From positions 1 through 64,000 of the forward strand of contig CAJWLO010000008.1 in NCBI GenBank assembly GCA_913043235.1: a DNA stretch of 64,000 bases, in the 5' to 3' direction. A program made the translations under genes and the position numbers. This stretch comes from an uncultured Fidelibacterota bacterium (GTDB lineage Bacteria; Fidelibacterota; Marinisomatia; Marinisomatales; UBA1611). Shown one piece after another: positions 1-64,000 of the stretch. The notes below the pieces were generated by a model, which saw only the letters and a list, made by a program, of their open reading frames with translations, made no database searches and was not told the DNA's origin. How positions within the stretch are numbered: the first letter of the stretch is position 1; each line of letters opens with the position of its first letter.

Positions 1-214
1 CATTCGGATCAAAAGGTTCTGCGATTCCCTCCGGCATCACAAAGTGATATGTAGGACGATGTTTATCTCGTAGTAATTTATCTCGAATGTGTGATAGATC
101 TAGAACATCATTTTGTAGGGATTTATCTTCTTGTGTACTGCAAGATGTCTGTACCGCTATTAAAATGATAATACTGGTAATTTTCAAGCATATAAAATAA
201 TTTAGTAATCTCAT
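1..214 (-). CDS. N-terminal part of a secreted lipoprotein glycosidase (GH32/GH43-like), truncated by window edge
   Basis: Not in the ORF track. Reverse complement from ATG at 214 reads MRLLNYFICLKITSIIILIAVQTSCSTQEDKSLQNDVLDLSHIRDKLLRDKHRPTYHFVMPEGIAEPFDPN..., open to position 1. Lipobox-like QTSC; RPxYHF...PFDPN resembles the start of five-blade-propeller glycosidases. Confidence 0.6.
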   Translation of the reverse strand, partial: MRLLNYFICLKITSIIILIAVQTSCSTQEDKSLQNDVLDLSHIRDKLLRDKHRPTYHFVMPEGIAEPFDPN

Positions 215-249
215 ATTGATACCTCTCATTGATTCAAATTAATAAGCAT

Positions 250-1845
250 TTACATACCTGCGATGCCAATCGGGGAAAAGTAAATAAGTATTAGGACCAG
301 TATACTAATAATGACTGCTGAATTAATAAGATCATTTCTGTTCCATGTAGAAGAAGATGCATATCTATCTTTTTCGACCGTTGTCCCATAGGTTAGACCG
401 TTGATTTTTTCATAGTCAGGAGCAGGTGTGAAAAGGCTGACAGCTATCATCAATGCAGTACATGCAAGGAAAGAAAAAATCGCAAAATATAGAAAATTAA
501 GATCTGCAATAGCATACCATGTTCCAGATATATTTGGCTTATTAATTTCAAGTATCAATCTCAACATCCCCGCTGAAAAACCCCCTATCAGTGCGGCCAA
601 GGCACCCTGAGAATTTATTCTTTTCCAAAAAATACCCATCAGAAATACTGCCGCTATTGGAGGTGCAATGTATGCTTGTACACTTTGCAAATAGGTGTAA
701 AGTTCGCCAGAAATAATTTTCATAAATGGTATCCATAGTATACCTGAAATAACAACAAACCCTGTGGCAATTCTTCCTATAAAAACTAGTTTTTTCTCTT
801 CTGTTTCAGGTTTCAGTTTTTTATAGATGTCAATCGTGAACAAAGTAGAACAGGAGTTAAATACAGAAGACAAGGAACTCATTAGAGCAGCCAGCAGTCC
901 ACCAGCAACAAGACCACGCATCCCTGCAGGTAACAATTCTTTTACAAGAGTGGGAAAAGCCTGATCCGAAGATTCATAGTTCAACTGGCCTGACTTAACC
1001 ATCGCAAAAGCGATAAGGCCTGGAATGAAAAATAAAAAAATTGGTAATAGTTTGAGATAGCCAGCAAAAATTGTGCCGCGCCTAGCTTGCGTTTCATCAC
1101 TGGCAGCGAGCACACGCTGTACAATATACTGATCAGTACACCAATACCAAATACCAATAATTGGTGGAGCAAACACCATTCCTATCCAAGGAAACTCCGG
1201 ATGATCAGCAGGTAGGAACATGTTGAAATGACCTGGCCCTACGCTCATTACCAAGCTGTCCCAACCACCTATTTTCATGAGTCCAATTACAGAAATTGTG
1301 AGTGATCCAAGAATCAAAACAATTGCCTGCAATGCATCTGTATATATAACAGCCCTCAGTCCACCCAAAATCGTATAGACTCCAGTTAATAATACTATTG
1401 CAAGTGCTCCAGACCAAAATTCAATACCCATGAGTGTTTGAAAAACCACTGCTCCGGCGTATACTGTTGCTGAGACTTTCGTCAGTACATAACCTATGAG
1501 TGATATAATTGACAGTATCCATCTGGACTCTGATGAGTATCTGCGCTCTAAGAATTCAGGCATGGTAAAAACGCTACTTCGCATATAAAAAGGAACAAAA
1601 ACCCAACCCAAAAGCAAAATTATCCAAGAATGAAGTTCGTAGTGCCCCATGACCATACCGCTATTTGCAGCGGTTCCAGCCAATCCGACTACATGCTCAG
1701 ATCCAATATTAGATGCGAAAATTGAAGCGCCAATAACAAACCATCCCAAGTTTCGCCCTGCGAGGAAATAATCCTGTGCTGATTCCTGATTTTTCTGAAT
1801 TACCCACCATATTATTGCAAGTAATATTGTAAAATAAATAGCCAA
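250..1845 (-). CDS. Sodium:solute symporter (SSS/SGLT family)
   Basis: 531 aa, multi-TM; DYFLAGRNLGWFVIGASIFASNIGSEHVVGLAG and GGLRAVIYTDALQ motifs typical of SGLT-like SSS proteins. Confidence 0.92.
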   Translation of the reverse strand: MAIYFTILLAIIWWVIQKNQESAQDYFLAGRNLGWFVIGASIFASNIGSEHVVGLAGTAANSGMVMGHYELHSWIILLLGWVFVPFYMRSSVFTMPEFLERRYSSESRWILSIISLIGYVLTKVSATVYAGAVVFQTLMGIEFWSGALAIVLLTGVYTILGGLRAVIYTDALQAIVLILGSLTISVIGLMKIGGWDSLVMSVGPGHFNMFLPADHPEFPWIGMVFAPPIIGIWYWCTDQYIVQRVLAASDETQARRGTIFAGYLKLLPIFLFFIPGLIAFAMVKSGQLNYESSDQAFPTLVKELLPAGMRGLVAGGLLAALMSSLSSVFNSCSTLFTIDIYKKLKPETEEKKLVFIGRIATGFVVISGILWIPFMKIISGELYTYLQSVQAYIAPPIAAVFLMGIFWKRINSQGALAALIGGFSAGMLRLILEINKPNISGTWYAIADLNFLYFAIFSFLACTALMIAVSLFTPAPDYEKINGLTYGTTVEKDRYASSSTWNRNDLINSAVIISILVLILIYFSPIGIAGM

Positions 1846-1961
1846 AATTGTCCAATCAAATAGAGTAAATATTTTAATAATTAGCTCCTTTTTATATTAT
1901 CCTAATAGTGGTATCACGATCTTAAATCTACTTTATGCACTATAGCGCAAGAAAGACAATT

Positions 1962-3082
1962 TTACTTAATTTGTTTCCACCAATTCTTTGAATGAAATTC
2001 TTTGTCACTGAAGACAAATTCTCCTATTCGAGGGGTAACTAAATCAATTTGTGCTTTGCTGGCGGCCTCAATTGCTAATTTGATGGGTTCATCCCAATCA
2101 TGGTAGGCTAAGTTGAAGGTTCCCCAATGAACAGGAAACATTCGTTTAGCCTGAACAGCATGTTGAGGGTCCATATGTATATCAAGCCAAGAGTCTCCCG
2201 GTCCATAGGCTCCTATTTTTATAAAGCTCATATCGAAAGGTCCAAAGCGTTCCCCAATTTCTTTAAAATGTTCTGAATATCCAGTATCTCCACTGTAGTA
2301 AAAACTATGTTTCGGTCCAATTACACTCCAAGATGACCAAAGGGTAGCCTTATAATCAGTAAGTCCTCGTCCTGAATAATGCCGATTGGGAGTACAAATA
2401 ATCCTAATCTTGCTAACAATTTTCTCCTGCCACCATTCCAACTCTTGAATTTGTTTTTTAGATACACTCCACTTTTCTAAATGAGCTCCAATCCCTAAGG
2501 GAACAAAAAATATTGTCTCATTTTTCGATAGGTGAGTGATCGTTTCCATATCTAAATGATCGTGTGAGATTACTACTGCATCAATCTTGGGTAGATCTTG
2601 AAGGGTAATTGGGGGTGGATGAAAACGTTTTGGCCCAAAATCAAAAGGAGATGCATAATCGGAAAATCCTGGATCAATCAGTATCCGAATACCATCAATT
2701 TCTACATAGACGCTTGAATGACCAATCCAAAATGCTCTAAGAGTTGATGAGTTTAATATCTTTAAAAAAGAATCTAATACGGAAATGACTGGTATTTTAA
2801 AAGGTGGAATCCGGATTTCATCATAGAAAAGCATTTCTGTAAAAATGATCCAATTTCAGAAAATTTAAATGGAGACTGTTGTTTTACATTTGTAAATCTA
2901 CCATCTTTATATTGTTCATTATCCTGTAAACGTTTCAGTCGATCACCAGAGATTTTCCCTCCAAAAGTGGGAAGAGACAAAACAAAATAAATCATTATCC
3001 CTATAACGATCAAAACCATAAAAGAAATCCACCATATCTTTCTATTTTTCAACTTCATATCAAATTCTAAAGTAAAACTCAA
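1962..3082 (-). pseudogene. MBL-fold metallo-hydrolase (NAPE-PLD/UlaG-like) split by a frameshift into ORFs 2774..3082 and 1962..2834
   Basis: The 102-aa ORF carries TM + FGGKISGDRLKRLQDNEQYKDGRF..., the usual N-terminus of this family. The 290-aa ORF continues with FWIGHSSVYVEIDGIRILIDPGFSDYASP...ISHDHLD. Frames differ by -1 at CAG AAA|ATG. May be a real lesion or a 1-nt sequence error. Confidence 0.75.
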
Positions 3083-3129
3083 AGTCTAAATAATAAAATA
3101 TTATTCAAAAATAAACTATACTTTATGTA

Positions 3130-5409
3130 TTATTTTAAGAATGTTACTGACTTTGTTTCTTTGTAAAGGGATGTTACTTTTTGATGAAAAGCTTTATCGT
3201 AATTATACTCAAAATTATTAACTTCCAATGAAATTAAATAAACTCCTGAACTAACAGGTTGACCATTTTTATTCTTCCCATTCCAATTGAATGTATGCTG
3301 TCCTGGCCTATCCAATCCATTATATATCTCACGGATGTGCTCACCTTTTGAATTGAAAATATCTAATTTTACATATGTGCCAATAGGCAATGAATATTGT
3401 ACAGAAGTAAAATAATTAAATGGATTCGGATAAACAGTGTTTAACCCAAATTTTTCCGGAATAAGACACATATTTGTGTGGCTACCCAAAAGCTCATTAT
3501 CCATCCAATTCATTCTTTTTAATATCCAATCTCGTAAATATTCAACTTCTTCTTCGTAAGTGTTACCAATAAAATAATTTGGCCAAACGTATTGACCTAG
3601 TGTTGACCAACGCTCAAAATTTCTTCCCGCAGCTATACCAATATGATCATACAAGGAATCTATCAAAGTGTTTACATATTGATCAGATAGGGTATTCTCT
3701 CGCAGTTCAATCCATCTTGCAGCAACTCCATTGTGGAATACTGGGTCAATCCAGATAAGGCACCACCAAAAGGGATTAATCCAATCATATTCTCCCCAGA
3801 TATGTTCAGTCAAATCTATAATCCAACCTTCTGTATCCCAACCTTCATCATAGTTAGCATTACCAAACCCAAGATTAAAATCCCATATAGGTCCTGCTAC
3901 CAAGCGTCCATCATTACTATCTTTATCTTTATGCAGAAATGTACTTAAACGATAGCCATCGATATTTTTTGTTATCTCTTGCATTATAAAATAGTCTATA
4001 AAAGAATCCCAATTAATCATGCTCGGAAAACCTGTCACTGGGTTCGCATAATCAGCATTTTTCATTAATTTTTCAAAATCATCAATATAGCTCTGAATAT
4101 ACTCTTTTTGTTGATAGACTATATCGTCAGGCTTTGGGTAATGATACTGATAAAATCCTTCTTTCCGATTATTGCTATAATCGATTAAATCTGAGTACCA
4201 ACCACCCAAGTTCTCCCCATCCCACTTATCAATTTTGATTATGTATCCCCCCGTTAAATCATCCCCACTAACCTCATCGGGATTTAGTTTTGCAATATCC
4301 ACTCTGTTTTTATCCCGCTTGATTTTTTCTAGCATCACGTAAAGTCCATTATACTCCCCATTTAAAACGAGCTCAAAATATTGGGATCTACTGGCATATC
4401 TACCTGCATCACGAGCCATTTTATAAATAATAGCATTACGCATTAATGATTTATCAGTATAAGGAGCATTGAATATCCAATCATTTTCTGCTGGCATCCC
4501 AAATAGCGATACATTATTGTTTTCTCCAAGGCTATCTCTTGTCTCAACAGCAAATTGCTTTTTAGGAAAATGCTGCGTTGAAGACCCGCGAATCTCAATG
4601 CCTACATAACCATCATAATGATTAAAATCATCATTAATGTTGTTTAATTCACCCGAATCATTATGTATTATTCCCATATGAGCGGTAATCTTTTCTTCTG
4701 ATTGGATTTGTGTTCCGTAGGTATCAATAAAAACTATAGGTAAATGAGAATTAGTAAATTCTAGTGGAACAGAAAACCAATCAGGAGGGACACCATAAAG
4801 AGAGATATCAATGGGGATCTCAACTGATAAAAAAAATATTCCTGACATATCTGACGATGAGATGCCTACATTGTGGACTTCTATTGCAAGAACATTCTCT
4901 CCATTAGCAAGTGTTTGATAAAGATGCGTATCATTTATCAAAAACTTCTCTGGAGCACCTCCCTGGTACATATTCGCTTCATGATCAATAGATGCTGTTT
5001 CATTATATGTTACAAATGAGCCAGGCGGACCCATATTTGTAGATCTAGCAATTTCTACACCATTAATGTACGCAACAAAACCATCATCATAGTCTCCGTG
5101 CAGTACTAATCCTAAGAAATTATTAAGGTCATCTACTTGGAATTTGACTCGAAAAAATACAGATATTGTATTAGGGATAATTGTATTATCATCCCCATCG
5201 GCGTAACCAAAGCCTCCCTGACCTAGTTGCCAATCTGTGTCGTCAAAATCAATATCATTCCAATTTTCCGGCGGAGAAATAGTTCCTACAAAATAACGCC
5301 AGTACGCATTAGAATAAATAATTGTCTCCCAATGAGTTTGGGATAAAATAAAATCAGTTAAAATTAAATGTAAAAGAAATAGGACTATAATGGACCGCTT
5401 TGGATACAT
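3130..5409 (-). CDS. Secreted CotH-kinase-family protein with C-terminal FlgD/T9SS-like domain
   Basis: 759 aa, signal peptide; IEIRGSSTQHFPKKQFAVET, GLYVMLEKIKRDKNRVDI, GGYIIKIDKW, GPIWDFNLGFGNA; C-terminal YPNPFNYFTSVQYSLP...GVYLISLE. Paralogue at 53202..55397. Confidence 0.85.
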   Translation of the reverse strand: MYPKRSIIVLFLLHLILTDFILSQTHWETIIYSNAYWRYFVGTISPPENWNDIDFDDTDWQLGQGGFGYADGDDNTIIPNTISVFFRVKFQVDDLNNFLGLVLHGDYDDGFVAYINGVEIARSTNMGPPGSFVTYNETASIDHEANMYQGGAPEKFLINDTHLYQTLANGENVLAIEVHNVGISSSDMSGIFFLSVEIPIDISLYGVPPDWFSVPLEFTNSHLPIVFIDTYGTQIQSEEKITAHMGIIHNDSGELNNINDDFNHYDGYVGIEIRGSSTQHFPKKQFAVETRDSLGENNNVSLFGMPAENDWIFNAPYTDKSLMRNAIIYKMARDAGRYASRSQYFELVLNGEYNGLYVMLEKIKRDKNRVDIAKLNPDEVSGDDLTGGYIIKIDKWDGENLGGWYSDLIDYSNNRKEGFYQYHYPKPDDIVYQQKEYIQSYIDDFEKLMKNADYANPVTGFPSMINWDSFIDYFIMQEITKNIDGYRLSTFLHKDKDSNDGRLVAGPIWDFNLGFGNANYDEGWDTEGWIIDLTEHIWGEYDWINPFWWCLIWIDPVFHNGVAARWIELRENTLSDQYVNTLIDSLYDHIGIAAGRNFERWSTLGQYVWPNYFIGNTYEEEVEYLRDWILKRMNWMDNELLGSHTNMCLIPEKFGLNTVYPNPFNYFTSVQYSLPIGTYVKLDIFNSKGEHIREIYNGLDRPGQHTFNWNGKNKNGQPVSSGVYLISLEVNNFEYNYDKAFHQKVTSLYKETKSVTFLK

Positions 5410-5420
5410 CTTAATTGAAC

Positions 5421-7598
5421 TTAGAATCTATACGTGTAATTAATTTTAATCGAACTTGATCTTGAAATTGTACTATAATCATTACTCCCTATAACATTTT
5501 CATTTTCTTGCCAATTATTATTGTATACTAGATATAAATCGCTACCAGGGCGAATTATATACCTAATTTTTGAATATAAACCTAAAACATTTGATATATC
5601 GTCATATTGTATATTATTATAGAATGCTAGTCGGGGTGTCGGGTAAATCCCAATAATAATTTTGTATAAAGTTGTTTTAAAATCACCTGAACTTAGTTTT
5701 ACATCATTATACTCGAATTCACCAAATAAATTGATTCCAGGAAAAAAATCTATGAATAGTTTGCTTTTTACAGTTTGTTTTTCCCCAGTCCAAAAATCAC
5801 CTCTGAATGCCATAAACTCAGCTGCAATTTTTCTACTATTAGAAGTTTTTGTACCAATCCAGAACCCATTTGACTTATAGTGACCGCTGGTTATGATGTT
5901 TCCTTCCCGAATCTCATAATCAGTGTCAAGATATTCTCTTAGGATTTTTGCTCCAATAAATGCTTCATCTCCATTTTCAAATTTTATCTTAAAGACATGT
6001 ACTTTTGTTTCCTGCTTTATTAGTCTTCCAGCAATATCTGTCATATGCTCAAGGTCAATACCAAACTCAAGTTGTCTGACCTTTTCCCAAGTTAATGGAC
6101 GGGGTTTATATTTAACAGTGGGCTGTAATCGTTTAAAACCATTCCTCGGGGCGAATCCGACTGATGGATTAAAATTATTACCCAGTTCTCGATAAGAGAC
6201 ATGGCCATCCCATAAATCATTGGGATAAGTAAATCGTAATCCTCTTGCTGATAAATCAGTTAATTTATTGCTTAAATTATTTTTTGAATCATGACCAACA
6301 GCAAATGCCTGAAACTGGAAATCTTTATCACCCCAAAACGTGGCAGTTGAGTAATCAAAATCTAAACCAAATAGATCTTGATCCTGATAGATAGAGTCGG
6401 TTTTTGCTGATCGACCGGTATAAATAAATCCTAAGTACGACTGCTTTAACAAAGATTTTTTTACACGCGCAATTTGAAAGTTTTCAGCTGGTATATTTTC
6501 AACACCCTTGGTATGCAAATTCATAGCACCTATTTCATATTTACCTAATTTCCCATTGAGACGTCCTCCATAGGAGATCGGAATTTTACTCCCTTCGGAT
6601 ATACCAATTCTTCTGCTGAAAAATGGGATAACATAATTATTATTTGCAAAAGAATAGACCCCAGATCCTTCTAAGAAAAAACTTCTTTTTTCTTTAAGTG
6701 CTTTTGGGAATCTTTCCAGATTAATTATCCGGTCATCTACTTCTGCTTCAGCAAAATCTGTATTATATGTCAATGAGCCTTTTAGACCTGGTCTAATATT
6801 GAATGATAAGTCAAAGCCAATATTGTTTTGATTATCCAAACTCTCGCTACTGCTGTATTGATCCTTAAAAATATAATATGGCTTGGTCTCTAGACCCTTG
6901 CCAGGTATTATTCCTCTTAATCCAGTAAGTTCCCCAGCGTAGACAGGTTTTGTTAGCCATAATCCCCTTTTGTATCCTGTCCACTTAGCATCTTCATTTT
7001 TTCGACGAATCGTTCTCTGGAAATTAATTCCCCATGTATCATTATTTGGATTAAATGCGAGTGTCTGGAAAGGAATAACTATCTCTGCCGTCCAACCACT
7101 TTCATCTATTGTTACTCTAACATCCCAAATGCCGTCCCAGGATTTATTTAGATTGAACCTACCGCCTACTCCTATGATTCCGTCACCCAGAATACCCACT
7201 GGGTTTGTTTCAAAAAAATATCCTGTACGATAATCTCTGTAGGTATCAATGATAAACATAAACCGGTCATCACCCCTTAATGGAGCATCACGTTTTTTCT
7301 GAAAAGCCATTATACCTTCCGGATTACTATCATAAAATTTTGCACCTATATATAAATTATCCTGATCATAGATGACATAGACTTCAGTCTTTTCAGAGCA
7401 TGGTGCGCCTTCGATGGGATCTCTCTGCTTAAAATCAGTTGCAGGCTCAACCGTGAACCAGACTGGCTCATCAAGAACACCATCTAATTTTATTGATCCC
7501 TTCTCTACAATTTTGGTTGTGATAACCGGCCTATTTTCTTGTGAGAATAACTGATTAATTAATAAAATTATCATAACAAGATAATGGAAAAGGATCAT
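5421..7598 (-). CDS. DUF5916 / carbohydrate-binding family 9-like outer-membrane-associated protein
   Basis: 725 aa with signal; N-terminal KLDGVLDEPVWFTVEPATDFKQRDPIEGAPCSEKTEVYVIYDQDNLYIGAKFYD and a beta-rich C-terminal part. Confidence 0.85.
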   Translation of the reverse strand: MILFHYLVMIILLINQLFSQENRPVITTKIVEKGSIKLDGVLDEPVWFTVEPATDFKQRDPIEGAPCSEKTEVYVIYDQDNLYIGAKFYDSNPEGIMAFQKKRDAPLRGDDRFMFIIDTYRDYRTGYFFETNPVGILGDGIIGVGGRFNLNKSWDGIWDVRVTIDESGWTAEIVIPFQTLAFNPNNDTWGINFQRTIRRKNEDAKWTGYKRGLWLTKPVYAGELTGLRGIIPGKGLETKPYYIFKDQYSSSESLDNQNNIGFDLSFNIRPGLKGSLTYNTDFAEAEVDDRIINLERFPKALKEKRSFFLEGSGVYSFANNNYVIPFFSRRIGISEGSKIPISYGGRLNGKLGKYEIGAMNLHTKGVENIPAENFQIARVKKSLLKQSYLGFIYTGRSAKTDSIYQDQDLFGLDFDYSTATFWGDKDFQFQAFAVGHDSKNNLSNKLTDLSARGLRFTYPNDLWDGHVSYRELGNNFNPSVGFAPRNGFKRLQPTVKYKPRPLTWEKVRQLEFGIDLEHMTDIAGRLIKQETKVHVFKIKFENGDEAFIGAKILREYLDTDYEIREGNIITSGHYKSNGFWIGTKTSNSRKIAAEFMAFRGDFWTGEKQTVKSKLFIDFFPGINLFGEFEYNDVKLSSGDFKTTLYKIIIGIYPTPRLAFYNNIQYDDISNVLGLYSKIRYIIRPGSDLYLVYNNNWQENENVIGSNDYSTISRSSSIKINYTYRF

Positions 7599-7618
7599 AA
7601 TATTTTAATAATATTTTT

Positions 7619-9181
7619 TTAAATTTTCAAAGCTGAATACAATTTGAAAGGGTTATCCCCTTCTAAGCCTTGGATCCGTGATGACAAAGATTGATATAAT
7701 ATTTTTAGTTTGTCATAGGTGTTTTTATACTCTGGGCGTGGAGTTTTAATCAAGTTATGATTATAAGTTATAAAACCATCGCATATTTCATTTATTGTAG
7801 TGTTTTCCCCTGATTCTTTTTGCCAAACCCAGCAAGCATGAATCGCAGCTCCTAAAGCAACACCTTCTCCAGTAACAGGAGTGGTTTCTGCAGAAAAAAT
7901 ATCAGCTATTGTTTGGCACCAGGCTGGTGATTGAGATAAACCCCCAGTGAGAAATATCTGCTTTGGTACTACCGGCAAAGATTTAAACCCACTATATAAA
8001 TTAAGTAAATGACCTTCTATGATTGAACGAGACAATGTTTTTTGATTGAAGTCATCTAATGTAAAACCAAAATAGAGGGGTGTAGCATTTGGTATATCGG
8101 GAGTTCTTTCACCTTCATACCAGGGAATTAGAACCCTGCCATTATTTCCAGGTTCAGTTTGATCAATTAATTTATCAAATTGGTGATGACTTATATCGTT
8201 GATTCTGCAAAACTCATCAAAACCATTCGCCAAGTTTGATACACAAAGAAGAGGTAAATAATTACCCGTACTATCGCAAAAGGATGCTATCTCACCTTCA
8301 GGATCAACAAATGGCTCTTCCATGAAAGTATATGCAGTCCCGCTTGTACCAAGACTGACTGTAACAATACCAGGTTTAACATTTCCGGTACCAATAGCAC
8401 CATACATATTATCTCCAGAGCCAGCATCAATCATGCAATCAGAAGAAAAACCGAAACGTTCCAATAAGTTATCTGATATATTACCAATCGGTTCTGTAGA
8501 AGGTCTGACGACTGGCAGCTTATTTTTTAAGCTAGGATCTATGCAGGAGATTAAATCTAAAGACCAATCTTGCTTAACCGGATTCCAAAGAGCCGTACCA
8601 GAAGTATCCCCAGGCTCCATGACTGCTACGCCGCCAGTTAGATACCAATTGACATAGTTATGTACAAGAAAAAGAATCCTGCTATTTTCATAATTTAACT
8701 TTTCGTTACGAAACATATGATAAATTTTGGCAGCTGTATATCCCGTTCGCTGAGTATTACCGATTTCAGCGATCATCTTATCCTTACCACCAATTTTTTC
8801 AGTTAAGAGATCACATTCTTCTTGCGTTGAAAAATCATTCCATAGTTTTGACATGGGTCGGGCAAGATGACCTTCTGAATCTATGGCGACAAGACCATGC
8901 TGCTGGCCAGAGACGCTAATCGCTTTTATTTCAGCCATAGGGAAACCGCTATCCATTGCTTTCTGGAATACAGCATCCACTGCCTCAATCCACATTAGAG
9001 GATTGGATTCAGATACTCCTGGTATATTAGTGTTTATTACACCGTTTTCCGTATTGTAATGGGGCAAATCTGTATCATAATTAACCTTGCCAATATATTC
9101 TAACGTTTTTTTTTGACTATCAATGATTACAATTTTACAACTCTGTGTCGAGACATCGATTCCTGTGAAATAATTGGGCAT
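7619..9181 (-). CDS. xylB: Xylulokinase (FGGY family)
   Basis: 520 aa; GIDVSTQSCKIVIID, SVSGQQHGLVAID, GSGDNMYGAIGTG, FLTGGLSQSPAWCQTIADIF; directly downstream of xylA. Confidence 0.9.
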   Translation of the reverse strand: MPNYFTGIDVSTQSCKIVIIDSQKKTLEYIGKVNYDTDLPHYNTENGVINTNIPGVSESNPLMWIEAVDAVFQKAMDSGFPMAEIKAISVSGQQHGLVAIDSEGHLARPMSKLWNDFSTQEECDLLTEKIGGKDKMIAEIGNTQRTGYTAAKIYHMFRNEKLNYENSRILFLVHNYVNWYLTGGVAVMEPGDTSGTALWNPVKQDWSLDLISCIDPSLKNKLPVVRPSTEPIGNISDNLLERFGFSSDCMIDAGSGDNMYGAIGTGNVKPGIVTVSLGTSGTAYTFMEEPFVDPEGEIASFCDSTGNYLPLLCVSNLANGFDEFCRINDISHHQFDKLIDQTEPGNNGRVLIPWYEGERTPDIPNATPLYFGFTLDDFNQKTLSRSIIEGHLLNLYSGFKSLPVVPKQIFLTGGLSQSPAWCQTIADIFSAETTPVTGEGVALGAAIHACWVWQKESGENTTINEICDGFITYNHNLIKTPRPEYKNTYDKLKILYQSLSSRIQGLEGDNPFKLYSALKI

Positions 9182-9216
9182 ATTAGAGGAGGCTTTCCCC
9201 GATATAAAAAAATTAA

Positions 9217-10554
9217 TTATCGAATATATTGATTAATGATTGCTTCGTATAATTCCTGTTTGCCACTTGTTTGTTTTGGTTCACCGTATACTTCGGCTAG
9301 ATTAGCTAACTCGTCGAGACGAAAATTTCCATTTTCAAATGATGATCCATCACCTTGATCAAAACTACTATATCGTTCTTTTTTCATATCCGGTAGATTA
9401 GATTTATTTAATATACCATCCGCTGCAAGAAGACCTCTGGCTAAAGCATCCATGGAGCCTATATGACCAATAAAAATATCCTCCAAATCAGTTGAATTTC
9501 GCCTTGTTTTCGCATCAAAATTCATACCTCCGTTTCCAACTCCATCTCCATTAAGTAGTACTAGCATCAATTCGGTTGCATCATAAAGGTTAAGCAGAAA
9601 TTCATCTGTATCCCAGCCATTCATCGGATCACCCTGATTAATATCTAAACTCCCAAATAAGCCATAGTCAATAGCAGTTTGTACTTCATGAGCATAGGTG
9701 TGGCCTGCCAGTGTTGCGTGATTGTTTTCAATATTTAATTTATAGTCCTTCTCTAGACCATATTTATGTATAAAAGCAACCACGGCTGATACATCAAAAT
9801 CATATTGATGCTTTGAAGGTTCCATTGGCTTTGGCTCAATTAAAAACGTTCCTTCAAATCCAGATTCTCTGCCATAATCCCTTGCCTTTTGAAGAAACAA
9901 TCCCAAATGATCTAACTCCCGTTTCATATCAGTATTCAATAATGAATAGTAACCTTCTCGTCCTCCCCAAAAAACATAATTATCACCACCAAGCTTAATT
10001 GTTGCATCTAAGGCAGCTTTTACTTGTGCCGCAGCATGAGTTAATACTTGGAAATCAGGATTTGTTATTGCTCCATTCATATAGCGCGGATTTGAAAAAA
10101 GATTTGCTGTACCCCATAATAGCTTAACCCCTGATTTTCCTTGCTTTTCATAAGCTATATCAATTATCTCTTTTAGATTATCTTCTGTTTCTTTTACATT
10201 ATCTCCTTCCGGAGAAATGTCACGATCATGAAAACAATAAAAAGGTACTCCAAGTTTAGTAAAAAATTCGAATGCTGCATCCAGCCTTGCTTTCGCAGCA
10301 GCCATTGGGTCCTGAATTTCATCCCATGGAAAGACCATAGTACCAGGACCAAAGGGGTCTCCTCCTGTCCCACAAAAAGAATGCCAGTAGGCCACGGAAA
10401 ATCTGAAGTGCTCCTTCATGGTTTTACCTGCTACGATTTTATTTTCATCATAGTATTTAAATGCAAGTGGGTTTCTAGAATCCGGTCCTTCAAATTCAAT
10501 CTTATCAATACCTTGAAAATACTCTTTATTACCTATAGTTACATCTAATGGCAT
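9217..10554 (-). CDS. xylA: Xylose isomerase
   Basis: [80 protein letters not shown]. The ORF track starts at 10569, but GGAGGGG just upstream of ATG-CCA suggests the start is 10554 (MPLDVTIG). Confidence 0.97.
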
Positions 10555-10636
10555 ATTTAACCCCTCCATTTATAGGTTATTTTCCCTATTAATAGGACTC
10601 TAATTATTAAAACATAATTGAATCGCTTTATCTTCA

Positions 10637-13600
10637 TTATTCTTCCGATGGTTCAACCTGAGATGTTGTTAACATTAAATATGAAAATAAATCACGAATA
10701 TCAGTGTCATTCATATCATCTAACATTCCTTCAGGCATCATAGATAATTCAGAATTATCGGTAGTTTGAATATCTGATTTACTTATTACCACCGCATCCT
10801 GACCAACGACTCTTAGTGTCATTGTACGGTCATTTTGATTGGCTATATTTCCAGCATATGTACGACCGTCTCTTGTTGTAACCATTACCATTTTATAATC
10901 ATCCTGTATAATACCACTTGGATCCATTATATTATTAAGCAAATAATTCAAATCTGTACGATTTGCGCCTGTCAATTCCGGGCCAAGAATACCGCCTTCA
11001 TCATGCATGACATGGCAAGCGCCACATAGCCCATCATAAACATAGCGGCCTCTGCGAGGGTCACCACTGCTAACATTTTGCGGATTGAGAAACGATTTAT
11101 ATTTTCCCATCGCAGCTAAATTTTCTGACGATTCTTTCGATAATGGGCCCCACACTTCTAGAAAACCACTACCCACAACTCTACGCAGCTGACGGGCGGT
11201 GTAAGCAGGAACATCTTTTTTGGGAACTTCACCCCCCTTTATAGCTTGTGTTAAATACCAACCATATAAAGATCTTGACGCCATAGTCTGTACAATCTCT
11301 AACTTTTCAGCAGAATTATATTTATTATAATTTTTCAATAGCAATTTCCCAAGATTTCCACTGTTAAATGCAGCTGTGGCACGAATCGCTTCTTTTCGCA
11401 GCTTAGGATTTTCAAGCAGGTTTGGAATTTCATCAACTAATCCATTCCACTGTTTACGTGCTAGACCATTTAGTGCATTTTTCCTTTCTTTGATTGGCTT
11501 ATTTCCATCCTTAAGAGTGGCTAAAAGCTCCATAGTTGCTTCTATACTTCCAAACTGCTGTGCTACATCTAGAGCTGCTTTAGATGTTTTATTATTTGAA
11601 CGTAATTTAGGATAAACAGTACCCCAATTTTCTGGAGGCGTGATATCTGATTGACCTTCTAAACCATCACGCATTCCCTTCAGCATTTCAAGCTGAACTT
11701 TTGAAGGGTCTTCTAAACCGGCTACAAGAACATTTAGCATTTGCGCATCAACCAATCTTCTAGCTATATATTCAGCAACAAGCGGAATATTACTTTTTTT
11801 AGCGAGCTCAATTGAGCGATCGGGATTATCTTCAACCAACGGCTCAACAGCAAACCAGATCATTAGAGGAATATTATGATCTTCATTATCCTGACTATTA
11901 CCAAGAAGAGCGGCAGCAAGATCCCATCGATCATCATGATCAATTCTTTGCATTGCTGATGCAAGGTACAAACGTACAACCGCGGATTTATCCTTCTCTG
12001 CCTTGCTTATAAATTCTTTAAGTACTTTATCAGAAACATTTTTATCTTCTGCCAGCATTTGGACAGCCCACGCCCGGATATATTGATCTCTATCAGAAAG
12101 AGCACGAAAAAGCTCATCATCTGTAAAACTACCCGTAATATGCAATGCCCACATTCCTTTTAAACGATAGTCTGGATTTGAATTCTTATTAAATATATTT
12201 TTAAGTTCATTAACTGCGGCTGCATCAATTGTCTGTTTAGCTGCTCGGCCCTGTAGGATAACACGGGCCCTTCTTGAGTGCCAATCACTCTTACTTACTA
12301 CCAGTTTTGCCAACTCTAAATCTGTCATTTTCTTAAGATCACTATAACGCCCATCCCAGTTTTCTGCTAAAGAATTAGTTGGTGTAACCCGATAAATCCT
12401 CCCAGTTTCTTTGTGAAGGACTTCTTTCCCGCAAATGTCACCATCGTGCCAGTCAAGGACATACATACCACCTTCAGGACCTATTTCCAGGCTGAAACCA
12501 ATAAATTGGGCATTATTTGCATAGAGAAAATCATTATCATGCTCAGCAATAAATGAAGATCCTTTACGAATTAAATTATCAGATAGCAATGCATGTTCAT
12601 GAATATTAGCCATAAATATCTTACCGTTGTGTTCCTTTGGAAACGCATCTGACTGGTAAACTCTGGCACCACCATGTGCTGATCTGTGTCTATGATCAAC
12701 TATGGTTCGAATATCACTGTAAACATAAGGATTAAAATGCTGGCCGCCCTGGCGATGAAATATCCCGCCCTGTACTACATGAAAAAGATGGGGGATAACG
12801 CAGGCACTAATAAAAAACTCACCCTTCTCATTATAATCAATCCCCCAGGGGTTACTAAATCCATGTGCCATCACTTCAAAAGTTCTCTTTGTTGGGTGGT
12901 AGCGCCAAACCCCACCATCAATATCTACTCCATCAGCATCTAATAGATCCTCAGGGAATGGGTCCTTGTGCCCATATAAACGGCCCTTCCCATTTGGTTT
13001 TCTTATTTTTGAAGGTGTGGCAAACCCTTCTAAACCATAGAGCCAACCATCAGGTCCCCATGTTAGACTATTTATTGTTTCGTGCCGGTCACGAATGCCC
13101 CAACCTGTTAACAATATTTCTAGATCATCCATATCTCCCTTATCATCTCCATCACGATCAGGAATAAAAAGCAAGTTTGGGGGTGCACCTAAAAATAACC
13201 CATCAAAGCCTACAGCTACAGCCGCAGGGAATGGGATACCTTCAGCGAATACCTTCATATCATCAGCCTCTCCATCTTTATCTGTATCTTCTAGTATTAG
13301 AATCCGACTGTCACCAGAATTGGAAAAGCCATCGCCTCTGCTCTCATAATCTCGATTCTCAGCTATCCACATCCGCCCACGGTCATCCCAGGTGAAAGCC
13401 ATTGGCTGAGTAATCATTGGCTCAGACGCCCATGCATTTACTTGGAAACCATCCATTAGAGTCATGGCTTCGGTTGCTTCAGTTGGGCCTAAAAACTTTT
13501 CTTTTCTTCCTTCTTCCTGAGCCATTCGCCATAGTTGTGTTGCATAAGGATAAGAGTTTCCGCTCCAGTCTACCCATCTTTCAGTAAGCTTCAAGTCATT

Positions 13601-14569
13601 CAGTTTACCGGTATGAACTACGATCCTATGCTTAAATGTTGAACGTGTGCCTTCATCTATTTTCCAATCACCAGAAATTGCACGAGACGGGCCGACACCA
13701 AATTGGCCATCAACTCTCCAGGCTACAGGAGAATCATCATTGGACGGGTGGTCTAAGATCGCAATATTTGCAAAATCATCTCGACCTTCAAGCTGCATAC
13801 CAACGTTGAGCCACATTGCACGTTTTGTATCAGCATTTTTATTTTTTTGGCGGGCAGCATTCATTACTTCCGCGGGCATACCCTTTCTCCATGGCATTCT
13901 CAGAAACATCCCACCATACTCAAATTCATTAATTGTAATATCGACCTGGGCATCACCATTCCAATCCAGATCCAACTCATACTCACCATCAACAATTTTC
14001 ATGGACCATTTTTGTGTCTCGACCATAATTGTTTTACCATCCTTGTCAAGCATATTATAGGCTGTTTCCCATGATACTATTTCTCCAATAGAATCAGTAA
14101 CTGACGCTGATTTTAGTTGCCAATAATCCCCCTGGTACTTATGATAAAAATCCCGTCCCATTAATACGGATACATTTTCATCAATATATTTTTTTCTATA
14201 AAACAATCTATAGAGACTATCTTTGGGTATGCTGTGCATGTCGAAGTTCCCGTTTACTCTAGTAAATCCCCAAAATAAACCGGTCTGGTGCTTGTGGTGA
14301 CCGGGACTGTATTCTGTCACAGGTCCCTTGCCATCCGGGGAAATAATTGGATGTATATAAGGGCGATGATCCTGCCTGGCATTTGCAGTAACAATCGGAA
14401 GTTTCCCATCGGCACGGTATACCTCTATTGTACCAAGCTCTTTGTTCTGTTTTACGATCAGATTTGTTTCAGATATTGATCCATACTGAGCTGTTTTTTG
14501 GTTTGAACAGTTAAAGGATACAAATATCGCTACTAGAAGCATCATAAATGATTTAAAAATTGTATCCAT
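10637..14569 (-). CDS. Large lipoprotein-like fusion: PmoA-like (DUF6807) + membrane-bound-dehydrogenase-type propeller + HEAT-like region + cytochrome c
   Basis: 1310 aa; signal with SFNCSN; N-terminal HRPYIHPIISPDGKGPVTEYSPGHHKHQTGLFWGF; middle FTWDDRGRMWIAENRDYESRGDG...LEDTDKDGEADDMKVFAEGIPFPAAVAV; C-terminal CGACHVMHDEGGILGPELTGANRTDLNYLLNNIMDPS (CxxCH). Confidence 0.85.
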   Translation of the reverse strand: MDTIFKSFMMLLVAIFVSFNCSNQKTAQYGSISETNLIVKQNKELGTIEVYRADGKLPIVTANARQDHRPYIHPIISPDGKGPVTEYSPGHHKHQTGLFWGFTRVNGNFDMHSIPKDSLYRLFYRKKYIDENVSVLMGRDFYHKYQGDYWQLKSASVTDSIGEIVSWETAYNMLDKDGKTIMVETQKWSMKIVDGEYELDLDWNGDAQVDITINEFEYGGMFLRMPWRKGMPAEVMNAARQKNKNADTKRAMWLNVGMQLEGRDDFANIAILDHPSNDDSPVAWRVDGQFGVGPSRAISGDWKIDEGTRSTFKHRIVVHTGKLNDLKLTERWVDWSGNSYPYATQLWRMAQEEGRKEKFLGPTEATEAMTLMDGFQVNAWASEPMITQPMAFTWDDRGRMWIAENRDYESRGDGFSNSGDSRILILEDTDKDGEADDMKVFAEGIPFPAAVAVGFDGLFLGAPPNLLFIPDRDGDDKGDMDDLEILLTGWGIRDRHETINSLTWGPDGWLYGLEGFATPSKIRKPNGKGRLYGHKDPFPEDLLDADGVDIDGGVWRYHPTKRTFEVMAHGFSNPWGIDYNEKGEFFISACVIPHLFHVVQGGIFHRQGGQHFNPYVYSDIRTIVDHRHRSAHGGARVYQSDAFPKEHNGKIFMANIHEHALLSDNLIRKGSSFIAEHDNDFLYANNAQFIGFSLEIGPEGGMYVLDWHDGDICGKEVLHKETGRIYRVTPTNSLAENWDGRYSDLKKMTDLELAKLVVSKSDWHSRRARVILQGRAAKQTIDAAAVNELKNIFNKNSNPDYRLKGMWALHITGSFTDDELFRALSDRDQYIRAWAVQMLAEDKNVSDKVLKEFISKAEKDKSAVVRLYLASAMQRIDHDDRWDLAAALLGNSQDNEDHNIPLMIWFAVEPLVEDNPDRSIELAKKSNIPLVAEYIARRLVDAQMLNVLVAGLEDPSKVQLEMLKGMRDGLEGQSDITPPENWGTVYPKLRSNNKTSKAALDVAQQFGSIEATMELLATLKDGNKPIKERKNALNGLARKQWNGLVDEIPNLLENPKLRKEAIRATAAFNSGNLGKLLLKNYNKYNSAEKLEIVQTMASRSLYGWYLTQAIKGGEVPKKDVPAYTARQLRRVVGSGFLEVWGPLSKESSENLAAMGKYKSFLNPQNVSSGDPRRGRYVYDGLCGACHVMHDEGGILGPELTGANRTDLNYLLNNIMDPSGIIQDDYKMVMVTTRDGRTYAGNIANQNDRTMTLRVVGQDAVVISKSDIQTTDNSELSMMPEGMLDDMNDTDIRDLFSYLMLTTSQVEPSEE

Positions 14570-14580
14570 GTTTACCTCAA

Positions 14581-15000
14581 TTAATATTTGTTAAGTTTTC
14601 TAATATTGAAAAAATTGATAAATAGAGGATTATTCGATAGACTAAGTGTGATCATCCAAAACAGTACAATAGTCAAACCTCCAACTTCACGCATTAGCTC
14701 TACTGTATGACTTTTCATTGTCCATGACGAGAGTAATAAATCATAGAATGAAATTCCACCTTCTATCTTCAGTACTAATATTATTCCCCAGATCAGGACC
14801 GAAACACTAATCGTAGCCGGCAGCATCCAATGTAATTGGTTCATCGATGCTAAGCAGCATACAATAGCTGCCAATCCATATACTACCATCCAAATCATAG
14901 AATCAGGGTCATTGTATTGGACGGCTAAAGCAAGTATAAAAACAGCCAACATGAGATAGTTCAGCAATGATAATAGTTTATTATCCAAAAATATAACCAT
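14581..15000 (-). CDS. TMEM220-like small transmembrane protein
   Basis: 139 aa, about 4 TM; AVQYNDPDSMIWMVVYGLAAIVC is characteristic of the TMEM220 family. Confidence 0.7.
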   Translation of the reverse strand: MVIFLDNKLLSLLNYLMLAVFILALAVQYNDPDSMIWMVVYGLAAIVCCLASMNQLHWMLPATISVSVLIWGIILVLKIEGGISFYDLLLSSWTMKSHTVELMREVGGLTIVLFWMITLSLSNNPLFINFFNIRKLNKY

Positions 15001-15069
15001 CCTTTAGGATTTTATATCATAGCCTTTATAAAAAACAAATTCTCTCATAAGTATCATAAAATTATATTT

Positions 15070-16191
15070 TTAATCAGAAATCGTAAATTCAGGTAAATTT
15101 ATAATTTTACCACCTTCAACGGCTGAATCATGAGCACAAATTCCAACACATGTCCAATTAGCACTTGTTACAGCATTGGGCCATGGATCTCGATCTCCAA
15201 CTAGTGCATTCACAAATTCATTTGCTAAATGCGGATGCGATCCACCATGTCCTGCTCCCTGAATGAATGACAAATGATCTGCATCTTGTATATCACTTGT
15301 GAATAAACGAATCTCTTCAGGCAATAGGTGGGCAAAATCAGGGACATCCACTAATTCAGGAATTTCATGTTCTGGTTTTTTTGCAGTATGAAGAACATGT
15401 TTTTCACCTTCAACAAGCGTCCACTCGAAAGATTTTTTGGAACCGTATACATCAATTGACTCTCTGTACTGTCTTGCGGTATCATATAAAAACCTCCAGA
15501 TTTGAGCTGATATATCAAAATCTTTTATTTTGATATGACAAGACTCAACAGCAAAAGAGTTACCAGATTTTTCAGCAATCCTATCATTAACTGCTCCGGA
15601 ACCAAAACAAGATACATATTCTGCATGACCGTTTACCATTCCAAGTACGGGAGAAACAACATGTGTGGCATAGTGCATAGGGATCATTCTTTCCCAATAT
15701 TCTGGCCATCCCTCCATATCTTGGGGGTGCGATGCCTTCATAAATTGTATTTTCCCAAGTTCACCTTTATCATATAAGTCTTTGATATAAAGAAACTCAC
15801 GACTGTAGACGACTGTTTCTGCCATCATATATTTCAAACCTGTTTCTTTTACTAAGTTTACTATCTCTTCACATTCTTCGATTGTAGTAGCCATTGGGAC
15901 TGTACACATCACATTTTTTCCTGCCTTAAGAGCATCAATAGACATCCATCCGTGATCTGGTATCGGCGAATTAATATGGACAAAATCAACAGCAGGATCA
16001 TTTAATACATCATTGTAGTCAGTATACCTATTTTCAATTCCAAATGCTTCTCCTATCTTGTTTAACTCATCTTCATTTCTTCGGCATATTCCATACATGT
16101 TAGCATTAGGGTGTTTTTGATATATAGGTATGAACTCTGCACCAAAGCCTAAACCGATAATTGTTACATTTACTTTTTTATCATTAGTCAT
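15070..16191 (-). CDS. Gfo/Idh/MocA-family oxidoreductase
   Basis: 373 aa; NVTIIGLGFGAEFIPIYQKHPNANMYGICRRNEDEL Rossmann start, VHINSPIPDHGWMSIDALKAGKNVMCTVPMATTIEEC. Confidence 0.92.
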   Translation of the reverse strand: MTNDKKVNVTIIGLGFGAEFIPIYQKHPNANMYGICRRNEDELNKIGEAFGIENRYTDYNDVLNDPAVDFVHINSPIPDHGWMSIDALKAGKNVMCTVPMATTIEECEEIVNLVKETGLKYMMAETVVYSREFLYIKDLYDKGELGKIQFMKASHPQDMEGWPEYWERMIPMHYATHVVSPVLGMVNGHAEYVSCFGSGAVNDRIAEKSGNSFAVESCHIKIKDFDISAQIWRFLYDTARQYRESIDVYGSKKSFEWTLVEGEKHVLHTAKKPEHEIPELVDVPDFAHLLPEEIRLFTSDIQDADHLSFIQGAGHGGSHPHLANEFVNALVGDRDPWPNAVTSANWTCVGICAHDSAVEGGKIINLPEFTISD

Positions 16192-16278
16192 AATTTCCTC
16201 CTTTACTCAATTATTTTATTTCCCAATATTGTTTGTGATCTTTCTCAAAACAATAATATAACTAAACATGGAATAGTT

Positions 16279-17922
16279 TTATTCTTCTTCTTCAGTCTTT
16301 TCAGGTTCATTAATGTAATCACGATCCGATTTTAATTCTTCATCCATTCTTTGGTGTTTGCTTTTACTATCGTTACTCAAACTTTCTTCTTCATCTAAAT
16401 GAATGGCTTTGTATCCTCCAATAGATCTAAAGTAGAGCATCAAACCAATATACGATAGTAGCATAATTGCTGGAAAAATTGCTACAGTTGCTAGTGCACC
16501 TTGCTTTGCAGATGCTTGTATACTTACAACTTCATCCTGCTGGGATGAAGCAAGAGACTGAAGTTTTTGTTGATCGATTGGTTTATAATTACCAAAAATA
16601 CTAGATTTTTCCTGACCCATAACTCTTGAATGAATGCCTGGATTCTGATCCTGCAATTCACGATCAATCTGCTTATCCTGTATATTGCCTAAAAATGCTA
16701 CTCCGAAAACACCAGCAGCAAGCATACCTACACCAGTAATTCCATTTAAAGTAAGTGCCCCTCCTTTGGGAAAGCGCTCACTTGCTACACCTAGCATAGT
16801 TGGCCAAAAAAATGTTTTACCTAGCCCATAAATAGTAGCGGCGATAAATATCATAACACCGGTAGCTTTTGATAAAACAAATAGTCCTACTAAGGCAATG
16901 GCACTACTTGCGGTTAGCAAACCTAGAGGGGAGATCCTGTGTACAATTGGTCCTGCGTAAAACCTCAGTACCATCATAATAAGTGCTGTATAAACGACCA
17001 CCCAGCCAGCATTATCACCTAGAAACGGAACAAGTAAATCAGTAATCCAACTATCCGTTCCCAATTCAGTTGTTGCTAGCGGTATCATAATTAATAAAAG
17101 AATAACGAATACTGGCCGTCCCAGAGACTCAGTATAAAAGTAGTATGCTCCAGTTACTAATAGAAGCAATGCTGTTAAGGAAATATGGGGTAAACTCAAA
17201 AAGCCGCTTTCATACATGGGCTGAAGACCTGCAACACGATTAATTTCCAATAAAATGATATAGAAAATAAAAAAGAACCCTACCGCACCTGCTTCACTAA
17301 GCATATCCTTGAAAGAGACTCCTGCTTTAACACGTTCCTGAACAGGAAACTCTCTTCCATATAGCATGATGCCGTAAATTGCTACAGGTATAAGAACGAG
17401 AGCTACTTTCCATTTCCAGCTAACTTCAGGTCCCATTATAATTGATAGAAATCCTCCCAATACTAAACCAGCAGGCCAACCAGCATGTAAGATATTCAGC
17501 CATTTAGTCTTTTCTTTAGGATAAATTGTTGCAACAGCAGGATTAATAACAGCTTCAACGGTTCCGTTACCAAGGGCCAGTATAAATGTTCCCCAATATA
17601 GCATCCAGTAACCATCTGCGAATATGGTGACAATAGCAGAGAGAACATGCAGACAGAAAGCTATGAGCATTGAGAGGCCATAACCTATTTTGTCAACCAC
17701 AAGACTGAAAAAAATGATACTGATACTGAACGGCCATAGGCCGACACCAAATATCTCTCCTTTTTGAGTCTCACTTAAGCCAAAGTCTACCCCTAAAGCA
17801 CCAATAATTTGTGCTCTTACCATAAACCCAACTGACGTAGCCGTAAGAGCGGCAAAACACCCCCAGAAAAGCCAGGTGGCCTGTTTTTCGGTTAAATTAT
17901 CTAGTTTTTCCATATTCCCCAC
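16279..17922 (-). CDS. MFS transporter
   Basis: 547 aa, about 12 TM, LSETQKGEIFGVGLWPFSISIIFFSLVVDKIGYG; cytoplasmic acidic tail. Confidence 0.85.
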   Translation of the reverse strand: MGNMEKLDNLTEKQATWLFWGCFAALTATSVGFMVRAQIIGALGVDFGLSETQKGEIFGVGLWPFSISIIFFSLVVDKIGYGLSMLIAFCLHVLSAIVTIFADGYWMLYWGTFILALGNGTVEAVINPAVATIYPKEKTKWLNILHAGWPAGLVLGGFLSIIMGPEVSWKWKVALVLIPVAIYGIMLYGREFPVQERVKAGVSFKDMLSEAGAVGFFFIFYIILLEINRVAGLQPMYESGFLSLPHISLTALLLLVTGAYYFYTESLGRPVFVILLLIMIPLATTELGTDSWITDLLVPFLGDNAGWVVVYTALIMMVLRFYAGPIVHRISPLGLLTASSAIALVGLFVLSKATGVMIFIAATIYGLGKTFFWPTMLGVASERFPKGGALTLNGITGVGMLAAGVFGVAFLGNIQDKQIDRELQDQNPGIHSRVMGQEKSSIFGNYKPIDQQKLQSLASSQQDEVVSIQASAKQGALATVAIFPAIMLLSYIGLMLYFRSIGGYKAIHLDEEESLSNDSKSKHQRMDEELKSDRDYINEPEKTEEEE

Positions 17923-18052
17923 TTTACTTTTGAGTTATTGTATTAGACTTCAATTTAATAATTCTATGATAAATAATAATCCTATTTTTTTCTTTAAAAA
18001 CAATTATTAATCTGGACTTCCAAAAAATGCTATTTTACTTACTTTTTTCCTT

Positions 18053-18192
18053 GATTTTTGTTTCCCGAAGCCCGCATAAACCTTTTGAGCCCATGTAGGG
18101 CACCTTTTGAACCACCTTAGTCTTGGGTATTAAAGGCAGGAGTGGTGTGATTACCGGATCAAAGATTCGCGGGCATTCGGGTTAACAAAATC
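18053..18192. repeat. Intergenic inverted-repeat-bounded structured element, unclassified
   Basis: Left end gatttttgtttcccgaagcccgc and right end gcgggcattcgggttaacaaaatc are inverse complements with only small gaps; internal GCCC-ATGTA-GGGC hairpin and a CCTTTTGA(g/a)CC direct repeat. GC-richer than the surrounding intergenic sequence. Confidence 0.5.
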
Positions 18193-18284
18193 TTTCTATA
18201 ATGCTCCTGTTGCATGAAGATGGATTAAAAACAAACTATTTGTACGTAACAAAATAAAATCCTAAGCTTATTCTTGTAGTCAGT

Positions 18285-18296
18285 ACAAACGTTTGT
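18285..18296. promoter_or_regulatory. Candidate LacI-type operator upstream of MFS gene
   Basis: Perfect 12-bp palindrome ACAAACGTTTGT with central CG in the intergenic region. Confidence 0.5.
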
Positions 18297-18430
18297 TCTA
18301 AGCCGTAAGGTACTCAGATGTTATTGGGAAATACAAGGTAAATTTGAAGAAAATAGCCCTTATCAATTAATAATCAATTCTTATTAAGAATCTATTAGGT
18401 CTTTTGTTTTTCTTATATCTAATAAAACAT

Positions 18431-19591
18431 CTATTCATTTAAGAATCTATAAATAGTCATTGCATTATATTCTTGATCAGGATATAAAATTGTTGATTTA
18501 AATCTTGGTTGATTCGGAGCATCAGGAAAATGCTGGGTCTCTAGGCAAAAACCTGAGTATTGTTGAAAACCACCAGAGTCAATACCTCCATCAAGAAAGT
18601 TTCCCGTGTATAATTGGATCCCTGGATTGGTAGTATATACTTTCATAATGCGACCAGTCTCTGCATGCTTAACCATGGCCGCAAACGTTAATGAATCAAA
18701 TAGACCATCTCTTTTAATAACAAAACAATGATCATAACCTAATGGCAAATTTTTGATTTTAGGTATTTCGTTGAACCGAGAACCAATTCTATGGGCGGTT
18801 CTGAAATCAAACGCACTTTCTTCAACATCATTTAACTCACCAGTTGGTATTAAATCATCATATACTTCCAAGTAATGGTTCGCATTGATAATTAGTTCAT
18901 GCTCAAGAATATCTCCATTGCCTGCCCCATTTAGATTCCAATAGTTATGGTTAGTCAGGTTAATTGGTGTAGCTTTATCTGTTGTTGCGGTAAATTCGAT
19001 TTTTAATTCATCGTTATTTGTGAGCGAATAAATTGCTTTAATATCAACATTACCTGGGTATCCTTCTTCACCATCATAGCTATTATAACTAAATTCTATA
19101 TTCGCACCATCTTTATTAATGTAGTCCCTTGCTTTCCATACAACTTTATCATATCCTTGCTCACCACCATGTAAATGGTTTTTACCATCATTCGTTTTTA
19201 GAGAATATATAGAGTCATTCAATGTAAAATTACCCTTTGCAATACGATTACAGAATCTCCCTACGGTTGCACCAAAATATGGATGTCCATTTAAATATTT
19301 TTCTAATGAATTGAATCCCAAATTAATATTCGAAAGATTGCCATCTCTATCTGGGACTTCTAAGGAAACTACAATCGCACCCAAAGTTATCATTTTAAGT
19401 TTTAATCCATTGCTATTTGTGCAATTGTAAAGATATATCTCTTCTCCAGCACTTGTATGACCAAAGCTTGATTTAGTGATAGTGGCTATATTTTTTTGAT
19501 TATTTTTCAAAATTATTAATCCGTTTACTCCTATGATAATTGCAAATATTAAAACTAATATGAAAAATATTCTCATCATTCCAATCACCAA
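18431..19591 (-). CDS. Aldose 1-epimerase (galactose mutarotase family), secreted or membrane-anchored
   Basis: 386 aa; FGATVGRFCNRIAKGNFTLN, NHLHGGEQGYDKVVWKA, TNHNYWNLNG, YDHCFVI, GFCLETQHFPDAPNQPRFKS; N-terminal TM segment. Confidence 0.92.
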   Translation of the reverse strand: MVIGMMRIFFILVLIFAIIIGVNGLIILKNNQKNIATITKSSFGHTSAGEEIYLYNCTNSNGLKLKMITLGAIVVSLEVPDRDGNLSNINLGFNSLEKYLNGHPYFGATVGRFCNRIAKGNFTLNDSIYSLKTNDGKNHLHGGEQGYDKVVWKARDYINKDGANIEFSYNSYDGEEGYPGNVDIKAIYSLTNNDELKIEFTATTDKATPINLTNHNYWNLNGAGNGDILEHELIINANHYLEVYDDLIPTGELNDVEESAFDFRTAHRIGSRFNEIPKIKNLPLGYDHCFVIKRDGLFDSLTFAAMVKHAETGRIMKVYTTNPGIQLYTGNFLDGGIDSGGFQQYSGFCLETQHFPDAPNQPRFKSTILYPDQEYNAMTIYRFLNE

Positions 19592-19726
19592 ATAATATTA
19601 AAGATTCTCAATAATTATAATACTGAACTAAAGAACAAATAGTAATATATTCTTCTTTTTTCTGCATTTCCAATCTAAATAATAATTTTTCCATATAAAT
19701 CCTACCTATAAATTTAAATTATAATG

Positions 19727-19740
19727 GACAAACGATTGTC
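19727..19740. promoter_or_regulatory. Candidate LacI-type operator between epimerase and lacI
   Basis: GACAAACGATTGTC, 12 of 14 positions symmetric, central CG, in the divergent intergenic region. Confidence 0.45.
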
Positions 19741-19923
19741 TAATAATTAAATAATTTAGGTTCAGGCCACGCCAGCTAGAAAATACGTTTTAATTATTTT
19801 TACTTTTTCTATCTCTTTTTATGATGGTAATTAAAATAAAAACTCTTTAATTTGCAACCAAAATATACTAGGTTTTCTAGTAATCCTATATCATCATATC
19901 CCATTATCAAACTATCATGAAAC

Positions 19924-19931
19924 TTGCGCAA
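19924..19931. promoter_or_regulatory. Candidate autoregulatory operator upstream of lacI-family gene
   Basis: TTGCGCAA core within TGAAACTTGCGCAATTGTTCA, about 60 bp before the regulator start; the reverse complement begins TGAACAAT, as does the 48686 palindrome. Confidence 0.35.
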
Positions 19932-19992
19932 TTGTTCAACCTTATGCAAGCCTTATACTTATAACCGATCTTAAAATCTAACAATAAAATAT

Positions 19993-21090
19993 ATGAAAAG
20001 AATTAGCATAAAGGATTTAGCAAAAAAGACTGGTCTCTCAACAACAACAATTTCACGTGTTCTCAATGGTAAAGCAAAGCAATACCGTATTAGTGATAAC
20101 GCTGCCCAGCTTATAATTAGCACCGCCCAAAAAGAAGGTTATAGGCCTGACCGCAATGCAATAAGCCTTCGCACAAATCGTTCTCAAACAATCGGTGTAA
20201 TTGTGCCTAATATTGCTGATTATTATTTCAGTTCCCTATCAAGGATGATTGAGATAGCAGCTAGAAAGATAGGATACTCTATATTGCTTTCTGATTCTCA
20301 GGAAATTTTAGAACTAGAAATTGAATCAATAGAATCATTGATCAGCAGGAAGGTAGACGGGTTAATTGTTCTTCCGATAGGAAATGAATTTAGTCATTTA
20401 CAAAATGTAATCGATATTGGAATTCCTTTAGTTATTGCTGATCGGCATTTCCCCTTAATAGAATGTCCGCAAGTATTTTCAGATAACTTTAACGGGGCAT
20501 TTAAAGCAACAGAGTTTTTGATCAAAAAGAATCACTCTCGGATAGCCTGTATCCAAGGAAGACAAAATACTTCAGTTAATAATGAAAGAATACGCGGCTA
20601 CAAGGACGCATTAAAGCACCATGATATTCAATTTGATCCAGCTCTAATTATTGGGGATGAGTTTGGACTAAGAAGTGGATATGTAAGCGCAAAAATACTT
20701 ATCAACATGATACCAAGACCTACTGCTATTTTCACCTTTTGTAATGCAATATCTCTAGGCGCATTACGAGCTATATATGAAGAAAATCTAAATATCCCTA
20801 ATGACATTTCTATTATATCTTTTGACCATGATCAACCATACTCTGAATTCTTAAAAGCACCAATAACATCTATTGATCAACAAACCAGTGAGATGGGTCA
20901 AATAGCATTTAAGCTTCTAATGGCTGAAATCAGTCATAAAGATGCTAAAAATTCAAATACTTCAATAAGCAGTGCAAAATTTGTTACTCTTCCAACCAAA
21001 TTAAGAAAAAGACAATCAGTAAAAAGTTTCAGAAGTGAAAAAAATGTAGCCGAAAATAATTTGCAATCCCAGGATTTAATAAAGAATTAA
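19993..21090 (+). CDS. LacI-family transcriptional regulator
   Basis: 365 aa; ISIKDLAKKTGLSTTTISRVLNGKAKQYRISDNAAQLI HTH plus periplasmic-binding-like domain. Confidence 0.96.
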   Translation: MKRISIKDLAKKTGLSTTTISRVLNGKAKQYRISDNAAQLIISTAQKEGYRPDRNAISLRTNRSQTIGVIVPNIADYYFSSLSRMIEIAARKIGYSILLSDSQEILELEIESIESLISRKVDGLIVLPIGNEFSHLQNVIDIGIPLVIADRHFPLIECPQVFSDNFNGAFKATEFLIKKNHSRIACIQGRQNTSVNNERIRGYKDALKHHDIQFDPALIIGDEFGLRSGYVSAKILINMIPRPTAIFTFCNAISLGALRAIYEENLNIPNDISIISFDHDQPYSEFLKAPITSIDQQTSEMGQIAFKLLMAEISHKDAKNSNTSISSAKFVTLPTKLRKRQSVKSFRSEKNVAENNLQSQDLIKN

Positions 21091-21114
21091 TTACCAATAT
21101 AAGGAGTCATTATT

Positions 21115-22122
21115 ATGCTTGTTGTAGAATCATATTTAATCGCAGTTTTAATGTGTTTGATAACTATGCTCTGTTGGGGTTCATGGGCAAACACACAAAA
21201 GCTGGCAAGTAAATCCTGGCCATTTCAACTTTTTTATTGGGACTACTCCATTGGCGTTCTACTACTTTCATTGATATTTGCATTTAGCATTGGAAGTATA
21301 GGGGAAAGCGGTAGAAGTTTTCTACAAGATCTTAATCAGGCAGATACTTCTAGCCTAACCAGCGCTTTTATCGGTGGTGTTGTTTTTAATTTTTCAAATA
21401 TACTTTTGGTCGTCGCAATTGATATTGCAGGTATGGCTGTAGCTATCCCCGTCGGTGTTGGTCTTGCTCTAATTATTGGGGTACTCACGAATTATTTAGC
21501 AGCTCCGGTCGGAAACCCTTTATTCATATTTTTAGGCGTTCTTTTAGTTGTTATTGCAATTATAGTTGATGCGCTTGCTTATAACAAGCTTCCCAGCAGT
21601 AAAGACAATAAAGCATCAAATAAGGGTCTAATTATTTCAGCAATAGCTGGAATACTTATGGGTTTCTTTTACCGATTTGTCGCAGCATCAATGTCTAGTG
21701 ATTATATTGTTATGGAAACTGGAAAAATAAGTCCCTATACGGCAATTGTTGTTTTTTCTATTGGACTATTTCTATCAAATTTTATTTTTAATACTTTTGT
21801 AATGTATAAACCCTTTACCGGTGAGCCAGTATCATACTCGGCATATTTTACAGATGGTAACACAAAATTACACCTCATTGGCATTTTCGGCGGAATTATT
21901 TGGAATGTTGGTATGTCATTTAGCATCATTGCATCTGGAGCTGCGGGTTTTGCAATCTCTTATGGCCTTGGACAAGGCGCAACAATGATAGCCGCAGCAT
22001 GGGGAGTTTTTATATGGAAAGAATTTGAAAATGCACCCCCTGAAACTGATAAATTATTAAATATAATGTTTTTATCATTCATTGTAGGACTATCTTTAAT
22101 AATTGCTGCAAGATTATTGTAA
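21115..22122 (+). CDS. GRP-family sugar transporter (RbsU/GlcU-like)
   Basis: 335 aa, about 10 TM; LITMLCWGSWANTQKLASKSWPFQLFYWDYSIGV. Confidence 0.88.
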   Translation: MLVVESYLIAVLMCLITMLCWGSWANTQKLASKSWPFQLFYWDYSIGVLLLSLIFAFSIGSIGESGRSFLQDLNQADTSSLTSAFIGGVVFNFSNILLVVAIDIAGMAVAIPVGVGLALIIGVLTNYLAAPVGNPLFIFLGVLLVVIAIIVDALAYNKLPSSKDNKASNKGLIISAIAGILMGFFYRFVAASMSSDYIVMETGKISPYTAIVVFSIGLFLSNFIFNTFVMYKPFTGEPVSYSAYFTDGNTKLHLIGIFGGIIWNVGMSFSIIASGAAGFAISYGLGQGATMIAAAWGVFIWKEFENAPPETDKLLNIMFLSFIVGLSLIIAARLL

Positions 22123-22146
22123 GTTTAAAAAATTACTGAGGATGTA

Positions 22147-23058
22147 ATGGGAAAAATCACTGTAGTTGGAAGTTCAAATACTGATATGATCATGCAATTA
22201 GAAAATATTCCAAGACCTGGCGAAACCTTGTTAGGAAATCAATTTTCGACTGCAGCTGGAGGAAAAGGTGCTAACCAAGCTGTAGGAGCTGCAAGAGCAG
22301 GAGGAAACGTCAATTTTATTGCTTCAATAGGTAATGATGTCCTTGGAGATACTGCTGTAAAAGGCTTTAGAAAGGAAAATATTGATACTACTTTTATATT
22401 TCGGGATTCACAAAACCCTTCAGGAGTTGCCTTTATTTTTATTGATAATAATGGTGAGAACAGTATAGGAGTGGCTTCAGGATCAAACTTTGATCTATCA
22501 CCAAAAAATATTGATAGAGCAATAGATTCTATTCATTCATCAGATGTTATCCTAACTCAGTTAGAAACACCACTGAATACAGTAGAATATCTAGCTAAAA
22601 TAATCCGATCACGGGAGTCTATTTTTATATTAAATCCTGCACCAGCTCAAGATCTTAGCGATGAATTACTTCAAAATACTGATATAATTACTCCCAATGA
22701 AACCGAAGCTGAAATGTTAACCGGTATTGAGATTAGAGATTCAGATAGCGCAAAATTGGCTTGCGATAAACTACATCAAATTGGGGTCAAGACTGTAATA
22801 ATTACAATGGGTGAAAAAGGTGCCTATTTATCTGATCAGGAGACTAACCAGCTTATTCCTTCTTATAGTGTCAATGCTATCGACACCACTGGTGCAGGGG
22901 ATATCTTTAATGGGGTATTAGCTGTAGGAATCGCGAATAAGCAGGATTTACCTAGTGCTATAAGATTTGCTAATGCGGCAGCTGCTCTTTCAGTAACAAT
23001 ACTGGGAGCTCAACCATCTGCACCCACTTTAGACTCTATCAATCATTTTATAAATTGA
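22147..23058 (+). CDS. rbsK: Ribokinase (PfkB family)
   Basis: 303 aa; VGSSNTDMIMQLENIPRPGETLLGNQFSTAAGGKGANQAVGAARAGG; DTTGAGDIFNGVLAVG. Confidence 0.92.
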   Translation: MGKITVVGSSNTDMIMQLENIPRPGETLLGNQFSTAAGGKGANQAVGAARAGGNVNFIASIGNDVLGDTAVKGFRKENIDTTFIFRDSQNPSGVAFIFIDNNGENSIGVASGSNFDLSPKNIDRAIDSIHSSDVILTQLETPLNTVEYLAKIIRSRESIFILNPAPAQDLSDELLQNTDIITPNETEAEMLTGIEIRDSDSAKLACDKLHQIGVKTVIITMGEKGAYLSDQETNQLIPSYSVNAIDTTGAGDIFNGVLAVGIANKQDLPSAIRFANAAAALSVTILGAQPSAPTLDSINHFIN

Positions 23059-23142
23059 TACTTCAACCATAATCTAGAACTCAGATTAATTATACTTTTG
23101 TCTCTTATCAAATAAAAAAAATATTCAATCAATCACTAAGTA

Positions 23143-23985
23143 ATGGCAAAAAAGAAAAGAAAAAAAATATTCACAATGGGTGGAAAATTTGATACACGAA
23201 ATTATACTGTGAGTGACATAATTAATCAGAAAGGTAAAAAAAGATTATGCCAGATATTAGTTAGTAGTGTCGAAGAAGCATTAGCGGCTGAAGAAGCTGA
23301 GATTGATATGGCCATAGTTGGTGTATCAAAACCCTACACTGAAATACGTAAAGCAATGCCAAACACGTTCTTAACCGTTGCATTATCTGCTTCAGTTTGT
23401 CATACTATAGATGACGCTGTTCGTCATTCTTACAAAATCATGAGCACCGGTGCCGATGCAATAATGTGCTCATCTTGGAATAAAAATTATATTAAAGCTC
23501 TTTCAGAATTTGGATTTCCATTAATGGGTCACGCTGGTCTAGTTCCCCGCCATAGCACTTGGACAGGTGGATTAAAAGCAGTTGGGAAAACTATAGAGCA
23601 AGCATTAAAAATTTATCGTGATATCAAATTATTAGAAAATGCTGGAGTTTTTGCTGTTGAGATTGAAGTTATTCCAGAAAAGCTGCTTGCAGAAATTTCA
23701 AAACGAACAAGCTTAGTTACTATTTCTCTTGGTTCTGGTAAAGCTGGAGATGTACATTTTCTTTTTGCTGAAGATATTCTAGGAGAGAATAAAGATATGC
23801 TTCCACGCCATGCCAAGGCCTATAAAAATTTCTATGAAATAAAAGAAAAAATGCAAATTCAACGAATTTCTGCTTTTAAAGAATTTAAACAGGAAGTTTT
23901 GTCAGAGGAATTTCCATCGAGCCAATATATTGTAAATATGAATGATGATGTCATCGAAGAATTCATTAGGAGCATTGATAAATAG
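23143..23985 (+). CDS. PanB-like (ketopantoate hydroxymethyltransferase-like) protein with divergent active-site motifs
   Basis: 280 aa; LMGHAGLVPR matches PanB VMGHIGLTPQ, and AGVFAVEIEVIPEKL...SLGSGKAGDVHFLFAEDILG matches the PanB C-terminal half. The GADAVKLEGG signature reads GADAIMCSSW. Confidence 0.7.
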   Translation: MAKKKRKKIFTMGGKFDTRNYTVSDIINQKGKKRLCQILVSSVEEALAAEEAEIDMAIVGVSKPYTEIRKAMPNTFLTVALSASVCHTIDDAVRHSYKIMSTGADAIMCSSWNKNYIKALSEFGFPLMGHAGLVPRHSTWTGGLKAVGKTIEQALKIYRDIKLLENAGVFAVEIEVIPEKLLAEISKRTSLVTISLGSGKAGDVHFLFAEDILGENKDMLPRHAKAYKNFYEIKEKMQIQRISAFKEFKQEVLSEEFPSSQYIVNMNDDVIEEFIRSIDK

Positions 23986-24297
23986 AATTTTCTGATAAAT
24001 CAATGATGAACCACAAACTATGTTACTATAAAATTATCGTAATAATATTTATTATTTGAATATTAAGTAGTTCTCATTTATTAAAATATTATCAACCCAT
24101 AAACTGAACTGTTAAATCTTTTTAATGTTCTGAAAATATGTTTATCAAGAATATAGAAACTGCAATCAATTTATTGTTTAACACTCGACGAGGAATAAAT
24201 TCACTATCTGTTTAATAACATATTCCAATTTTAATATATAACAAGAGGATATAATATTGATGTAAAGACCTTATAAATCCAAGTTCAGGTCTATTAA

Positions 24298-25401
24298 CTA
24301 CGTCTTAGAGTTAAAAATAGCTTTTCCAGATTGTTTATTGAAAATTGAATAATTTTTTTCATCAAAAACCAGACTAATTTTATCACCAACATTTAATCCA
24401 TCATAAGGGTTTGCTATTGCTGTGATTCGCTGGTTATTAGAAGCTATATATGCAAAAGTTTCTCTACCCATTGGCTCTATTAAATCAACATTACCCTGAA
24501 ATAAACAATCTTCATTATCATGCTGAAAAACTTTTAAACTTTCTGGACGTATGCCAATGGTGAAAGCTTGATTCATATCAATCTGATTAAGTATATATTT
24601 TTTATTAATTGGAATTTTAAATAGGTCGGAAGAAAAATGATATTGATCTTGTTTTAATATTATTTCACCATCAATAAGATTTATTTGGGGAGACCCAATA
24701 AAACTTGCAACAAAGAGATTATTTGGGTTTTTATATGCTTCAATAGGAGTGGCTAATTGCTGTATCTCTCCGTTATTCATTATACAGATACGCTGTCCAA
24801 GAGTCATTGCTTCAGTCTGATCATGTGTAACATAAATCATTGTTGCACCAAGTCTATCATGTAGTTTTTTCAATTCTACACGCATAACTGCACGCATTTT
24901 TGCATCAAGATTAGATAATGGTTCATCAAAAAGAAAAACTTTCGGTTTCCTGACAATTGCTCTTCCTAATGCAACACGCTGTCTCTGCCCTCCGGAAAGT
25001 GATTTTGGATATCGATCAAGATAACTATCAAGTTCAAGAATATTAGCAGTTTCCTGTACTCTTTTATTAATATTAGACTTTTCCCATTTTCTTAGCTTAA
25101 GACTAAATGCCATATTTTCATAGACCGTCATATGAGGATAAAGAGCATAATTTTGGAATACCATTGCAATATCTCGATCTTTTGGCTGAAAGGTATTGAT
25201 TAATTTTTTATCAATATAAATTTCACCGCTAGACGGTTCTTCTAACCCTGCTATCATTGAAAGGGTTGTGGATTTTCCACATCCTGAAGGTCCAACCAAA
25301 ACCATAAACTCTCCTGATTGAACTTCTAGATCAAGATTGCTAACAGCCAAAGTATTATCTGGAAATACTTTCGTTATTTTTTTCAGTACTAAATCACTCA
25401 T
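24298..25401 (-). CDS. ABC transporter ATP-binding protein (MsmK/UgpC type)
   Basis: 367 aa; VGPSGCGKSTTLSMIAGLEEPSSGEI, SLSGGQRQRVALGRAIVRKPKVFLFDEPLSNLDAKMR, YVTHDQTEAMTLG; C-terminal TOBE region. Confidence 0.96.
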   Translation of the reverse strand: MSDLVLKKITKVFPDNTLAVSNLDLEVQSGEFMVLVGPSGCGKSTTLSMIAGLEEPSSGEIYIDKKLINTFQPKDRDIAMVFQNYALYPHMTVYENMAFSLKLRKWEKSNINKRVQETANILELDSYLDRYPKSLSGGQRQRVALGRAIVRKPKVFLFDEPLSNLDAKMRAVMRVELKKLHDRLGATMIYVTHDQTEAMTLGQRICIMNNGEIQQLATPIEAYKNPNNLFVASFIGSPQINLIDGEIILKQDQYHFSSDLFKIPINKKYILNQIDMNQAFTIGIRPESLKVFQHDNEDCLFQGNVDLIEPMGRETFAYIASNNQRITAIANPYDGLNVGDKISLVFDEKNYSIFNKQSGKAIFNSKT

Positions 25402-25413
25402 ATCACAACAATC

Positions 25414-26280
25414 CTATTCTTTAATTCCGCCAAGCATAATGCCTTTAGAAAAATATTTTAAAACAAATGGAAAGACTATCATGATAGGCACAACAGTAAT
25501 TACTACTGTTGCAGCCTTGATTGATTCAGGAGCCAAGCCAATAAAATTATCACGTAACATAGCCCATTCCTGTTCAATTACAATCCTCTGTAAAAAAGCC
25601 TGTAAAACCACTTTACTATCCGAATTCATATAAATAACAGCATCATACCATGAATTCCAATGAAATATAGTCTGAAACATAGCGACAGTAGCAAGGATTG
25701 GGCGGGATAAAGGAAGATATATCCTAAAGAAAATATACCATTCGGTTGCACCATCTATCATAGCTGCCTGGTGCATACTATCAGGAATGTTTTGAAAATA
25801 ATTTCGGATCAAGATTACATTAAATGCACTTATGAGCCCTTGGACAAGATAAACCATACGATTGTCTAATAATCCAATACTATGGTATAGTAAATAAATT
25901 GGAACCATTCCACCGCTGAATAACATAGTAAACAAAACAAACAAAAATAATGGTTTACGGTGTGGCATATCTTTACGAGATAGCGGATATGCACATAACG
26001 CAGTGAAAAATACAGAGATTGGCACACTAATCAGAACCCGTGCAATACTATTCAATAGACCAGATAAAAGATGGGGTTTGGAGAACACTGCTTTATAGGC
26101 TGTCAGATCGAATGACCTGGGATATAAAAAGAAACCTCCCTGAGAAGCATACACTTCTGAACTAAGGCTCAATACAAGACAGTATAATAAAGGATAAAAC
26201 ATTGTAAAGGACAGTACAAGGAATAATGATATATTGATAACATCAAATAATCTGGAACCAAATGACTCTTTAATCATCAT
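25414..26280 (-). CDS. Carbohydrate ABC transporter permease (LplC/YtcP-like)
   Basis: 288 aa, 6 TM; EAA-loop-like MHQAAMIDGATEWYIFFRIYLPLSRPILATVAMF; C-terminal GIMLGGIKE. Confidence 0.92.
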   Translation of the reverse strand: MMIKESFGSRLFDVINISLFLVLSFTMFYPLLYCLVLSLSSEVYASQGGFFLYPRSFDLTAYKAVFSKPHLLSGLLNSIARVLISVPISVFFTALCAYPLSRKDMPHRKPLFLFVLFTMLFSGGMVPIYLLYHSIGLLDNRMVYLVQGLISAFNVILIRNYFQNIPDSMHQAAMIDGATEWYIFFRIYLPLSRPILATVAMFQTIFHWNSWYDAVIYMNSDSKVVLQAFLQRIVIEQEWAMLRDNFIGLAPESIKAATVVITVVPIMIVFPFVLKYFSKGIMLGGIKE

Positions 26281-27188
26281 TAATAAAGTCCTTGTTGACC
26301 TTGTGTAAGCCGTTTTGAAATTGAGTTTGATGTCATAATCAATATTACGGCCACAACTGATTTAAACATTCCTGCTGCAGTTGCAATCTCAAAGTTTAAA
26401 TTTGTCAGCATGCGTAAAACATAGGTATCAATAATATCTGCTACATCGTATACAAGTGGATTATACATATTGTATATCTGATCAAATCCAGCACTTAGAA
26501 AACCGCCCATACTTAAAATAAGTAGAGTGATCATGGTCGGTTTTAATTGCGGTAGTGTTATGTAAAATATTTGCTGGAAGCGATTTGCTCCATCTATTTT
26601 TGCCGCCTTATATAATTCAATCGGAATTGCCGAGATGGATGCCATATATATAATGGCTCCAATACCTATACCCTTCCAAATATCTGTAGAAATAATGACT
26701 ACAATAAACCAAAAATCATCGCTGAGCCAGTTAATAGGTTTATCGACCCCTATCCAAGAGATTATTTCGTTAGCAGGGCCACTGTTTGAAAAGATTAGTC
26801 TGAAAATACTTGCTAAAATAACCCAGCTAAATAAGTAGGGTAACAAGCTCAAACTTTGAAATCCTTTTCTTAAAAAACCAATCCTAATTTCATTTAACAA
26901 TAGCGCAAAAACTACGGGTGCAAAAAATCCTAGTATGATTTTTATTATGCTAATAAACAAAGTGTTTTTTATGACCAATAAAAATTCACTTCCACTAAAA
27001 AGCGTCTCAAAATGCTGAAATCCAACCCATGGGCTTCCAAGTATACCATCCCGGATACTATAATCTTTGAAAGCTATCATCAGTCCCCCCATTGGGATAT
27101 AATCAAAAATAAAATAATAAACTGCACAGGGTAAAAACATTAATGCCAGAGCATTATTTTTTGGAGATTTAAAATTATTAGTGTCCAT
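26280..27188 (-). CDS. ABC transporter permease (LplB/YtbP-like)
   Basis: 302 aa; ALMFLPCAVYYFIFDYIPMGGLMIAFKDYSIRDGILGSPWVGFQHF; ELYKAAKIDGANRFQQIFYITLPQLKP. Confidence 0.92.
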   Translation of the reverse strand: MDTNNFKSPKNNALALMFLPCAVYYFIFDYIPMGGLMIAFKDYSIRDGILGSPWVGFQHFETLFSGSEFLLVIKNTLFISIIKIILGFFAPVVFALLLNEIRIGFLRKGFQSLSLLPYLFSWVILASIFRLIFSNSGPANEIISWIGVDKPINWLSDDFWFIVVIISTDIWKGIGIGAIIYMASISAIPIELYKAAKIDGANRFQQIFYITLPQLKPTMITLLILSMGGFLSAGFDQIYNMYNPLVYDVADIIDTYVLRMLTNLNFEIATAAGMFKSVVAVILIMTSNSISKRLTQGQQGLY

Positions 27189-29033
27189 CTAATTCACGCT
27201 ACTTAATAATAGGTCAATCTTTTTTTTATTCTCCCTTGCATCATCAAGATGAATTCCCATTCTATTAATAACTAATTCCCCACCTAGTCTATAAAATTCA
27301 TCTACATACAATTCCCAGATCTTAAAATCCTTTTGTCCTGTAATAAACTCAGTAAAATTAGTTTGTTGGAAAGCGATTAGTTTATTTACTCTAGCTACTA
27401 TATCATGAGGAGCCTGGTAAACCGCATCCCCAAAAGCACATGGATCTCCCCATTCAATTCGATTATGATCTTTTTGAAATTTTTTTAGTCCAGCAGGCAT
27501 ATATTTATCGACGAAATCATCTTGCATGGGAACTGTCACTAAATAGCCTTGTCTTTTATCATAAAGGTGCCAAGCAAGACCTTCACTATTTCTTCTATAT
27601 GAATATGTACCAAATGGTTCAAGTCCGATTGTCGTTCTATTATCCCCTTCGCCTTGCCATTTCCAGTGCAAACCTTCCTTCCCTAAGCTACAGTGTAATA
27701 AGAGTTCTTCATCATTTAACATGGTTTCCATTATTCTTAGCCAGCGAATCACCTTGGCAGGTGTTTCTCTCATGTGATTCCCAAACACATAGTATCCACC
27801 ATAATTGCCACCTACCCTACCATATGTTCTGTGGCCTCTATGTCCATCTGGCCCTGCTGGTGCATATCCTGCGGTCCAAAGGTTTCGGTATCGATCTTTA
27901 TTATTTTCAATTAATTGTTCTGCATCCTCCTTTGAAAATCCAATTAATTCAAATAGTTCTAAATCGCGATGTCGCTGTAGTGCGGCCATTGTTTTAAGTC
28001 GTTCACTATTTGGCTCAAGCTCGGCATAAAGAGACCAATGAGAAATGTAACCTGTAATTCCTGCATAAAGTTTTGCTAATACTTCGCCCATCCAATTGTC
28101 TGTTACAAAATCAGGATGTATGTATTCCTTTTCATACCAATCATTTAATTGTTTCAGGGCTAAAAAGGATCTCTCATCAATTCCACCCCAGATCAAATTA
28201 TCTCTATCTATTTTCCAATTGAATGGCTGAATATCATACGCACCAAAAATCTCGGTGAACATCCCACTCCTCCATGAGCTGACATCTCCACTCATAGCCC
28301 AGGTTGGTTTTGCATTATTAAGAACCAATCTTTTTTGTTCTGGTGATAAGAATTTCTCAAAATCATGGATAAAACTTCTGGCATCTGGTTTATCATTTTT
28401 GAATTTTTCAAAAACAAAAGAATATTCTTCAAGATTATCTGGAATCCCTTCAAAACCAACGGCCTTTAGCCAATCTTTACGCCAAATACCGATTTTTGGA
28501 TACGCATTTGTAGGTCTAGGAATTGGAATCCCATAATTATTTTCATTGTATCGGCAACCCATCCATGAATGCATTCCCCATTCTTGAATAATTTTTGTAA
28601 TTGTTGGACTATGGTGAGCTAATACGGAAAGAGGAACTGGCATCACAAATCCATGCTTTATGGAACTGGATAATTGTCCAGAAAATTCTGTGAATATATC
28701 AGGAATGGACCCTGAAGCTTTCACCAGAGCACCCTTTCTTTCATAAACAGAGGGCGATATGAGATCGTAGTTGAGTGTTACGTTAAATCTTTTTTCAAGT
28801 ATCCTTTTTGCAAACGCATCCTCCTTGAGAAGGGCATCAGCGGACCATCTGGCATCGCGATGCATTAATAGGTTAAATGTCATATGCTCATCAGGATCAT
28901 CAACAACATTTGACCAATTCACAGTGTCATTTAAGGCATTATTTTTATTAAACCAACTAGGTGAAAATAATAGGAATGTAAGTACGATCAGAAAGAATAG
29001 TGCAAAGGCAGTAAATCTTACTTTTGGAGTCAT
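27189..29033 (-). CDS. Extracellular solute-binding protein (LplA-like), N-terminal TM anchor
   Basis: 614 aa encoded directly before the permeases; RKDWLKAVGFEGIPDNLEEYSFVFEKFKNDKPD typical of large LplA-type SBPs; no Cys lipobox at the N-terminus. Confidence 0.85.
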   Translation of the reverse strand: MTPKVRFTAFALFFLIVLTFLLFSPSWFNKNNALNDTVNWSNVVDDPDEHMTFNLLMHRDARWSADALLKEDAFAKRILEKRFNVTLNYDLISPSVYERKGALVKASGSIPDIFTEFSGQLSSSIKHGFVMPVPLSVLAHHSPTITKIIQEWGMHSWMGCRYNENNYGIPIPRPTNAYPKIGIWRKDWLKAVGFEGIPDNLEEYSFVFEKFKNDKPDARSFIHDFEKFLSPEQKRLVLNNAKPTWAMSGDVSSWRSGMFTEIFGAYDIQPFNWKIDRDNLIWGGIDERSFLALKQLNDWYEKEYIHPDFVTDNWMGEVLAKLYAGITGYISHWSLYAELEPNSERLKTMAALQRHRDLELFELIGFSKEDAEQLIENNKDRYRNLWTAGYAPAGPDGHRGHRTYGRVGGNYGGYYVFGNHMRETPAKVIRWLRIMETMLNDEELLLHCSLGKEGLHWKWQGEGDNRTTIGLEPFGTYSYRRNSEGLAWHLYDKRQGYLVTVPMQDDFVDKYMPAGLKKFQKDHNRIEWGDPCAFGDAVYQAPHDIVARVNKLIAFQQTNFTEFITGQKDFKIWELYVDEFYRLGGELVINRMGIHLDDARENKKKIDLLLSSVN

Positions 29034-29045
29034 CCTTTCGAACGG

Positions 29046-30188
29046 CTATGAACTTTTATTAATTTGATTGTTGAGCGATTGAAAATAACGTTTTTGGTTC
29101 TGGATATGATCGATATTTTCCTCATGTAACTTTAACCTTAGATCATGAAGGTCTCTTACCATGGGGACGAGATCTACCCTGTTTGCTTCATTAATTGTAT
29201 TTATCCAATCTTTACGTATTTCCTTGGCGCCATTAAGAGCACCAGATATAGCCCCAACCATTCCTGCGATCGAATCATTGTCCCTGCCGTAATTTGATGC
29301 CCCAAAAATACTTTTTTCGAAATCCCCGGATGCTATAATTAAAAATCCAAGTGCTATTGGCAATTCTTCAATACTATGTTCCCTGCTTGGACGCCAATTA
29401 TTGGTCCCATTTCCCCGGTTCTTTCCCTTTTCAGCAGAACCATCAAAAGGACGTATGCAATCACGCAGTGGTATTATACTTTCCTTCCAGTCGCTCAAAT
29501 TTTCTGCACAATCTACAATAGATTTAATTGCATTCTTTGTTCCATCTTTTGCTAAATCAATAGCAACTTCAATCACTGATTCAACAGAAGCATTAGGACG
29601 AAATGCTTCAGCGGTGCAGGCTGCCATCACACCGGCCGCTTCCAGACCATAACTGTGTTGATGTGCACTAAAAATATCAATTGCTTCAGAATAAGCCTTT
29701 TGTGGATCGCAAGCATTAACGATGCCTACCGGTGCAGAATACATCGCAGCACCACAATTAACCATGTTACCAATACCACCCTGTCTCGGTTCTGCATTCG
29801 CCAGATGGAGTCTCATAAATAACCATTTTTCAGGGTAAAATAATCTCTCTAATAGAGCGATATTTTTACCTAGCTCTGGTATCCATCTCGAAGAATCAGT
29901 TATGAGAGGAATAATTCTTTTTGCGAACTCATATGAATCTAAGTGACCTCCATGCTCAATATATGCCCTGGAAAGAAGCTGGATCATGTGACTGTCATCA
30001 GTATAACGACCATCTCCTTTCCCGATATCATTTGGACCTTCCCAGTTTTCTACAAAATCAGTGATATACCCATAGCGTTCTCTAATTTCGTCGGGATAGT
30101 GCCACTCTGCTGGAGCACCCATTGCATCTCCAACAGCTCCCCCATAAACACATCCCATAATTTTATCCAGTAAAATACTTTTTTTCAT
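29046..30188 (-). CDS. ADP-ribosylglycohydrolase-family protein (DraG-like)
   Basis: 380 aa; MGCVYGGAVGDAMGAPAEW, GRYTDDSHMIQLL, SNYGRDNDSIAGMVGAISGAL metal-site motifs. Confidence 0.9.
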   Translation of the reverse strand: MKKSILLDKIMGCVYGGAVGDAMGAPAEWHYPDEIRERYGYITDFVENWEGPNDIGKGDGRYTDDSHMIQLLSRAYIEHGGHLDSYEFAKRIIPLITDSSRWIPELGKNIALLERLFYPEKWLFMRLHLANAEPRQGGIGNMVNCGAAMYSAPVGIVNACDPQKAYSEAIDIFSAHQHSYGLEAAGVMAACTAEAFRPNASVESVIEVAIDLAKDGTKNAIKSIVDCAENLSDWKESIIPLRDCIRPFDGSAEKGKNRGNGTNNWRPSREHSIEELPIALGFLIIASGDFEKSIFGASNYGRDNDSIAGMVGAISGALNGAKEIRKDWINTINEANRVDLVPMVRDLHDLRLKLHEENIDHIQNQKRYFQSLNNQINKSS

Positions 30189-30211
30189 CTATATGACTCC
30201 TAAAATATAGA

Positions 30212-31780
30212 CTAAGATGGTACAGAGACTCGACCTGTGTAAGAGATTATCCTACCCAAACTTATATCTGTATCAGTGGCATCAGACGCACATCTTCCAG
30301 TGACCATAATTTTAATTGTGTGTTCTCCATCAGCTAAATTGGTAACCCATGCAGCAGTAGACTGTGCCGAATTGTTAAGTTCCTTTCGAACATACATATC
30401 CCTCGTTTGAACCAACTCCCCATCAATAAATACTTCAAGTATACCACTTTTATACTGTTGGTTACCCTGGACAAAAATGCAATTCCCTGAAAATTCAGCC
30501 TCAAGATAATCTCCTGCCTGGTTTGATGAATAAAACCTGGGCCTCCCTTTGTGATCTGTTGTCAGCTTCCAGTCTCCGTGCCACTTGAGTTCTGGTGATA
30601 AGTCAGGCTCAATGGTATAAATATCTTGAAATTGCAAATTGGAGAAAGAGACTTCAAGTTCACCACTAAAATTATATATTTGTGGCTTAATTATGATCTT
30701 ATCACTATCAATCTTCCCACCATTTTCCATAATATTTTTAATTGCTAATTCATAACTCAGATCAGTGGCAGAGTTAATGGAAAGGCTTGTGTAGTTATAG
30801 TCCCTACCCATGTAAGGAAGAAGTTCACTTTTGACAGTTTCTGGTAGCATCTCATATCCGTAAATAACACCCATGACACCCCCACAGTTAGCAACATTAG
30901 AATCAGTATCCTGACCACAACGGGTACATATTTTTATTGATTCCAAGAAATCACCCTTGCCATACAAAAGTCCAATTAATATGTATATACCATTAAAGTG
31001 TCCCTGAATATTAAATAGTCCTATTTTGTTACCTTGCTTTGACGGAGGATCTGATTTCGCCCATGGACAAAGATCTTTATTATATTCTTCTTCAAATTTT
31101 TTCCAGGTTATGCGCCAATTGTCAGGATCTTCATCATACCATTCGAGCAGTTTTTTTATCATCACAGAGTATTTACAATTATGAGGAATTACTTTTAACG
31201 ATTTACTTATTAAATCCACAATATTATTATCAAGATAAGCATGTGAGTAAAGAGCAGCCAGAAAAGCTCCTGCGTAATAGCCATCTCCAAAATTCATAAT
31301 ATGCCCTACTTTATCTGAAATTTTCTGTGATGACTCAGATAGTCCAGGCGAAATAATACCTATAAAATCACACTCAATCTGAAAATCAATATCGTCAGCA
31401 TGAGGATTATAGTATGGGTGACCTGATAGACCTGGTGGGATACCTTCTAATAGATTCTGTCTCGCCTGCCCATTAGCATGCCATAACATAAAATCTTTTT
31501 TCCGGAAGACATCTGCAAAATTATCCTGAGTAGCATGCAAACCATGGTCACGTAATATTTCAAGGAATGCCATATTCGTATATAAATCATCTTCATTGTG
31601 TAGCCATATTTTAGGAGCATCAGGATGTATATCAAGACTACCCTCGTATATCTCTCCCTGGGCATCAAACTCCATTGGTTCACCCATTATTGCACCGTAG
31701 GATTTTCCTACCCAGGCACCTAAAATTTTATCTCTCAATGAAGACTTTGATAATGCGAAATATTTGTTGCTGTTTTTCAT
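30212..31780 (-). CDS. ADP-ribosylglycohydrolase-family protein, divergent N-terminal motif, with C-terminal beta-rich domain
   Basis: 522 aa; LRDKILGAWVGKSYGAIMGEPMEF, NEDDLYTNMAFLEIL in place of TDDT, CGQDTDSNVANCGGVMGVIYG; extra C-terminal region HGDWKLTTDHKGRPRFYSSNQAGDYLEAEFSGNCIFVQGNQ...LEVFIDGELV. Confidence 0.85.
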   Translation of the reverse strand: MKNSNKYFALSKSSLRDKILGAWVGKSYGAIMGEPMEFDAQGEIYEGSLDIHPDAPKIWLHNEDDLYTNMAFLEILRDHGLHATQDNFADVFRKKDFMLWHANGQARQNLLEGIPPGLSGHPYYNPHADDIDFQIECDFIGIISPGLSESSQKISDKVGHIMNFGDGYYAGAFLAALYSHAYLDNNIVDLISKSLKVIPHNCKYSVMIKKLLEWYDEDPDNWRITWKKFEEEYNKDLCPWAKSDPPSKQGNKIGLFNIQGHFNGIYILIGLLYGKGDFLESIKICTRCGQDTDSNVANCGGVMGVIYGYEMLPETVKSELLPYMGRDYNYTSLSINSATDLSYELAIKNIMENGGKIDSDKIIIKPQIYNFSGELEVSFSNLQFQDIYTIEPDLSPELKWHGDWKLTTDHKGRPRFYSSNQAGDYLEAEFSGNCIFVQGNQQYKSGILEVFIDGELVQTRDMYVRKELNNSAQSTAAWVTNLADGEHTIKIMVTGRCASDATDTDISLGRIISYTGRVSVPS

Positions 31781-31820
31781 ACAACTTATACGATAAAAAT
31801 AATTTAAAGTTTATTGAATT

Positions 31821-34121
31821 TTATTTTGGACTAAAGCTGTACCAGCCAGCATCTACAATGACTTCATCGATCATAACATCATCCTGCATTAGTTTTACCA
31901 AGACTTTGTGAGGATAGTCAAGATCAAGATCAGATAAATTTATCGTAGCATCATTCCCGCTAAGTTCCATCTTCTCTTCTTCCATCATATTTAAATTATC
32001 CACCGTGTTTATCTGGATACGGGAATTCTCTATCGGGTTTGTTACACGAATCTTTAGTGAACCATCTGCCTGATTCACTTTCAGGTTCTCAGGCATACCC
32101 ACCACACAAGAAATCTTATCTGCCGCCTCCTCAAGAAAAACCAGTCTTGTCTTCCCATCTACTACTTCTGTGGAAAGGGCACGATGGTTCCAGACATCAA
32201 CATAGTGCCAATTTTCAGGATGATCTACCTCTAGGAAAGGTCCAATTAATCGACGAACTCTGCCACGGAGATCTCTACCCCCAACCCCGTGAAACTTGGG
32301 CGCTGATCCTTCATTAAATGTAGCCTCTCTTGATACATTATCGTGATCATTTTGATATACAGGATAGACACATTTATTTGGCACAGGGAATGCATTAATA
32401 TAAATATCTTCTCTCAGGGATTTTACCAAAGGAATTGGGTTATCAGTTAAATACGCATCACTGTTTTCACGAATTATACGACTATAGCGATGAACCATAA
32501 TTCGCTCTATCCAAGTATAACTGTTAATCTCACCAAAGATATCTTCCCAGACAATGAAACCAGTGCCATTAAACAAAGAATTATGCACGAGTGCCTGTCT
32601 ATTCCTACTATTTCGGCTAATATTATGCACGTTATGCTTGGGAAGAAGAAAACGAAACAAATCAATACTAGGCATAACATTAGTTTGAGTACCAACCTGG
32701 TTCCAACTTCCTGTCACAAGCTGCGCATCCGCAAGACCGGGTCTTCCCTCTGATGCAAAAACATTGTCTGGATTGACTGCATCCAGTGCCTTTCGGAAGG
32801 CTATTTCACTATCCTTCATAGTATCAAGAAATATCCCGTCCGCACCAATAGCCTTCGATATCTTTGCCTCTTCGTCATAGTGATTCTGGTTCTTGACCAT
32901 GATATCCCATGGTTTATAGGGTAAATAGACCTGCACTCCTCTTTCATGAGCCTTGTCTACCAATGACTTCAGCCCATTTAAACCACCGGGTAAATCCTCG
33001 TACATAGCAAACTGGTTTCGGTTATCCACACCCATTCGGGGATAATCATGCCAAAGAAGCATGTAATCGTATCCGCCAAAGTTTACCTCTCCTTCATCTA
33101 AAAATCGGTTAATATCAAACTCATTGGTCTCTGGATTGTATATATCATGACCATAAAGAAACGTAAAATGCGACACAAATTGTTTTCTGTAGTATTCTTG
33201 AACTGGGCGATTGTAGTATTTAAAATCAAAGTTTGAGTATATATGTTTTTTGTAGGCATCAAATGCAGCATGCCAGTCCCCTTCATGGGGTCCTATGCGG
33301 CAATCCATTACAACTGTTTCTTCTCCAGGCTCCTGAGTAAGCCGAAACTCTTTCTGATGAAAATCAGCCTTATCATCAAAAATCCAGCTGAATGAAGTAT
33401 TTATTACATGAAAATAAACTCCTCTATTTTCTTTACGGTTAAAAACATCTGTGGGGACTTGCGGATCACTATAATTTGGAAACAGATAAAACTTATAATC
33501 ATCTTGATTATTGATACAGTAGGTAGGTAAGCTGGTAGCATACCTACGAAAATATGTTTCTGTTGGTAAAAAAACATTTAGATCCTCTTTTTTTCCAATT
33601 TTAAGATCCTGAATGACGGGAAACCTAATATTTGCGCTTCTGGTTCGCGGTTCTCGATAAGACCTGCCACCAGTCGCGGTACTAGTGACTACAGATTTCC
33701 AGTAAAGTTCGTGATCTTCACCAATCGAAAAATTCTGCACTATTACCCAAGAGTTTTCCACATAGCTTGATTGTTGACGTATAGAAACTCCTTTTCGCCC
33801 GTCTTTGGTAAATTCTTCTACATTAAATAATTGAAACCCAACATGATCTAATGCCCATGGCTGGGGTGAAGATGTGAAAATCAGATCTTCATTATTTTTC
33901 ATGTAATCGTATCCAGTAGATTTGTCTAACATACTGGTAAGTTTTACAGCATTACCTATTGCTATTGTGTATCGATAACTATTGTTCTCCAATACAACTT
34001 CCTTAACCTGATCCTTGTCAGGAATAAATTTTACATAAGGCTGAGCAGACATTATGGAATAATGAAATAGTGATATTAAGAGAACAATGGGAATTGGCAT
34101 ACTCACCCTAATGCATTTCAT
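31821..34121 (-). CDS. Secreted TIM-barrel glycoside-hydrolase-like protein, paralogue C
   Basis: YDYMLLWHDYPRMGVDNRNQFAMYEDLPGGLNGLKSLVDKAHERGVQVYLPYKPWDIM, AIGADGIFLDTM, NVFASEGRP. Start placed at MKCIRVSMPIPIVLLI (34121) rather than the track start 34154, which overlaps the upstream gene. Confidence 0.75.
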   Translation of the reverse strand: MKCIRVSMPIPIVLLISLFHYSIMSAQPYVKFIPDKDQVKEVVLENNSYRYTIAIGNAVKLTSMLDKSTGYDYMKNNEDLIFTSSPQPWALDHVGFQLFNVEEFTKDGRKGVSIRQQSSYVENSWVIVQNFSIGEDHELYWKSVVTSTATGGRSYREPRTRSANIRFPVIQDLKIGKKEDLNVFLPTETYFRRYATSLPTYCINNQDDYKFYLFPNYSDPQVPTDVFNRKENRGVYFHVINTSFSWIFDDKADFHQKEFRLTQEPGEETVVMDCRIGPHEGDWHAAFDAYKKHIYSNFDFKYYNRPVQEYYRKQFVSHFTFLYGHDIYNPETNEFDINRFLDEGEVNFGGYDYMLLWHDYPRMGVDNRNQFAMYEDLPGGLNGLKSLVDKAHERGVQVYLPYKPWDIMVKNQNHYDEEAKISKAIGADGIFLDTMKDSEIAFRKALDAVNPDNVFASEGRPGLADAQLVTGSWNQVGTQTNVMPSIDLFRFLLPKHNVHNISRNSRNRQALVHNSLFNGTGFIVWEDIFGEINSYTWIERIMVHRYSRIIRENSDAYLTDNPIPLVKSLREDIYINAFPVPNKCVYPVYQNDHDNVSREATFNEGSAPKFHGVGGRDLRGRVRRLIGPFLEVDHPENWHYVDVWNHRALSTEVVDGKTRLVFLEEAADKISCVVGMPENLKVNQADGSLKIRVTNPIENSRIQINTVDNLNMMEEEKMELSGNDATINLSDLDLDYPHKVLVKLMQDDVMIDEVIVDAGWYSFSPK

Positions 34122-34125
34122 TCTA

Positions 34126-34947
34126 TTAGAGATCTTTAACGCATCGGAATCCAATACTTGAACTACGATTAAGAGCGGGGGTCATGAGCCAAAATTTTAA
34201 ACGCTGGTAGTTTGGGACAGGACCTCCTTGGATATACCAACGGCTTCCCTTAGCAAAATAATGACTACCACCGCGTATCCAGCACCAATAATGAAACCCA
34301 TCGGACTGCTTTGAGTCGGTCCATTCCCATACATTTCCTGTCATGTCCAGAACTCCATAGGGACTGGCCCCTTCCGGATAACTGCCTACAGGCTTTGTGC
34401 CTTTCGAATCCATGTTAGCCTTATCTGCATCATATATATTACCCCATGGCCAGGCTCTTCCATCTGTGCTTTGGGCTGCCAGTTGCCACTCTTCTTCAGT
34501 TGGAAGACGCTTTCCTGCCCATGCTGCATATGCTTTTGCATCTTCTATAGAGACCCAGTATACAGGATGATTCGCTTCCCCTGACGGATAGGTCTCATTC
34601 TTCCAGTGCTTTAAAAAATTCTCGGACCATTTAGGTTTGTATCCGCTGGCATCCATAAACTCCTTAAACTGAGCGTTGGTTACTTCTGTTTTGTCCATAA
34701 GATAACCAGGAGTCTCAAACTGATATGTGTTAGTATATCGAATACCTGCATCATCCTGGACAAGACTGTCCAGTGTCAAACCTTCAACCCAACGGTATTC
34801 CACATGAAAAGTGTAATCTGTGGAAGGTATTTGAACCATATCTTCTTTAGTGTTTGTTGTCATTCGTCTATCCATAAATAGTATTATTAGAATAATTATT
34901 CCTATCATAATGATAAAATATTGAAAGACTTTTTTCATTATGCTCAA
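34126..34947 (-). CDS. SUMF/FGE-fold protein (formylglycine-generating-enzyme-like), membrane-anchored, copy B
   Basis: 273 aa; YLMDKTEVTNAQFKEFMDASGYKPKW, HPVYWVSIEDAKAYAAWAGKRLPTEEEWQLAAQ, MTGNVWEWTDS, GFRCVKD. Confidence 0.9.
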   Translation of the reverse strand: MSIMKKVFQYFIIMIGIIILIILFMDRRMTTNTKEDMVQIPSTDYTFHVEYRWVEGLTLDSLVQDDAGIRYTNTYQFETPGYLMDKTEVTNAQFKEFMDASGYKPKWSENFLKHWKNETYPSGEANHPVYWVSIEDAKAYAAWAGKRLPTEEEWQLAAQSTDGRAWPWGNIYDADKANMDSKGTKPVGSYPEGASPYGVLDMTGNVWEWTDSKQSDGFHYWCWIRGGSHYFAKGSRWYIQGGPVPNYQRLKFWLMTPALNRSSSIGFRCVKDL

Positions 34948-35750
34948 TTCTCCATAAAGTGGCCTGACTGGACCATATGCATTGGCTGATAATGGCCATA
35001 GTCACGTACTTTTTTAAATGGCTTATTGGAAACGGCATTGTATGATGCAATATATCCCCAGCGGTGTTCTTTGCTTAGGTTCGCATCCGATCGATGGAGA
35101 AGATTGCAATGAAAGACGAGTGCGTCACCTTCTTCCATCTCAACATATTTTGCAGTATAGCGATTCTCTGCTTCATTTAGGTATTCACTATCAATAATTG
35201 TTTGATCGTTCTCCCTAATATGGTTCAGTCTTCCAAGCTTGTGCGATCCATTAAGTACCTGCAGGCAACCATTTTTCTCGTGAGATTTATCCAGTGCTAT
35301 GTAAATACTCAACATGTCTGGTGCCAATAAACCATAATTATGCCAATAACCATAATCTTGATGCCACTCCCAGGCTCCACCTTCACCAGGATTTTTCATT
35401 GTCATCTTGTGACTATAAATATACACGTCATCTCCAATAATCTCTTTAGCAAGAATCACTAAACGCTCATCTCTTGCGATAAACCCATAAAAATCATCAT
35501 CTGCAGTATACCACATTTTTAGGAGCGTTGTGTTTCCATCTTTATCTGCTTTAATCATGACCTTATCATTTCTCAGATCTTTTTCTAAATCATCCCGAGC
35601 TCTTGAGCGGAATTCATCAATCTCGGTACTGCTAAAAAAATTAGTCCGCAAAAAATATCCATCCAATGCATATTGTTCTTTTTCTTTTTCAGACGGTTTC
35701 AACATTATGGATATCTGATTATTTTTCATTGAAACCATACCATCCAGCAT
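34944..35750 (-). CDS. Phytanoyl-CoA dioxygenase (PhyH)-family Fe(II)/2OG oxygenase
   Basis: 268 aa; GGAWEWHQDYGYWHNYG (HxD), GDALVFHCNLLHRSDANLSKEHRWGYIASYN (distal H and R). Confidence 0.9.
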   Translation of the reverse strand: MLDGMVSMKNNQISIMLKPSEKEKEQYALDGYFLRTNFFSSTEIDEFRSRARDDLEKDLRNDKVMIKADKDGNTTLLKMWYTADDDFYGFIARDERLVILAKEIIGDDVYIYSHKMTMKNPGEGGAWEWHQDYGYWHNYGLLAPDMLSIYIALDKSHEKNGCLQVLNGSHKLGRLNHIRENDQTIIDSEYLNEAENRYTAKYVEMEEGDALVFHCNLLHRSDANLSKEHRWGYIASYNAVSNKPFKKVRDYGHYQPMHMVQSGHFMEN

Positions 35751-38049
35751 CTACAATGACTTGATCGATCATTACATCATTCTGCATTAGTTTTACTAGC
35801 ACTTTGTGGGGATAGTCGAGGTCAAGTTCAGACAATTTGATGGTTGCATCATTACCGCTAAAATTCATTTTTTCTTCTTCCATCATTGTGAGATTATGAA
35901 CGGTATTTATTTGAATACTAGATTCGGCTATGGGATTCGTTACCTTGATATTTAATGAACCACCTATCTGCTCTACTGCCAGATTTCTTGGCATTCCGAC
36001 AACACAAGATATCTTGTCAGGTGCCTCTTCAAGAAAAACAAGTCGGGTCTTACCGTTTACCTCCTCAGTACCAACGTTTCGATGATTCCAGACATCAATA
36101 TAGTGCCAGTCTTTTGGGTGATCTACATCAATAAAGGAACCAATCAGGCGATACACTTCTCCCGATTCATCCCTACCACCTTTACCACGAAATGCTGGCG
36201 CTGAACCCTCATTAATTGTAGCTTTTCGTGATACATTCGCATAATCAATCTGATATGTTGGATATACGCATTTGTTGGGAGCTGGAAAAGCATTGATATA
36301 AATATCCTCCCTCAAATCTCGAACAAGAGGAATAGGACTTTCTGTTAAATACGCATCACTGTTCTCTCGAAGAATCCGGCTGTAGCGATGAATCATAATT
36401 CGTTCATTCCAAGTGTAATTATTAACCTCACCAAATATGTCTTCCCAAACAATAAAACCAGTTCCATTAAACAAAGCATTATGGATTAACTGCTCTCTGT
36501 CCCTTGAACCACGACTAATATTATGTACATTGTGCCTGGGAAGTAAAAAGCGAAAAAGGTCTACATTCGGCATTCTATTTGTTGCTGAGGCAGTCTGGTT
36601 CCAACTGCCTGTTACTAACTGAGCACCAGATATGCTTGGACGTCCCTCGGATACAAAAACATTATCTGGGTTAACCGCATCCAAAGCCTTACGGAATTCG
36701 ACTGCTCCCTCTCCCATAGTATCTAAAAAAATTCCATCCGCCCCAATGGCCTTGGATATACGTGCCTCTTCCATATAATGATTCTGGTTCTTGACCATAA
36801 GATCCCAAGGTTTGTAAGGTAGATAAACTTTTACTCCCCTGGCATGCGCCTTGTCAACCATCAACTTTAAGCCTTTTAGCCCACCAGGCAAATCTTCATA
36901 CATTTTGAATTGGTCGCGGTTATCTACACCCATTCGAGGGTAATCATGCCAAAGAAGCATGTAATCATATCCACCAAAGTTTGCTTCGCCCTCATCCAAG
37001 AATCGGTCAATGTCAAAAACATTGGTTTTAGGGTTGTATATATCGTGACCGTATAAGTACGTGAAATGCGATAACAACTGTTTTCTATACTGTTCCTGAA
37101 TTGGGCGTTCATAATATGTAAAATCAAATGTCGAATAAATGTGCTTTTTATAGGTATCAAAGGCAGCATGCCAGTCCCCTTCATGGGGACCAATGCGACA
37201 GTCTATTACCACGGTCTCTTCGCCCGGCCCTTGAGTTAGACGGAATTCTCTCTGATGAAAATCATCCTTATTTTCAAAACTCCAATCAAAATTTGTTTCC
37301 AGAACATGAAAATAGACCCCTCGATCTTCAGATAGATTATAAATATCAAGAGGGATCAACGGATCATAGCTATTAGTTAAATAAAAAATGAAATCATCTC
37401 GATCATTGATACAATACCTAAGTTCTCCCTTGCCGTAGCTTGATCCAGGAGGTCCTAGCGTCCGTTGGGTTGGTAGAAAAATATTTATATCTTCCCTATC
37501 TCCAATCACCAAATCTTGCATAACAGGAAATCTAAGATCTGCGTGTCTGGTACGTGGCTCACGGAAAGAGCGGCCTGGAGTATCACTAATAATCGTGGAT
37601 TTCCAATAGAGCTCGTGATCCTCACCAAGAGAAAAGTCCTGAACAATCACCCATGAATTTTCTACATAGCTTGATTGCTGGCTGATTGAAACTCCTTTCC
37701 GACCCTTATAACTGATCTCATCAACTGTAAACAGCTGATATCCCGTATTATCTAAAAATCTGTGCCAAGTAGTTGGTCTAAGTGATGAAGTAAAAATCAG
37801 ATCTTGGTTGTTTTCCACATAATCGTAACCTGTAGATTTTTCTAATATGCTCTTTAATCGTACAGCATTATCAATAGCAATAGTATACTTATAAGAACTG
37901 TTTTCCAGCACAATTTCTTTAACCTGTTCCTTATTTGGAACAAAAGTTACCGTTGGCTCGGCAGAAACATTAGCCAACATCAATACAAAAATAATACCTG
38001 GTAAAGAAAGGATTTTCCTTCTAATAACAATTAAAGCTATAACTGACAT
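35719..38049 (-). CDS. Secreted TIM-barrel glycoside-hydrolase-like protein, paralogue B
   Basis: Same architecture as 31821..34121; AIGADGIFLDTMGEGAVEFRKALDAVNPDNVFVSEGRP. Start adjusted from 38088 to 38049 (MSVIALIVIRRK) to remove overlap and give a plausible signal peptide. Confidence 0.75.
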   Translation of the reverse strand: MSVIALIVIRRKILSLPGIIFVLMLANVSAEPTVTFVPNKEQVKEIVLENSSYKYTIAIDNAVRLKSILEKSTGYDYVENNQDLIFTSSLRPTTWHRFLDNTGYQLFTVDEISYKGRKGVSISQQSSYVENSWVIVQDFSLGEDHELYWKSTIISDTPGRSFREPRTRHADLRFPVMQDLVIGDREDINIFLPTQRTLGPPGSSYGKGELRYCINDRDDFIFYLTNSYDPLIPLDIYNLSEDRGVYFHVLETNFDWSFENKDDFHQREFRLTQGPGEETVVIDCRIGPHEGDWHAAFDTYKKHIYSTFDFTYYERPIQEQYRKQLLSHFTYLYGHDIYNPKTNVFDIDRFLDEGEANFGGYDYMLLWHDYPRMGVDNRDQFKMYEDLPGGLKGLKLMVDKAHARGVKVYLPYKPWDLMVKNQNHYMEEARISKAIGADGIFLDTMGEGAVEFRKALDAVNPDNVFVSEGRPSISGAQLVTGSWNQTASATNRMPNVDLFRFLLPRHNVHNISRGSRDREQLIHNALFNGTGFIVWEDIFGEVNNYTWNERIMIHRYSRILRENSDAYLTESPIPLVRDLREDIYINAFPAPNKCVYPTYQIDYANVSRKATINEGSAPAFRGKGGRDESGEVYRLIGSFIDVDHPKDWHYIDVWNHRNVGTEEVNGKTRLVFLEEAPDKISCVVGMPRNLAVEQIGGSLNIKVTNPIAESSIQINTVHNLTMMEEEKMNFSGNDATIKLSELDLDYPHKVLVKLMQNDVMIDQVIVDAGWYGFNEK

Positions 38050-38056
38050 GAATCGT

Positions 38057-40399
38057 CTAATCAACATCAAAATTAAACCATCCGGCATCTACAATGACCT
38101 GATCGATCATTACATCTTCCTGCATTAGCTTTACCAAAACTTTGTGAGGATAGTCAAGATCAAGATCAGATAAATTTACCGTAGCATCATTCCCGCTAAG
38201 TTCCATCTTCTCTTCTTCCATCATATTTAAATTATCCACCGTGTTTATCTGGATACGGGAATTCTCTATCGGGTTTGTTACACGAATCTTTAGTGAACCA
38301 TCTGCCTGATTCACTTTCAGGTTCTTGGGCATCCCCACAACACAAGACATCTTGTCTGGGGCTTCTTCAAGAAAAACAAGACGGGTCTTGCCATTGACAT
38401 CTTCGGTACCAACATTTCTATGATTCCAGACATCTATATAATGCCAGTCTTTTGGATGATCTACATCGATAAAAGGACCAATCAGGCGGGGTGTTTTCCC
38501 TTCCCAATCTTTTCCACCTTTTCCACGAAACCTAGGTGCTGAGCCATCATTAATAATCGCTCTTCTAGATACACTTTCATAGTCATTCTGATAAGTTGGG
38601 TAAACACATTTACTGGATACAGGAAATGCATTAATGTAAATATCATCACGTAAATCTCGGACAAGAGGAATAGGATTTTCTGTTAAATAGGCATCGCTAT
38701 TTTCCCGAAGGATTCTACTATATCGATGGATCAAAATGCGCTCATTCCAGGAATATTGATTGATCTCACCAAAAATATCCTCCCAAACAATAAACCCAGT
38801 TCCATTAAACAAGGCATTATGGATCAACTGCTCCCTGTCCCTTGCCCCCCGATTAATATTATGTACATTGTGCTGGGGTAGTAAAAACCGAAACAAGTCC
38901 ACATTAGGCATGGTATTTGTCGCTGACCCAGACTGATTCCAGCTGCCAGTGACCAACTGTGCATCTGCAATGCTGGGCCGACCTTCTGAAACGAAAACAT
39001 TGTCTGGATTGACTGCATCCAGTGCCTTGCGAAATGCAACCTCACTATCTCTCATAGTATCCAGAAAAACTCCATCTGCTCCAATAGCCTTGGATATCCG
39101 CGCTTCTTCCGTATAATGATTCTGGTTCTTTACCATAATATCCCACGGCTTGTAGGGAATATATACATGCACTCCCCGCGCATGGGCCTTATCCACCATA
39201 AGACGCAGACCTGCTAGGCCTCCCGGCAAATCTTCGTACATGGAAAACTGGTTCCGGTTGTCTACACCCATGCGTGGATAATCATGCCAAAGAAGCATAT
39301 AGTCGTATCCACCGAAGTTTTCCTCTCCTTCATCTAAAAATCGATCAATCTCAAACTCATTGGTCTTCGGGTTATATATGTCATGACCATATAGAAAGGT
39401 AAAATGGGATACCAGTTTCTTTCGATACTCCTGCTGCACTGGACGTTCATAATATTTAAAATCAAAGGTCGAATAGATATGCTTTTTATAGGCATCAAAG
39501 CCAGCGTGCCAGTCCCCTTTATGGGGACCTATGCGGCAATCCATTACAACCGTCTCTTCACCAGGCTCTTGGACTAGTTTAAAGTCTCGATTTGTCAGGT
39601 CTTTTTTGTCTTCAAAGCTCCAATCAAATCCGGTATCCAGAACATGAAAGTAGATTCCCCTATCCTCTGCGAGATTAAAAACATCTGTTGGAACCTTTGG
39701 GTCTGTAGTATTTGTGAGATAAAATCCAGGAACTCTGGTCGCTTCAAATTCTGTTGAAGATTCAACGTATTGTGATTTACCGGCATCATCTTTATTATCT
39801 ATGTAATACCTATTGCCAGAAGGATAAAAATAACTCATCCCCTGTTTATCACCAATTATTAGATCTTGAATAACAGGAAATTTAACTGTGGATGGTCGGG
39901 CACGTGGGACTCGATAAGAGCGCCCTCCAGTTGCAGTATTGGTAATAGTAGATTTCCAATAAAGTTCACTATCATCCCCCAGAGAAAACTCTTGTACAAC
40001 AACCCAGGAATTCTCCACATAGCTTGATTGCTGCCAGATGGAGACACCCTTTCTTCCATCTTTGCTGACTTCATCAACTGTAAATAATTGGTACCCAACA
40101 TTATCTAACCATCTTCCTTTAGGATAGCAAGAAGTAAAAATAAGTGGCTCATTATTTTCTAGATAATCGTAACCAGATAACTTGTCGATTATACTTACAA
40201 GCCTGACAGCATTATCGATCGTAATGGTGTACTGGTGACTTGTATTTTCCAATATAATCTCTTTGACCTGTTCCTTATCTGGAACGTATTTTAATGTTAT
40301 CGTTGATTTTGCCATTAATTGCCCTAATGTTAATGATAATAAAACTGGTATAGCAGAAACGCTAAATACCTTACAAAACAATCTAATTACTTTTTTCAT
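38057..40399 (-). CDS. Secreted TIM-barrel glycoside-hydrolase-like protein, paralogue A
   Basis: 780 aa; signal MKKVIRLFCKVFSVSAIPVLLSLTLGQLMA; same core motifs as the other two copies. Confidence 0.75.
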   Translation of the reverse strand: MKKVIRLFCKVFSVSAIPVLLSLTLGQLMAKSTITLKYVPDKEQVKEIILENTSHQYTITIDNAVRLVSIIDKLSGYDYLENNEPLIFTSCYPKGRWLDNVGYQLFTVDEVSKDGRKGVSIWQQSSYVENSWVVVQEFSLGDDSELYWKSTITNTATGGRSYRVPRARPSTVKFPVIQDLIIGDKQGMSYFYPSGNRYYIDNKDDAGKSQYVESSTEFEATRVPGFYLTNTTDPKVPTDVFNLAEDRGIYFHVLDTGFDWSFEDKKDLTNRDFKLVQEPGEETVVMDCRIGPHKGDWHAGFDAYKKHIYSTFDFKYYERPVQQEYRKKLVSHFTFLYGHDIYNPKTNEFEIDRFLDEGEENFGGYDYMLLWHDYPRMGVDNRNQFSMYEDLPGGLAGLRLMVDKAHARGVHVYIPYKPWDIMVKNQNHYTEEARISKAIGADGVFLDTMRDSEVAFRKALDAVNPDNVFVSEGRPSIADAQLVTGSWNQSGSATNTMPNVDLFRFLLPQHNVHNINRGARDREQLIHNALFNGTGFIVWEDIFGEINQYSWNERILIHRYSRILRENSDAYLTENPIPLVRDLRDDIYINAFPVSSKCVYPTYQNDYESVSRRAIINDGSAPRFRGKGGKDWEGKTPRLIGPFIDVDHPKDWHYIDVWNHRNVGTEDVNGKTRLVFLEEAPDKMSCVVGMPKNLKVNQADGSLKIRVTNPIENSRIQINTVDNLNMMEEEKMELSGNDATVNLSDLDLDYPHKVLVKLMQEDVMIDQVIVDAGWFNFDVD

Positions 40400-40472
40400 C
40401 TGATGACCTTTTTAAAAATTATAGAGAATGCATTAATGCTCTAATTAAAACTTCAAGAAATACAATAGAGCG

Positions 40473-41288
40473 CTATGTGGCATCCTTGACACATCTGAAG
40501 CCAATACTTGGGCTTCGGTTCAAGGCAGGTGTCATCAACCAAAACTTCAGTCTCTGATAGTTGGGCACGGGACCGCCCTGGATGTACCAGCGACTGCCCT
40601 TTGCAAAATAATGACTACCACCGCGTATCCAGCACCAATAGTGGTTTCCATCCAATTGTTTTGAATCGGTCCATTCCCATACATTCCCGGTCATATCCAG
40701 AGCACCATAGGGACTGGCTCCTTTAGGATAACTGCCTACAGGCTTTGTGTCTTTCGAATCCATGTTTGCCTTATTTGGATCATATAGGTTACCCCATGGC
40801 CACGCTCTTCCATCAGTACCCTGGGCCGCAAGCTGCCACTCTTCTTCTGTTGGAAGACGCTTTCCCGCCCATGTTGCATAGGCTTTTGCATCTTCAATAG
40901 ATACCCAGTAAACAGGATGATTTTCTAGACCTCTAGGATAGGTACCATTTTTCCAGTGCTTTAAAAAATTCTTGGACCATTTAGGCTTGTATCCGCTGGC
41001 ATCCATAAACTCCTTAAACTGTGCGTTGGTCACTTCTGTTTTGTCGATATAATAACCAGATGTTTTGAACTCTGTTGTATTAGAATAACGAATCCCTGCA
41101 TAATCCTGAATAAGACTATCCAGTGTTAAGCCTTCAACCCAACGGTATTCCACATGAAAAGTATAATCTTCAGCCTTTACAAGGACCATATCCTCATGGC
41201 CTTCCGAAACCACAATATTAACAATAGATAAAAATAATATTAAATGTATATAAAGATATTTATGGTGGTTTACTGTATTTAAAAGCAT
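40473..41288 (-). CDS. SUMF/FGE-fold secreted protein, copy A
   Basis: 271 aa; highly similar to 34126..34947 (YYIDKTEVTNAQFKEFMDASGYKPKW, GKRLPTEEEWQLAAQGTDGRAWPWGN). Confidence 0.9.
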   Translation of the reverse strand: MLLNTVNHHKYLYIHLILFLSIVNIVVSEGHEDMVLVKAEDYTFHVEYRWVEGLTLDSLIQDYAGIRYSNTTEFKTSGYYIDKTEVTNAQFKEFMDASGYKPKWSKNFLKHWKNGTYPRGLENHPVYWVSIEDAKAYATWAGKRLPTEEEWQLAAQGTDGRAWPWGNLYDPNKANMDSKDTKPVGSYPKGASPYGALDMTGNVWEWTDSKQLDGNHYWCWIRGGSHYFAKGSRWYIQGGPVPNYQRLKFWLMTPALNRSPSIGFRCVKDAT

Positions 41289-41325
41289 GTAATAACCCTC
41301 CTCCCAGTTAGGTATTAATAATTAT

Positions 41326-42249
41326 TTATTTCGAAATTTCTTGAATGCGTGCGTCAACTTCACCTCTTTTAGGATATGATTCAATGGTTTCCCTGTATTG
41401 GGTTGATAAGGATGCTGCTGTGATGCCTAAAGCTATGGATTCTTCTATGGATTTATCTTCACTGAGACCTACAACTAATCCAGAATTAAATGCATCACCG
41501 GCACCAACGGTATCTAAAACAGTGACACTGAGTGCTGGGAAAGATCTAACTCCTGCTTCAGACGCCCATAAGACTCCTTTTTCACCAAGTGTCAGGATCA
41601 CATTTTCAGCACCTAATTCCAATAATCTCTCGGCAACACTCTCATCATCTATTGGATCATTAGGATCAAGCCCAAGACAGACTCTTCCTTCAGTTTCATT
41701 AGGAGTAAGAGCAAAAACAGATTGTAAATTTTCTTTCGTTAGATCAACGGCTGGTGCGGGATTAAGCACTGACTTTACACCGTTTTCCTTAGCCAATTTA
41801 GATGCATGTATAGCAGTCTCAAATGGTATTTCTAGGGGCGATAGAATAACATCAGATTGTTTAATTATTGAACTATTAGAATCGATATCTTCTGGTGAAA
41901 ATTCGCCATTCGCTGCAATATCTATGATAATTATATTAGATCCAGAAGAACTTGATACAATAAAACCAACAGCAGTCGGTAATTTATCGGAATATAAGAC
42001 ACCGCGATCGCTAACATTTTCTGTTTTAAGTAATTCTATAAATGATTCTGCGAATGAATCTCTGCCTATCTTTCCCATGAAAGTTGAGTTACCGCCTAGC
42101 CTGGATATACAGGCTGCCATGTTCGATCCTTTGCCACCATGTGTAGTATGATAATTGTGACCGATAAGGGTTTCTCCTTCTAATGGAATTCGGTCTGTAT
42201 CCATTACAAGGGCTACAATATAGCTGCCTACTACCGTTACATTACCCAT
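41326..42249 (-). CDS. Ribokinase-like PfkB-family sugar kinase
   Basis: 307 aa; VGSYIVALVMDTDRIPLEGETLIGHNYHTTHGGKGSNMAACISRLGG; DTVGAGDAFNSGLVVGL. Confidence 0.92.
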   Translation of the reverse strand: MGNVTVVGSYIVALVMDTDRIPLEGETLIGHNYHTTHGGKGSNMAACISRLGGNSTFMGKIGRDSFAESFIELLKTENVSDRGVLYSDKLPTAVGFIVSSSSGSNIIIIDIAANGEFSPEDIDSNSSIIKQSDVILSPLEIPFETAIHASKLAKENGVKSVLNPAPAVDLTKENLQSVFALTPNETEGRVCLGLDPNDPIDDESVAERLLELGAENVILTLGEKGVLWASEAGVRSFPALSVTVLDTVGAGDAFNSGLVVGLSEDKSIEESIALGITAASLSTQYRETIESYPKRGEVDARIQEISK

Positions 42250-42299
42250 TCAGGAACCTTTTTAGATTTTAATTTATATTTCCTAATCTCCTATAGAAT

Positions 42300-42329
42300 A
42301 AAAATGGGTAAGAAGACCTACCCATTTTT
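42300..42329 (-). terminator. Rho-independent-type terminator for the TonB/PorV operon (possibly bidirectional)
   Basis: Perfect 11-bp stem AAAAATGGGTA / TACCCATTTTT with 8-nt loop, 27 bp past the stop of 42356..43402. Confidence 0.85.
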
Positions 42330-42355
42330 ATTTAAATAAAGTATTTGGTATCTAA

Positions 42356-43402
42356 CTAGTTAACAGCAAATCCTATACTTATAACTTGAACATTTGTCAA
42401 ACGTCCGTAGTCAAGAAAAGCATAATCTACTCTGCCGCTTATACCGCTCATATTAAAATTTAGTCCGCCACCAAAGGTTAAACTTTGTTCATCATACCCC
42501 ATCTTGTAACCACCACGAAGGCTTAGAAGATTCATCACCTTATATTCACCAGCCAGGTGAAATCTTTCAGGACCATCGTTGGGATGTACACCTTCCGCAT
42601 AAACAGCGAGGTTTTCAATAAGGTCGTATCCTATGCCAACGCGAAAATTAATTGGCATACGTACTGACTGGGGTAAACCATACAGTGCATCAAAACCGGT
42701 AAACTCGGTATCAGGACCAAAATTTCTAGCTACCATAGAAAGCCTTAAACTATTGAATCCGGTCTCATAGTAAAGACCAAAATCTATATTTGTATTAGAG
42801 ACCTTAAGCTCTGCAAGGTCTTCTTCAATCCGGCTCAAATTACCCCCAACTGACAGCACATCAGTTATTCTTCGAGCAAAGGAAACACCGTACATCACAT
42901 CTCCAGCAGAAAATGTACCAAGGTCTGCACTCCGTACGGTAATACCTAGATCTGCATCGACAACATTTTCTGTTCTAACCATATCAGGTGTTCTCAGGTT
43001 TGCAAAATAGACGCCAACTGTACCCAATGCGCCCAAATTCTTTGCAACCGCACCAGTCATATACTTGATATCTGCGACATAGGTAATATTGGTAAAAGCT
43101 GCATCAATATTTTTTACATCCACCAAGTTAGCCGGATTATTAAATAAAGATGTGACAGTGTTGTCTCTAGTCCCATTCATAATACCACCCAGCGCAGCTG
43201 ATCTCGCACTGGTTGGCAGGTGCAAAAATTGGAAACCAGTCTGTCCTGTTCTATTAAAATCTGGTGGATCAATTGTTGAGATTGGATCCCTAGGAGTCTG
43301 AGCCAGCAATGTCGAACAGATTATTACCAGGCCAACACCTATTACAGTTTTTTTATAAGACTTCAAAGTAATCATACATTCCTCCGAATAGTTATGAAAC
43401 AT
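42356..43402 (-). CDS. PorV/PorQ-family outer-membrane protein
   Basis: 348 aa; TGFQFLHLPTSARSAALGGIMNGTRDNTVTSLFNNPANLVD; beta-barrel-like C-terminus. Confidence 0.88.
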   Translation of the reverse strand: MFHNYSEECMITLKSYKKTVIGVGLVIICSTLLAQTPRDPISTIDPPDFNRTGQTGFQFLHLPTSARSAALGGIMNGTRDNTVTSLFNNPANLVDVKNIDAAFTNITYVADIKYMTGAVAKNLGALGTVGVYFANLRTPDMVRTENVVDADLGITVRSADLGTFSAGDVMYGVSFARRITDVLSVGGNLSRIEEDLAELKVSNTNIDFGLYYETGFNSLRLSMVARNFGPDTEFTGFDALYGLPQSVRMPINFRVGIGYDLIENLAVYAEGVHPNDGPERFHLAGEYKVMNLLSLRGGYKMGYDEQSLTFGGGLNFNMSGISGRVDYAFLDYGRLTNVQVISIGFAVN

Positions 43403-43412
43403 TTAAATTGTT

Positions 43413-45434
43413 TTACTTAATAATAACGAAAGTACCAGCTTTTGTCTCGCCTTTATTACTTTCGACATTATTTGTAATATGCCATATATAGATTCCGGGT
43501 GCCACCGCCTGCAGATATTTATTTACCTGATAGTCACCAAGAGTCTTTGAGCCCCAGGATGAGTCCCCACTACCGTCATCATGTTCGATAGTTTGGAGTA
43601 TTTCACCAGCCAAGGTATAAATCCTGATTGTACAAGCACCTGGAATATTGACAAACTCAATTCTTTTACTTTCACCACTGCCTAATAAGCCACTATCTTG
43701 AATAAAAGGGTTTGGATACACACGGACATCATCAAGATTATTGCTTGGGTCTGCCATTGGGTAGACCGGATTTGTGTTAACATTTACTCTCCCGCTTTCC
43801 AATGGTTTTATGCCGGTACAGCCGCCACAATCCCAGGGTGGCGCAGTATTATGACCTGTATCATAGGAAGAAACCTGATAGTAAACACCTACACCTAGAC
43901 TAAGACCAAGATCTTCATAAGTGACCATACTACCTTCAATAGTCTCCGATCCTTTAGGAATATCAGCTATAAGCTTCCATGGACCAATATTTTTAACTGT
44001 AGAACGATAGATCCGGTAACCTGCGAAGTCATTTACTCCATAATCAGGATCGGTATAAGATTCAGATATTGGAGGCCACTGGATTTTAACTCCAGTTGGG
44101 ACAGGAGTTAATGTTAATGAATTATTCCCATTTGTTGGGGTTGGAGGAGGATCAAACGCCTGATAACCACGTGCATATAGAGTAGCAGCAGCATCTACAT
44201 TTTTCCAAAGGCTGTCCGCACCATCACTCAGGCGAGCTTTATTTTCTACACCACCAGCCATTACACGGTCATTATCCATCATACCCATCGCAGAAACCAT
44301 CACAAACTTAAGTTGCTCACCGGGAGCTATTGAGTAAGGTCCAGTTGAATAAAGATAGCTCATATGTTTCTCATAAGGCAACTGCGGAGCAGCAACTGTC
44401 AGCCCCAAGCGGGTAGCTTCTGAAGTCAAATCAACACCATCCTCTGAAGTAAGTGGGAGAGGGTTATCATACTTTAGAGCTGCAAGAATATAATCGTCAG
44501 TATCAAAATCTACTTCGGGGTTATCATTCATTGGATCCTGCTGTATTCTGTTTGCGTGCTGATTAAGGTTGTTCTTATCTACAATATTCATGTGGTCACG
44601 TTCTGTTGGATCACTTTTAGTAGGCTTATCTAACCAGTAATAAGTGAAATAATGGGCTGCCCTAAAGCTATGATCCAATGATGCAGCGAACTCAGTATCT
44701 GAGGGTCCGCCAATATCGTCTCCAGTAAGACCATATGCTGCAGGTATAAGTTCACCTGCCGTGTTTACACTCTGGCCATCATGAAAATAAAAGGCTTCAT
44801 GGGCAATATCCCACTCAAAATCATCATCATCCCTTGTAACATCAGAGCCGCCTGGAATACTTATATTCATCTCAGCGGTTGGGGCAAAACGGAAATTCGT
44901 CAGGTTTTTAGATCCATTATTAGTGAAAGTAAATTCCCAAATAATAAAGTCGTCAAGCTCAGGATAGCTCCAAGCCAAAGTCCTGTAACTGAAGTCAAGA
45001 TCATACTCTACAATTTTAGCACCACCAGTAATAATCTCTTCAGCCAGCAGGCTAGGGTCTGCCATGTTATAATTTGTTACCAGTGTTGCATCCTGGGTTG
45101 GAGAAATGTAGGCCGGGTTTGGGTCATAAGCCATACACAGACGGAAAGGTGTTCCTACACCATCCACTTCTGCCCAGGTCATCCAGCCTGCCCACATAAC
45201 CACACCGGTGTGATCATTGATATCTGAGGTAAGCTCGTGTCCAGGATAATCATACTTAAAAAGATCATTCCCTGACAGTGTAGGTAAGCCAATACCTCCG
45301 TTGTTCCAAACACGAGTCCATAGTTTTGCCCGCTTTGTTCGTTCGAAGTTCCAGCCCGCACCGTAAAGATCGGCCGATGTCCAAATCATTAGCGCGGTAA
45401 TTCCAGCTATTAAATAATTGTTTTTAGTAATCAT
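43413..45434 (-). CDS. Large secreted protein with FnIII-like and T9SS/FlgD-like C-terminal domain
   Basis: 673 aa, signal peptide; PTPTNGNNSLTLTPVPTGVKIQWPPISESYTDPDYGVNDFAGYRIYRS; C-terminal VRVYPNPFIQDSGLLG...GIYIWHITNN...GTFVIIK. Confidence 0.75.
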   Translation of the reverse strand: MITKNNYLIAGITALMIWTSADLYGAGWNFERTKRAKLWTRVWNNGGIGLPTLSGNDLFKYDYPGHELTSDINDHTGVVMWAGWMTWAEVDGVGTPFRLCMAYDPNPAYISPTQDATLVTNYNMADPSLLAEEIITGGAKIVEYDLDFSYRTLAWSYPELDDFIIWEFTFTNNGSKNLTNFRFAPTAEMNISIPGGSDVTRDDDDFEWDIAHEAFYFHDGQSVNTAGELIPAAYGLTGDDIGGPSDTEFAASLDHSFRAAHYFTYYWLDKPTKSDPTERDHMNIVDKNNLNQHANRIQQDPMNDNPEVDFDTDDYILAALKYDNPLPLTSEDGVDLTSEATRLGLTVAAPQLPYEKHMSYLYSTGPYSIAPGEQLKFVMVSAMGMMDNDRVMAGGVENKARLSDGADSLWKNVDAAATLYARGYQAFDPPPTPTNGNNSLTLTPVPTGVKIQWPPISESYTDPDYGVNDFAGYRIYRSTVKNIGPWKLIADIPKGSETIEGSMVTYEDLGLSLGVGVYYQVSSYDTGHNTAPPWDCGGCTGIKPLESGRVNVNTNPVYPMADPSNNLDDVRVYPNPFIQDSGLLGSGESKRIEFVNIPGACTIRIYTLAGEILQTIEHDDGSGDSSWGSKTLGDYQVNKYLQAVAPGIYIWHITNNVESNKGETKAGTFVIIK

Positions 45435-45465
45435 TTGATTCTCCTTATTTACCGATTCAATTCTC

Positions 45466-48400
45466 TTAGAAGTCTACGCTTAATGATAGATACATCATGC
45501 GCATGGGGTTACTGATAGAATTATAAAAACCCCATATATCAGTCTCTCCAGATTTACCAACCTTAGGTTTGATACCGTCTTCTTCCCACTGCTTGAGGTT
45601 ATCACCGCTTGGGATGATCATATCATAGTCATTAAAAAGATTAATGACTTCAAGCGCTAAAGCTGGGCGAGCAACACCAAGATCAAAAGCTTTTGAGATC
45701 TTCAGATCAGTTCTCCTATGAGGAAACCAGCGCTTGTTGTTCGGCGTTCTTAAGCCGGTAAAATCATCCGCGTAGTAGGTATACTCTGCACCTGAAAAAT
45801 ATTCATTATATAAACCAAAATTAACTGATCCCAGTGACTTGGGTGTAACATAGTTAACATTTGTCTTAAAAATTGAATTACTTAACCAGGTAGCTTTCAA
45901 CTCATCATATGAGTGAGGCTGGTGAGGACGGGTTGCGTCTTCATAGTACCATGCATATCCTGCGAGACCGCCTGAAGTCAAACTATAATTATAGGTGAAA
46001 CTTGCAGACCAGTTGCTTCGGTAGAGTTTATCTACTGTTAATTCTATGCCCCGGGAATCCTTGTAACCGTTATTGGTGTAAAATATATTATCGTGACCGT
46101 CACCGGCAATGTTACGGGATCTGCTGTAATTATCCCTGAAAGATGCAACACCCCATCCAATAGCATTTACACCACCGCCACCTCTATTATATGAACTGGT
46201 GTGATTAAATCTATTGAGCTGTGAACCATCCTTATAGTAGAACGCACTTGATACGCGCCATACATCTGCAAAGTTAACATCAAAACCAACTTCATACTGG
46301 ATTGTTTTCTCATAGGTTACCCCAGGCTGCCCATACCAGCCCTGCCACTGATCCATACGTACCGAGCCGTAGGGGTCACTATCATACCAGCTGGTTGGGA
46401 AACCAAGTATCTTTGACCAGTTTGGACGCTGATAAAAGTGTCCATAGTTGAACCGTAATTTAGACTTGGCAGTAATTGGAAATGATATCCCCAGTCTTGG
46501 AGATATAACAGTTTTCCACTCAGATGCAACAGGCATATCATCGTTTCTCACACCATCAAACACTGATTTGTAATCAGCGGGTGTAACGCCCGGCAAAACA
46601 GCAAACCAGTCTCTCTTGGTTAGATATGACTGCCAAATAGGTGCTGTGTTTGATGGTTTTCCATCAACACCACCATTCCATTCTTGGAACCCAACCGGAT
46701 CAAAAATATTTGCCGGATAATTGTGGTTCGCATTGAACCCATCAACACGGACTCCAACATTCACAATCATACCTTCAAACTCCATTTTGTCCTGCAAGTA
46801 CATATTAAACTCAGACGGTTTTGAATCATAAACGTTATCCAAGTGCCATACGTCACCAGCGGCAAACTCCATATAATAGTGCTGATAGTCTACAGCGCTC
46901 ATTGAAAACTCTGCACCTGTTTTTACCTGGTGAGTTTTTGTTACCTGACTTGTTAAATCTAATTTAAAATTGGTTTGAGAGCTTTCAGTATAATTATTAA
47001 CCTGGATTTGGCGTGCTTCTATACGGAAGTTAGCTGCCAAATCAAACTGACTTCCACCCCAGGCCATCTGCTGCTCTGTTGTTTTAAATTTACTGTAATC
47101 CTGCTCTTCCTTCATATTATCAGAAAGTCCATTTACTTTAACAGTAAAGAATGTCTTTGGACTCAATGTATTCTGATATGTTAGGCCCCACATTGTAATA
47201 TCTTTAGTCTGGGGACCTTTGTGCCAGTAGCCACCCCACGGAGCCAGAGCCATGCCTACATATGGATTCCTAATATCAGCGTTTGGCTGCCACGCAGCTT
47301 CTTTGGAGCTTTCTCTATTGTTCCAGTTACTCTCCGTATATGTATAGGCTGTATAACCCCCACTCATAACATTAAGAGTAACCTTCTGGTTATCTGTTAA
47401 ATAATAATTAATTTTTGCTTGGATATTTCGCTCAGGATTGTATTCTCCACCCTGAGGAAAAATATTTACTCCATTTTTTCCTCTTACAGAAAGCAAATAA
47501 TTCAATTTGCTCCCCGCCGAACCATATATAGTCGCTTCAAGCTCATTCTCTGCTCGCTTTGTGTAATCTGCAAGCACAGGATCTGGAGTTATCTGCTTGG
47601 TATAAAGGTCTAATAATTGCTGAGCAGTTGGATCCGCAGAGTTTTCATTCCATTCATTCGGATACCAGAGCGCCAGATAGGATTTAAATCCCGCAACTTT
47701 CGTTTCATCTGTGAGCTCATTCTGCCAGTGCGCTAGATCATAATTCGTACGATACCAGAGACGGTCATCATACATATTCATCCCCCAATGGTATTTACCC
47801 GCAGGACGAGTTCTCACCATGACACTTCCATGAACACCTGTTCCGGAGCTTGCTTCTTTTGATACAATATTTACTACACCAGACATTGCATTTCCATACT
47901 CAGCATTATATCCACCAGTAAGAACTTCAATTTCTTCCATAGAGCTGGTATTTAATCTAGACCAGCTATCACCAAGAATACCGCTGACCATTGAGATACC
48001 ATCCACCATATAAGATACTTCATTTGCCAGACCACCCCTTATATATTGTGTTTCGCCCATATCTACAAAACCTGTCTGCTGGGACAAAGCATCTTCTAAA
48101 TCAACAACGGCCATATTATCTAGAAAATCAGAAGTTAGAACAGACTTACTTCCAGTAATATCCTGCTCAATTATAGCCCTCTCTGCAATTACATCAACGG
48201 CAGCACCTTCAATCACTGAAGCATTTAAGCCAAAATCAACCGCGGTGGTTTGATCAATAGAAACCCTAACATTGGATGACACTTTTTTCTCATATCCTAT
48301 ATATCCAGCTGAAACTTCGTAATTACCAGGCGATATATTGATTATAAAATAGTCTCCCACTTCATCTGTACTTGCGCCAAAAACAGTACCGGGAATCATT

Positions 48401-48555
48401 ACATTCGCACCAGCAAGAGGCTCTCCTGTGCTTGCGTCCGTTACCTTTCCAGCAATCTTACCGGTGGTACCAGCAAACAGTACTCCCATAAAAAGTGCGG
48501 AGATGATAATTAGTGATTGAAAATAGCGGCCGATCTGGTGATGACTTAATTGCAT
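45466..48555 (-). CDS. TonB-dependent receptor with carboxypeptidase-like regulatory N-terminal domain
   Basis: 1029 aa; GKIAGKVTDASTGEPLAGANVMIPGT; plug YIRGGLANEVSYMVDGISMVSG, EIEVLTGGYNAEYGNAMSGVVNIVSKE; AAGGAGG Shine-Dalgarno before ATG. Confidence 0.95.
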   Translation of the reverse strand: MQLSHHQIGRYFQSLIIISALFMGVLFAGTTGKIAGKVTDASTGEPLAGANVMIPGTVFGASTDEVGDYFIINISPGNYEVSAGYIGYEKKVSSNVRVSIDQTTAVDFGLNASVIEGAAVDVIAERAIIEQDITGSKSVLTSDFLDNMAVVDLEDALSQQTGFVDMGETQYIRGGLANEVSYMVDGISMVSGILGDSWSRLNTSSMEEIEVLTGGYNAEYGNAMSGVVNIVSKEASSGTGVHGSVMVRTRPAGKYHWGMNMYDDRLWYRTNYDLAHWQNELTDETKVAGFKSYLALWYPNEWNENSADPTAQQLLDLYTKQITPDPVLADYTKRAENELEATIYGSAGSKLNYLLSVRGKNGVNIFPQGGEYNPERNIQAKINYYLTDNQKVTLNVMSGGYTAYTYTESNWNNRESSKEAAWQPNADIRNPYVGMALAPWGGYWHKGPQTKDITMWGLTYQNTLSPKTFFTVKVNGLSDNMKEEQDYSKFKTTEQQMAWGGSQFDLAANFRIEARQIQVNNYTESSQTNFKLDLTSQVTKTHQVKTGAEFSMSAVDYQHYYMEFAAGDVWHLDNVYDSKPSEFNMYLQDKMEFEGMIVNVGVRVDGFNANHNYPANIFDPVGFQEWNGGVDGKPSNTAPIWQSYLTKRDWFAVLPGVTPADYKSVFDGVRNDDMPVASEWKTVISPRLGISFPITAKSKLRFNYGHFYQRPNWSKILGFPTSWYDSDPYGSVRMDQWQGWYGQPGVTYEKTIQYEVGFDVNFADVWRVSSAFYYKDGSQLNRFNHTSSYNRGGGGVNAIGWGVASFRDNYSRSRNIAGDGHDNIFYTNNGYKDSRGIELTVDKLYRSNWSASFTYNYSLTSGGLAGYAWYYEDATRPHQPHSYDELKATWLSNSIFKTNVNYVTPKSLGSVNFGLYNEYFSGAEYTYYADDFTGLRTPNNKRWFPHRRTDLKISKAFDLGVARPALALEVINLFNDYDMIIPSGDNLKQWEEDGIKPKVGKSGETDIWGFYNSISNPMRMMYLSLSVDF

Positions 48556-48685
48556 AGTCTACCTCCTTAGATTAGGTTTACTTCATTTGGGCAGGAATTT
48601 GAGTCCAGCCCAGTTATTTTTGCTCCACATAAAATATTGGAAATTTTATCAAGACAAACAGATGTAATCTTTTCGAATCATTACA

Positions 48686-48703
48686 TGAACAATCGATTGT
48701 TCA
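48686..48703. promoter_or_regulatory. Perfect 18-bp palindrome, candidate LacI-type operator upstream of the TonB receptor
   Basis: TGAACAATCGATTGTTCA equals its own reverse complement; 131 bp upstream of the receptor start; central CG. Confidence 0.7.
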
Positions 48704-48857
48704 ACTACATTACGATGCGATTAATTACTTAATTAAAATGTATATAATATATCTATCGGAGGCAAGATTATTTTAAAAAAATCTTGTCCCAATAAATTGG
48801 AATCTCCTAACCACCAAATTGTAAAATAATTCCCAAAGCTGATATTTAATTTCGGCT

Positions 48858-50060
48858 TTAATCACCAGAGTATGTTTCGCCTTCACTGTCCGTTAGAATA
48901 AGCCATACCTGTGAATCGGGTTCTCCATTAAATACAATCTCCCTCCATCCGGTCAAAGCATAGCCGCCATCAGATGTCTGCTGCACAGTTCTTCCCCAGT
49001 CAAGTCCAAGTCCCCCAAACGTTTTTTCCCATAATTTAATACCCACACTATCAGTCTTAACTAACCAAGCGTCACCATAGTCAGGCAAAACCTGAGAAAA
49101 ATTAATACCGGTTATAATATAACCATTATCAGATGTTTGCTGAACAAACGATCCTTCATCTAAAGAACTTCCGCCATAAAGGCGAGTCCAGAGACTGTCA
49201 CCAGAAGCATCAGTCTTTATCAGCCAGAGATCATTTACTCCATTGCCATAAGAACTGGTTTGACCAGTTACAATATAGCCTAAATCTGAAGTTTGTATGG
49301 AATGGGCACCCACATCATCTTGATACCCCCCGTATGTCTTTGTCCATAGGGTATCACCTAATTCATTTATTTTCATTATAATTAGATCTGAATAGCTTTC
49401 ACAATCAATACAACCCGCTATTATAAATCCCCCATCGATAGTTGGCTCAATCGAATAACCTATGTCAATATTCTTAATATTAAAAACTTTTGACCATAGC
49501 TGGGTCCCATAAGAATCAGTTTTAATTATTGATATATCATTATCCATGGTCCCAGTCACGATAAATCCCCCATCAGAAGCAATTTGTACGGCGTTTCCTG
49601 AAATATCTTCGTTGATCCAATCTTCTGAGCCCTGTGTTTGAGTTTTAACAAGAGCTGATCCAACAATAATATAGCCTCCATTATCCAATTCCCTCACACA
49701 CAATCCATAATCTTCGCCTACACCTCCATATATTTCATCCCATTCCGGCTCTCCATTATGATCAGTTTTAATTAACCAAATATCTGAGCCGCTTATGGAA
49801 TAGCTTCTTGTCAAACCTGTAATGATAAACCCTCCATCCTTGGTTTGTTGCCCAAAATAGCCAACATCAATTTGTGAGCCACCATAAGTAATTCCTACCT
49901 GCGCTAAATCATTTATTTCTGGGGTGTTTTCTTGCTCACATGCATTAATAATAAATAAAAATAGCAGAAGCTCTAAAAAATATGGTTTTTTAAAAAGGAT
50001 TGCTGATCTAAGATTTTTTTCCATTAATAATTTGAGATTAATATTGCTGCAATGACACAC
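48858..50060 (-). CDS. Lipoprotein with tandem DGGYIITG...WLIKTDSxGDxLWTKTYGG repeats (propeller-like)
   Basis: 400 aa; lipobox-like FIINACEQ; repeat unit seen about six to seven times. Confidence 0.8.
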   Translation of the reverse strand: MCHCSNINLKLLMEKNLRSAILFKKPYFLELLLFLFIINACEQENTPEINDLAQVGITYGGSQIDVGYFGQQTKDGGFIITGLTRSYSISGSDIWLIKTDHNGEPEWDEIYGGVGEDYGLCVRELDNGGYIIVGSALVKTQTQGSEDWINEDISGNAVQIASDGGFIVTGTMDNDISIIKTDSYGTQLWSKVFNIKNIDIGYSIEPTIDGGFIIAGCIDCESYSDLIIMKINELGDTLWTKTYGGYQDDVGAHSIQTSDLGYIVTGQTSSYGNGVNDLWLIKTDASGDSLWTRLYGGSSLDEGSFVQQTSDNGYIITGINFSQVLPDYGDAWLVKTDSVGIKLWEKTFGGLGLDWGRTVQQTSDGGYALTGWREIVFNGEPDSQVWLILTDSEGETYSGD

Positions 50061-50299
50061 CTTCTAATAACCATGATGGTAAACTACAATTGATATTATG
50101 CATTAACTAATAAAAGTACTCATCAAATTATTTGCTTATAAGTATGATTAATCAGAGTATTATAATTAAGATTATAAATAATGGCCTAAAATAAAATTGG
50201 AAAAGGAATTTACTTCTACAAAAAATATTGACTACCAAAATAATAATTTTGTTTTACAAAAAGAAACGCCAATTACTCTGATAGAAAATCTTTGATTAT

Positions 50300-50812
50300 C
50301 TATGAGTCAATTATTTCCATATTGCGACGGTAATCCATATTTGGAAGAGAATGACTCTTAACTTCAATCCAAGATGAACCCTTCTGAAGTTTATTATCTA
50401 TTAAATTATCAAATGGCCAAACACCTGTTTCCCATTCGCCTCCACCCCATGTATCTGGAAAGGTAATTAAACCATCATCTTTAATTACTATTCTGTAGGT
50501 GCTATTTTTGTTAAATGAAAGAATTTTTGTCGCGTCATTATGCCTAAAAGAATGTTTCCCTCTAAGACTTCCTAATATTTCTTTCCATATAAGTTTATTA
50601 TCCTCAAATAAACGAAAAACTACAGGATATGGATTACCCAGAGTATTCAGATTGAAGTCAACTTCGTTAAAATAAATCGCACAAATTTCTACAGCATACA
50701 TATTGGAAACGGAAGTGTTTGCTTTTGAGTGGGTATTTGATTTTGAAGGTTCTTTATTTTTTGATGTGCAGGAAAAAAATAACAACAGAAGAACTATAAA
50801 ATAATTTTTCAC
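50300..50812 (-). CDS. Hypothetical lipoprotein
   Basis: 170 aa; MKNYFIVLLLLFFSCTSKNKEPSKS lipobox. Confidence 0.6.
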   Translation of the reverse strand: MKNYFIVLLLLFFSCTSKNKEPSKSNTHSKANTSVSNMYAVEICAIYFNEVDFNLNTLGNPYPVVFRLFEDNKLIWKEILGSLRGKHSFRHNDATKILSFNKNSTYRIVIKDDGLITFPDTWGGGEWETGVWPFDNLIDNKLQKGSSWIEVKSHSLPNMDYRRNMEIIDS

Positions 50813-50916
50813 ACTATCTCCATTGAAAGAAAATATACTAAAATAATAATCACAGGATCAATACTGTCTGGACTCATAATAAGATCAATAAACTGATTGA
50901 TATCCAATTATATTTT

Positions 50917-51357
50917 TTATTTGATTGGAGAATAATCTGTTGCTTGCATGAACTCAGATTTTATTTTTGATACTAGAGGCCCATTTTTTCTTGATTCTTT
51001 ATAAACCTTTTTCCATTCTGGATCAGCAATAAATGTGGACCAACTCTCTTTCGCTGCAGATCGATCAGAGTGGGCAATAATATAAAAAAGTGTGTTCTCT
51101 TTGTTATCTCCTTCAATAATTGTCCAGTAACCGACTGGATTCATTCCATGCTTTATAAACAGACTATTTGTGTGATTGCGAAATCGATTTTCTAAATCTC
51201 TTAATTTATCTGGATGACTATTATAGGTTCTCATTTCATAGATATAATCTTTATCAGGAATCGGAATCACTTTCATACTTCGGTTTTCCTTTATGCTACT
51301 ATCTTTAGCACATGAAAAAATAATTAAATACAGTAATGATATAACTATTCGATACAT
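50917..51357 (-). CDS. NIPSNAP-family lipoprotein
   Basis: 146 aa; YIYEMRTYNSHPDKLRDLENRFRNHTNSLFIKHGMNPVGYWTI; lipobox-like IIFSCAKD. Confidence 0.85.
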   Translation of the reverse strand: MYRIVISLLYLIIFSCAKDSSIKENRSMKVIPIPDKDYIYEMRTYNSHPDKLRDLENRFRNHTNSLFIKHGMNPVGYWTIIEGDNKENTLFYIIAHSDRSAAKESWSTFIADPEWKKVYKESRKNGPLVSKIKSEFMQATDYSPIK

Positions 51358-51476
51358 AAAAAGGCTCCATTTTGGTATTGTAAGATTATTAAGTCAAATA
51401 TACATAACCTCAAGGTAGGTATACAGAATTTCTGTCTTCTTTTTAGTATCGCATATTGTCCTGGCGATCCCAACTG

Positions 51477-52133
51477 TCAAACGGTGGCAAAAATCATCTG
51501 AGAACTAAAATAAAGAGGCGTACCAATGATATGATTCCAAACATCCTTTTTAACAAATCGGTCCCGAGCCACAAACAGGTCGGAAACTAGGAAAAAGCAT
51601 GCCGCAACTGGTATAGATGGGTTGGGCACATGATGGTGCGTGCCAAAAGCAAGGCTCACCATAAACATAATCGCTATCATATAACCTAATACCGGCAGCT
51701 TCATTTCCTTATCTACATGGGGCAGCAGCCAGTAACTGATAACAAGTGCCAATAAAATAACACCTGCACTAGGAAGTAACAACTTACCGGCATAGATGCC
51801 GCGCTGAATAAAGCAACAAGAAAAAGCAATATGAGCCAAGAAGAAACTGACCAGACCATAAAGAAACCACCTTCTTTTATCTGATAGCAGTAAAAAATCA
51901 CCAAACCAGGAGAAGATTAAGGCAGCCATCAAAGCTGGTCCATGAACGCTCTCAAGCACATCCAAGTACAAAGCAAATAAAACAAATACGGTAGACGCAG
52001 CCATTTTTCCACCCCATCTCCCTACCTGACTATTTATTCTATCAGCGGTCAGGAATAGCAGCACACTGATAAGAGCTATGATCAAAAATACTGGCATGAG
52101 AGTATACGTAGATTGGACTGCTTGATTTTCCAT
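51477..52133 (-). CDS. YhhN/TMEM86-like (lysoplasmalogenase family) membrane protein
   Basis: 218 aa, multi-TM; ALIFSWFGDFLLLSDKRRWFLYGLVSFFLAHIAF, FFLVSDLFVARDRFVKK. Confidence 0.88.
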   Translation of the reverse strand: MENQAVQSTYTLMPVFLIIALISVLLFLTADRINSQVGRWGGKMAASTVFVLFALYLDVLESVHGPALMAALIFSWFGDFLLLSDKRRWFLYGLVSFFLAHIAFSCCFIQRGIYAGKLLLPSAGVILLALVISYWLLPHVDKEMKLPVLGYMIAIMFMVSLAFGTHHHVPNPSIPVAACFFLVSDLFVARDRFVKKDVWNHIIGTPLYFSSQMIFATV

Positions 52134-52164
52134 TTTCTGTATAATATAAATATTGTTTTAAGTG

Positions 52165-52929
52165 TTAAATATCTCCTCTGATAGAATATCCCAGGTAACC
52201 CACCAGTTCGTATAAACACCCCATGGTAGACTTAAGTCCTGTATGGCTCGGCACATAGTTTTTCAATTTTGCCAACACCAAAGAAGTTTTTACTACAGAA
52301 TACAGATCAGGTGATAATCCCTGTTTCTTAAACAGTGCCTCTGCCCGCCGCATATGTGATTCACTTGTAACCAAGAGTATATCCTGGATTGCATTTTTCT
52401 CTGCATAAGTTTTCAATTGTCTGGCTTCATCAAGCGTTCTCTTCACTCCCTTACCATATATAATGAATTTCTCTTCCGGAACACCGTTTTGAAGTGCAAA
52501 TTTCTTTACAAGTTCACTAGTATTAAAAGACTCATAGCGGCCCTGGATGAGAATCCGTGGGACCCAATTGCCGTATAGGAGCTTTTTCGCACGACCAGAT
52601 TGAATAAAGTTAATTCCGGCATAAATTCTATCAGCGTGACGGTTAAAATGGAAATATTTTTCAGGGTCAAACAATAATTTCCTATAAACCTTTTCCTCAA
52701 TGTACCAGTTATAATCAACCCCTCCAGTAAGAACCACAACCCCATCATATACCTTTTCAGGTTTGAACGTATCCTCTTTATTCCAGGCACTCCAAAATAA
52801 AATCCCAGAAATAGGAATACTAACCAGGTAGAAATACACTGTAAGAATAAGGACCGGTTTCCTTTGATCCTTCAGTTTGATCATAAGCCACAAAAGACCA
52901 CCAAATATGTACAGCATGGGATTAATCAA
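52165..52929 (-). CDS. YdcF/SanA/ElyC (DUF218) family protein
   Basis: 254 aa; VVVLTGGVDYNWY, RADRIYAGINFIQSGRAKKLLYG-like, RTLDEARQLKTYAEKNAIQDILLVTSESHMRRAEALFKKQG. Confidence 0.88.
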   Translation of the reverse strand: MINPMLYIFGGLLWLMIKLKDQRKPVLILTVYFYLVSIPISGILFWSAWNKEDTFKPEKVYDGVVVLTGGVDYNWYIEEKVYRKLLFDPEKYFHFNRHADRIYAGINFIQSGRAKKLLYGNWVPRILIQGRYESFNTSELVKKFALQNGVPEEKFIIYGKGVKRTLDEARQLKTYAEKNAIQDILLVTSESHMRRAEALFKKQGLSPDLYSVVKTSLVLAKLKNYVPSHTGLKSTMGCLYELVGYLGYSIRGDI

Positions 52930-53201
52930 AAACTTCGCGAATATCTGTATATCAATAACAGTCTCCTGATATTTAAACCCAAAAGATAATATGGTTGGTT
53001 TTAAATTTTAAGATGAGATTCTTATCGGACACCTAGCTTCAAACATTAAATAATTTTTCACGTTTTTCCATTGTTTCAACAAGATTATATTTTTTCTAAA
53101 GTTGAACAATCTAGATACATGCCTGCAGCTCAAATCTGAATCTACAGGATTTTATTCTCTCTATGTCCTATCCCCGCTTCTACCTACTTATGGGAATGCT
53201 C

Positions 53202-55397
53202 TTATTTAATAAGTAACACTGATTTAGTTTCTTCAAATTTGCTAAAACTATTGCAAACCATTTGGATAAAGTATATACCGCTGGCCTGATTCTTTCCATT
53301 CCATTTAACAGTATACTTTCCAGGTTTCATTTTACCATTAATAAGAGTGGTTATTTCCCTACCGGCTACATCGTAAATCCTTACGTTTACAAAATCAGAC
53401 CGCGGAATAGAGAACTCTATTGTAGTTGTTGGGTTGAAAGGATTTGGATAGGCATTATTTAATTTATATGTCTCAAGCATTCCCTTTGATACAACCGCCA
53501 GCAGAGCTTGCTGATCTACCCAATTCAGTCGGTCTGTGATCCAACCCTTTAAATAGTTTATTTCATTTATATAGGATCCTCCCACATAGGCGTTGGGCCA
53601 AACATATTCGTCTAATACCGGCCAGCGCTGGAAATTTCGAACCTGAGCCGCATCTATTAGGGTGGTAGCTGAATCGATAATATTCATGATATATTCTTCA
53701 GAAAATACAGATTCCCGCAGATCTTGCCAGCGTTGGTTAAAAGTAATCCTGAACGTTTCATCATTCCAAATCCGATACCACCAGAATGGAATTTTGAAAT
53801 AATCATCTCCCAAATTAATATCCATTTGCCAGCCCGCGGGATCCCCCCCATTGTAATAATCAGCGTTGCCAAAAGCTAGATTATAGTCCCAGATGGGACC
53901 CATGCTTAATCTATCATCATCACTATCTTTATCCTTATACATAAAGGCACTGAGGCGGTAGGCATCTACATTCTTAGATAGTTCACTCATTAGAGAAACA
54001 TCAATAAATGACAACATGTCCACCTGGTTATAATACCCGGAAGACATATCGTTATAGGAGGGGCTTGCTATAAGTGTTTCAAAATCGGTGATATAATTAA
54101 TAATATAATTTTTTTGTTCTTCCACAATATCATCTGGTTTTGGATAGTGGTACTGATACCAGACACCGTCATACTCAGACAAAGGAGAATCAGAGCGCCA
54201 ACCATCATTGACATCACCATTCCATTTATCAATTTTCAGAATATAGCCACCTGTCAGATCGTCTCCTGTGGTCTCATCTGGTTCTAATTTGGAAATATCC
54301 ACCCGATTATTATCCCGCTTGATTTTTTCCATAAAAATGTATAAGCCCTTGTAATCCCCATTGATGACCAGTTCACAGAAACGGGTTCTGCTTGAATAGC
54401 GACCCATATTCCGGGCCAGTTCATAAGCCAGAAAATTTCGTACCAGAGATTTATCGCTGTATGGGGCGTGAAGGATCCAATCATTTTCTTCCGGCATCCC
54501 CAAAATCGATACGTTCAGGTTGTCTCCATTTATGTCTTGCGTTTCCAGGGCATATTGTTTTTTTGGAAACATTTGTGATGATGAACCTCGAATCTCAATA
54601 CTAATCTGACCATTATAACCGTTGAAAGGATCATTGATATGATTATTAGTGGATCCATTATCGATAATGCCCATATGGGCATTAATGCGGGGAGAGTCGA
54701 CAATCTCCTGTCCTTCTGTATCCAGGATTACAATAGGAAGATTTGAATCAGTAAAAATTAATGGCTGCTGAAACCAGTCAGGTATGGGTCCATAATAGGA
54801 TGATCCATTTGTAATGCAAAACGACAAAAAGAAATTACTGGACAGATCAGAGGACGAAATACCGACATTATGGACTTGAACAGCCAGTACATTTTCACCT
54901 GTTATTAGTATAGATCCCAGTTGTAGGGAATCTAAAGAATATTCTTGTGGGTAGCCTCCTGAATAAAGTGACGCTTCATGATCCGTGCTCGTGGGTTCAT
55001 TGAAAGGTACAAATGTTCCAGGGTCCCCCAGATTTATTGAACGCCCTATCTCCGTACCATTTAAATAAGCTATGAAACCGTCATCATAATCAGCATGGAG
55101 AACCGAACTAACAAAATTAATGGTATTATCTACAACAAACTTCCTGCGGAAATAAACAGATATTGTTTGATTGATCTCTGTACCATCATCTCCATCACCA
55201 TATCCAAACCCACCAGACCCTGTTAACCAGCCCGAGTCATCATAATCCAGCGTATTCCAGTCCGATGGCAGTTCCGATTCCGGAACCAAATAAGTCCAGT
55301 TATCATTGGCATAAATAGCTGTCTCCCAATGGTCCTGGGTATAGATAACCGTTATTATACATATACATGCCAACAGATTTCGCATGCTATTAAACAT
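53202..55397 (-). CDS. Secreted CotH-kinase-family protein with T9SS type A sorting-like domain
   Basis: 731 aa, signal; paralogue of 3130..5409: ISIEIRGSSSQMFPKKQYALET, GGYILKIDKW, GPIWDYNLAFGNA; C-terminal NNAYPNPFNPTTTIEFSIP...GIYFIQMV. Confidence 0.87.
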   Translation of the reverse strand: MFNSMRNLLACICIITVIYTQDHWETAIYANDNWTYLVPESELPSDWNTLDYDDSGWLTGSGGFGYGDGDDGTEINQTISVYFRRKFVVDNTINFVSSVLHADYDDGFIAYLNGTEIGRSINLGDPGTFVPFNEPTSTDHEASLYSGGYPQEYSLDSLQLGSILITGENVLAVQVHNVGISSSDLSSNFFLSFCITNGSSYYGPIPDWFQQPLIFTDSNLPIVILDTEGQEIVDSPRINAHMGIIDNGSTNNHINDPFNGYNGQISIEIRGSSSQMFPKKQYALETQDINGDNLNVSILGMPEENDWILHAPYSDKSLVRNFLAYELARNMGRYSSRTRFCELVINGDYKGLYIFMEKIKRDNNRVDISKLEPDETTGDDLTGGYILKIDKWNGDVNDGWRSDSPLSEYDGVWYQYHYPKPDDIVEEQKNYIINYITDFETLIASPSYNDMSSGYYNQVDMLSFIDVSLMSELSKNVDAYRLSAFMYKDKDSDDDRLSMGPIWDYNLAFGNADYYNGGDPAGWQMDINLGDDYFKIPFWWYRIWNDETFRITFNQRWQDLRESVFSEEYIMNIIDSATTLIDAAQVRNFQRWPVLDEYVWPNAYVGGSYINEINYLKGWITDRLNWVDQQALLAVVSKGMLETYKLNNAYPNPFNPTTTIEFSIPRSDFVNVRIYDVAGREITTLINGKMKPGKYTVKWNGKNQASGIYFIQMVCNSFSKFEETKSVLLIK

Positions 55398-55647
55398 TTA
55401 TACAAGAAAACATATAAATACTTTGCCATTAAATTAGATTAATATTGAACTATTATCTTTATAAGATTTTAATATTCTTCTCATCTCATATTCCCCAACA
55501 TCATAAAGTCAATGATCGATTGTAATTCATCTGAGTATTACCATGTTTATAATTACTGCTTATATATTATGACATATATTGAGAATAGTTTTTTATAATT
55601 TCGTAAAAGTAAACAACCTTTTTTAATCTTTTATCTACATTTTAAAA

Positions 55648-57984
55648 ATGTTAAACCATCATTTTTCATCAGTTGAAACCGCTTTTATCAGCCGGTCTGA
55701 CATTAAAACCACTACTACTGCTATTCCCTATATTATAGTAGATACCTATCCAAACCTGGGTCTACTAACAGCCCTGCGATTTCTGGAATGGGCTGCAGAA
55801 AACCCACAAGGACTTATCAGCCTTCCAACGGGAAAAACACCAGAATATTTTATTAAGTGGGCGAATCATATCTTGACCAATTGGAATCATCCGCAAGTTG
55901 AGACTCTACGTAAAGATCATGGGATGGAAATGAAAAAAATACCAAAACTTGACCAATTGAGATTTGTACAGATAGATGAGTTTTATCCCATTAATCCTGA
56001 TCAGCATAATAGTTTTTACCATTATGTACAGCACTATTACATTAATGGACTTGGGCTCAGTTCGGATCAAAGCTTATTTATGAACTGCCTAGATATATCC
56101 AAGTCCAGTGATAAGAATCTAAATGATATTTTCCCGGATAATCAGATCGATCTTTCCCTGCGCAATCGCGATGCTAAAAGTCCGTTGGAAGAGATCCAGC
56201 AGGAAACTATTCTTATGACAGATCAGTGGTGCTCAAACTATGAGGCAAAAATAAGGCAGATGGGCGGTATCGGTTTTTTCCTAGGAGGAATAGGCCCAGA
56301 TGGTCACATCGCCTTTAATGTCCGCGGCTCAGATCATAATTCAACTACCAGACTTCTTGCCACAAATTTCGAAACACAGGCAACTGCAGCAACGGACCTA
56401 GGAGGTATAGAAATATCCAGGAATCGGCGGGTCATAACCATAGGCCTTTCTACTATTACCTACAATCCTGATGCTACGGCAATTATCATGGCTGCCGGTG
56501 AAGCCAAAGCAAAAATTGTACAGGCTTCCCTGGAAAACCCACCTGATAATCATTATCCTGCGACAGTCCTGCAACAGCTCAAGGGAGGTCGATTTTATTT
56601 GACCACTGGGGCAGCATCATGTTTAAAAGACGTAAATATTCAAAAACTGTACCATGATCCCTGGGATCAGGAAAAAATAGGAAAAGCAATAGTTCAGCTC
56701 TGCAAGCGTATGGATAGGTACAGTCATCATTTAACCATGGATGACCTTAATAATGATCTAGCCTGCTCCCAGATACCGGAACTTGGTAGACAAACGGTTC
56801 CCAATATGATTGAGACGTTTCAATCAAAGTTGGAAAAAGGCCTTCGGATTCCTACCGGTGAAACTTTCTTACATACAGGACCTCATCATGATGATATAAT
56901 GCTAGGCTATTTACCCCACTTGATTCACTTAATCCGTTCACCGGATAACAAGCATCATTTCACCAACATGACTTCAGGGTTTACTTCTGTCACCAATAAT
57001 TACCTGAAAAAAATATTAATTAATACAGAAAATTTTCTCAATGATGGTAAGATTCAGATGATAGAATATTCTGATTTTTTCAACATTGGGTATAAACTTA
57101 AATGGGATAAAGATGTGTATCATTATCTAGATCGCGTCGCCGCAAACAATAAAAAAGGTCAAGCTCGAGGTCTAAGTCATCGCCTAGTTCGAATCTTGGT
57201 GGAAGTGTATGGTATCAAATCAAAAAAAGATCTTATAAAAAAGATCCAAAAAACTATTATTTACCTAGATAACTGCTATGATGGGGAAAAAAATAGTGCT
57301 AATGTACAGAAGATTAAGGGGATGCTCCGGGAATTTGAAGAAGAACTGGTGTGGTCTCATTATGGTGTTCAAGTCCAGGATGTAAGCCATTTGCGATTGG
57401 GCTTTTACAAAGGAGATATTTTTTCCGAAATACCTCAACAAAAACGGGACGTAGAGCCCATCCTAGATCTAATTCGTAAGTTGAAACCCACCGTGATTAC
57501 TCTTGCTCTGGACCCAGAAGGCAGCGGTCCAGATACACATTACAAGGTTATGCAAGCTATCGCGGATGCAATTCGACAATGGAATGAAGTAGAGGATCTT
57601 AGCCATTTAAAAATATGGGGCTATCGTAATGTATGGTATCGTTTTAATCCCGAAGAGGCAGATATTATGATCCCAGTTTCTCTGAATTCCATGGCCACCC
57701 TCCGAGACACATTTATGACCTGTTATTTAAGTCAAAAAAACGCTTCCTTTCCAAGCTATGAACTGGACGGACCTTTCTGTGATCTGACTCAGAAAATCTG
57801 GGTTGAGCAGCATGAACTAATGCAGCTCATCCTAGGTCGTGATTTTTGGTACCAGCATAATCACCCCCGGATCAGGGCAACCCATGGCCTGGTATTTTTA
57901 AAGGAATTGACCATTGACCAATTCCTAAGTCAGGCCCGGTCTCTAGCTTCATCCATAGAAGGTAATCTATATTTGAATAATTAA
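55648..57984 (+). CDS. Glucosamine-6-phosphate deaminase (NagB)-like / PIG-L deacetylase-like fusion
   Basis: 778 aa; N-terminal NPQGLISLPTGKTPEYFIKW, GGIGPDGHIAFNVRGSDHNSTTRL; C-terminal LHTGPHHDDIMLGYLPHLI and LDPEGSGPDTHYKVMQAIADAI. Confidence 0.8.
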   Translation: MLNHHFSSVETAFISRSDIKTTTTAIPYIIVDTYPNLGLLTALRFLEWAAENPQGLISLPTGKTPEYFIKWANHILTNWNHPQVETLRKDHGMEMKKIPKLDQLRFVQIDEFYPINPDQHNSFYHYVQHYYINGLGLSSDQSLFMNCLDISKSSDKNLNDIFPDNQIDLSLRNRDAKSPLEEIQQETILMTDQWCSNYEAKIRQMGGIGFFLGGIGPDGHIAFNVRGSDHNSTTRLLATNFETQATAATDLGGIEISRNRRVITIGLSTITYNPDATAIIMAAGEAKAKIVQASLENPPDNHYPATVLQQLKGGRFYLTTGAASCLKDVNIQKLYHDPWDQEKIGKAIVQLCKRMDRYSHHLTMDDLNNDLACSQIPELGRQTVPNMIETFQSKLEKGLRIPTGETFLHTGPHHDDIMLGYLPHLIHLIRSPDNKHHFTNMTSGFTSVTNNYLKKILINTENFLNDGKIQMIEYSDFFNIGYKLKWDKDVYHYLDRVAANNKKGQARGLSHRLVRILVEVYGIKSKKDLIKKIQKTIIYLDNCYDGEKNSANVQKIKGMLREFEEELVWSHYGVQVQDVSHLRLGFYKGDIFSEIPQQKRDVEPILDLIRKLKPTVITLALDPEGSGPDTHYKVMQAIADAIRQWNEVEDLSHLKIWGYRNVWYRFNPEEADIMIPVSLNSMATLRDTFMTCYLSQKNASFPSYELDGPFCDLTQKIWVEQHELMQLILGRDFWYQHNHPRIRATHGLVFLKELTIDQFLSQARSLASSIEGNLYLNN

Positions 57985-57989
57985 CGACT

Positions 57990-59720
57990 ATGACACTTTC
58001 TACCCTAGACTGGACTATTGTTGTTGCTTATTTCGCTGTTTCATTACTTGTTGGAATCTGGGCTTCAAAACATTCAGGACAAGATACAAAATCATTTTTT
58101 CTTGCAGGCCGGAATATGCCTTGGTGGCTTTTAGGCGTCAGCATGGTTGCGACTACTTTTTCAACAGATACACCTAATCTTGTGACAGATCTAGTACGAC
58201 AAAATGGCGTCTCTGGGAACTGGGTCTGGTGGTCTTTTTTGCTTACAGGCATGCTAACTGTTTTTGTTTACGCCAATCTGTGGCATAGATCGGAAGTACT
58301 TACAGATATTGAATTCTATGAGCTTCGTTATAGCGGAAAAGCCGCAGCATTCTTACGCGGGTTCCGCGCTCTCTACCTGGGATTGGTCTTTAATGTGCTG
58401 GTAATGGGTTCCGTAAGTCTAGCTGCTATAAAATTTGGAGAAATAATACTGGGATGGTCAGGATTATTCACGCTCCTTATTGCCTGTTCAATAACTCTGA
58501 CATATTCTGTATTGGGTGGGTTAAAAGCAGTAATTATTACTGATTTTGTCCAGTTTACTATGGCAATGATCGGTTCTATTTGGGCTATGATTTATATTCT
58601 GGGACTGCCTGAGATCGGTGGTTTATCTAATCTGATATCTCATGAAAATGTATTGGGTAAAATTGCTATAATCCCTAATCTATCTGATCCTAATGTATGG
58701 GTCCCGGTTTTACTAGTTCCTCTGGCAGTACAGTGGTGGGCCAGCTATTATCCCGGATCAGAACCTGGAGGTGGAGGCTATATTGCACAACGCATGTTTT
58801 CGGCTAAGGATGAATCCAATGCTGTTAGAGCCACGTTTTTATTCAATGTCGCCCACTATGCCCTGCGTCCCTGGCCCTGGATCTTGATTGCCCTCTCTTC
58901 CCTAGTAATTTTCCCTGATTTAGCTGACCTGCAGTACGCCTTTCCCAACCTTACTGCGGATAAATTAGGACATGATGTAGCCTACCCGGCAATGCTAACC
59001 CTGCTTCCTGCCGGATTATTGGGCCTCGTTGCCGCATCACTCATCGCTGCATTCATGAGTACCATGTCTACTCAGGTCAACTTGGGAGCAAGTTACCTAG
59101 TAAATGATTTTTATCATCGTTTTATCAAACCGCAGGCATCAGAGAAACAATTGGTCATGGCTGGACGCTTATTTAGTCTAATATCAATTAGTTTAGGCGG
59201 TGGTCTAGGACTGGTACTTTCCAGCGCTGAACAGGCTTTTACTTTACTACTAATGATTGGTTCCGGAACAGGGCTCATATACATCCTGCGCTGGTTTTGG
59301 TGGCGAATTAATGCCTATACCGAGATTATTGCAATGGTTAGTTCCCTCATTATTGCAGGGTATCTTAACTTCGGCGAATCCAGTCTGGAAGGGTGGCAAA
59401 AAATTGTTTTTGGTGCTCTTCTCACAACAATAATTTGGATTGTAGCAACATATATCACACCACCGAATAATGACAAAACACTACGAAATTTTGTTCAAAA
59501 AGTAAAGCCAGGAGGTCCTGGATGGTCTAAATATACTGTACAGTCTGATTCTGATCCTTGGCCCGTGCCTAAAGGAATATTGTGCATGACGCTAGGCTGT
59601 ATCGCTGTTTATAGTATTCTGATTGGTGTTGGACAATTACTTTACGGTGATTTAATTGGTTTTACTCTTCTCGGTCTCTCTGCGTTTTCATTTTATATAC
59701 TAAACCAGTTGTGGAAGTAA
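57990..59720 (+). CDS. Sodium:solute symporter (SSS family)
   Basis: 576 aa; TKSFFLAGRNMPWWLLGVSMVATTFSTDTPNLVTDLVRQNGVSGNWVWWSFLLTG. Confidence 0.92.
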   Translation: MTLSTLDWTIVVAYFAVSLLVGIWASKHSGQDTKSFFLAGRNMPWWLLGVSMVATTFSTDTPNLVTDLVRQNGVSGNWVWWSFLLTGMLTVFVYANLWHRSEVLTDIEFYELRYSGKAAAFLRGFRALYLGLVFNVLVMGSVSLAAIKFGEIILGWSGLFTLLIACSITLTYSVLGGLKAVIITDFVQFTMAMIGSIWAMIYILGLPEIGGLSNLISHENVLGKIAIIPNLSDPNVWVPVLLVPLAVQWWASYYPGSEPGGGGYIAQRMFSAKDESNAVRATFLFNVAHYALRPWPWILIALSSLVIFPDLADLQYAFPNLTADKLGHDVAYPAMLTLLPAGLLGLVAASLIAAFMSTMSTQVNLGASYLVNDFYHRFIKPQASEKQLVMAGRLFSLISISLGGGLGLVLSSAEQAFTLLLMIGSGTGLIYILRWFWWRINAYTEIIAMVSSLIIAGYLNFGESSLEGWQKIVFGALLTTIIWIVATYITPPNNDKTLRNFVQKVKPGGPGWSKYTVQSDSDPWPVPKGILCMTLGCIAVYSILIGVGQLLYGDLIGFTLLGLSAFSFYILNQLWK

Positions 59721-60754
59721 GCGCACCGGGTAGAATCTGTTTATTTGGAGAACATCAAGATTACCTAGGTCTGCCTGTTATTGCCATGGCCATCTCTCTA
59801 CGTGCAAAAATCACCGGCAGACGGCGATCTGACCATCATGTCATCATCCATAAACCAGATCTCGATGAAAGTGAATCTTTTTCCCTTGATGACCTGACTT
59901 ACTCTAAACCACGAGATTATTTTAAAAGTGGAATAGTCGTTTGCCAAGATGCGGGTCTCACTTTCTCAAATGGATTTAAATGTGAGGTTTCAAGTGATAT
60001 TCCTATTCGTGCCGGAACCAGCAGTTCTTCTGCCATTACTGTATCCTGGATCCAATTTTTATCCCAAATGGCAGATACTCCGGTAAACTGGGATCAAAAG
60101 AAAATTGGGAAATTGGCGTATAAAACAGAGGTAGAAGAATTCAATGAACCCGGCGGTATGATGGATCAATATACCACTGCCATGGGAGGACTTATATATT
60201 TGCAGTCCGAGCCAGATATTAGAGTTCGGTCCGTAAAAGCACAATTAGGTGATTTTGTCTTAGGCGATTCAAACGAACCAAAAGACACTATGAATATTTT
60301 ACTTCGCTGCCGTGATACCCGCCTGGAAATCTTAAAAAAATTACAAAAGAAAAATATAAAATTAGACCTTCATTACTGTAAAGATGAAGTAAACTTATCG
60401 GATTTAAGTACGAATGAGAAAATTTTGTTTAAGGGTACAATCCGTAACCGAGATCTCTTACAGCAGGCTTTAAACGAACTGAAAAAGAAAGAACTAGACC
60501 ATAATAATATTGGCAGGCTATTATCAGAGCATCATGTGGTTTTAAGAGATGTGCTCCAGCTTAGTACTCCTAAGATTGAAAGCATGTTGGATGCATCCCT
60601 AACAGCCGGTGCTTTGGGAGGTAAAATAAATGGTTCTGGAGGTGGTGGCTGTATGTTTGCATACTGCCCGGGAAATACAAAAGAGGTAGCCTTGGCTATT
60701 GAACGTTCCGGTGGTGATGCCTATATCATTAATCAGGATACGGGAGTTATATAA
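59711..60754 (+). CDS. GHMP-family kinase (galactokinase/mevalonate-kinase-like)
   Basis: 347 aa; VSAPGRICLFGEHQDYLGLPVIAMAI, DIPIRAGTSSSSAITVSW, GALGGKINGSGGGGCMFAY; start overlaps the upstream symporter by 10 bp. Confidence 0.88.
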   Translation: MEVSAPGRICLFGEHQDYLGLPVIAMAISLRAKITGRRRSDHHVIIHKPDLDESESFSLDDLTYSKPRDYFKSGIVVCQDAGLTFSNGFKCEVSSDIPIRAGTSSSSAITVSWIQFLSQMADTPVNWDQKKIGKLAYKTEVEEFNEPGGMMDQYTTAMGGLIYLQSEPDIRVRSVKAQLGDFVLGDSNEPKDTMNILLRCRDTRLEILKKLQKKNIKLDLHYCKDEVNLSDLSTNEKILFKGTIRNRDLLQQALNELKKKELDHNNIGRLLSEHHVVLRDVLQLSTPKIESMLDASLTAGALGGKINGSGGGGCMFAYCPGNTKEVALAIERSGGDAYIINQDTGVI

Positions 60755-60792
60755 AATATCGCCAAGAACATTAGCAGCTGACTCTTGTGTAT

Positions 60793-61845
60793 TCAATCAA
60801 AGGATATAATCTTACCATGAACTGGAGCGAAAAATTCTTTTGGGTTTATACCTTTTTCTTCCATAACCTGTCTTAATTTCCTCGGAGGCTCATCTACCGG
60901 TTCTGTTGTTAATACAAAAGTTCCCCAGTGAATACCGATACTTTGTTTGGATTTCACATCCAGATGTATTTCCAATGCTTCCCGGGGATTGATGTGAAAA
61001 TTGCTCATGAACCACCGTGGATCATATCCACCAATGGGAATTGCAGAAAAATCAAATGGACCGGCCTTTTCACCAATTTCTTTAAACTGATACGCATTAT
61101 ATCCTGTATCGCCGGCAAACCAGAATTTGAATTTCTTATACTCCACTGCCCACGAAGCCCAAAGGGTATCAAATTCTTTTAGAACTGTTCGTTTGGACCA
61201 ATGCTGTGATGGCAGACAGGTAATTTTCAGACCTTCTACCAAGTCCTCATCCCACCAGTCGTATTCATTCACTTCAAAAATACCCTGCTCCTTGAACCAT
61301 GGTTTCAAACCAAGGGGCACAATCCACTTGGCACGATTACCAACTAGCATTACTGTATTGTAATCCAGGTGGTCATAATGATTATGGCTGATCAAGACTA
61401 GGTCGACCATACTTAAAATATTTTTATCAAGAGCTGGCGGTGTATATCTCTTTGGACCCGCAAATTGCACAGGAGAACAATATTCAGACAATATCGGGTC
61501 CGTCAGAATCAATTTTCCATCCAGGGAAAGTAACAAGGTTGAATGCCCGCCCCAGACTGCAAACCACTGCGGCGCATTTTCCAAATCATTAACGGTAAAT
61601 ACATTAATCTCTTTCTTTTCAATTTGATCAATATTCGGACGGTCTTCCATGATCATGTCTATCAAATCAACTAAGGACTTTTTTTCCTGATCAGGATCCA
61701 AGTAAGGATTTGTAAATCCTCTACTTGTGTGGTGGGTTTTGCTAGGTTCATAATAAGGATTCAAATTCCTTCCTTGAGGGATACCTATAATCACTGAAAA
61801 AATGATTACAGGTGCCAAATTTGATTTAATCAGAGAATAATACAT
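60793..61845 (-). CDS. MBL-fold metallo-hydrolase (NAPE-PLD/UlaG-like), intact
   Basis: 350 aa; FAVWGGHSTLLLSLDGKLILTDPILSEYCSP, LISHNHYDHLDYNTV, FWFAGDTGYN, IGIHWGTFVLTTEPVDEPPRKL. Confidence 0.9.
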   Translation of the reverse strand: MYYSLIKSNLAPVIIFSVIIGIPQGRNLNPYYEPSKTHHTSRGFTNPYLDPDQEKKSLVDLIDMIMEDRPNIDQIEKKEINVFTVNDLENAPQWFAVWGGHSTLLLSLDGKLILTDPILSEYCSPVQFAGPKRYTPPALDKNILSMVDLVLISHNHYDHLDYNTVMLVGNRAKWIVPLGLKPWFKEQGIFEVNEYDWWDEDLVEGLKITCLPSQHWSKRTVLKEFDTLWASWAVEYKKFKFWFAGDTGYNAYQFKEIGEKAGPFDFSAIPIGGYDPRWFMSNFHINPREALEIHLDVKSKQSIGIHWGTFVLTTEPVDEPPRKLRQVMEEKGINPKEFFAPVHGKIISFD

Positions 61846-61858
61846 TTCAATTAGTGGA

Positions 61859-64000
61859 TTAGACTAAAGGCGAAATGTTTACCATGGTTGATTTAAAACC
61901 AGGTGTCTTGCTACGTTTATCCGATTGTTCAGAAATTAGTGCATTACTTTCTGGGAAATAAGTAGCCACATTCCCAGGGGGAAGATCAAATCCTTTTACA
62001 GTTACATTTTCCATAGATCCAATATCATTATTAATTGTAACCTTATCTCCCTCCCTGAGATGTAGTGATAACATATCATTGGTATTCATCAAAACGATCC
62101 AGCGATGATCCACCTTTCTGTATGTGTCATATTCCTCATATATTATTGTATTGAATTGTCCTTCGCTGCGGATACTCGCCATCCGATATTGCCCTTTTTC
62201 CCCATTTAACTGTGGAATATCAACTGTTTTAAAAAGAGCTTTTTTATCGGGTGTGGTAAATTTTGGTTGGTGAAACGTCCGACCTTCAATCTGAAACTCT
62301 TCTCTGTTTTTATCTAGTAATTTAATCTTTTGAAACCCTGGGATTACATTCCCAATGAGATGTCGAATATTCCCATGGTTTTTAAAGCTAGAAAAATTTA
62401 TTTTTTCATTGCCAAAAAGATCTTCGGCAATTGTGGCGATAATTTCTACCTCAGAACGAACATTATCCAGTCGCACTTTTCCACCATCACTCATGCGCAC
62501 AAAATTGAACATGGATTCCTGTGTGGTGGGTTGCTTTTCTTCATCCCTTGCCGCTACAGGAAGGATTAGAGTGTTTTGGCCTTTACCGGAAAAATGGCCT
62601 TCATTCAAAGTGGTTGTCAGAAAAACTTTAAATGGAATATTCGCCAGGGCTTTATCTGAAAATTTTGTATCCGGTGAAGCCGCATAGAGATTTCCGCCCA
62701 TCATAAAGGCAAAATCAATTTCATCTCGCACTGCAGCCTGTAGACATGAAATAGTATCCATTCCAGGTGACTGAGGGTAGTTTAGATTAAGTTCCTTCTC
62801 TAATCTTTCCAGTATATTTTTATTAAGAGAAGGGGTCATACCCATAGAACCAATACCTTGGACATTGGAATGCCCTCTAAGCGGTAGCAATCCTGCATTA
62901 TTTTTTCCAACCATTCCACGAAGAAGAGCCAAGTTTACAATAGATTCCACATTCCCTACTCCATGTAAATGCTGAGTGATACCCATACTCCATGCAAAGA
63001 CTACATTATCTGCCTGGGCATATTCTTTAGCTAATTCCTCAATTTTTTTATGGCCAACACCAGATGAAAGCTCAATATCTTCCCAAGATGTAGAGATAAT
63101 ATCATCTGAAAAGATGCTATAACCATTGGTGTAATCTTGGATATATTTTTTATCCACAAGTTTTTGATTTATCAGGACTTTGGCAATACCTTTCAAAAGT
63201 GCAATATCACCTCCGATATGGGGCTGTACATAGTTGGTAGCAATTTCATGATCACCTAATAACATGGCACGCCAATCACTGGGAACCTTATAGTTTACTA
63301 AACCTGGCTCTCTTAATGGATTGACAATAATAACCTTCCCTCCCTTTCTACGGCAATTTAGGAGTTCTTTCATAAAACGTGGGTGATTGGAAGATGGATT
63401 AGCACCCTGGACCCAGATCATATCAGCATATTGCAAATTGTCAAGCAAAACTGTGGCAGTTCCGCTACCGATTGTACCGTTAAGTCCAGTTCCTGATGCC
63501 TGATGACAGTAATAAGAGCAGTTATTTATATTATTTGTCCCTAAAATTCTTGCAAATAACTGTAATAGAAAAGCTGCTTCATTGGATGATCTACCAGAGC
63601 TGTAAAAAAAGGTACGATTTGGATTAACATGATTTACGGCCTCTGTAAGTTTGCTCATAGCTTCCTGCCAGCTGATAGGTATATAATAATCTTTTTCCCC
63701 TTCATTCCATAAGGGTGTGTTAAGTCTACCAAGACGCTCCAAGTCTATAGGACGCATGGCTTTGAATTGTGCTATGGTATTATCATCGAACAACTTATCT
63801 GGAATTGGACTTTGTATATCAGTAAGTTGCGCCTGGATGCTCTTTTTACAGATTTCCGGAAAACTGTCAGTCTCATTTACCATCCCTCCCTTTTGACCGC
63901 CCATCCCCAACGCACAGGTTTTACATGTATTTTTAGAATTGATAGAATCAAAAAAATTTCTATACCCAACAGTCCGCGCTGTCTTAAGGGAGTCAACAAT
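61859..64000 (-). CDS. FdhF/YdeP-family molybdopterin-dependent oxidoreductase, truncated at window edge
   Basis: The track ORF starts at 63910, but the frame stays open to 64000: ...IVDSLKTARTVGYRNFFDSINSKNTCKTCALGMGGQKGGMVNE. TCKTCALGMGGQ, GSGTATVLLDNLQYADMIWVQGANPSSNHPRFM and MGMTPSLNK are typical of YdeP-like proteins. Confidence 0.9.
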   Translation of the reverse strand: MVDSLKTARTVGYRNFFDSINSKNTCKTCALGMGGQKGGMVNETDSFPEICKKSIQAQLTDIQSPIPDKLFDDNTIAQFKAMRPIDLERLGRLNTPLWNEGEKDYYIPISWQEAMSKLTEAVNHVNPNRTFFYSSGRSSNEAAFLLQLFARILGTNNINNCSYYCHQASGTGLNGTIGSGTATVLLDNLQYADMIWVQGANPSSNHPRFMKELLNCRRKGGKVIIVNPLREPGLVNYKVPSDWRAMLLGDHEIATNYVQPHIGGDIALLKGIAKVLINQKLVDKKYIQDYTNGYSIFSDDIISTSWEDIELSSGVGHKKIEELAKEYAQADNVVFAWSMGITQHLHGVGNVESIVNLALLRGMVGKNNAGLLPLRGHSNVQGIGSMGMTPSLNKNILERLEKELNLNYPQSPGMDTISCLQAAVRDEIDFAFMMGGNLYAASPDTKFSDKALANIPFKVFLTTTLNEGHFSGKGQNTLILPVAARDEEKQPTTQESMFNFVRMSDGGKVRLDNVRSEVEIIATIAEDLFGNEKINFSSFKNHGNIRHLIGNVIPGFQKIKLLDKNREEFQIEGRTFHQPKFTTPDKKALFKTVDIPQLNGEKGQYRMASIRSEGQFNTIIYEEYDTYRKVDHRWIVLMNTNDMLSLHLREGDKVTINNDIGSMENVTVKGFDLPPGNVATYFPESNALISEQSDKRSKTPGFKSTMVNISPLV

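Follow-up and report, generated by a model that had tools for sequence, protein, structure and literature searches.

Organization of the locus

The DNA analyzed here, called the window throughout, is a 64,000-nucleotide stretch from a draft genome of an uncultured Fidelibacterota bacterium (83% complete, with a contamination estimate of 6%). In its list of open reading frames, 13 minus-strand frames occupy positions 24298 to 42249 with intergenic gaps of -32 to +73 bases, and a convergent plus-strand gene (23143-23985) bounds them downstream. A sequence-only reading of this DNA had described just such a run, and both its layout and its downstream border hold. That reading had also taken a terminator at 42300-42329 as the upstream border. 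Hairpin folding indeed places a strong intrinsic terminator on the minus strand between a PorV-like gene and a PfkB gene (42298-42335), with a hairpin at 42300-42329 of -19.1 kcal/mol (z = -6.8) that no shuffled sequence equaled in stability. However, we rejected this terminator as the border of the unit, because the genes beyond it (42356-48555) travel with the locus in other phyla. Matches from promoter and terminator scans were no more common in the window than in shuffled sequences.

The functional unit is therefore larger than the span first proposed, and its ribokinase, regulator and outer-membrane receptor all lie outside 24298-42300. Beyond the terminator, on the minus strand, are genes for a PorV-like outer-membrane protein (42356-43402; 53-62% identity in core sister loci), a secreted protein of no recognized family (43413-45434; 58-62%) and a TonB-dependent receptor (45466-48555; 52-62%). 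On the other side, LacI, permease and ribokinase genes run along the plus strand (19993-23058). About nine core loci, drawn from several phyla, share this gene set, and a genus of the same phylum (g83) has it at low identity. Conservation of the neighborhood had been proposed in advance as a check, and its recurrence in other phyla argues that the arrangement is not due to chance. The divergent LacI/permease/ribokinase genes and the TonB-to-PfkB genes of the window form a single block in genomes G061 and G684. The contig also carries a molybdopterin gene with a 59% homologue in a single genome from the same order, and that match is not enough to decide whether the contig is native.

The four minus-strand genes at 24298-29033 appear to encode an Lpl-type ABC importer. 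They specify a UgpC/MsmX-like ATPase with MalK OB and TOBE_2 domains in Pfam (24298-25401), LplC-like (25414-26280) and LplB-like (26280-27188) permeases of the BPD_transp_1 family with distant homologues in g83 loci (27-28% and 29-31%, respectively), and a membrane-anchored protein of 614 amino acids (27189-29033) whose role in solute binding is suggested by gene position. The two BPD permeases in one operon are as expected for this importer type, and the neighboring 614-amino-acid protein could not be assigned by sequence to any binding-protein family; Pfam and NCBIfam gave no match, and the PDB no meaningful one. Among the loci compared, this protein is found in the window alone, as is a PhyH-family Fe(II)/2OG dioxygenase (PF05721; 34944-35750, minus strand).

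TIM proteins and their SUMF-fold partners

Three secreted TIM-barrel paralogues, as previously described for this DNA, are encoded on the minus strand: TIM1 (38057-40399), TIM2 (35719-38088) and TIM3 (31821-34154). They are 777-789 amino acids long and share 72-75% identity. Neither Pfam nor NCBIfam gave a match to the TIM domain, nor did single-sequence and profile searches against the PDB. A first structure model built from nine sequences reached a pLDDT of only 53 and was excluded from the fold search, but a model from a 31-sequence alignment reached a pLDDT of 85 and a pTM of 0.86. Its top Foldseek matches are galactosaminidase, GH36, GH101 and GH129 structures (E values down to 3e-16), and the model resembles the alpha-glycosidases of GH36, GH101, GH129 and GH97, with the fold and domain order of GH101, GH129 and GH36. 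An N-terminal beta-sandwich, a (beta/alpha)8 barrel and a C-terminal beta domain are shared with GH101/GH129 and GH36/GH97, as is the layout of an Asp on strand 4 and a Glu on strand 5, which makes D447 and E472 of TIM1 the candidate catalytic residues. Nevertheless, identity to these families is just 8-13%, and only the TIM proteins have an FGE-fold partner or fusion. TIM1 and the three-domain TIM3 are putative retaining alpha-glycosidases, and the modeled fold points to a putative alpha-glycosidase family that is novel in sequence relative to Pfam, NCBIfam and the PDB. Profile searches recovered the family from several phyla, and no relative was found in viral contigs.

The partners are two exported proteins of FGE-like fold, SUMF1 (40473-41288) and SUMF2 (34126-34947), both on the minus strand and scoring 146-148 bits against PF03781. 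In formylglycine-generating enzymes, the RGGS motif must be followed by a pair of copper-binding cysteines. Both translations contain RGGSHYFAKGSRWY, an RGGS loop that lacks this pair, and we therefore rejected sulfatase maturation as their function. The label of sulfatase-maturation enzymes that their family name had suggested is also at odds with SUMF::TIM fusions in other genomes. These fusions imply that SUMF and TIM constitute one working unit, and this association with a putative glycosidase sets the SUMF proteins apart from the formylglycine-generating enzyme (also named SUMF1), with which they share PF03781. Such pairing suggests a role for SUMF-domain proteins that are incapable of sulfatase activation. 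The sugar released by TIM may be a hexose, since galactose (Leloir-like) genes and genes resembling GH127/GH172 lie close to its fusion-type relatives of 930 amino acids.

Sugar kinases and candidate regulatory sites

The PfkB kinase at the head of the 13-gene run (PF00294; 41326-42249, minus strand) had been read as a plain ribokinase. Its score of 268.9 bits falls below the curated ribokinase cut-off of 299.65, and its GSYIVALV motif replaces the ribose-site residues N14 and D16 of E. coli RbsK with I and A, a replacement seen in all seven orthologues listed. By these measures it is probably not a ribokinase but a sugar kinase of altered specificity. The gene at 22147-23058 on the plus strand, by contrast, scores 376 and 362 bits against curated ribokinase cut-offs of 341 and 299.65 and retains the ribose-site N and D. 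As judged by score and residues, this RbsK is the true ribokinase of the locus.

Just upstream of RbsK, a permease of the GRP/RhaT superfamily (21115-22122, plus strand) is a probable ribose permease, given that its orthologues are paired with ribokinase in six of the nine loci read. The RbsR/CytR-like LacI-family regulator (19993-21090, plus strand) has 47% orthologues, which in both G061 and G684 stand first in the corresponding block. Two LacI-type operator candidates could place both these plus-strand genes and the TonB-to-PfkB genes under its control: GGACAAACGATTGTCT on the plus strand in the AldEpim/LacI intergenic region (19726-19741) and the perfect palindrome GAACAATCGATTGTTC (48687-48702), which precedes the TonB gene by about 130 bases. 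At two or fewer mismatches, three operator-like sites occur in 64 kb, compared with 0.28 expected. The exact operator core is absent from the other fetched loci, one of which (L098) has a weak site upstream of LacI.

ADP-ribosylglycohydrolase-fold proteins

Two minus-strand genes encode cytosolic proteins of the ADP-ribosylglycohydrolase (ADPRH) fold that lack signal peptides: ADPRH1 (29046-30188, 380 amino acids), with intact metal motifs YTDDS and RDNDS, and ADPRH2 (30212-31780, 522 amino acids), which has an additional CE2_N-like C-terminal region. Their PF03747 scores of 154.7 and 105.3 bits are well above the gathering score of 26.2, and metal-binding Asp motifs are present. The usual annotation for proteins of this fold is reversal of protein ADP-ribosylation, and family membership and metal-binding motifs are indeed held in common with DraG, ARH1 and ARH3. 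However, ADPRH1 scores 46.2 and 50.8 bits against curated DraG and Tri1 cut-offs of 337 and 490, no ADP-ribosyltransferase was recognized in the locus, and the homologues encoded at sister loci bear a signal peptide or lipobox, occur in up to four copies per locus, and lie in glycan-utilization blocks, some of them with a CE2_N-like C-terminal region. We therefore rejected DraG-type regulation, and consider it highly improbable that the two proteins reverse protein ADP-ribosylation unconnected with sugar import. Export of the homologues likewise disfavors action on ADP-ribosyl-protein alone.

The location of these proteins, judged from their N-termini, tracks the type of importer. They are secreted in loci that import through a RhaT/GRP permease (G061, G705, G684, G662 and G504) and cytosolic in those with an ABC importer (the window and g83). 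ADPRH2 has no signal peptide, yet groups with a secreted G705 homologue (100/100 support). Moreover, the permease and ribokinase pair of Bacteroidota-type genomes adjoins nucleoside hydrolases (L109 and L115), ADPRH (L114 and L060) or both (L111 and L006). From this alternation and the tracking of importer type, the ADPRH-fold proteins most likely act as ribosidases. Genome-wide counts show that both ADPRH genes of the host genome are inside these loci, as are 4/4 in G061, 1/1 in G504, 2/2 in G243 and 4/5 in G238. The correlation with importer type provides a concrete case for many ADPRH-fold proteins being sugar-releasing glycosidases. Among the papers covered, our literature search by selected terms found none joining ADPRH with polysaccharide utilization loci (PULs), nor one using the word ribofuranosidase.

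A possible ribose regulon

The idea of a dedicated catabolic system with a ribosyl theme, combining secreted enzymes, an importer, ADPRH-fold enzymes and a sugar kinase, gains support from the conserved neighborhood and from RbsK exceeding its cut-offs. We lean toward a LacI-controlled regulon for the uptake and breakdown of a ribose-containing glycan or glycoside, for which we infer the following order of steps. The substrate would be captured by the TonB receptor, its secreted partner and the PorV-like protein, and the TIM glycosidases and their SUMF-fold partners, all exported, would cut off alpha-linked sugars. What is left, a ribosyl oligosaccharide or glycoside, would enter the cytosol through the Lpl-type importer, and there the pair of ADPRH-fold enzymes, as ribosidases, would free ribose for phosphorylation by RbsK. 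The altered PfkB may phosphorylate a second sugar, probably that freed by TIM. Weighing against this reading are the changed ribose site of PfkB, the hexose-related neighbors of the fusion-type TIM relatives, the lack of a nucleoside hydrolase match in the host genome, the absence of the exact operator core from the other fetched loci, and the loci that have TIM but no ADPRH. More tentatively, the ADPRH-fold ribosidases and the TIM/FGE-fold glycosidase could be two new kinds of carbohydrate-active enzyme that together degrade a ribose-containing polymer or glycoconjugate. The substrate, once found, would reveal an unrecognized ribose-containing nutrient.

It is conceivable, though rather unlikely, that two separate systems lie side by side and are at most loosely co-regulated, with TIM, SUMF and PfkB serving an alpha-linked hexose or deoxysugar glycan and LacI, permease, RbsK and ADPRH scavenging ribose. 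In four Rhodothermales-type loci, TIM, SUMF and PfkB occur but ADPRH, GRP permease and RbsK do not, and three of these four genomes encode no PF03747 protein anywhere; ribose release is thus not obligatory to the TIM module. The ribose module is also found apart from TIM in several other genomes, and the kinases of the two modules have different sugar-site residues. Nevertheless, a single block holds both TIM/SUMF and ribose genes in G061, G684, G662 (C201), g83 and G504, and operator-like sites occur at both modules in the window.

Alternatively, the whole system might serve another furanosyl or deoxy sugar, whose bond the ADPRH-fold proteins would cut in place of a riboside. The loss of N14 and D16 from PfkB and the RhaT-like permease of sister loci are consistent with this reading. 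So is the DeoC of G061, which exceeds its curated cut-off, and so are an RpiB-DeoC fusion in G662 and its neighbors, a microcompartment shell-like protein and an acylating aldehyde dehydrogenase; all of these would suit 2-deoxyribose-5-phosphate. We judge this improbable, because the window, G061, G684, G504 and g83 have, alongside ADPRH, ribokinases in which the ribose-site residues are kept.

Comparison with known systems

The same three families, transporter, ADPRH and PfkB kinase, are encoded in one E. coli operon, yegTUV, which has a nucleoside-type transporter and a repressor responsive to ADP-glucose in vitro, and which has been linked to glycogen (PMC10819704). By analogy, the locus could salvage ADP-ribose, NAD or ADP-glucose, as proposed for yegTUV. 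We give this proposal very little weight. The likeness is one of families, yegTUV lacks secreted enzymes and itself has no settled function, no Nudix or pyrophosphatase gene was recognized at the locus, and TonB uptake with exported glycosidases points to an extracellular glycoside.

Another close counterpart is the rus ribose-utilization PUL of Bacteroides thetaiotaomicron (BT2803-2809; PMC12596196), which, like loci of the present type, combines a ribose transporter with ribose phosphorylation, the latter represented in the window by RbsK. SusD and nucleoside hydrolase are absent from the window; no PF01156 match was found in the host genome (83% complete), although sister locus L006 has one. 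Locus L060, the relative in G504, brings ribokinase, permease, SusC, SusD, ADPRH and SUMF::TIM together in one block. Beyond what is found in rus, the window has an Lpl-type ABC importer, cytosolic ADPRHs, three TIM/SUMF glycosidases, a second kinase and the PorV/TonB trio.

Extent and conservation of the gene block

The 13 minus-strand genes at 24298-42300 are present as the sequence-only reading described them, separated by -32 to +73 bases, with a convergent downstream neighbor and a strong hairpin as upstream terminator (42300-42329; -19.1 kcal/mol, z -6.8). The gene families it named were also recovered, except that its three "TIM-barrel" paralogues, secreted putative alpha-glycosidases (TIM1, 38057-40399; TIM2, 35719-38088; TIM3, 31821-34154), match no Pfam or NCBIfam model. 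Among the loci compared, PhyH occurs only in the window.

A scan of an 84,980-species collection gave six loci with close TIM relatives, and further loci were added by profile search. The gene neighborhood is indeed conserved: a TonB receptor, a secreted protein, a PorV-like protein, PfkB, a RhaT-like permease, SUMF (an FGE-like-fold partner protein) and TIM recur together in other genomes, and in the core loci these genes are about 52-72% identical to those of the window. The proposed span is too narrow as a whole unit, since in the window the first three of these genes (42356-48555) are on the far side of the terminator. Moreover, in two genomes (G061 and G684) the block starts with a LacI gene 47% identical to that at 19993 and closes with orthologues of the permease at 21115 and the ribokinase at 22147, so these divergent plus-strand genes are most likely part of the system. 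A low-identity version in genus g83 (same phylum) holds PorV-like, ribokinase, two ABC permease, binding protein, two ADP-ribosylglycohydrolase-fold (ADPRH), esterase and SUMF::TIM fusion genes, with an ABC ATPase close by. The order in G504 is ribokinase, permease, SusC, SusD (both Sus proteins identified by eye from N-termini), ADPRH and SUMF::TIM. A search of 60 genomes related to that of the window turned up no TIM, so the locus has a patchy distribution and may be a horizontal acquisition. Genome-wide absences are weak for the window genome itself, a draft of 137 contigs (completeness 83%, contamination estimated at 6%).

Matches to a LacI-type palindrome, GNACAATCGATTGTNC, occur at three places in 64 kb when up to two mismatches are allowed, against 0.28 expected. 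ORFs cover 92% of the window, and all three sites fall between genes: one precedes the TonB gene, one is next to LacI, and the third, at 18283, lies upstream of an MFS gene. These candidate operators support a single regulon spanning both strands, but the exact core was not found in the other loci examined. A 1310-aa DUF6807/DUF7133/HEAT/cytochrome c protein (10637-14569) may belong to this regulon, as its orthologues (54-56%) stand near TIM in four Rhodothermales-type loci. The same catabolic island carries an FGGY kinase and a sugar isomerase, XylA-like by eye (7619-10569); the gene after the ribokinase (23143-23985) is PanB-like, at 91 bits far below the 207.55 PanB cut-off.

Location of the ADPRH proteins

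In genomes searched with PF03747, ADPRH genes lie almost entirely inside these loci: 2/2 in the window's own genome, 4/4 in G061, 1/1 in G504, 2/2 in G243 and 4/5 in G238. Exceptions are G366, where roughly 22 kb separates the single ADPRH from the fusion gene, and G062, where neither of two is on the contig of the TIM fragment. Where the locus encodes a RhaT/GRP monosaccharide permease (G061, G705, G684, G662, G504), the ADPRH proteins start with signal peptides or lipoboxes; in the ABC-importer loci (window, g83) their N-terminal sequences carry neither. These calls were made by simple script and eye, with no trained predictor, and the comparison covers about four independent lineages. ADPRH2 of the window (30212-31780; ADPRH1, 29046-30188) clusters with a secreted G705 protein (100/100 support), and with only about ten open-frame residues ahead of its start there is no room for a signal peptide. 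Because location follows importer type, the simplest reading is that ADPRH would work where the intact substrate is, outside with free-sugar import and inside with oligosaccharide import. This pattern fits a catabolic glycosidase, not a regulator of protein ADP-ribosylation.

Sugar and kinases

Homologues of permease 21115 were sought in 297 genomes of the phylum of G504, and nine further loci were read. Six have a ribokinase nearby, accompanied by nucleoside hydrolases (L109, L115), ADPRH (L114), both (L111) or neither recognized (L110, L113); none was seen in L112, L116 and L117. The hydrolases were recognized by an N-terminal DTD-x-DD motif. Since one permease and kinase accompany either enzyme, nucleoside hydrolase and ADPRH appear to be alternative ribose-releasing partners.

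Ribokinase 22147 scores above both curated cut-offs and retains the ribose-site N and D. The in-span PfkB (41326-42249), previously called a ribokinase, does not sustain that name: it scores 268.9 bits against a cut-off of 299.65, and has I and A in place of E. coli RbsK N14 and D16, which contact ribose in the RbsK structure. These changes lie in a GSY[IV]VALV motif common to all seven orthologues listed. This PfkB probably phosphorylates a second sugar and may work as a pair with TIM; the substrate of the system, the bond cut and any part played by PhyH are inferred.

In its proposed working the locus most resembles rus, the ribose-utilization locus of B. thetaiotaomicron (BT2803-2809; PMC12596196), while E. 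coli yegTUV (function unresolved, PMC10819704) shares the transporter-ADPRH-PfkB trio. Unlike both, the window locus has an ABC importer, TIM/SUMF glycosidases, a second kinase and the PorV/TonB trio.

The putative TIM glycosidase and its probable SUMF partner

The TIM1 model, built on a 31-sequence alignment (pLDDT 85, pTM 0.86), predicts an N-terminal beta-sandwich, a (beta/alpha)8 barrel and a C-terminal beta domain. A Foldseek search of the PDB returned alpha-glycosidases, including Flavonifractor galactosaminidase (E 3e-16), GH101, GH36, GH129 and GH97. D380, D420, D447 and E472 are invariant in 26- and 31-sequence alignments, and the modeled positions of D447, just after strand 4, and E472, at the end of strand 5, suggest a GH101/GH129-like catalytic layout. 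Many genomes carry SUMF::TIM fusions, and SUMF is therefore best seen as a putative glycosidase subunit. Both SUMF proteins lack cysteines in the RGGS loop, where the copper pair of FGE sits. Other fusion-type TIM genes adjoin galactose (GalK/GalT/GalM-like), GH127-like and DUF2961/GH172 genes, several named from N-terminal sequence recognition without profile search; judged by these neighbors, the TIM family overall is not ribose-specific.

Over its final 150 or so bases the TIM1/TIM3 alignment reaches 99% identity, against 71% gene-wide, reflecting either a recent gene conversion event or an artefact of assembly. The G684 TIM gene lies in two frames (L097, 8775-10992), from a frameshift, a sequencing error or pseudogene formation. 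At L095 10455-15594, an RpiB-DeoC fusion, a CcmP-like shell protein and an acylating aldehyde dehydrogenase adjoin ADPRH/TIM/SUMF genes, possibly forming a microcompartment for a deoxyribose-type phosphate. Three sister loci encode UROD/MtaA-CmuA-like methyltransferase-family proteins near PfkB (L006, 5816-6973; L092, 16123-17253; L097, 13869-15032), where a demethylation step is possible.
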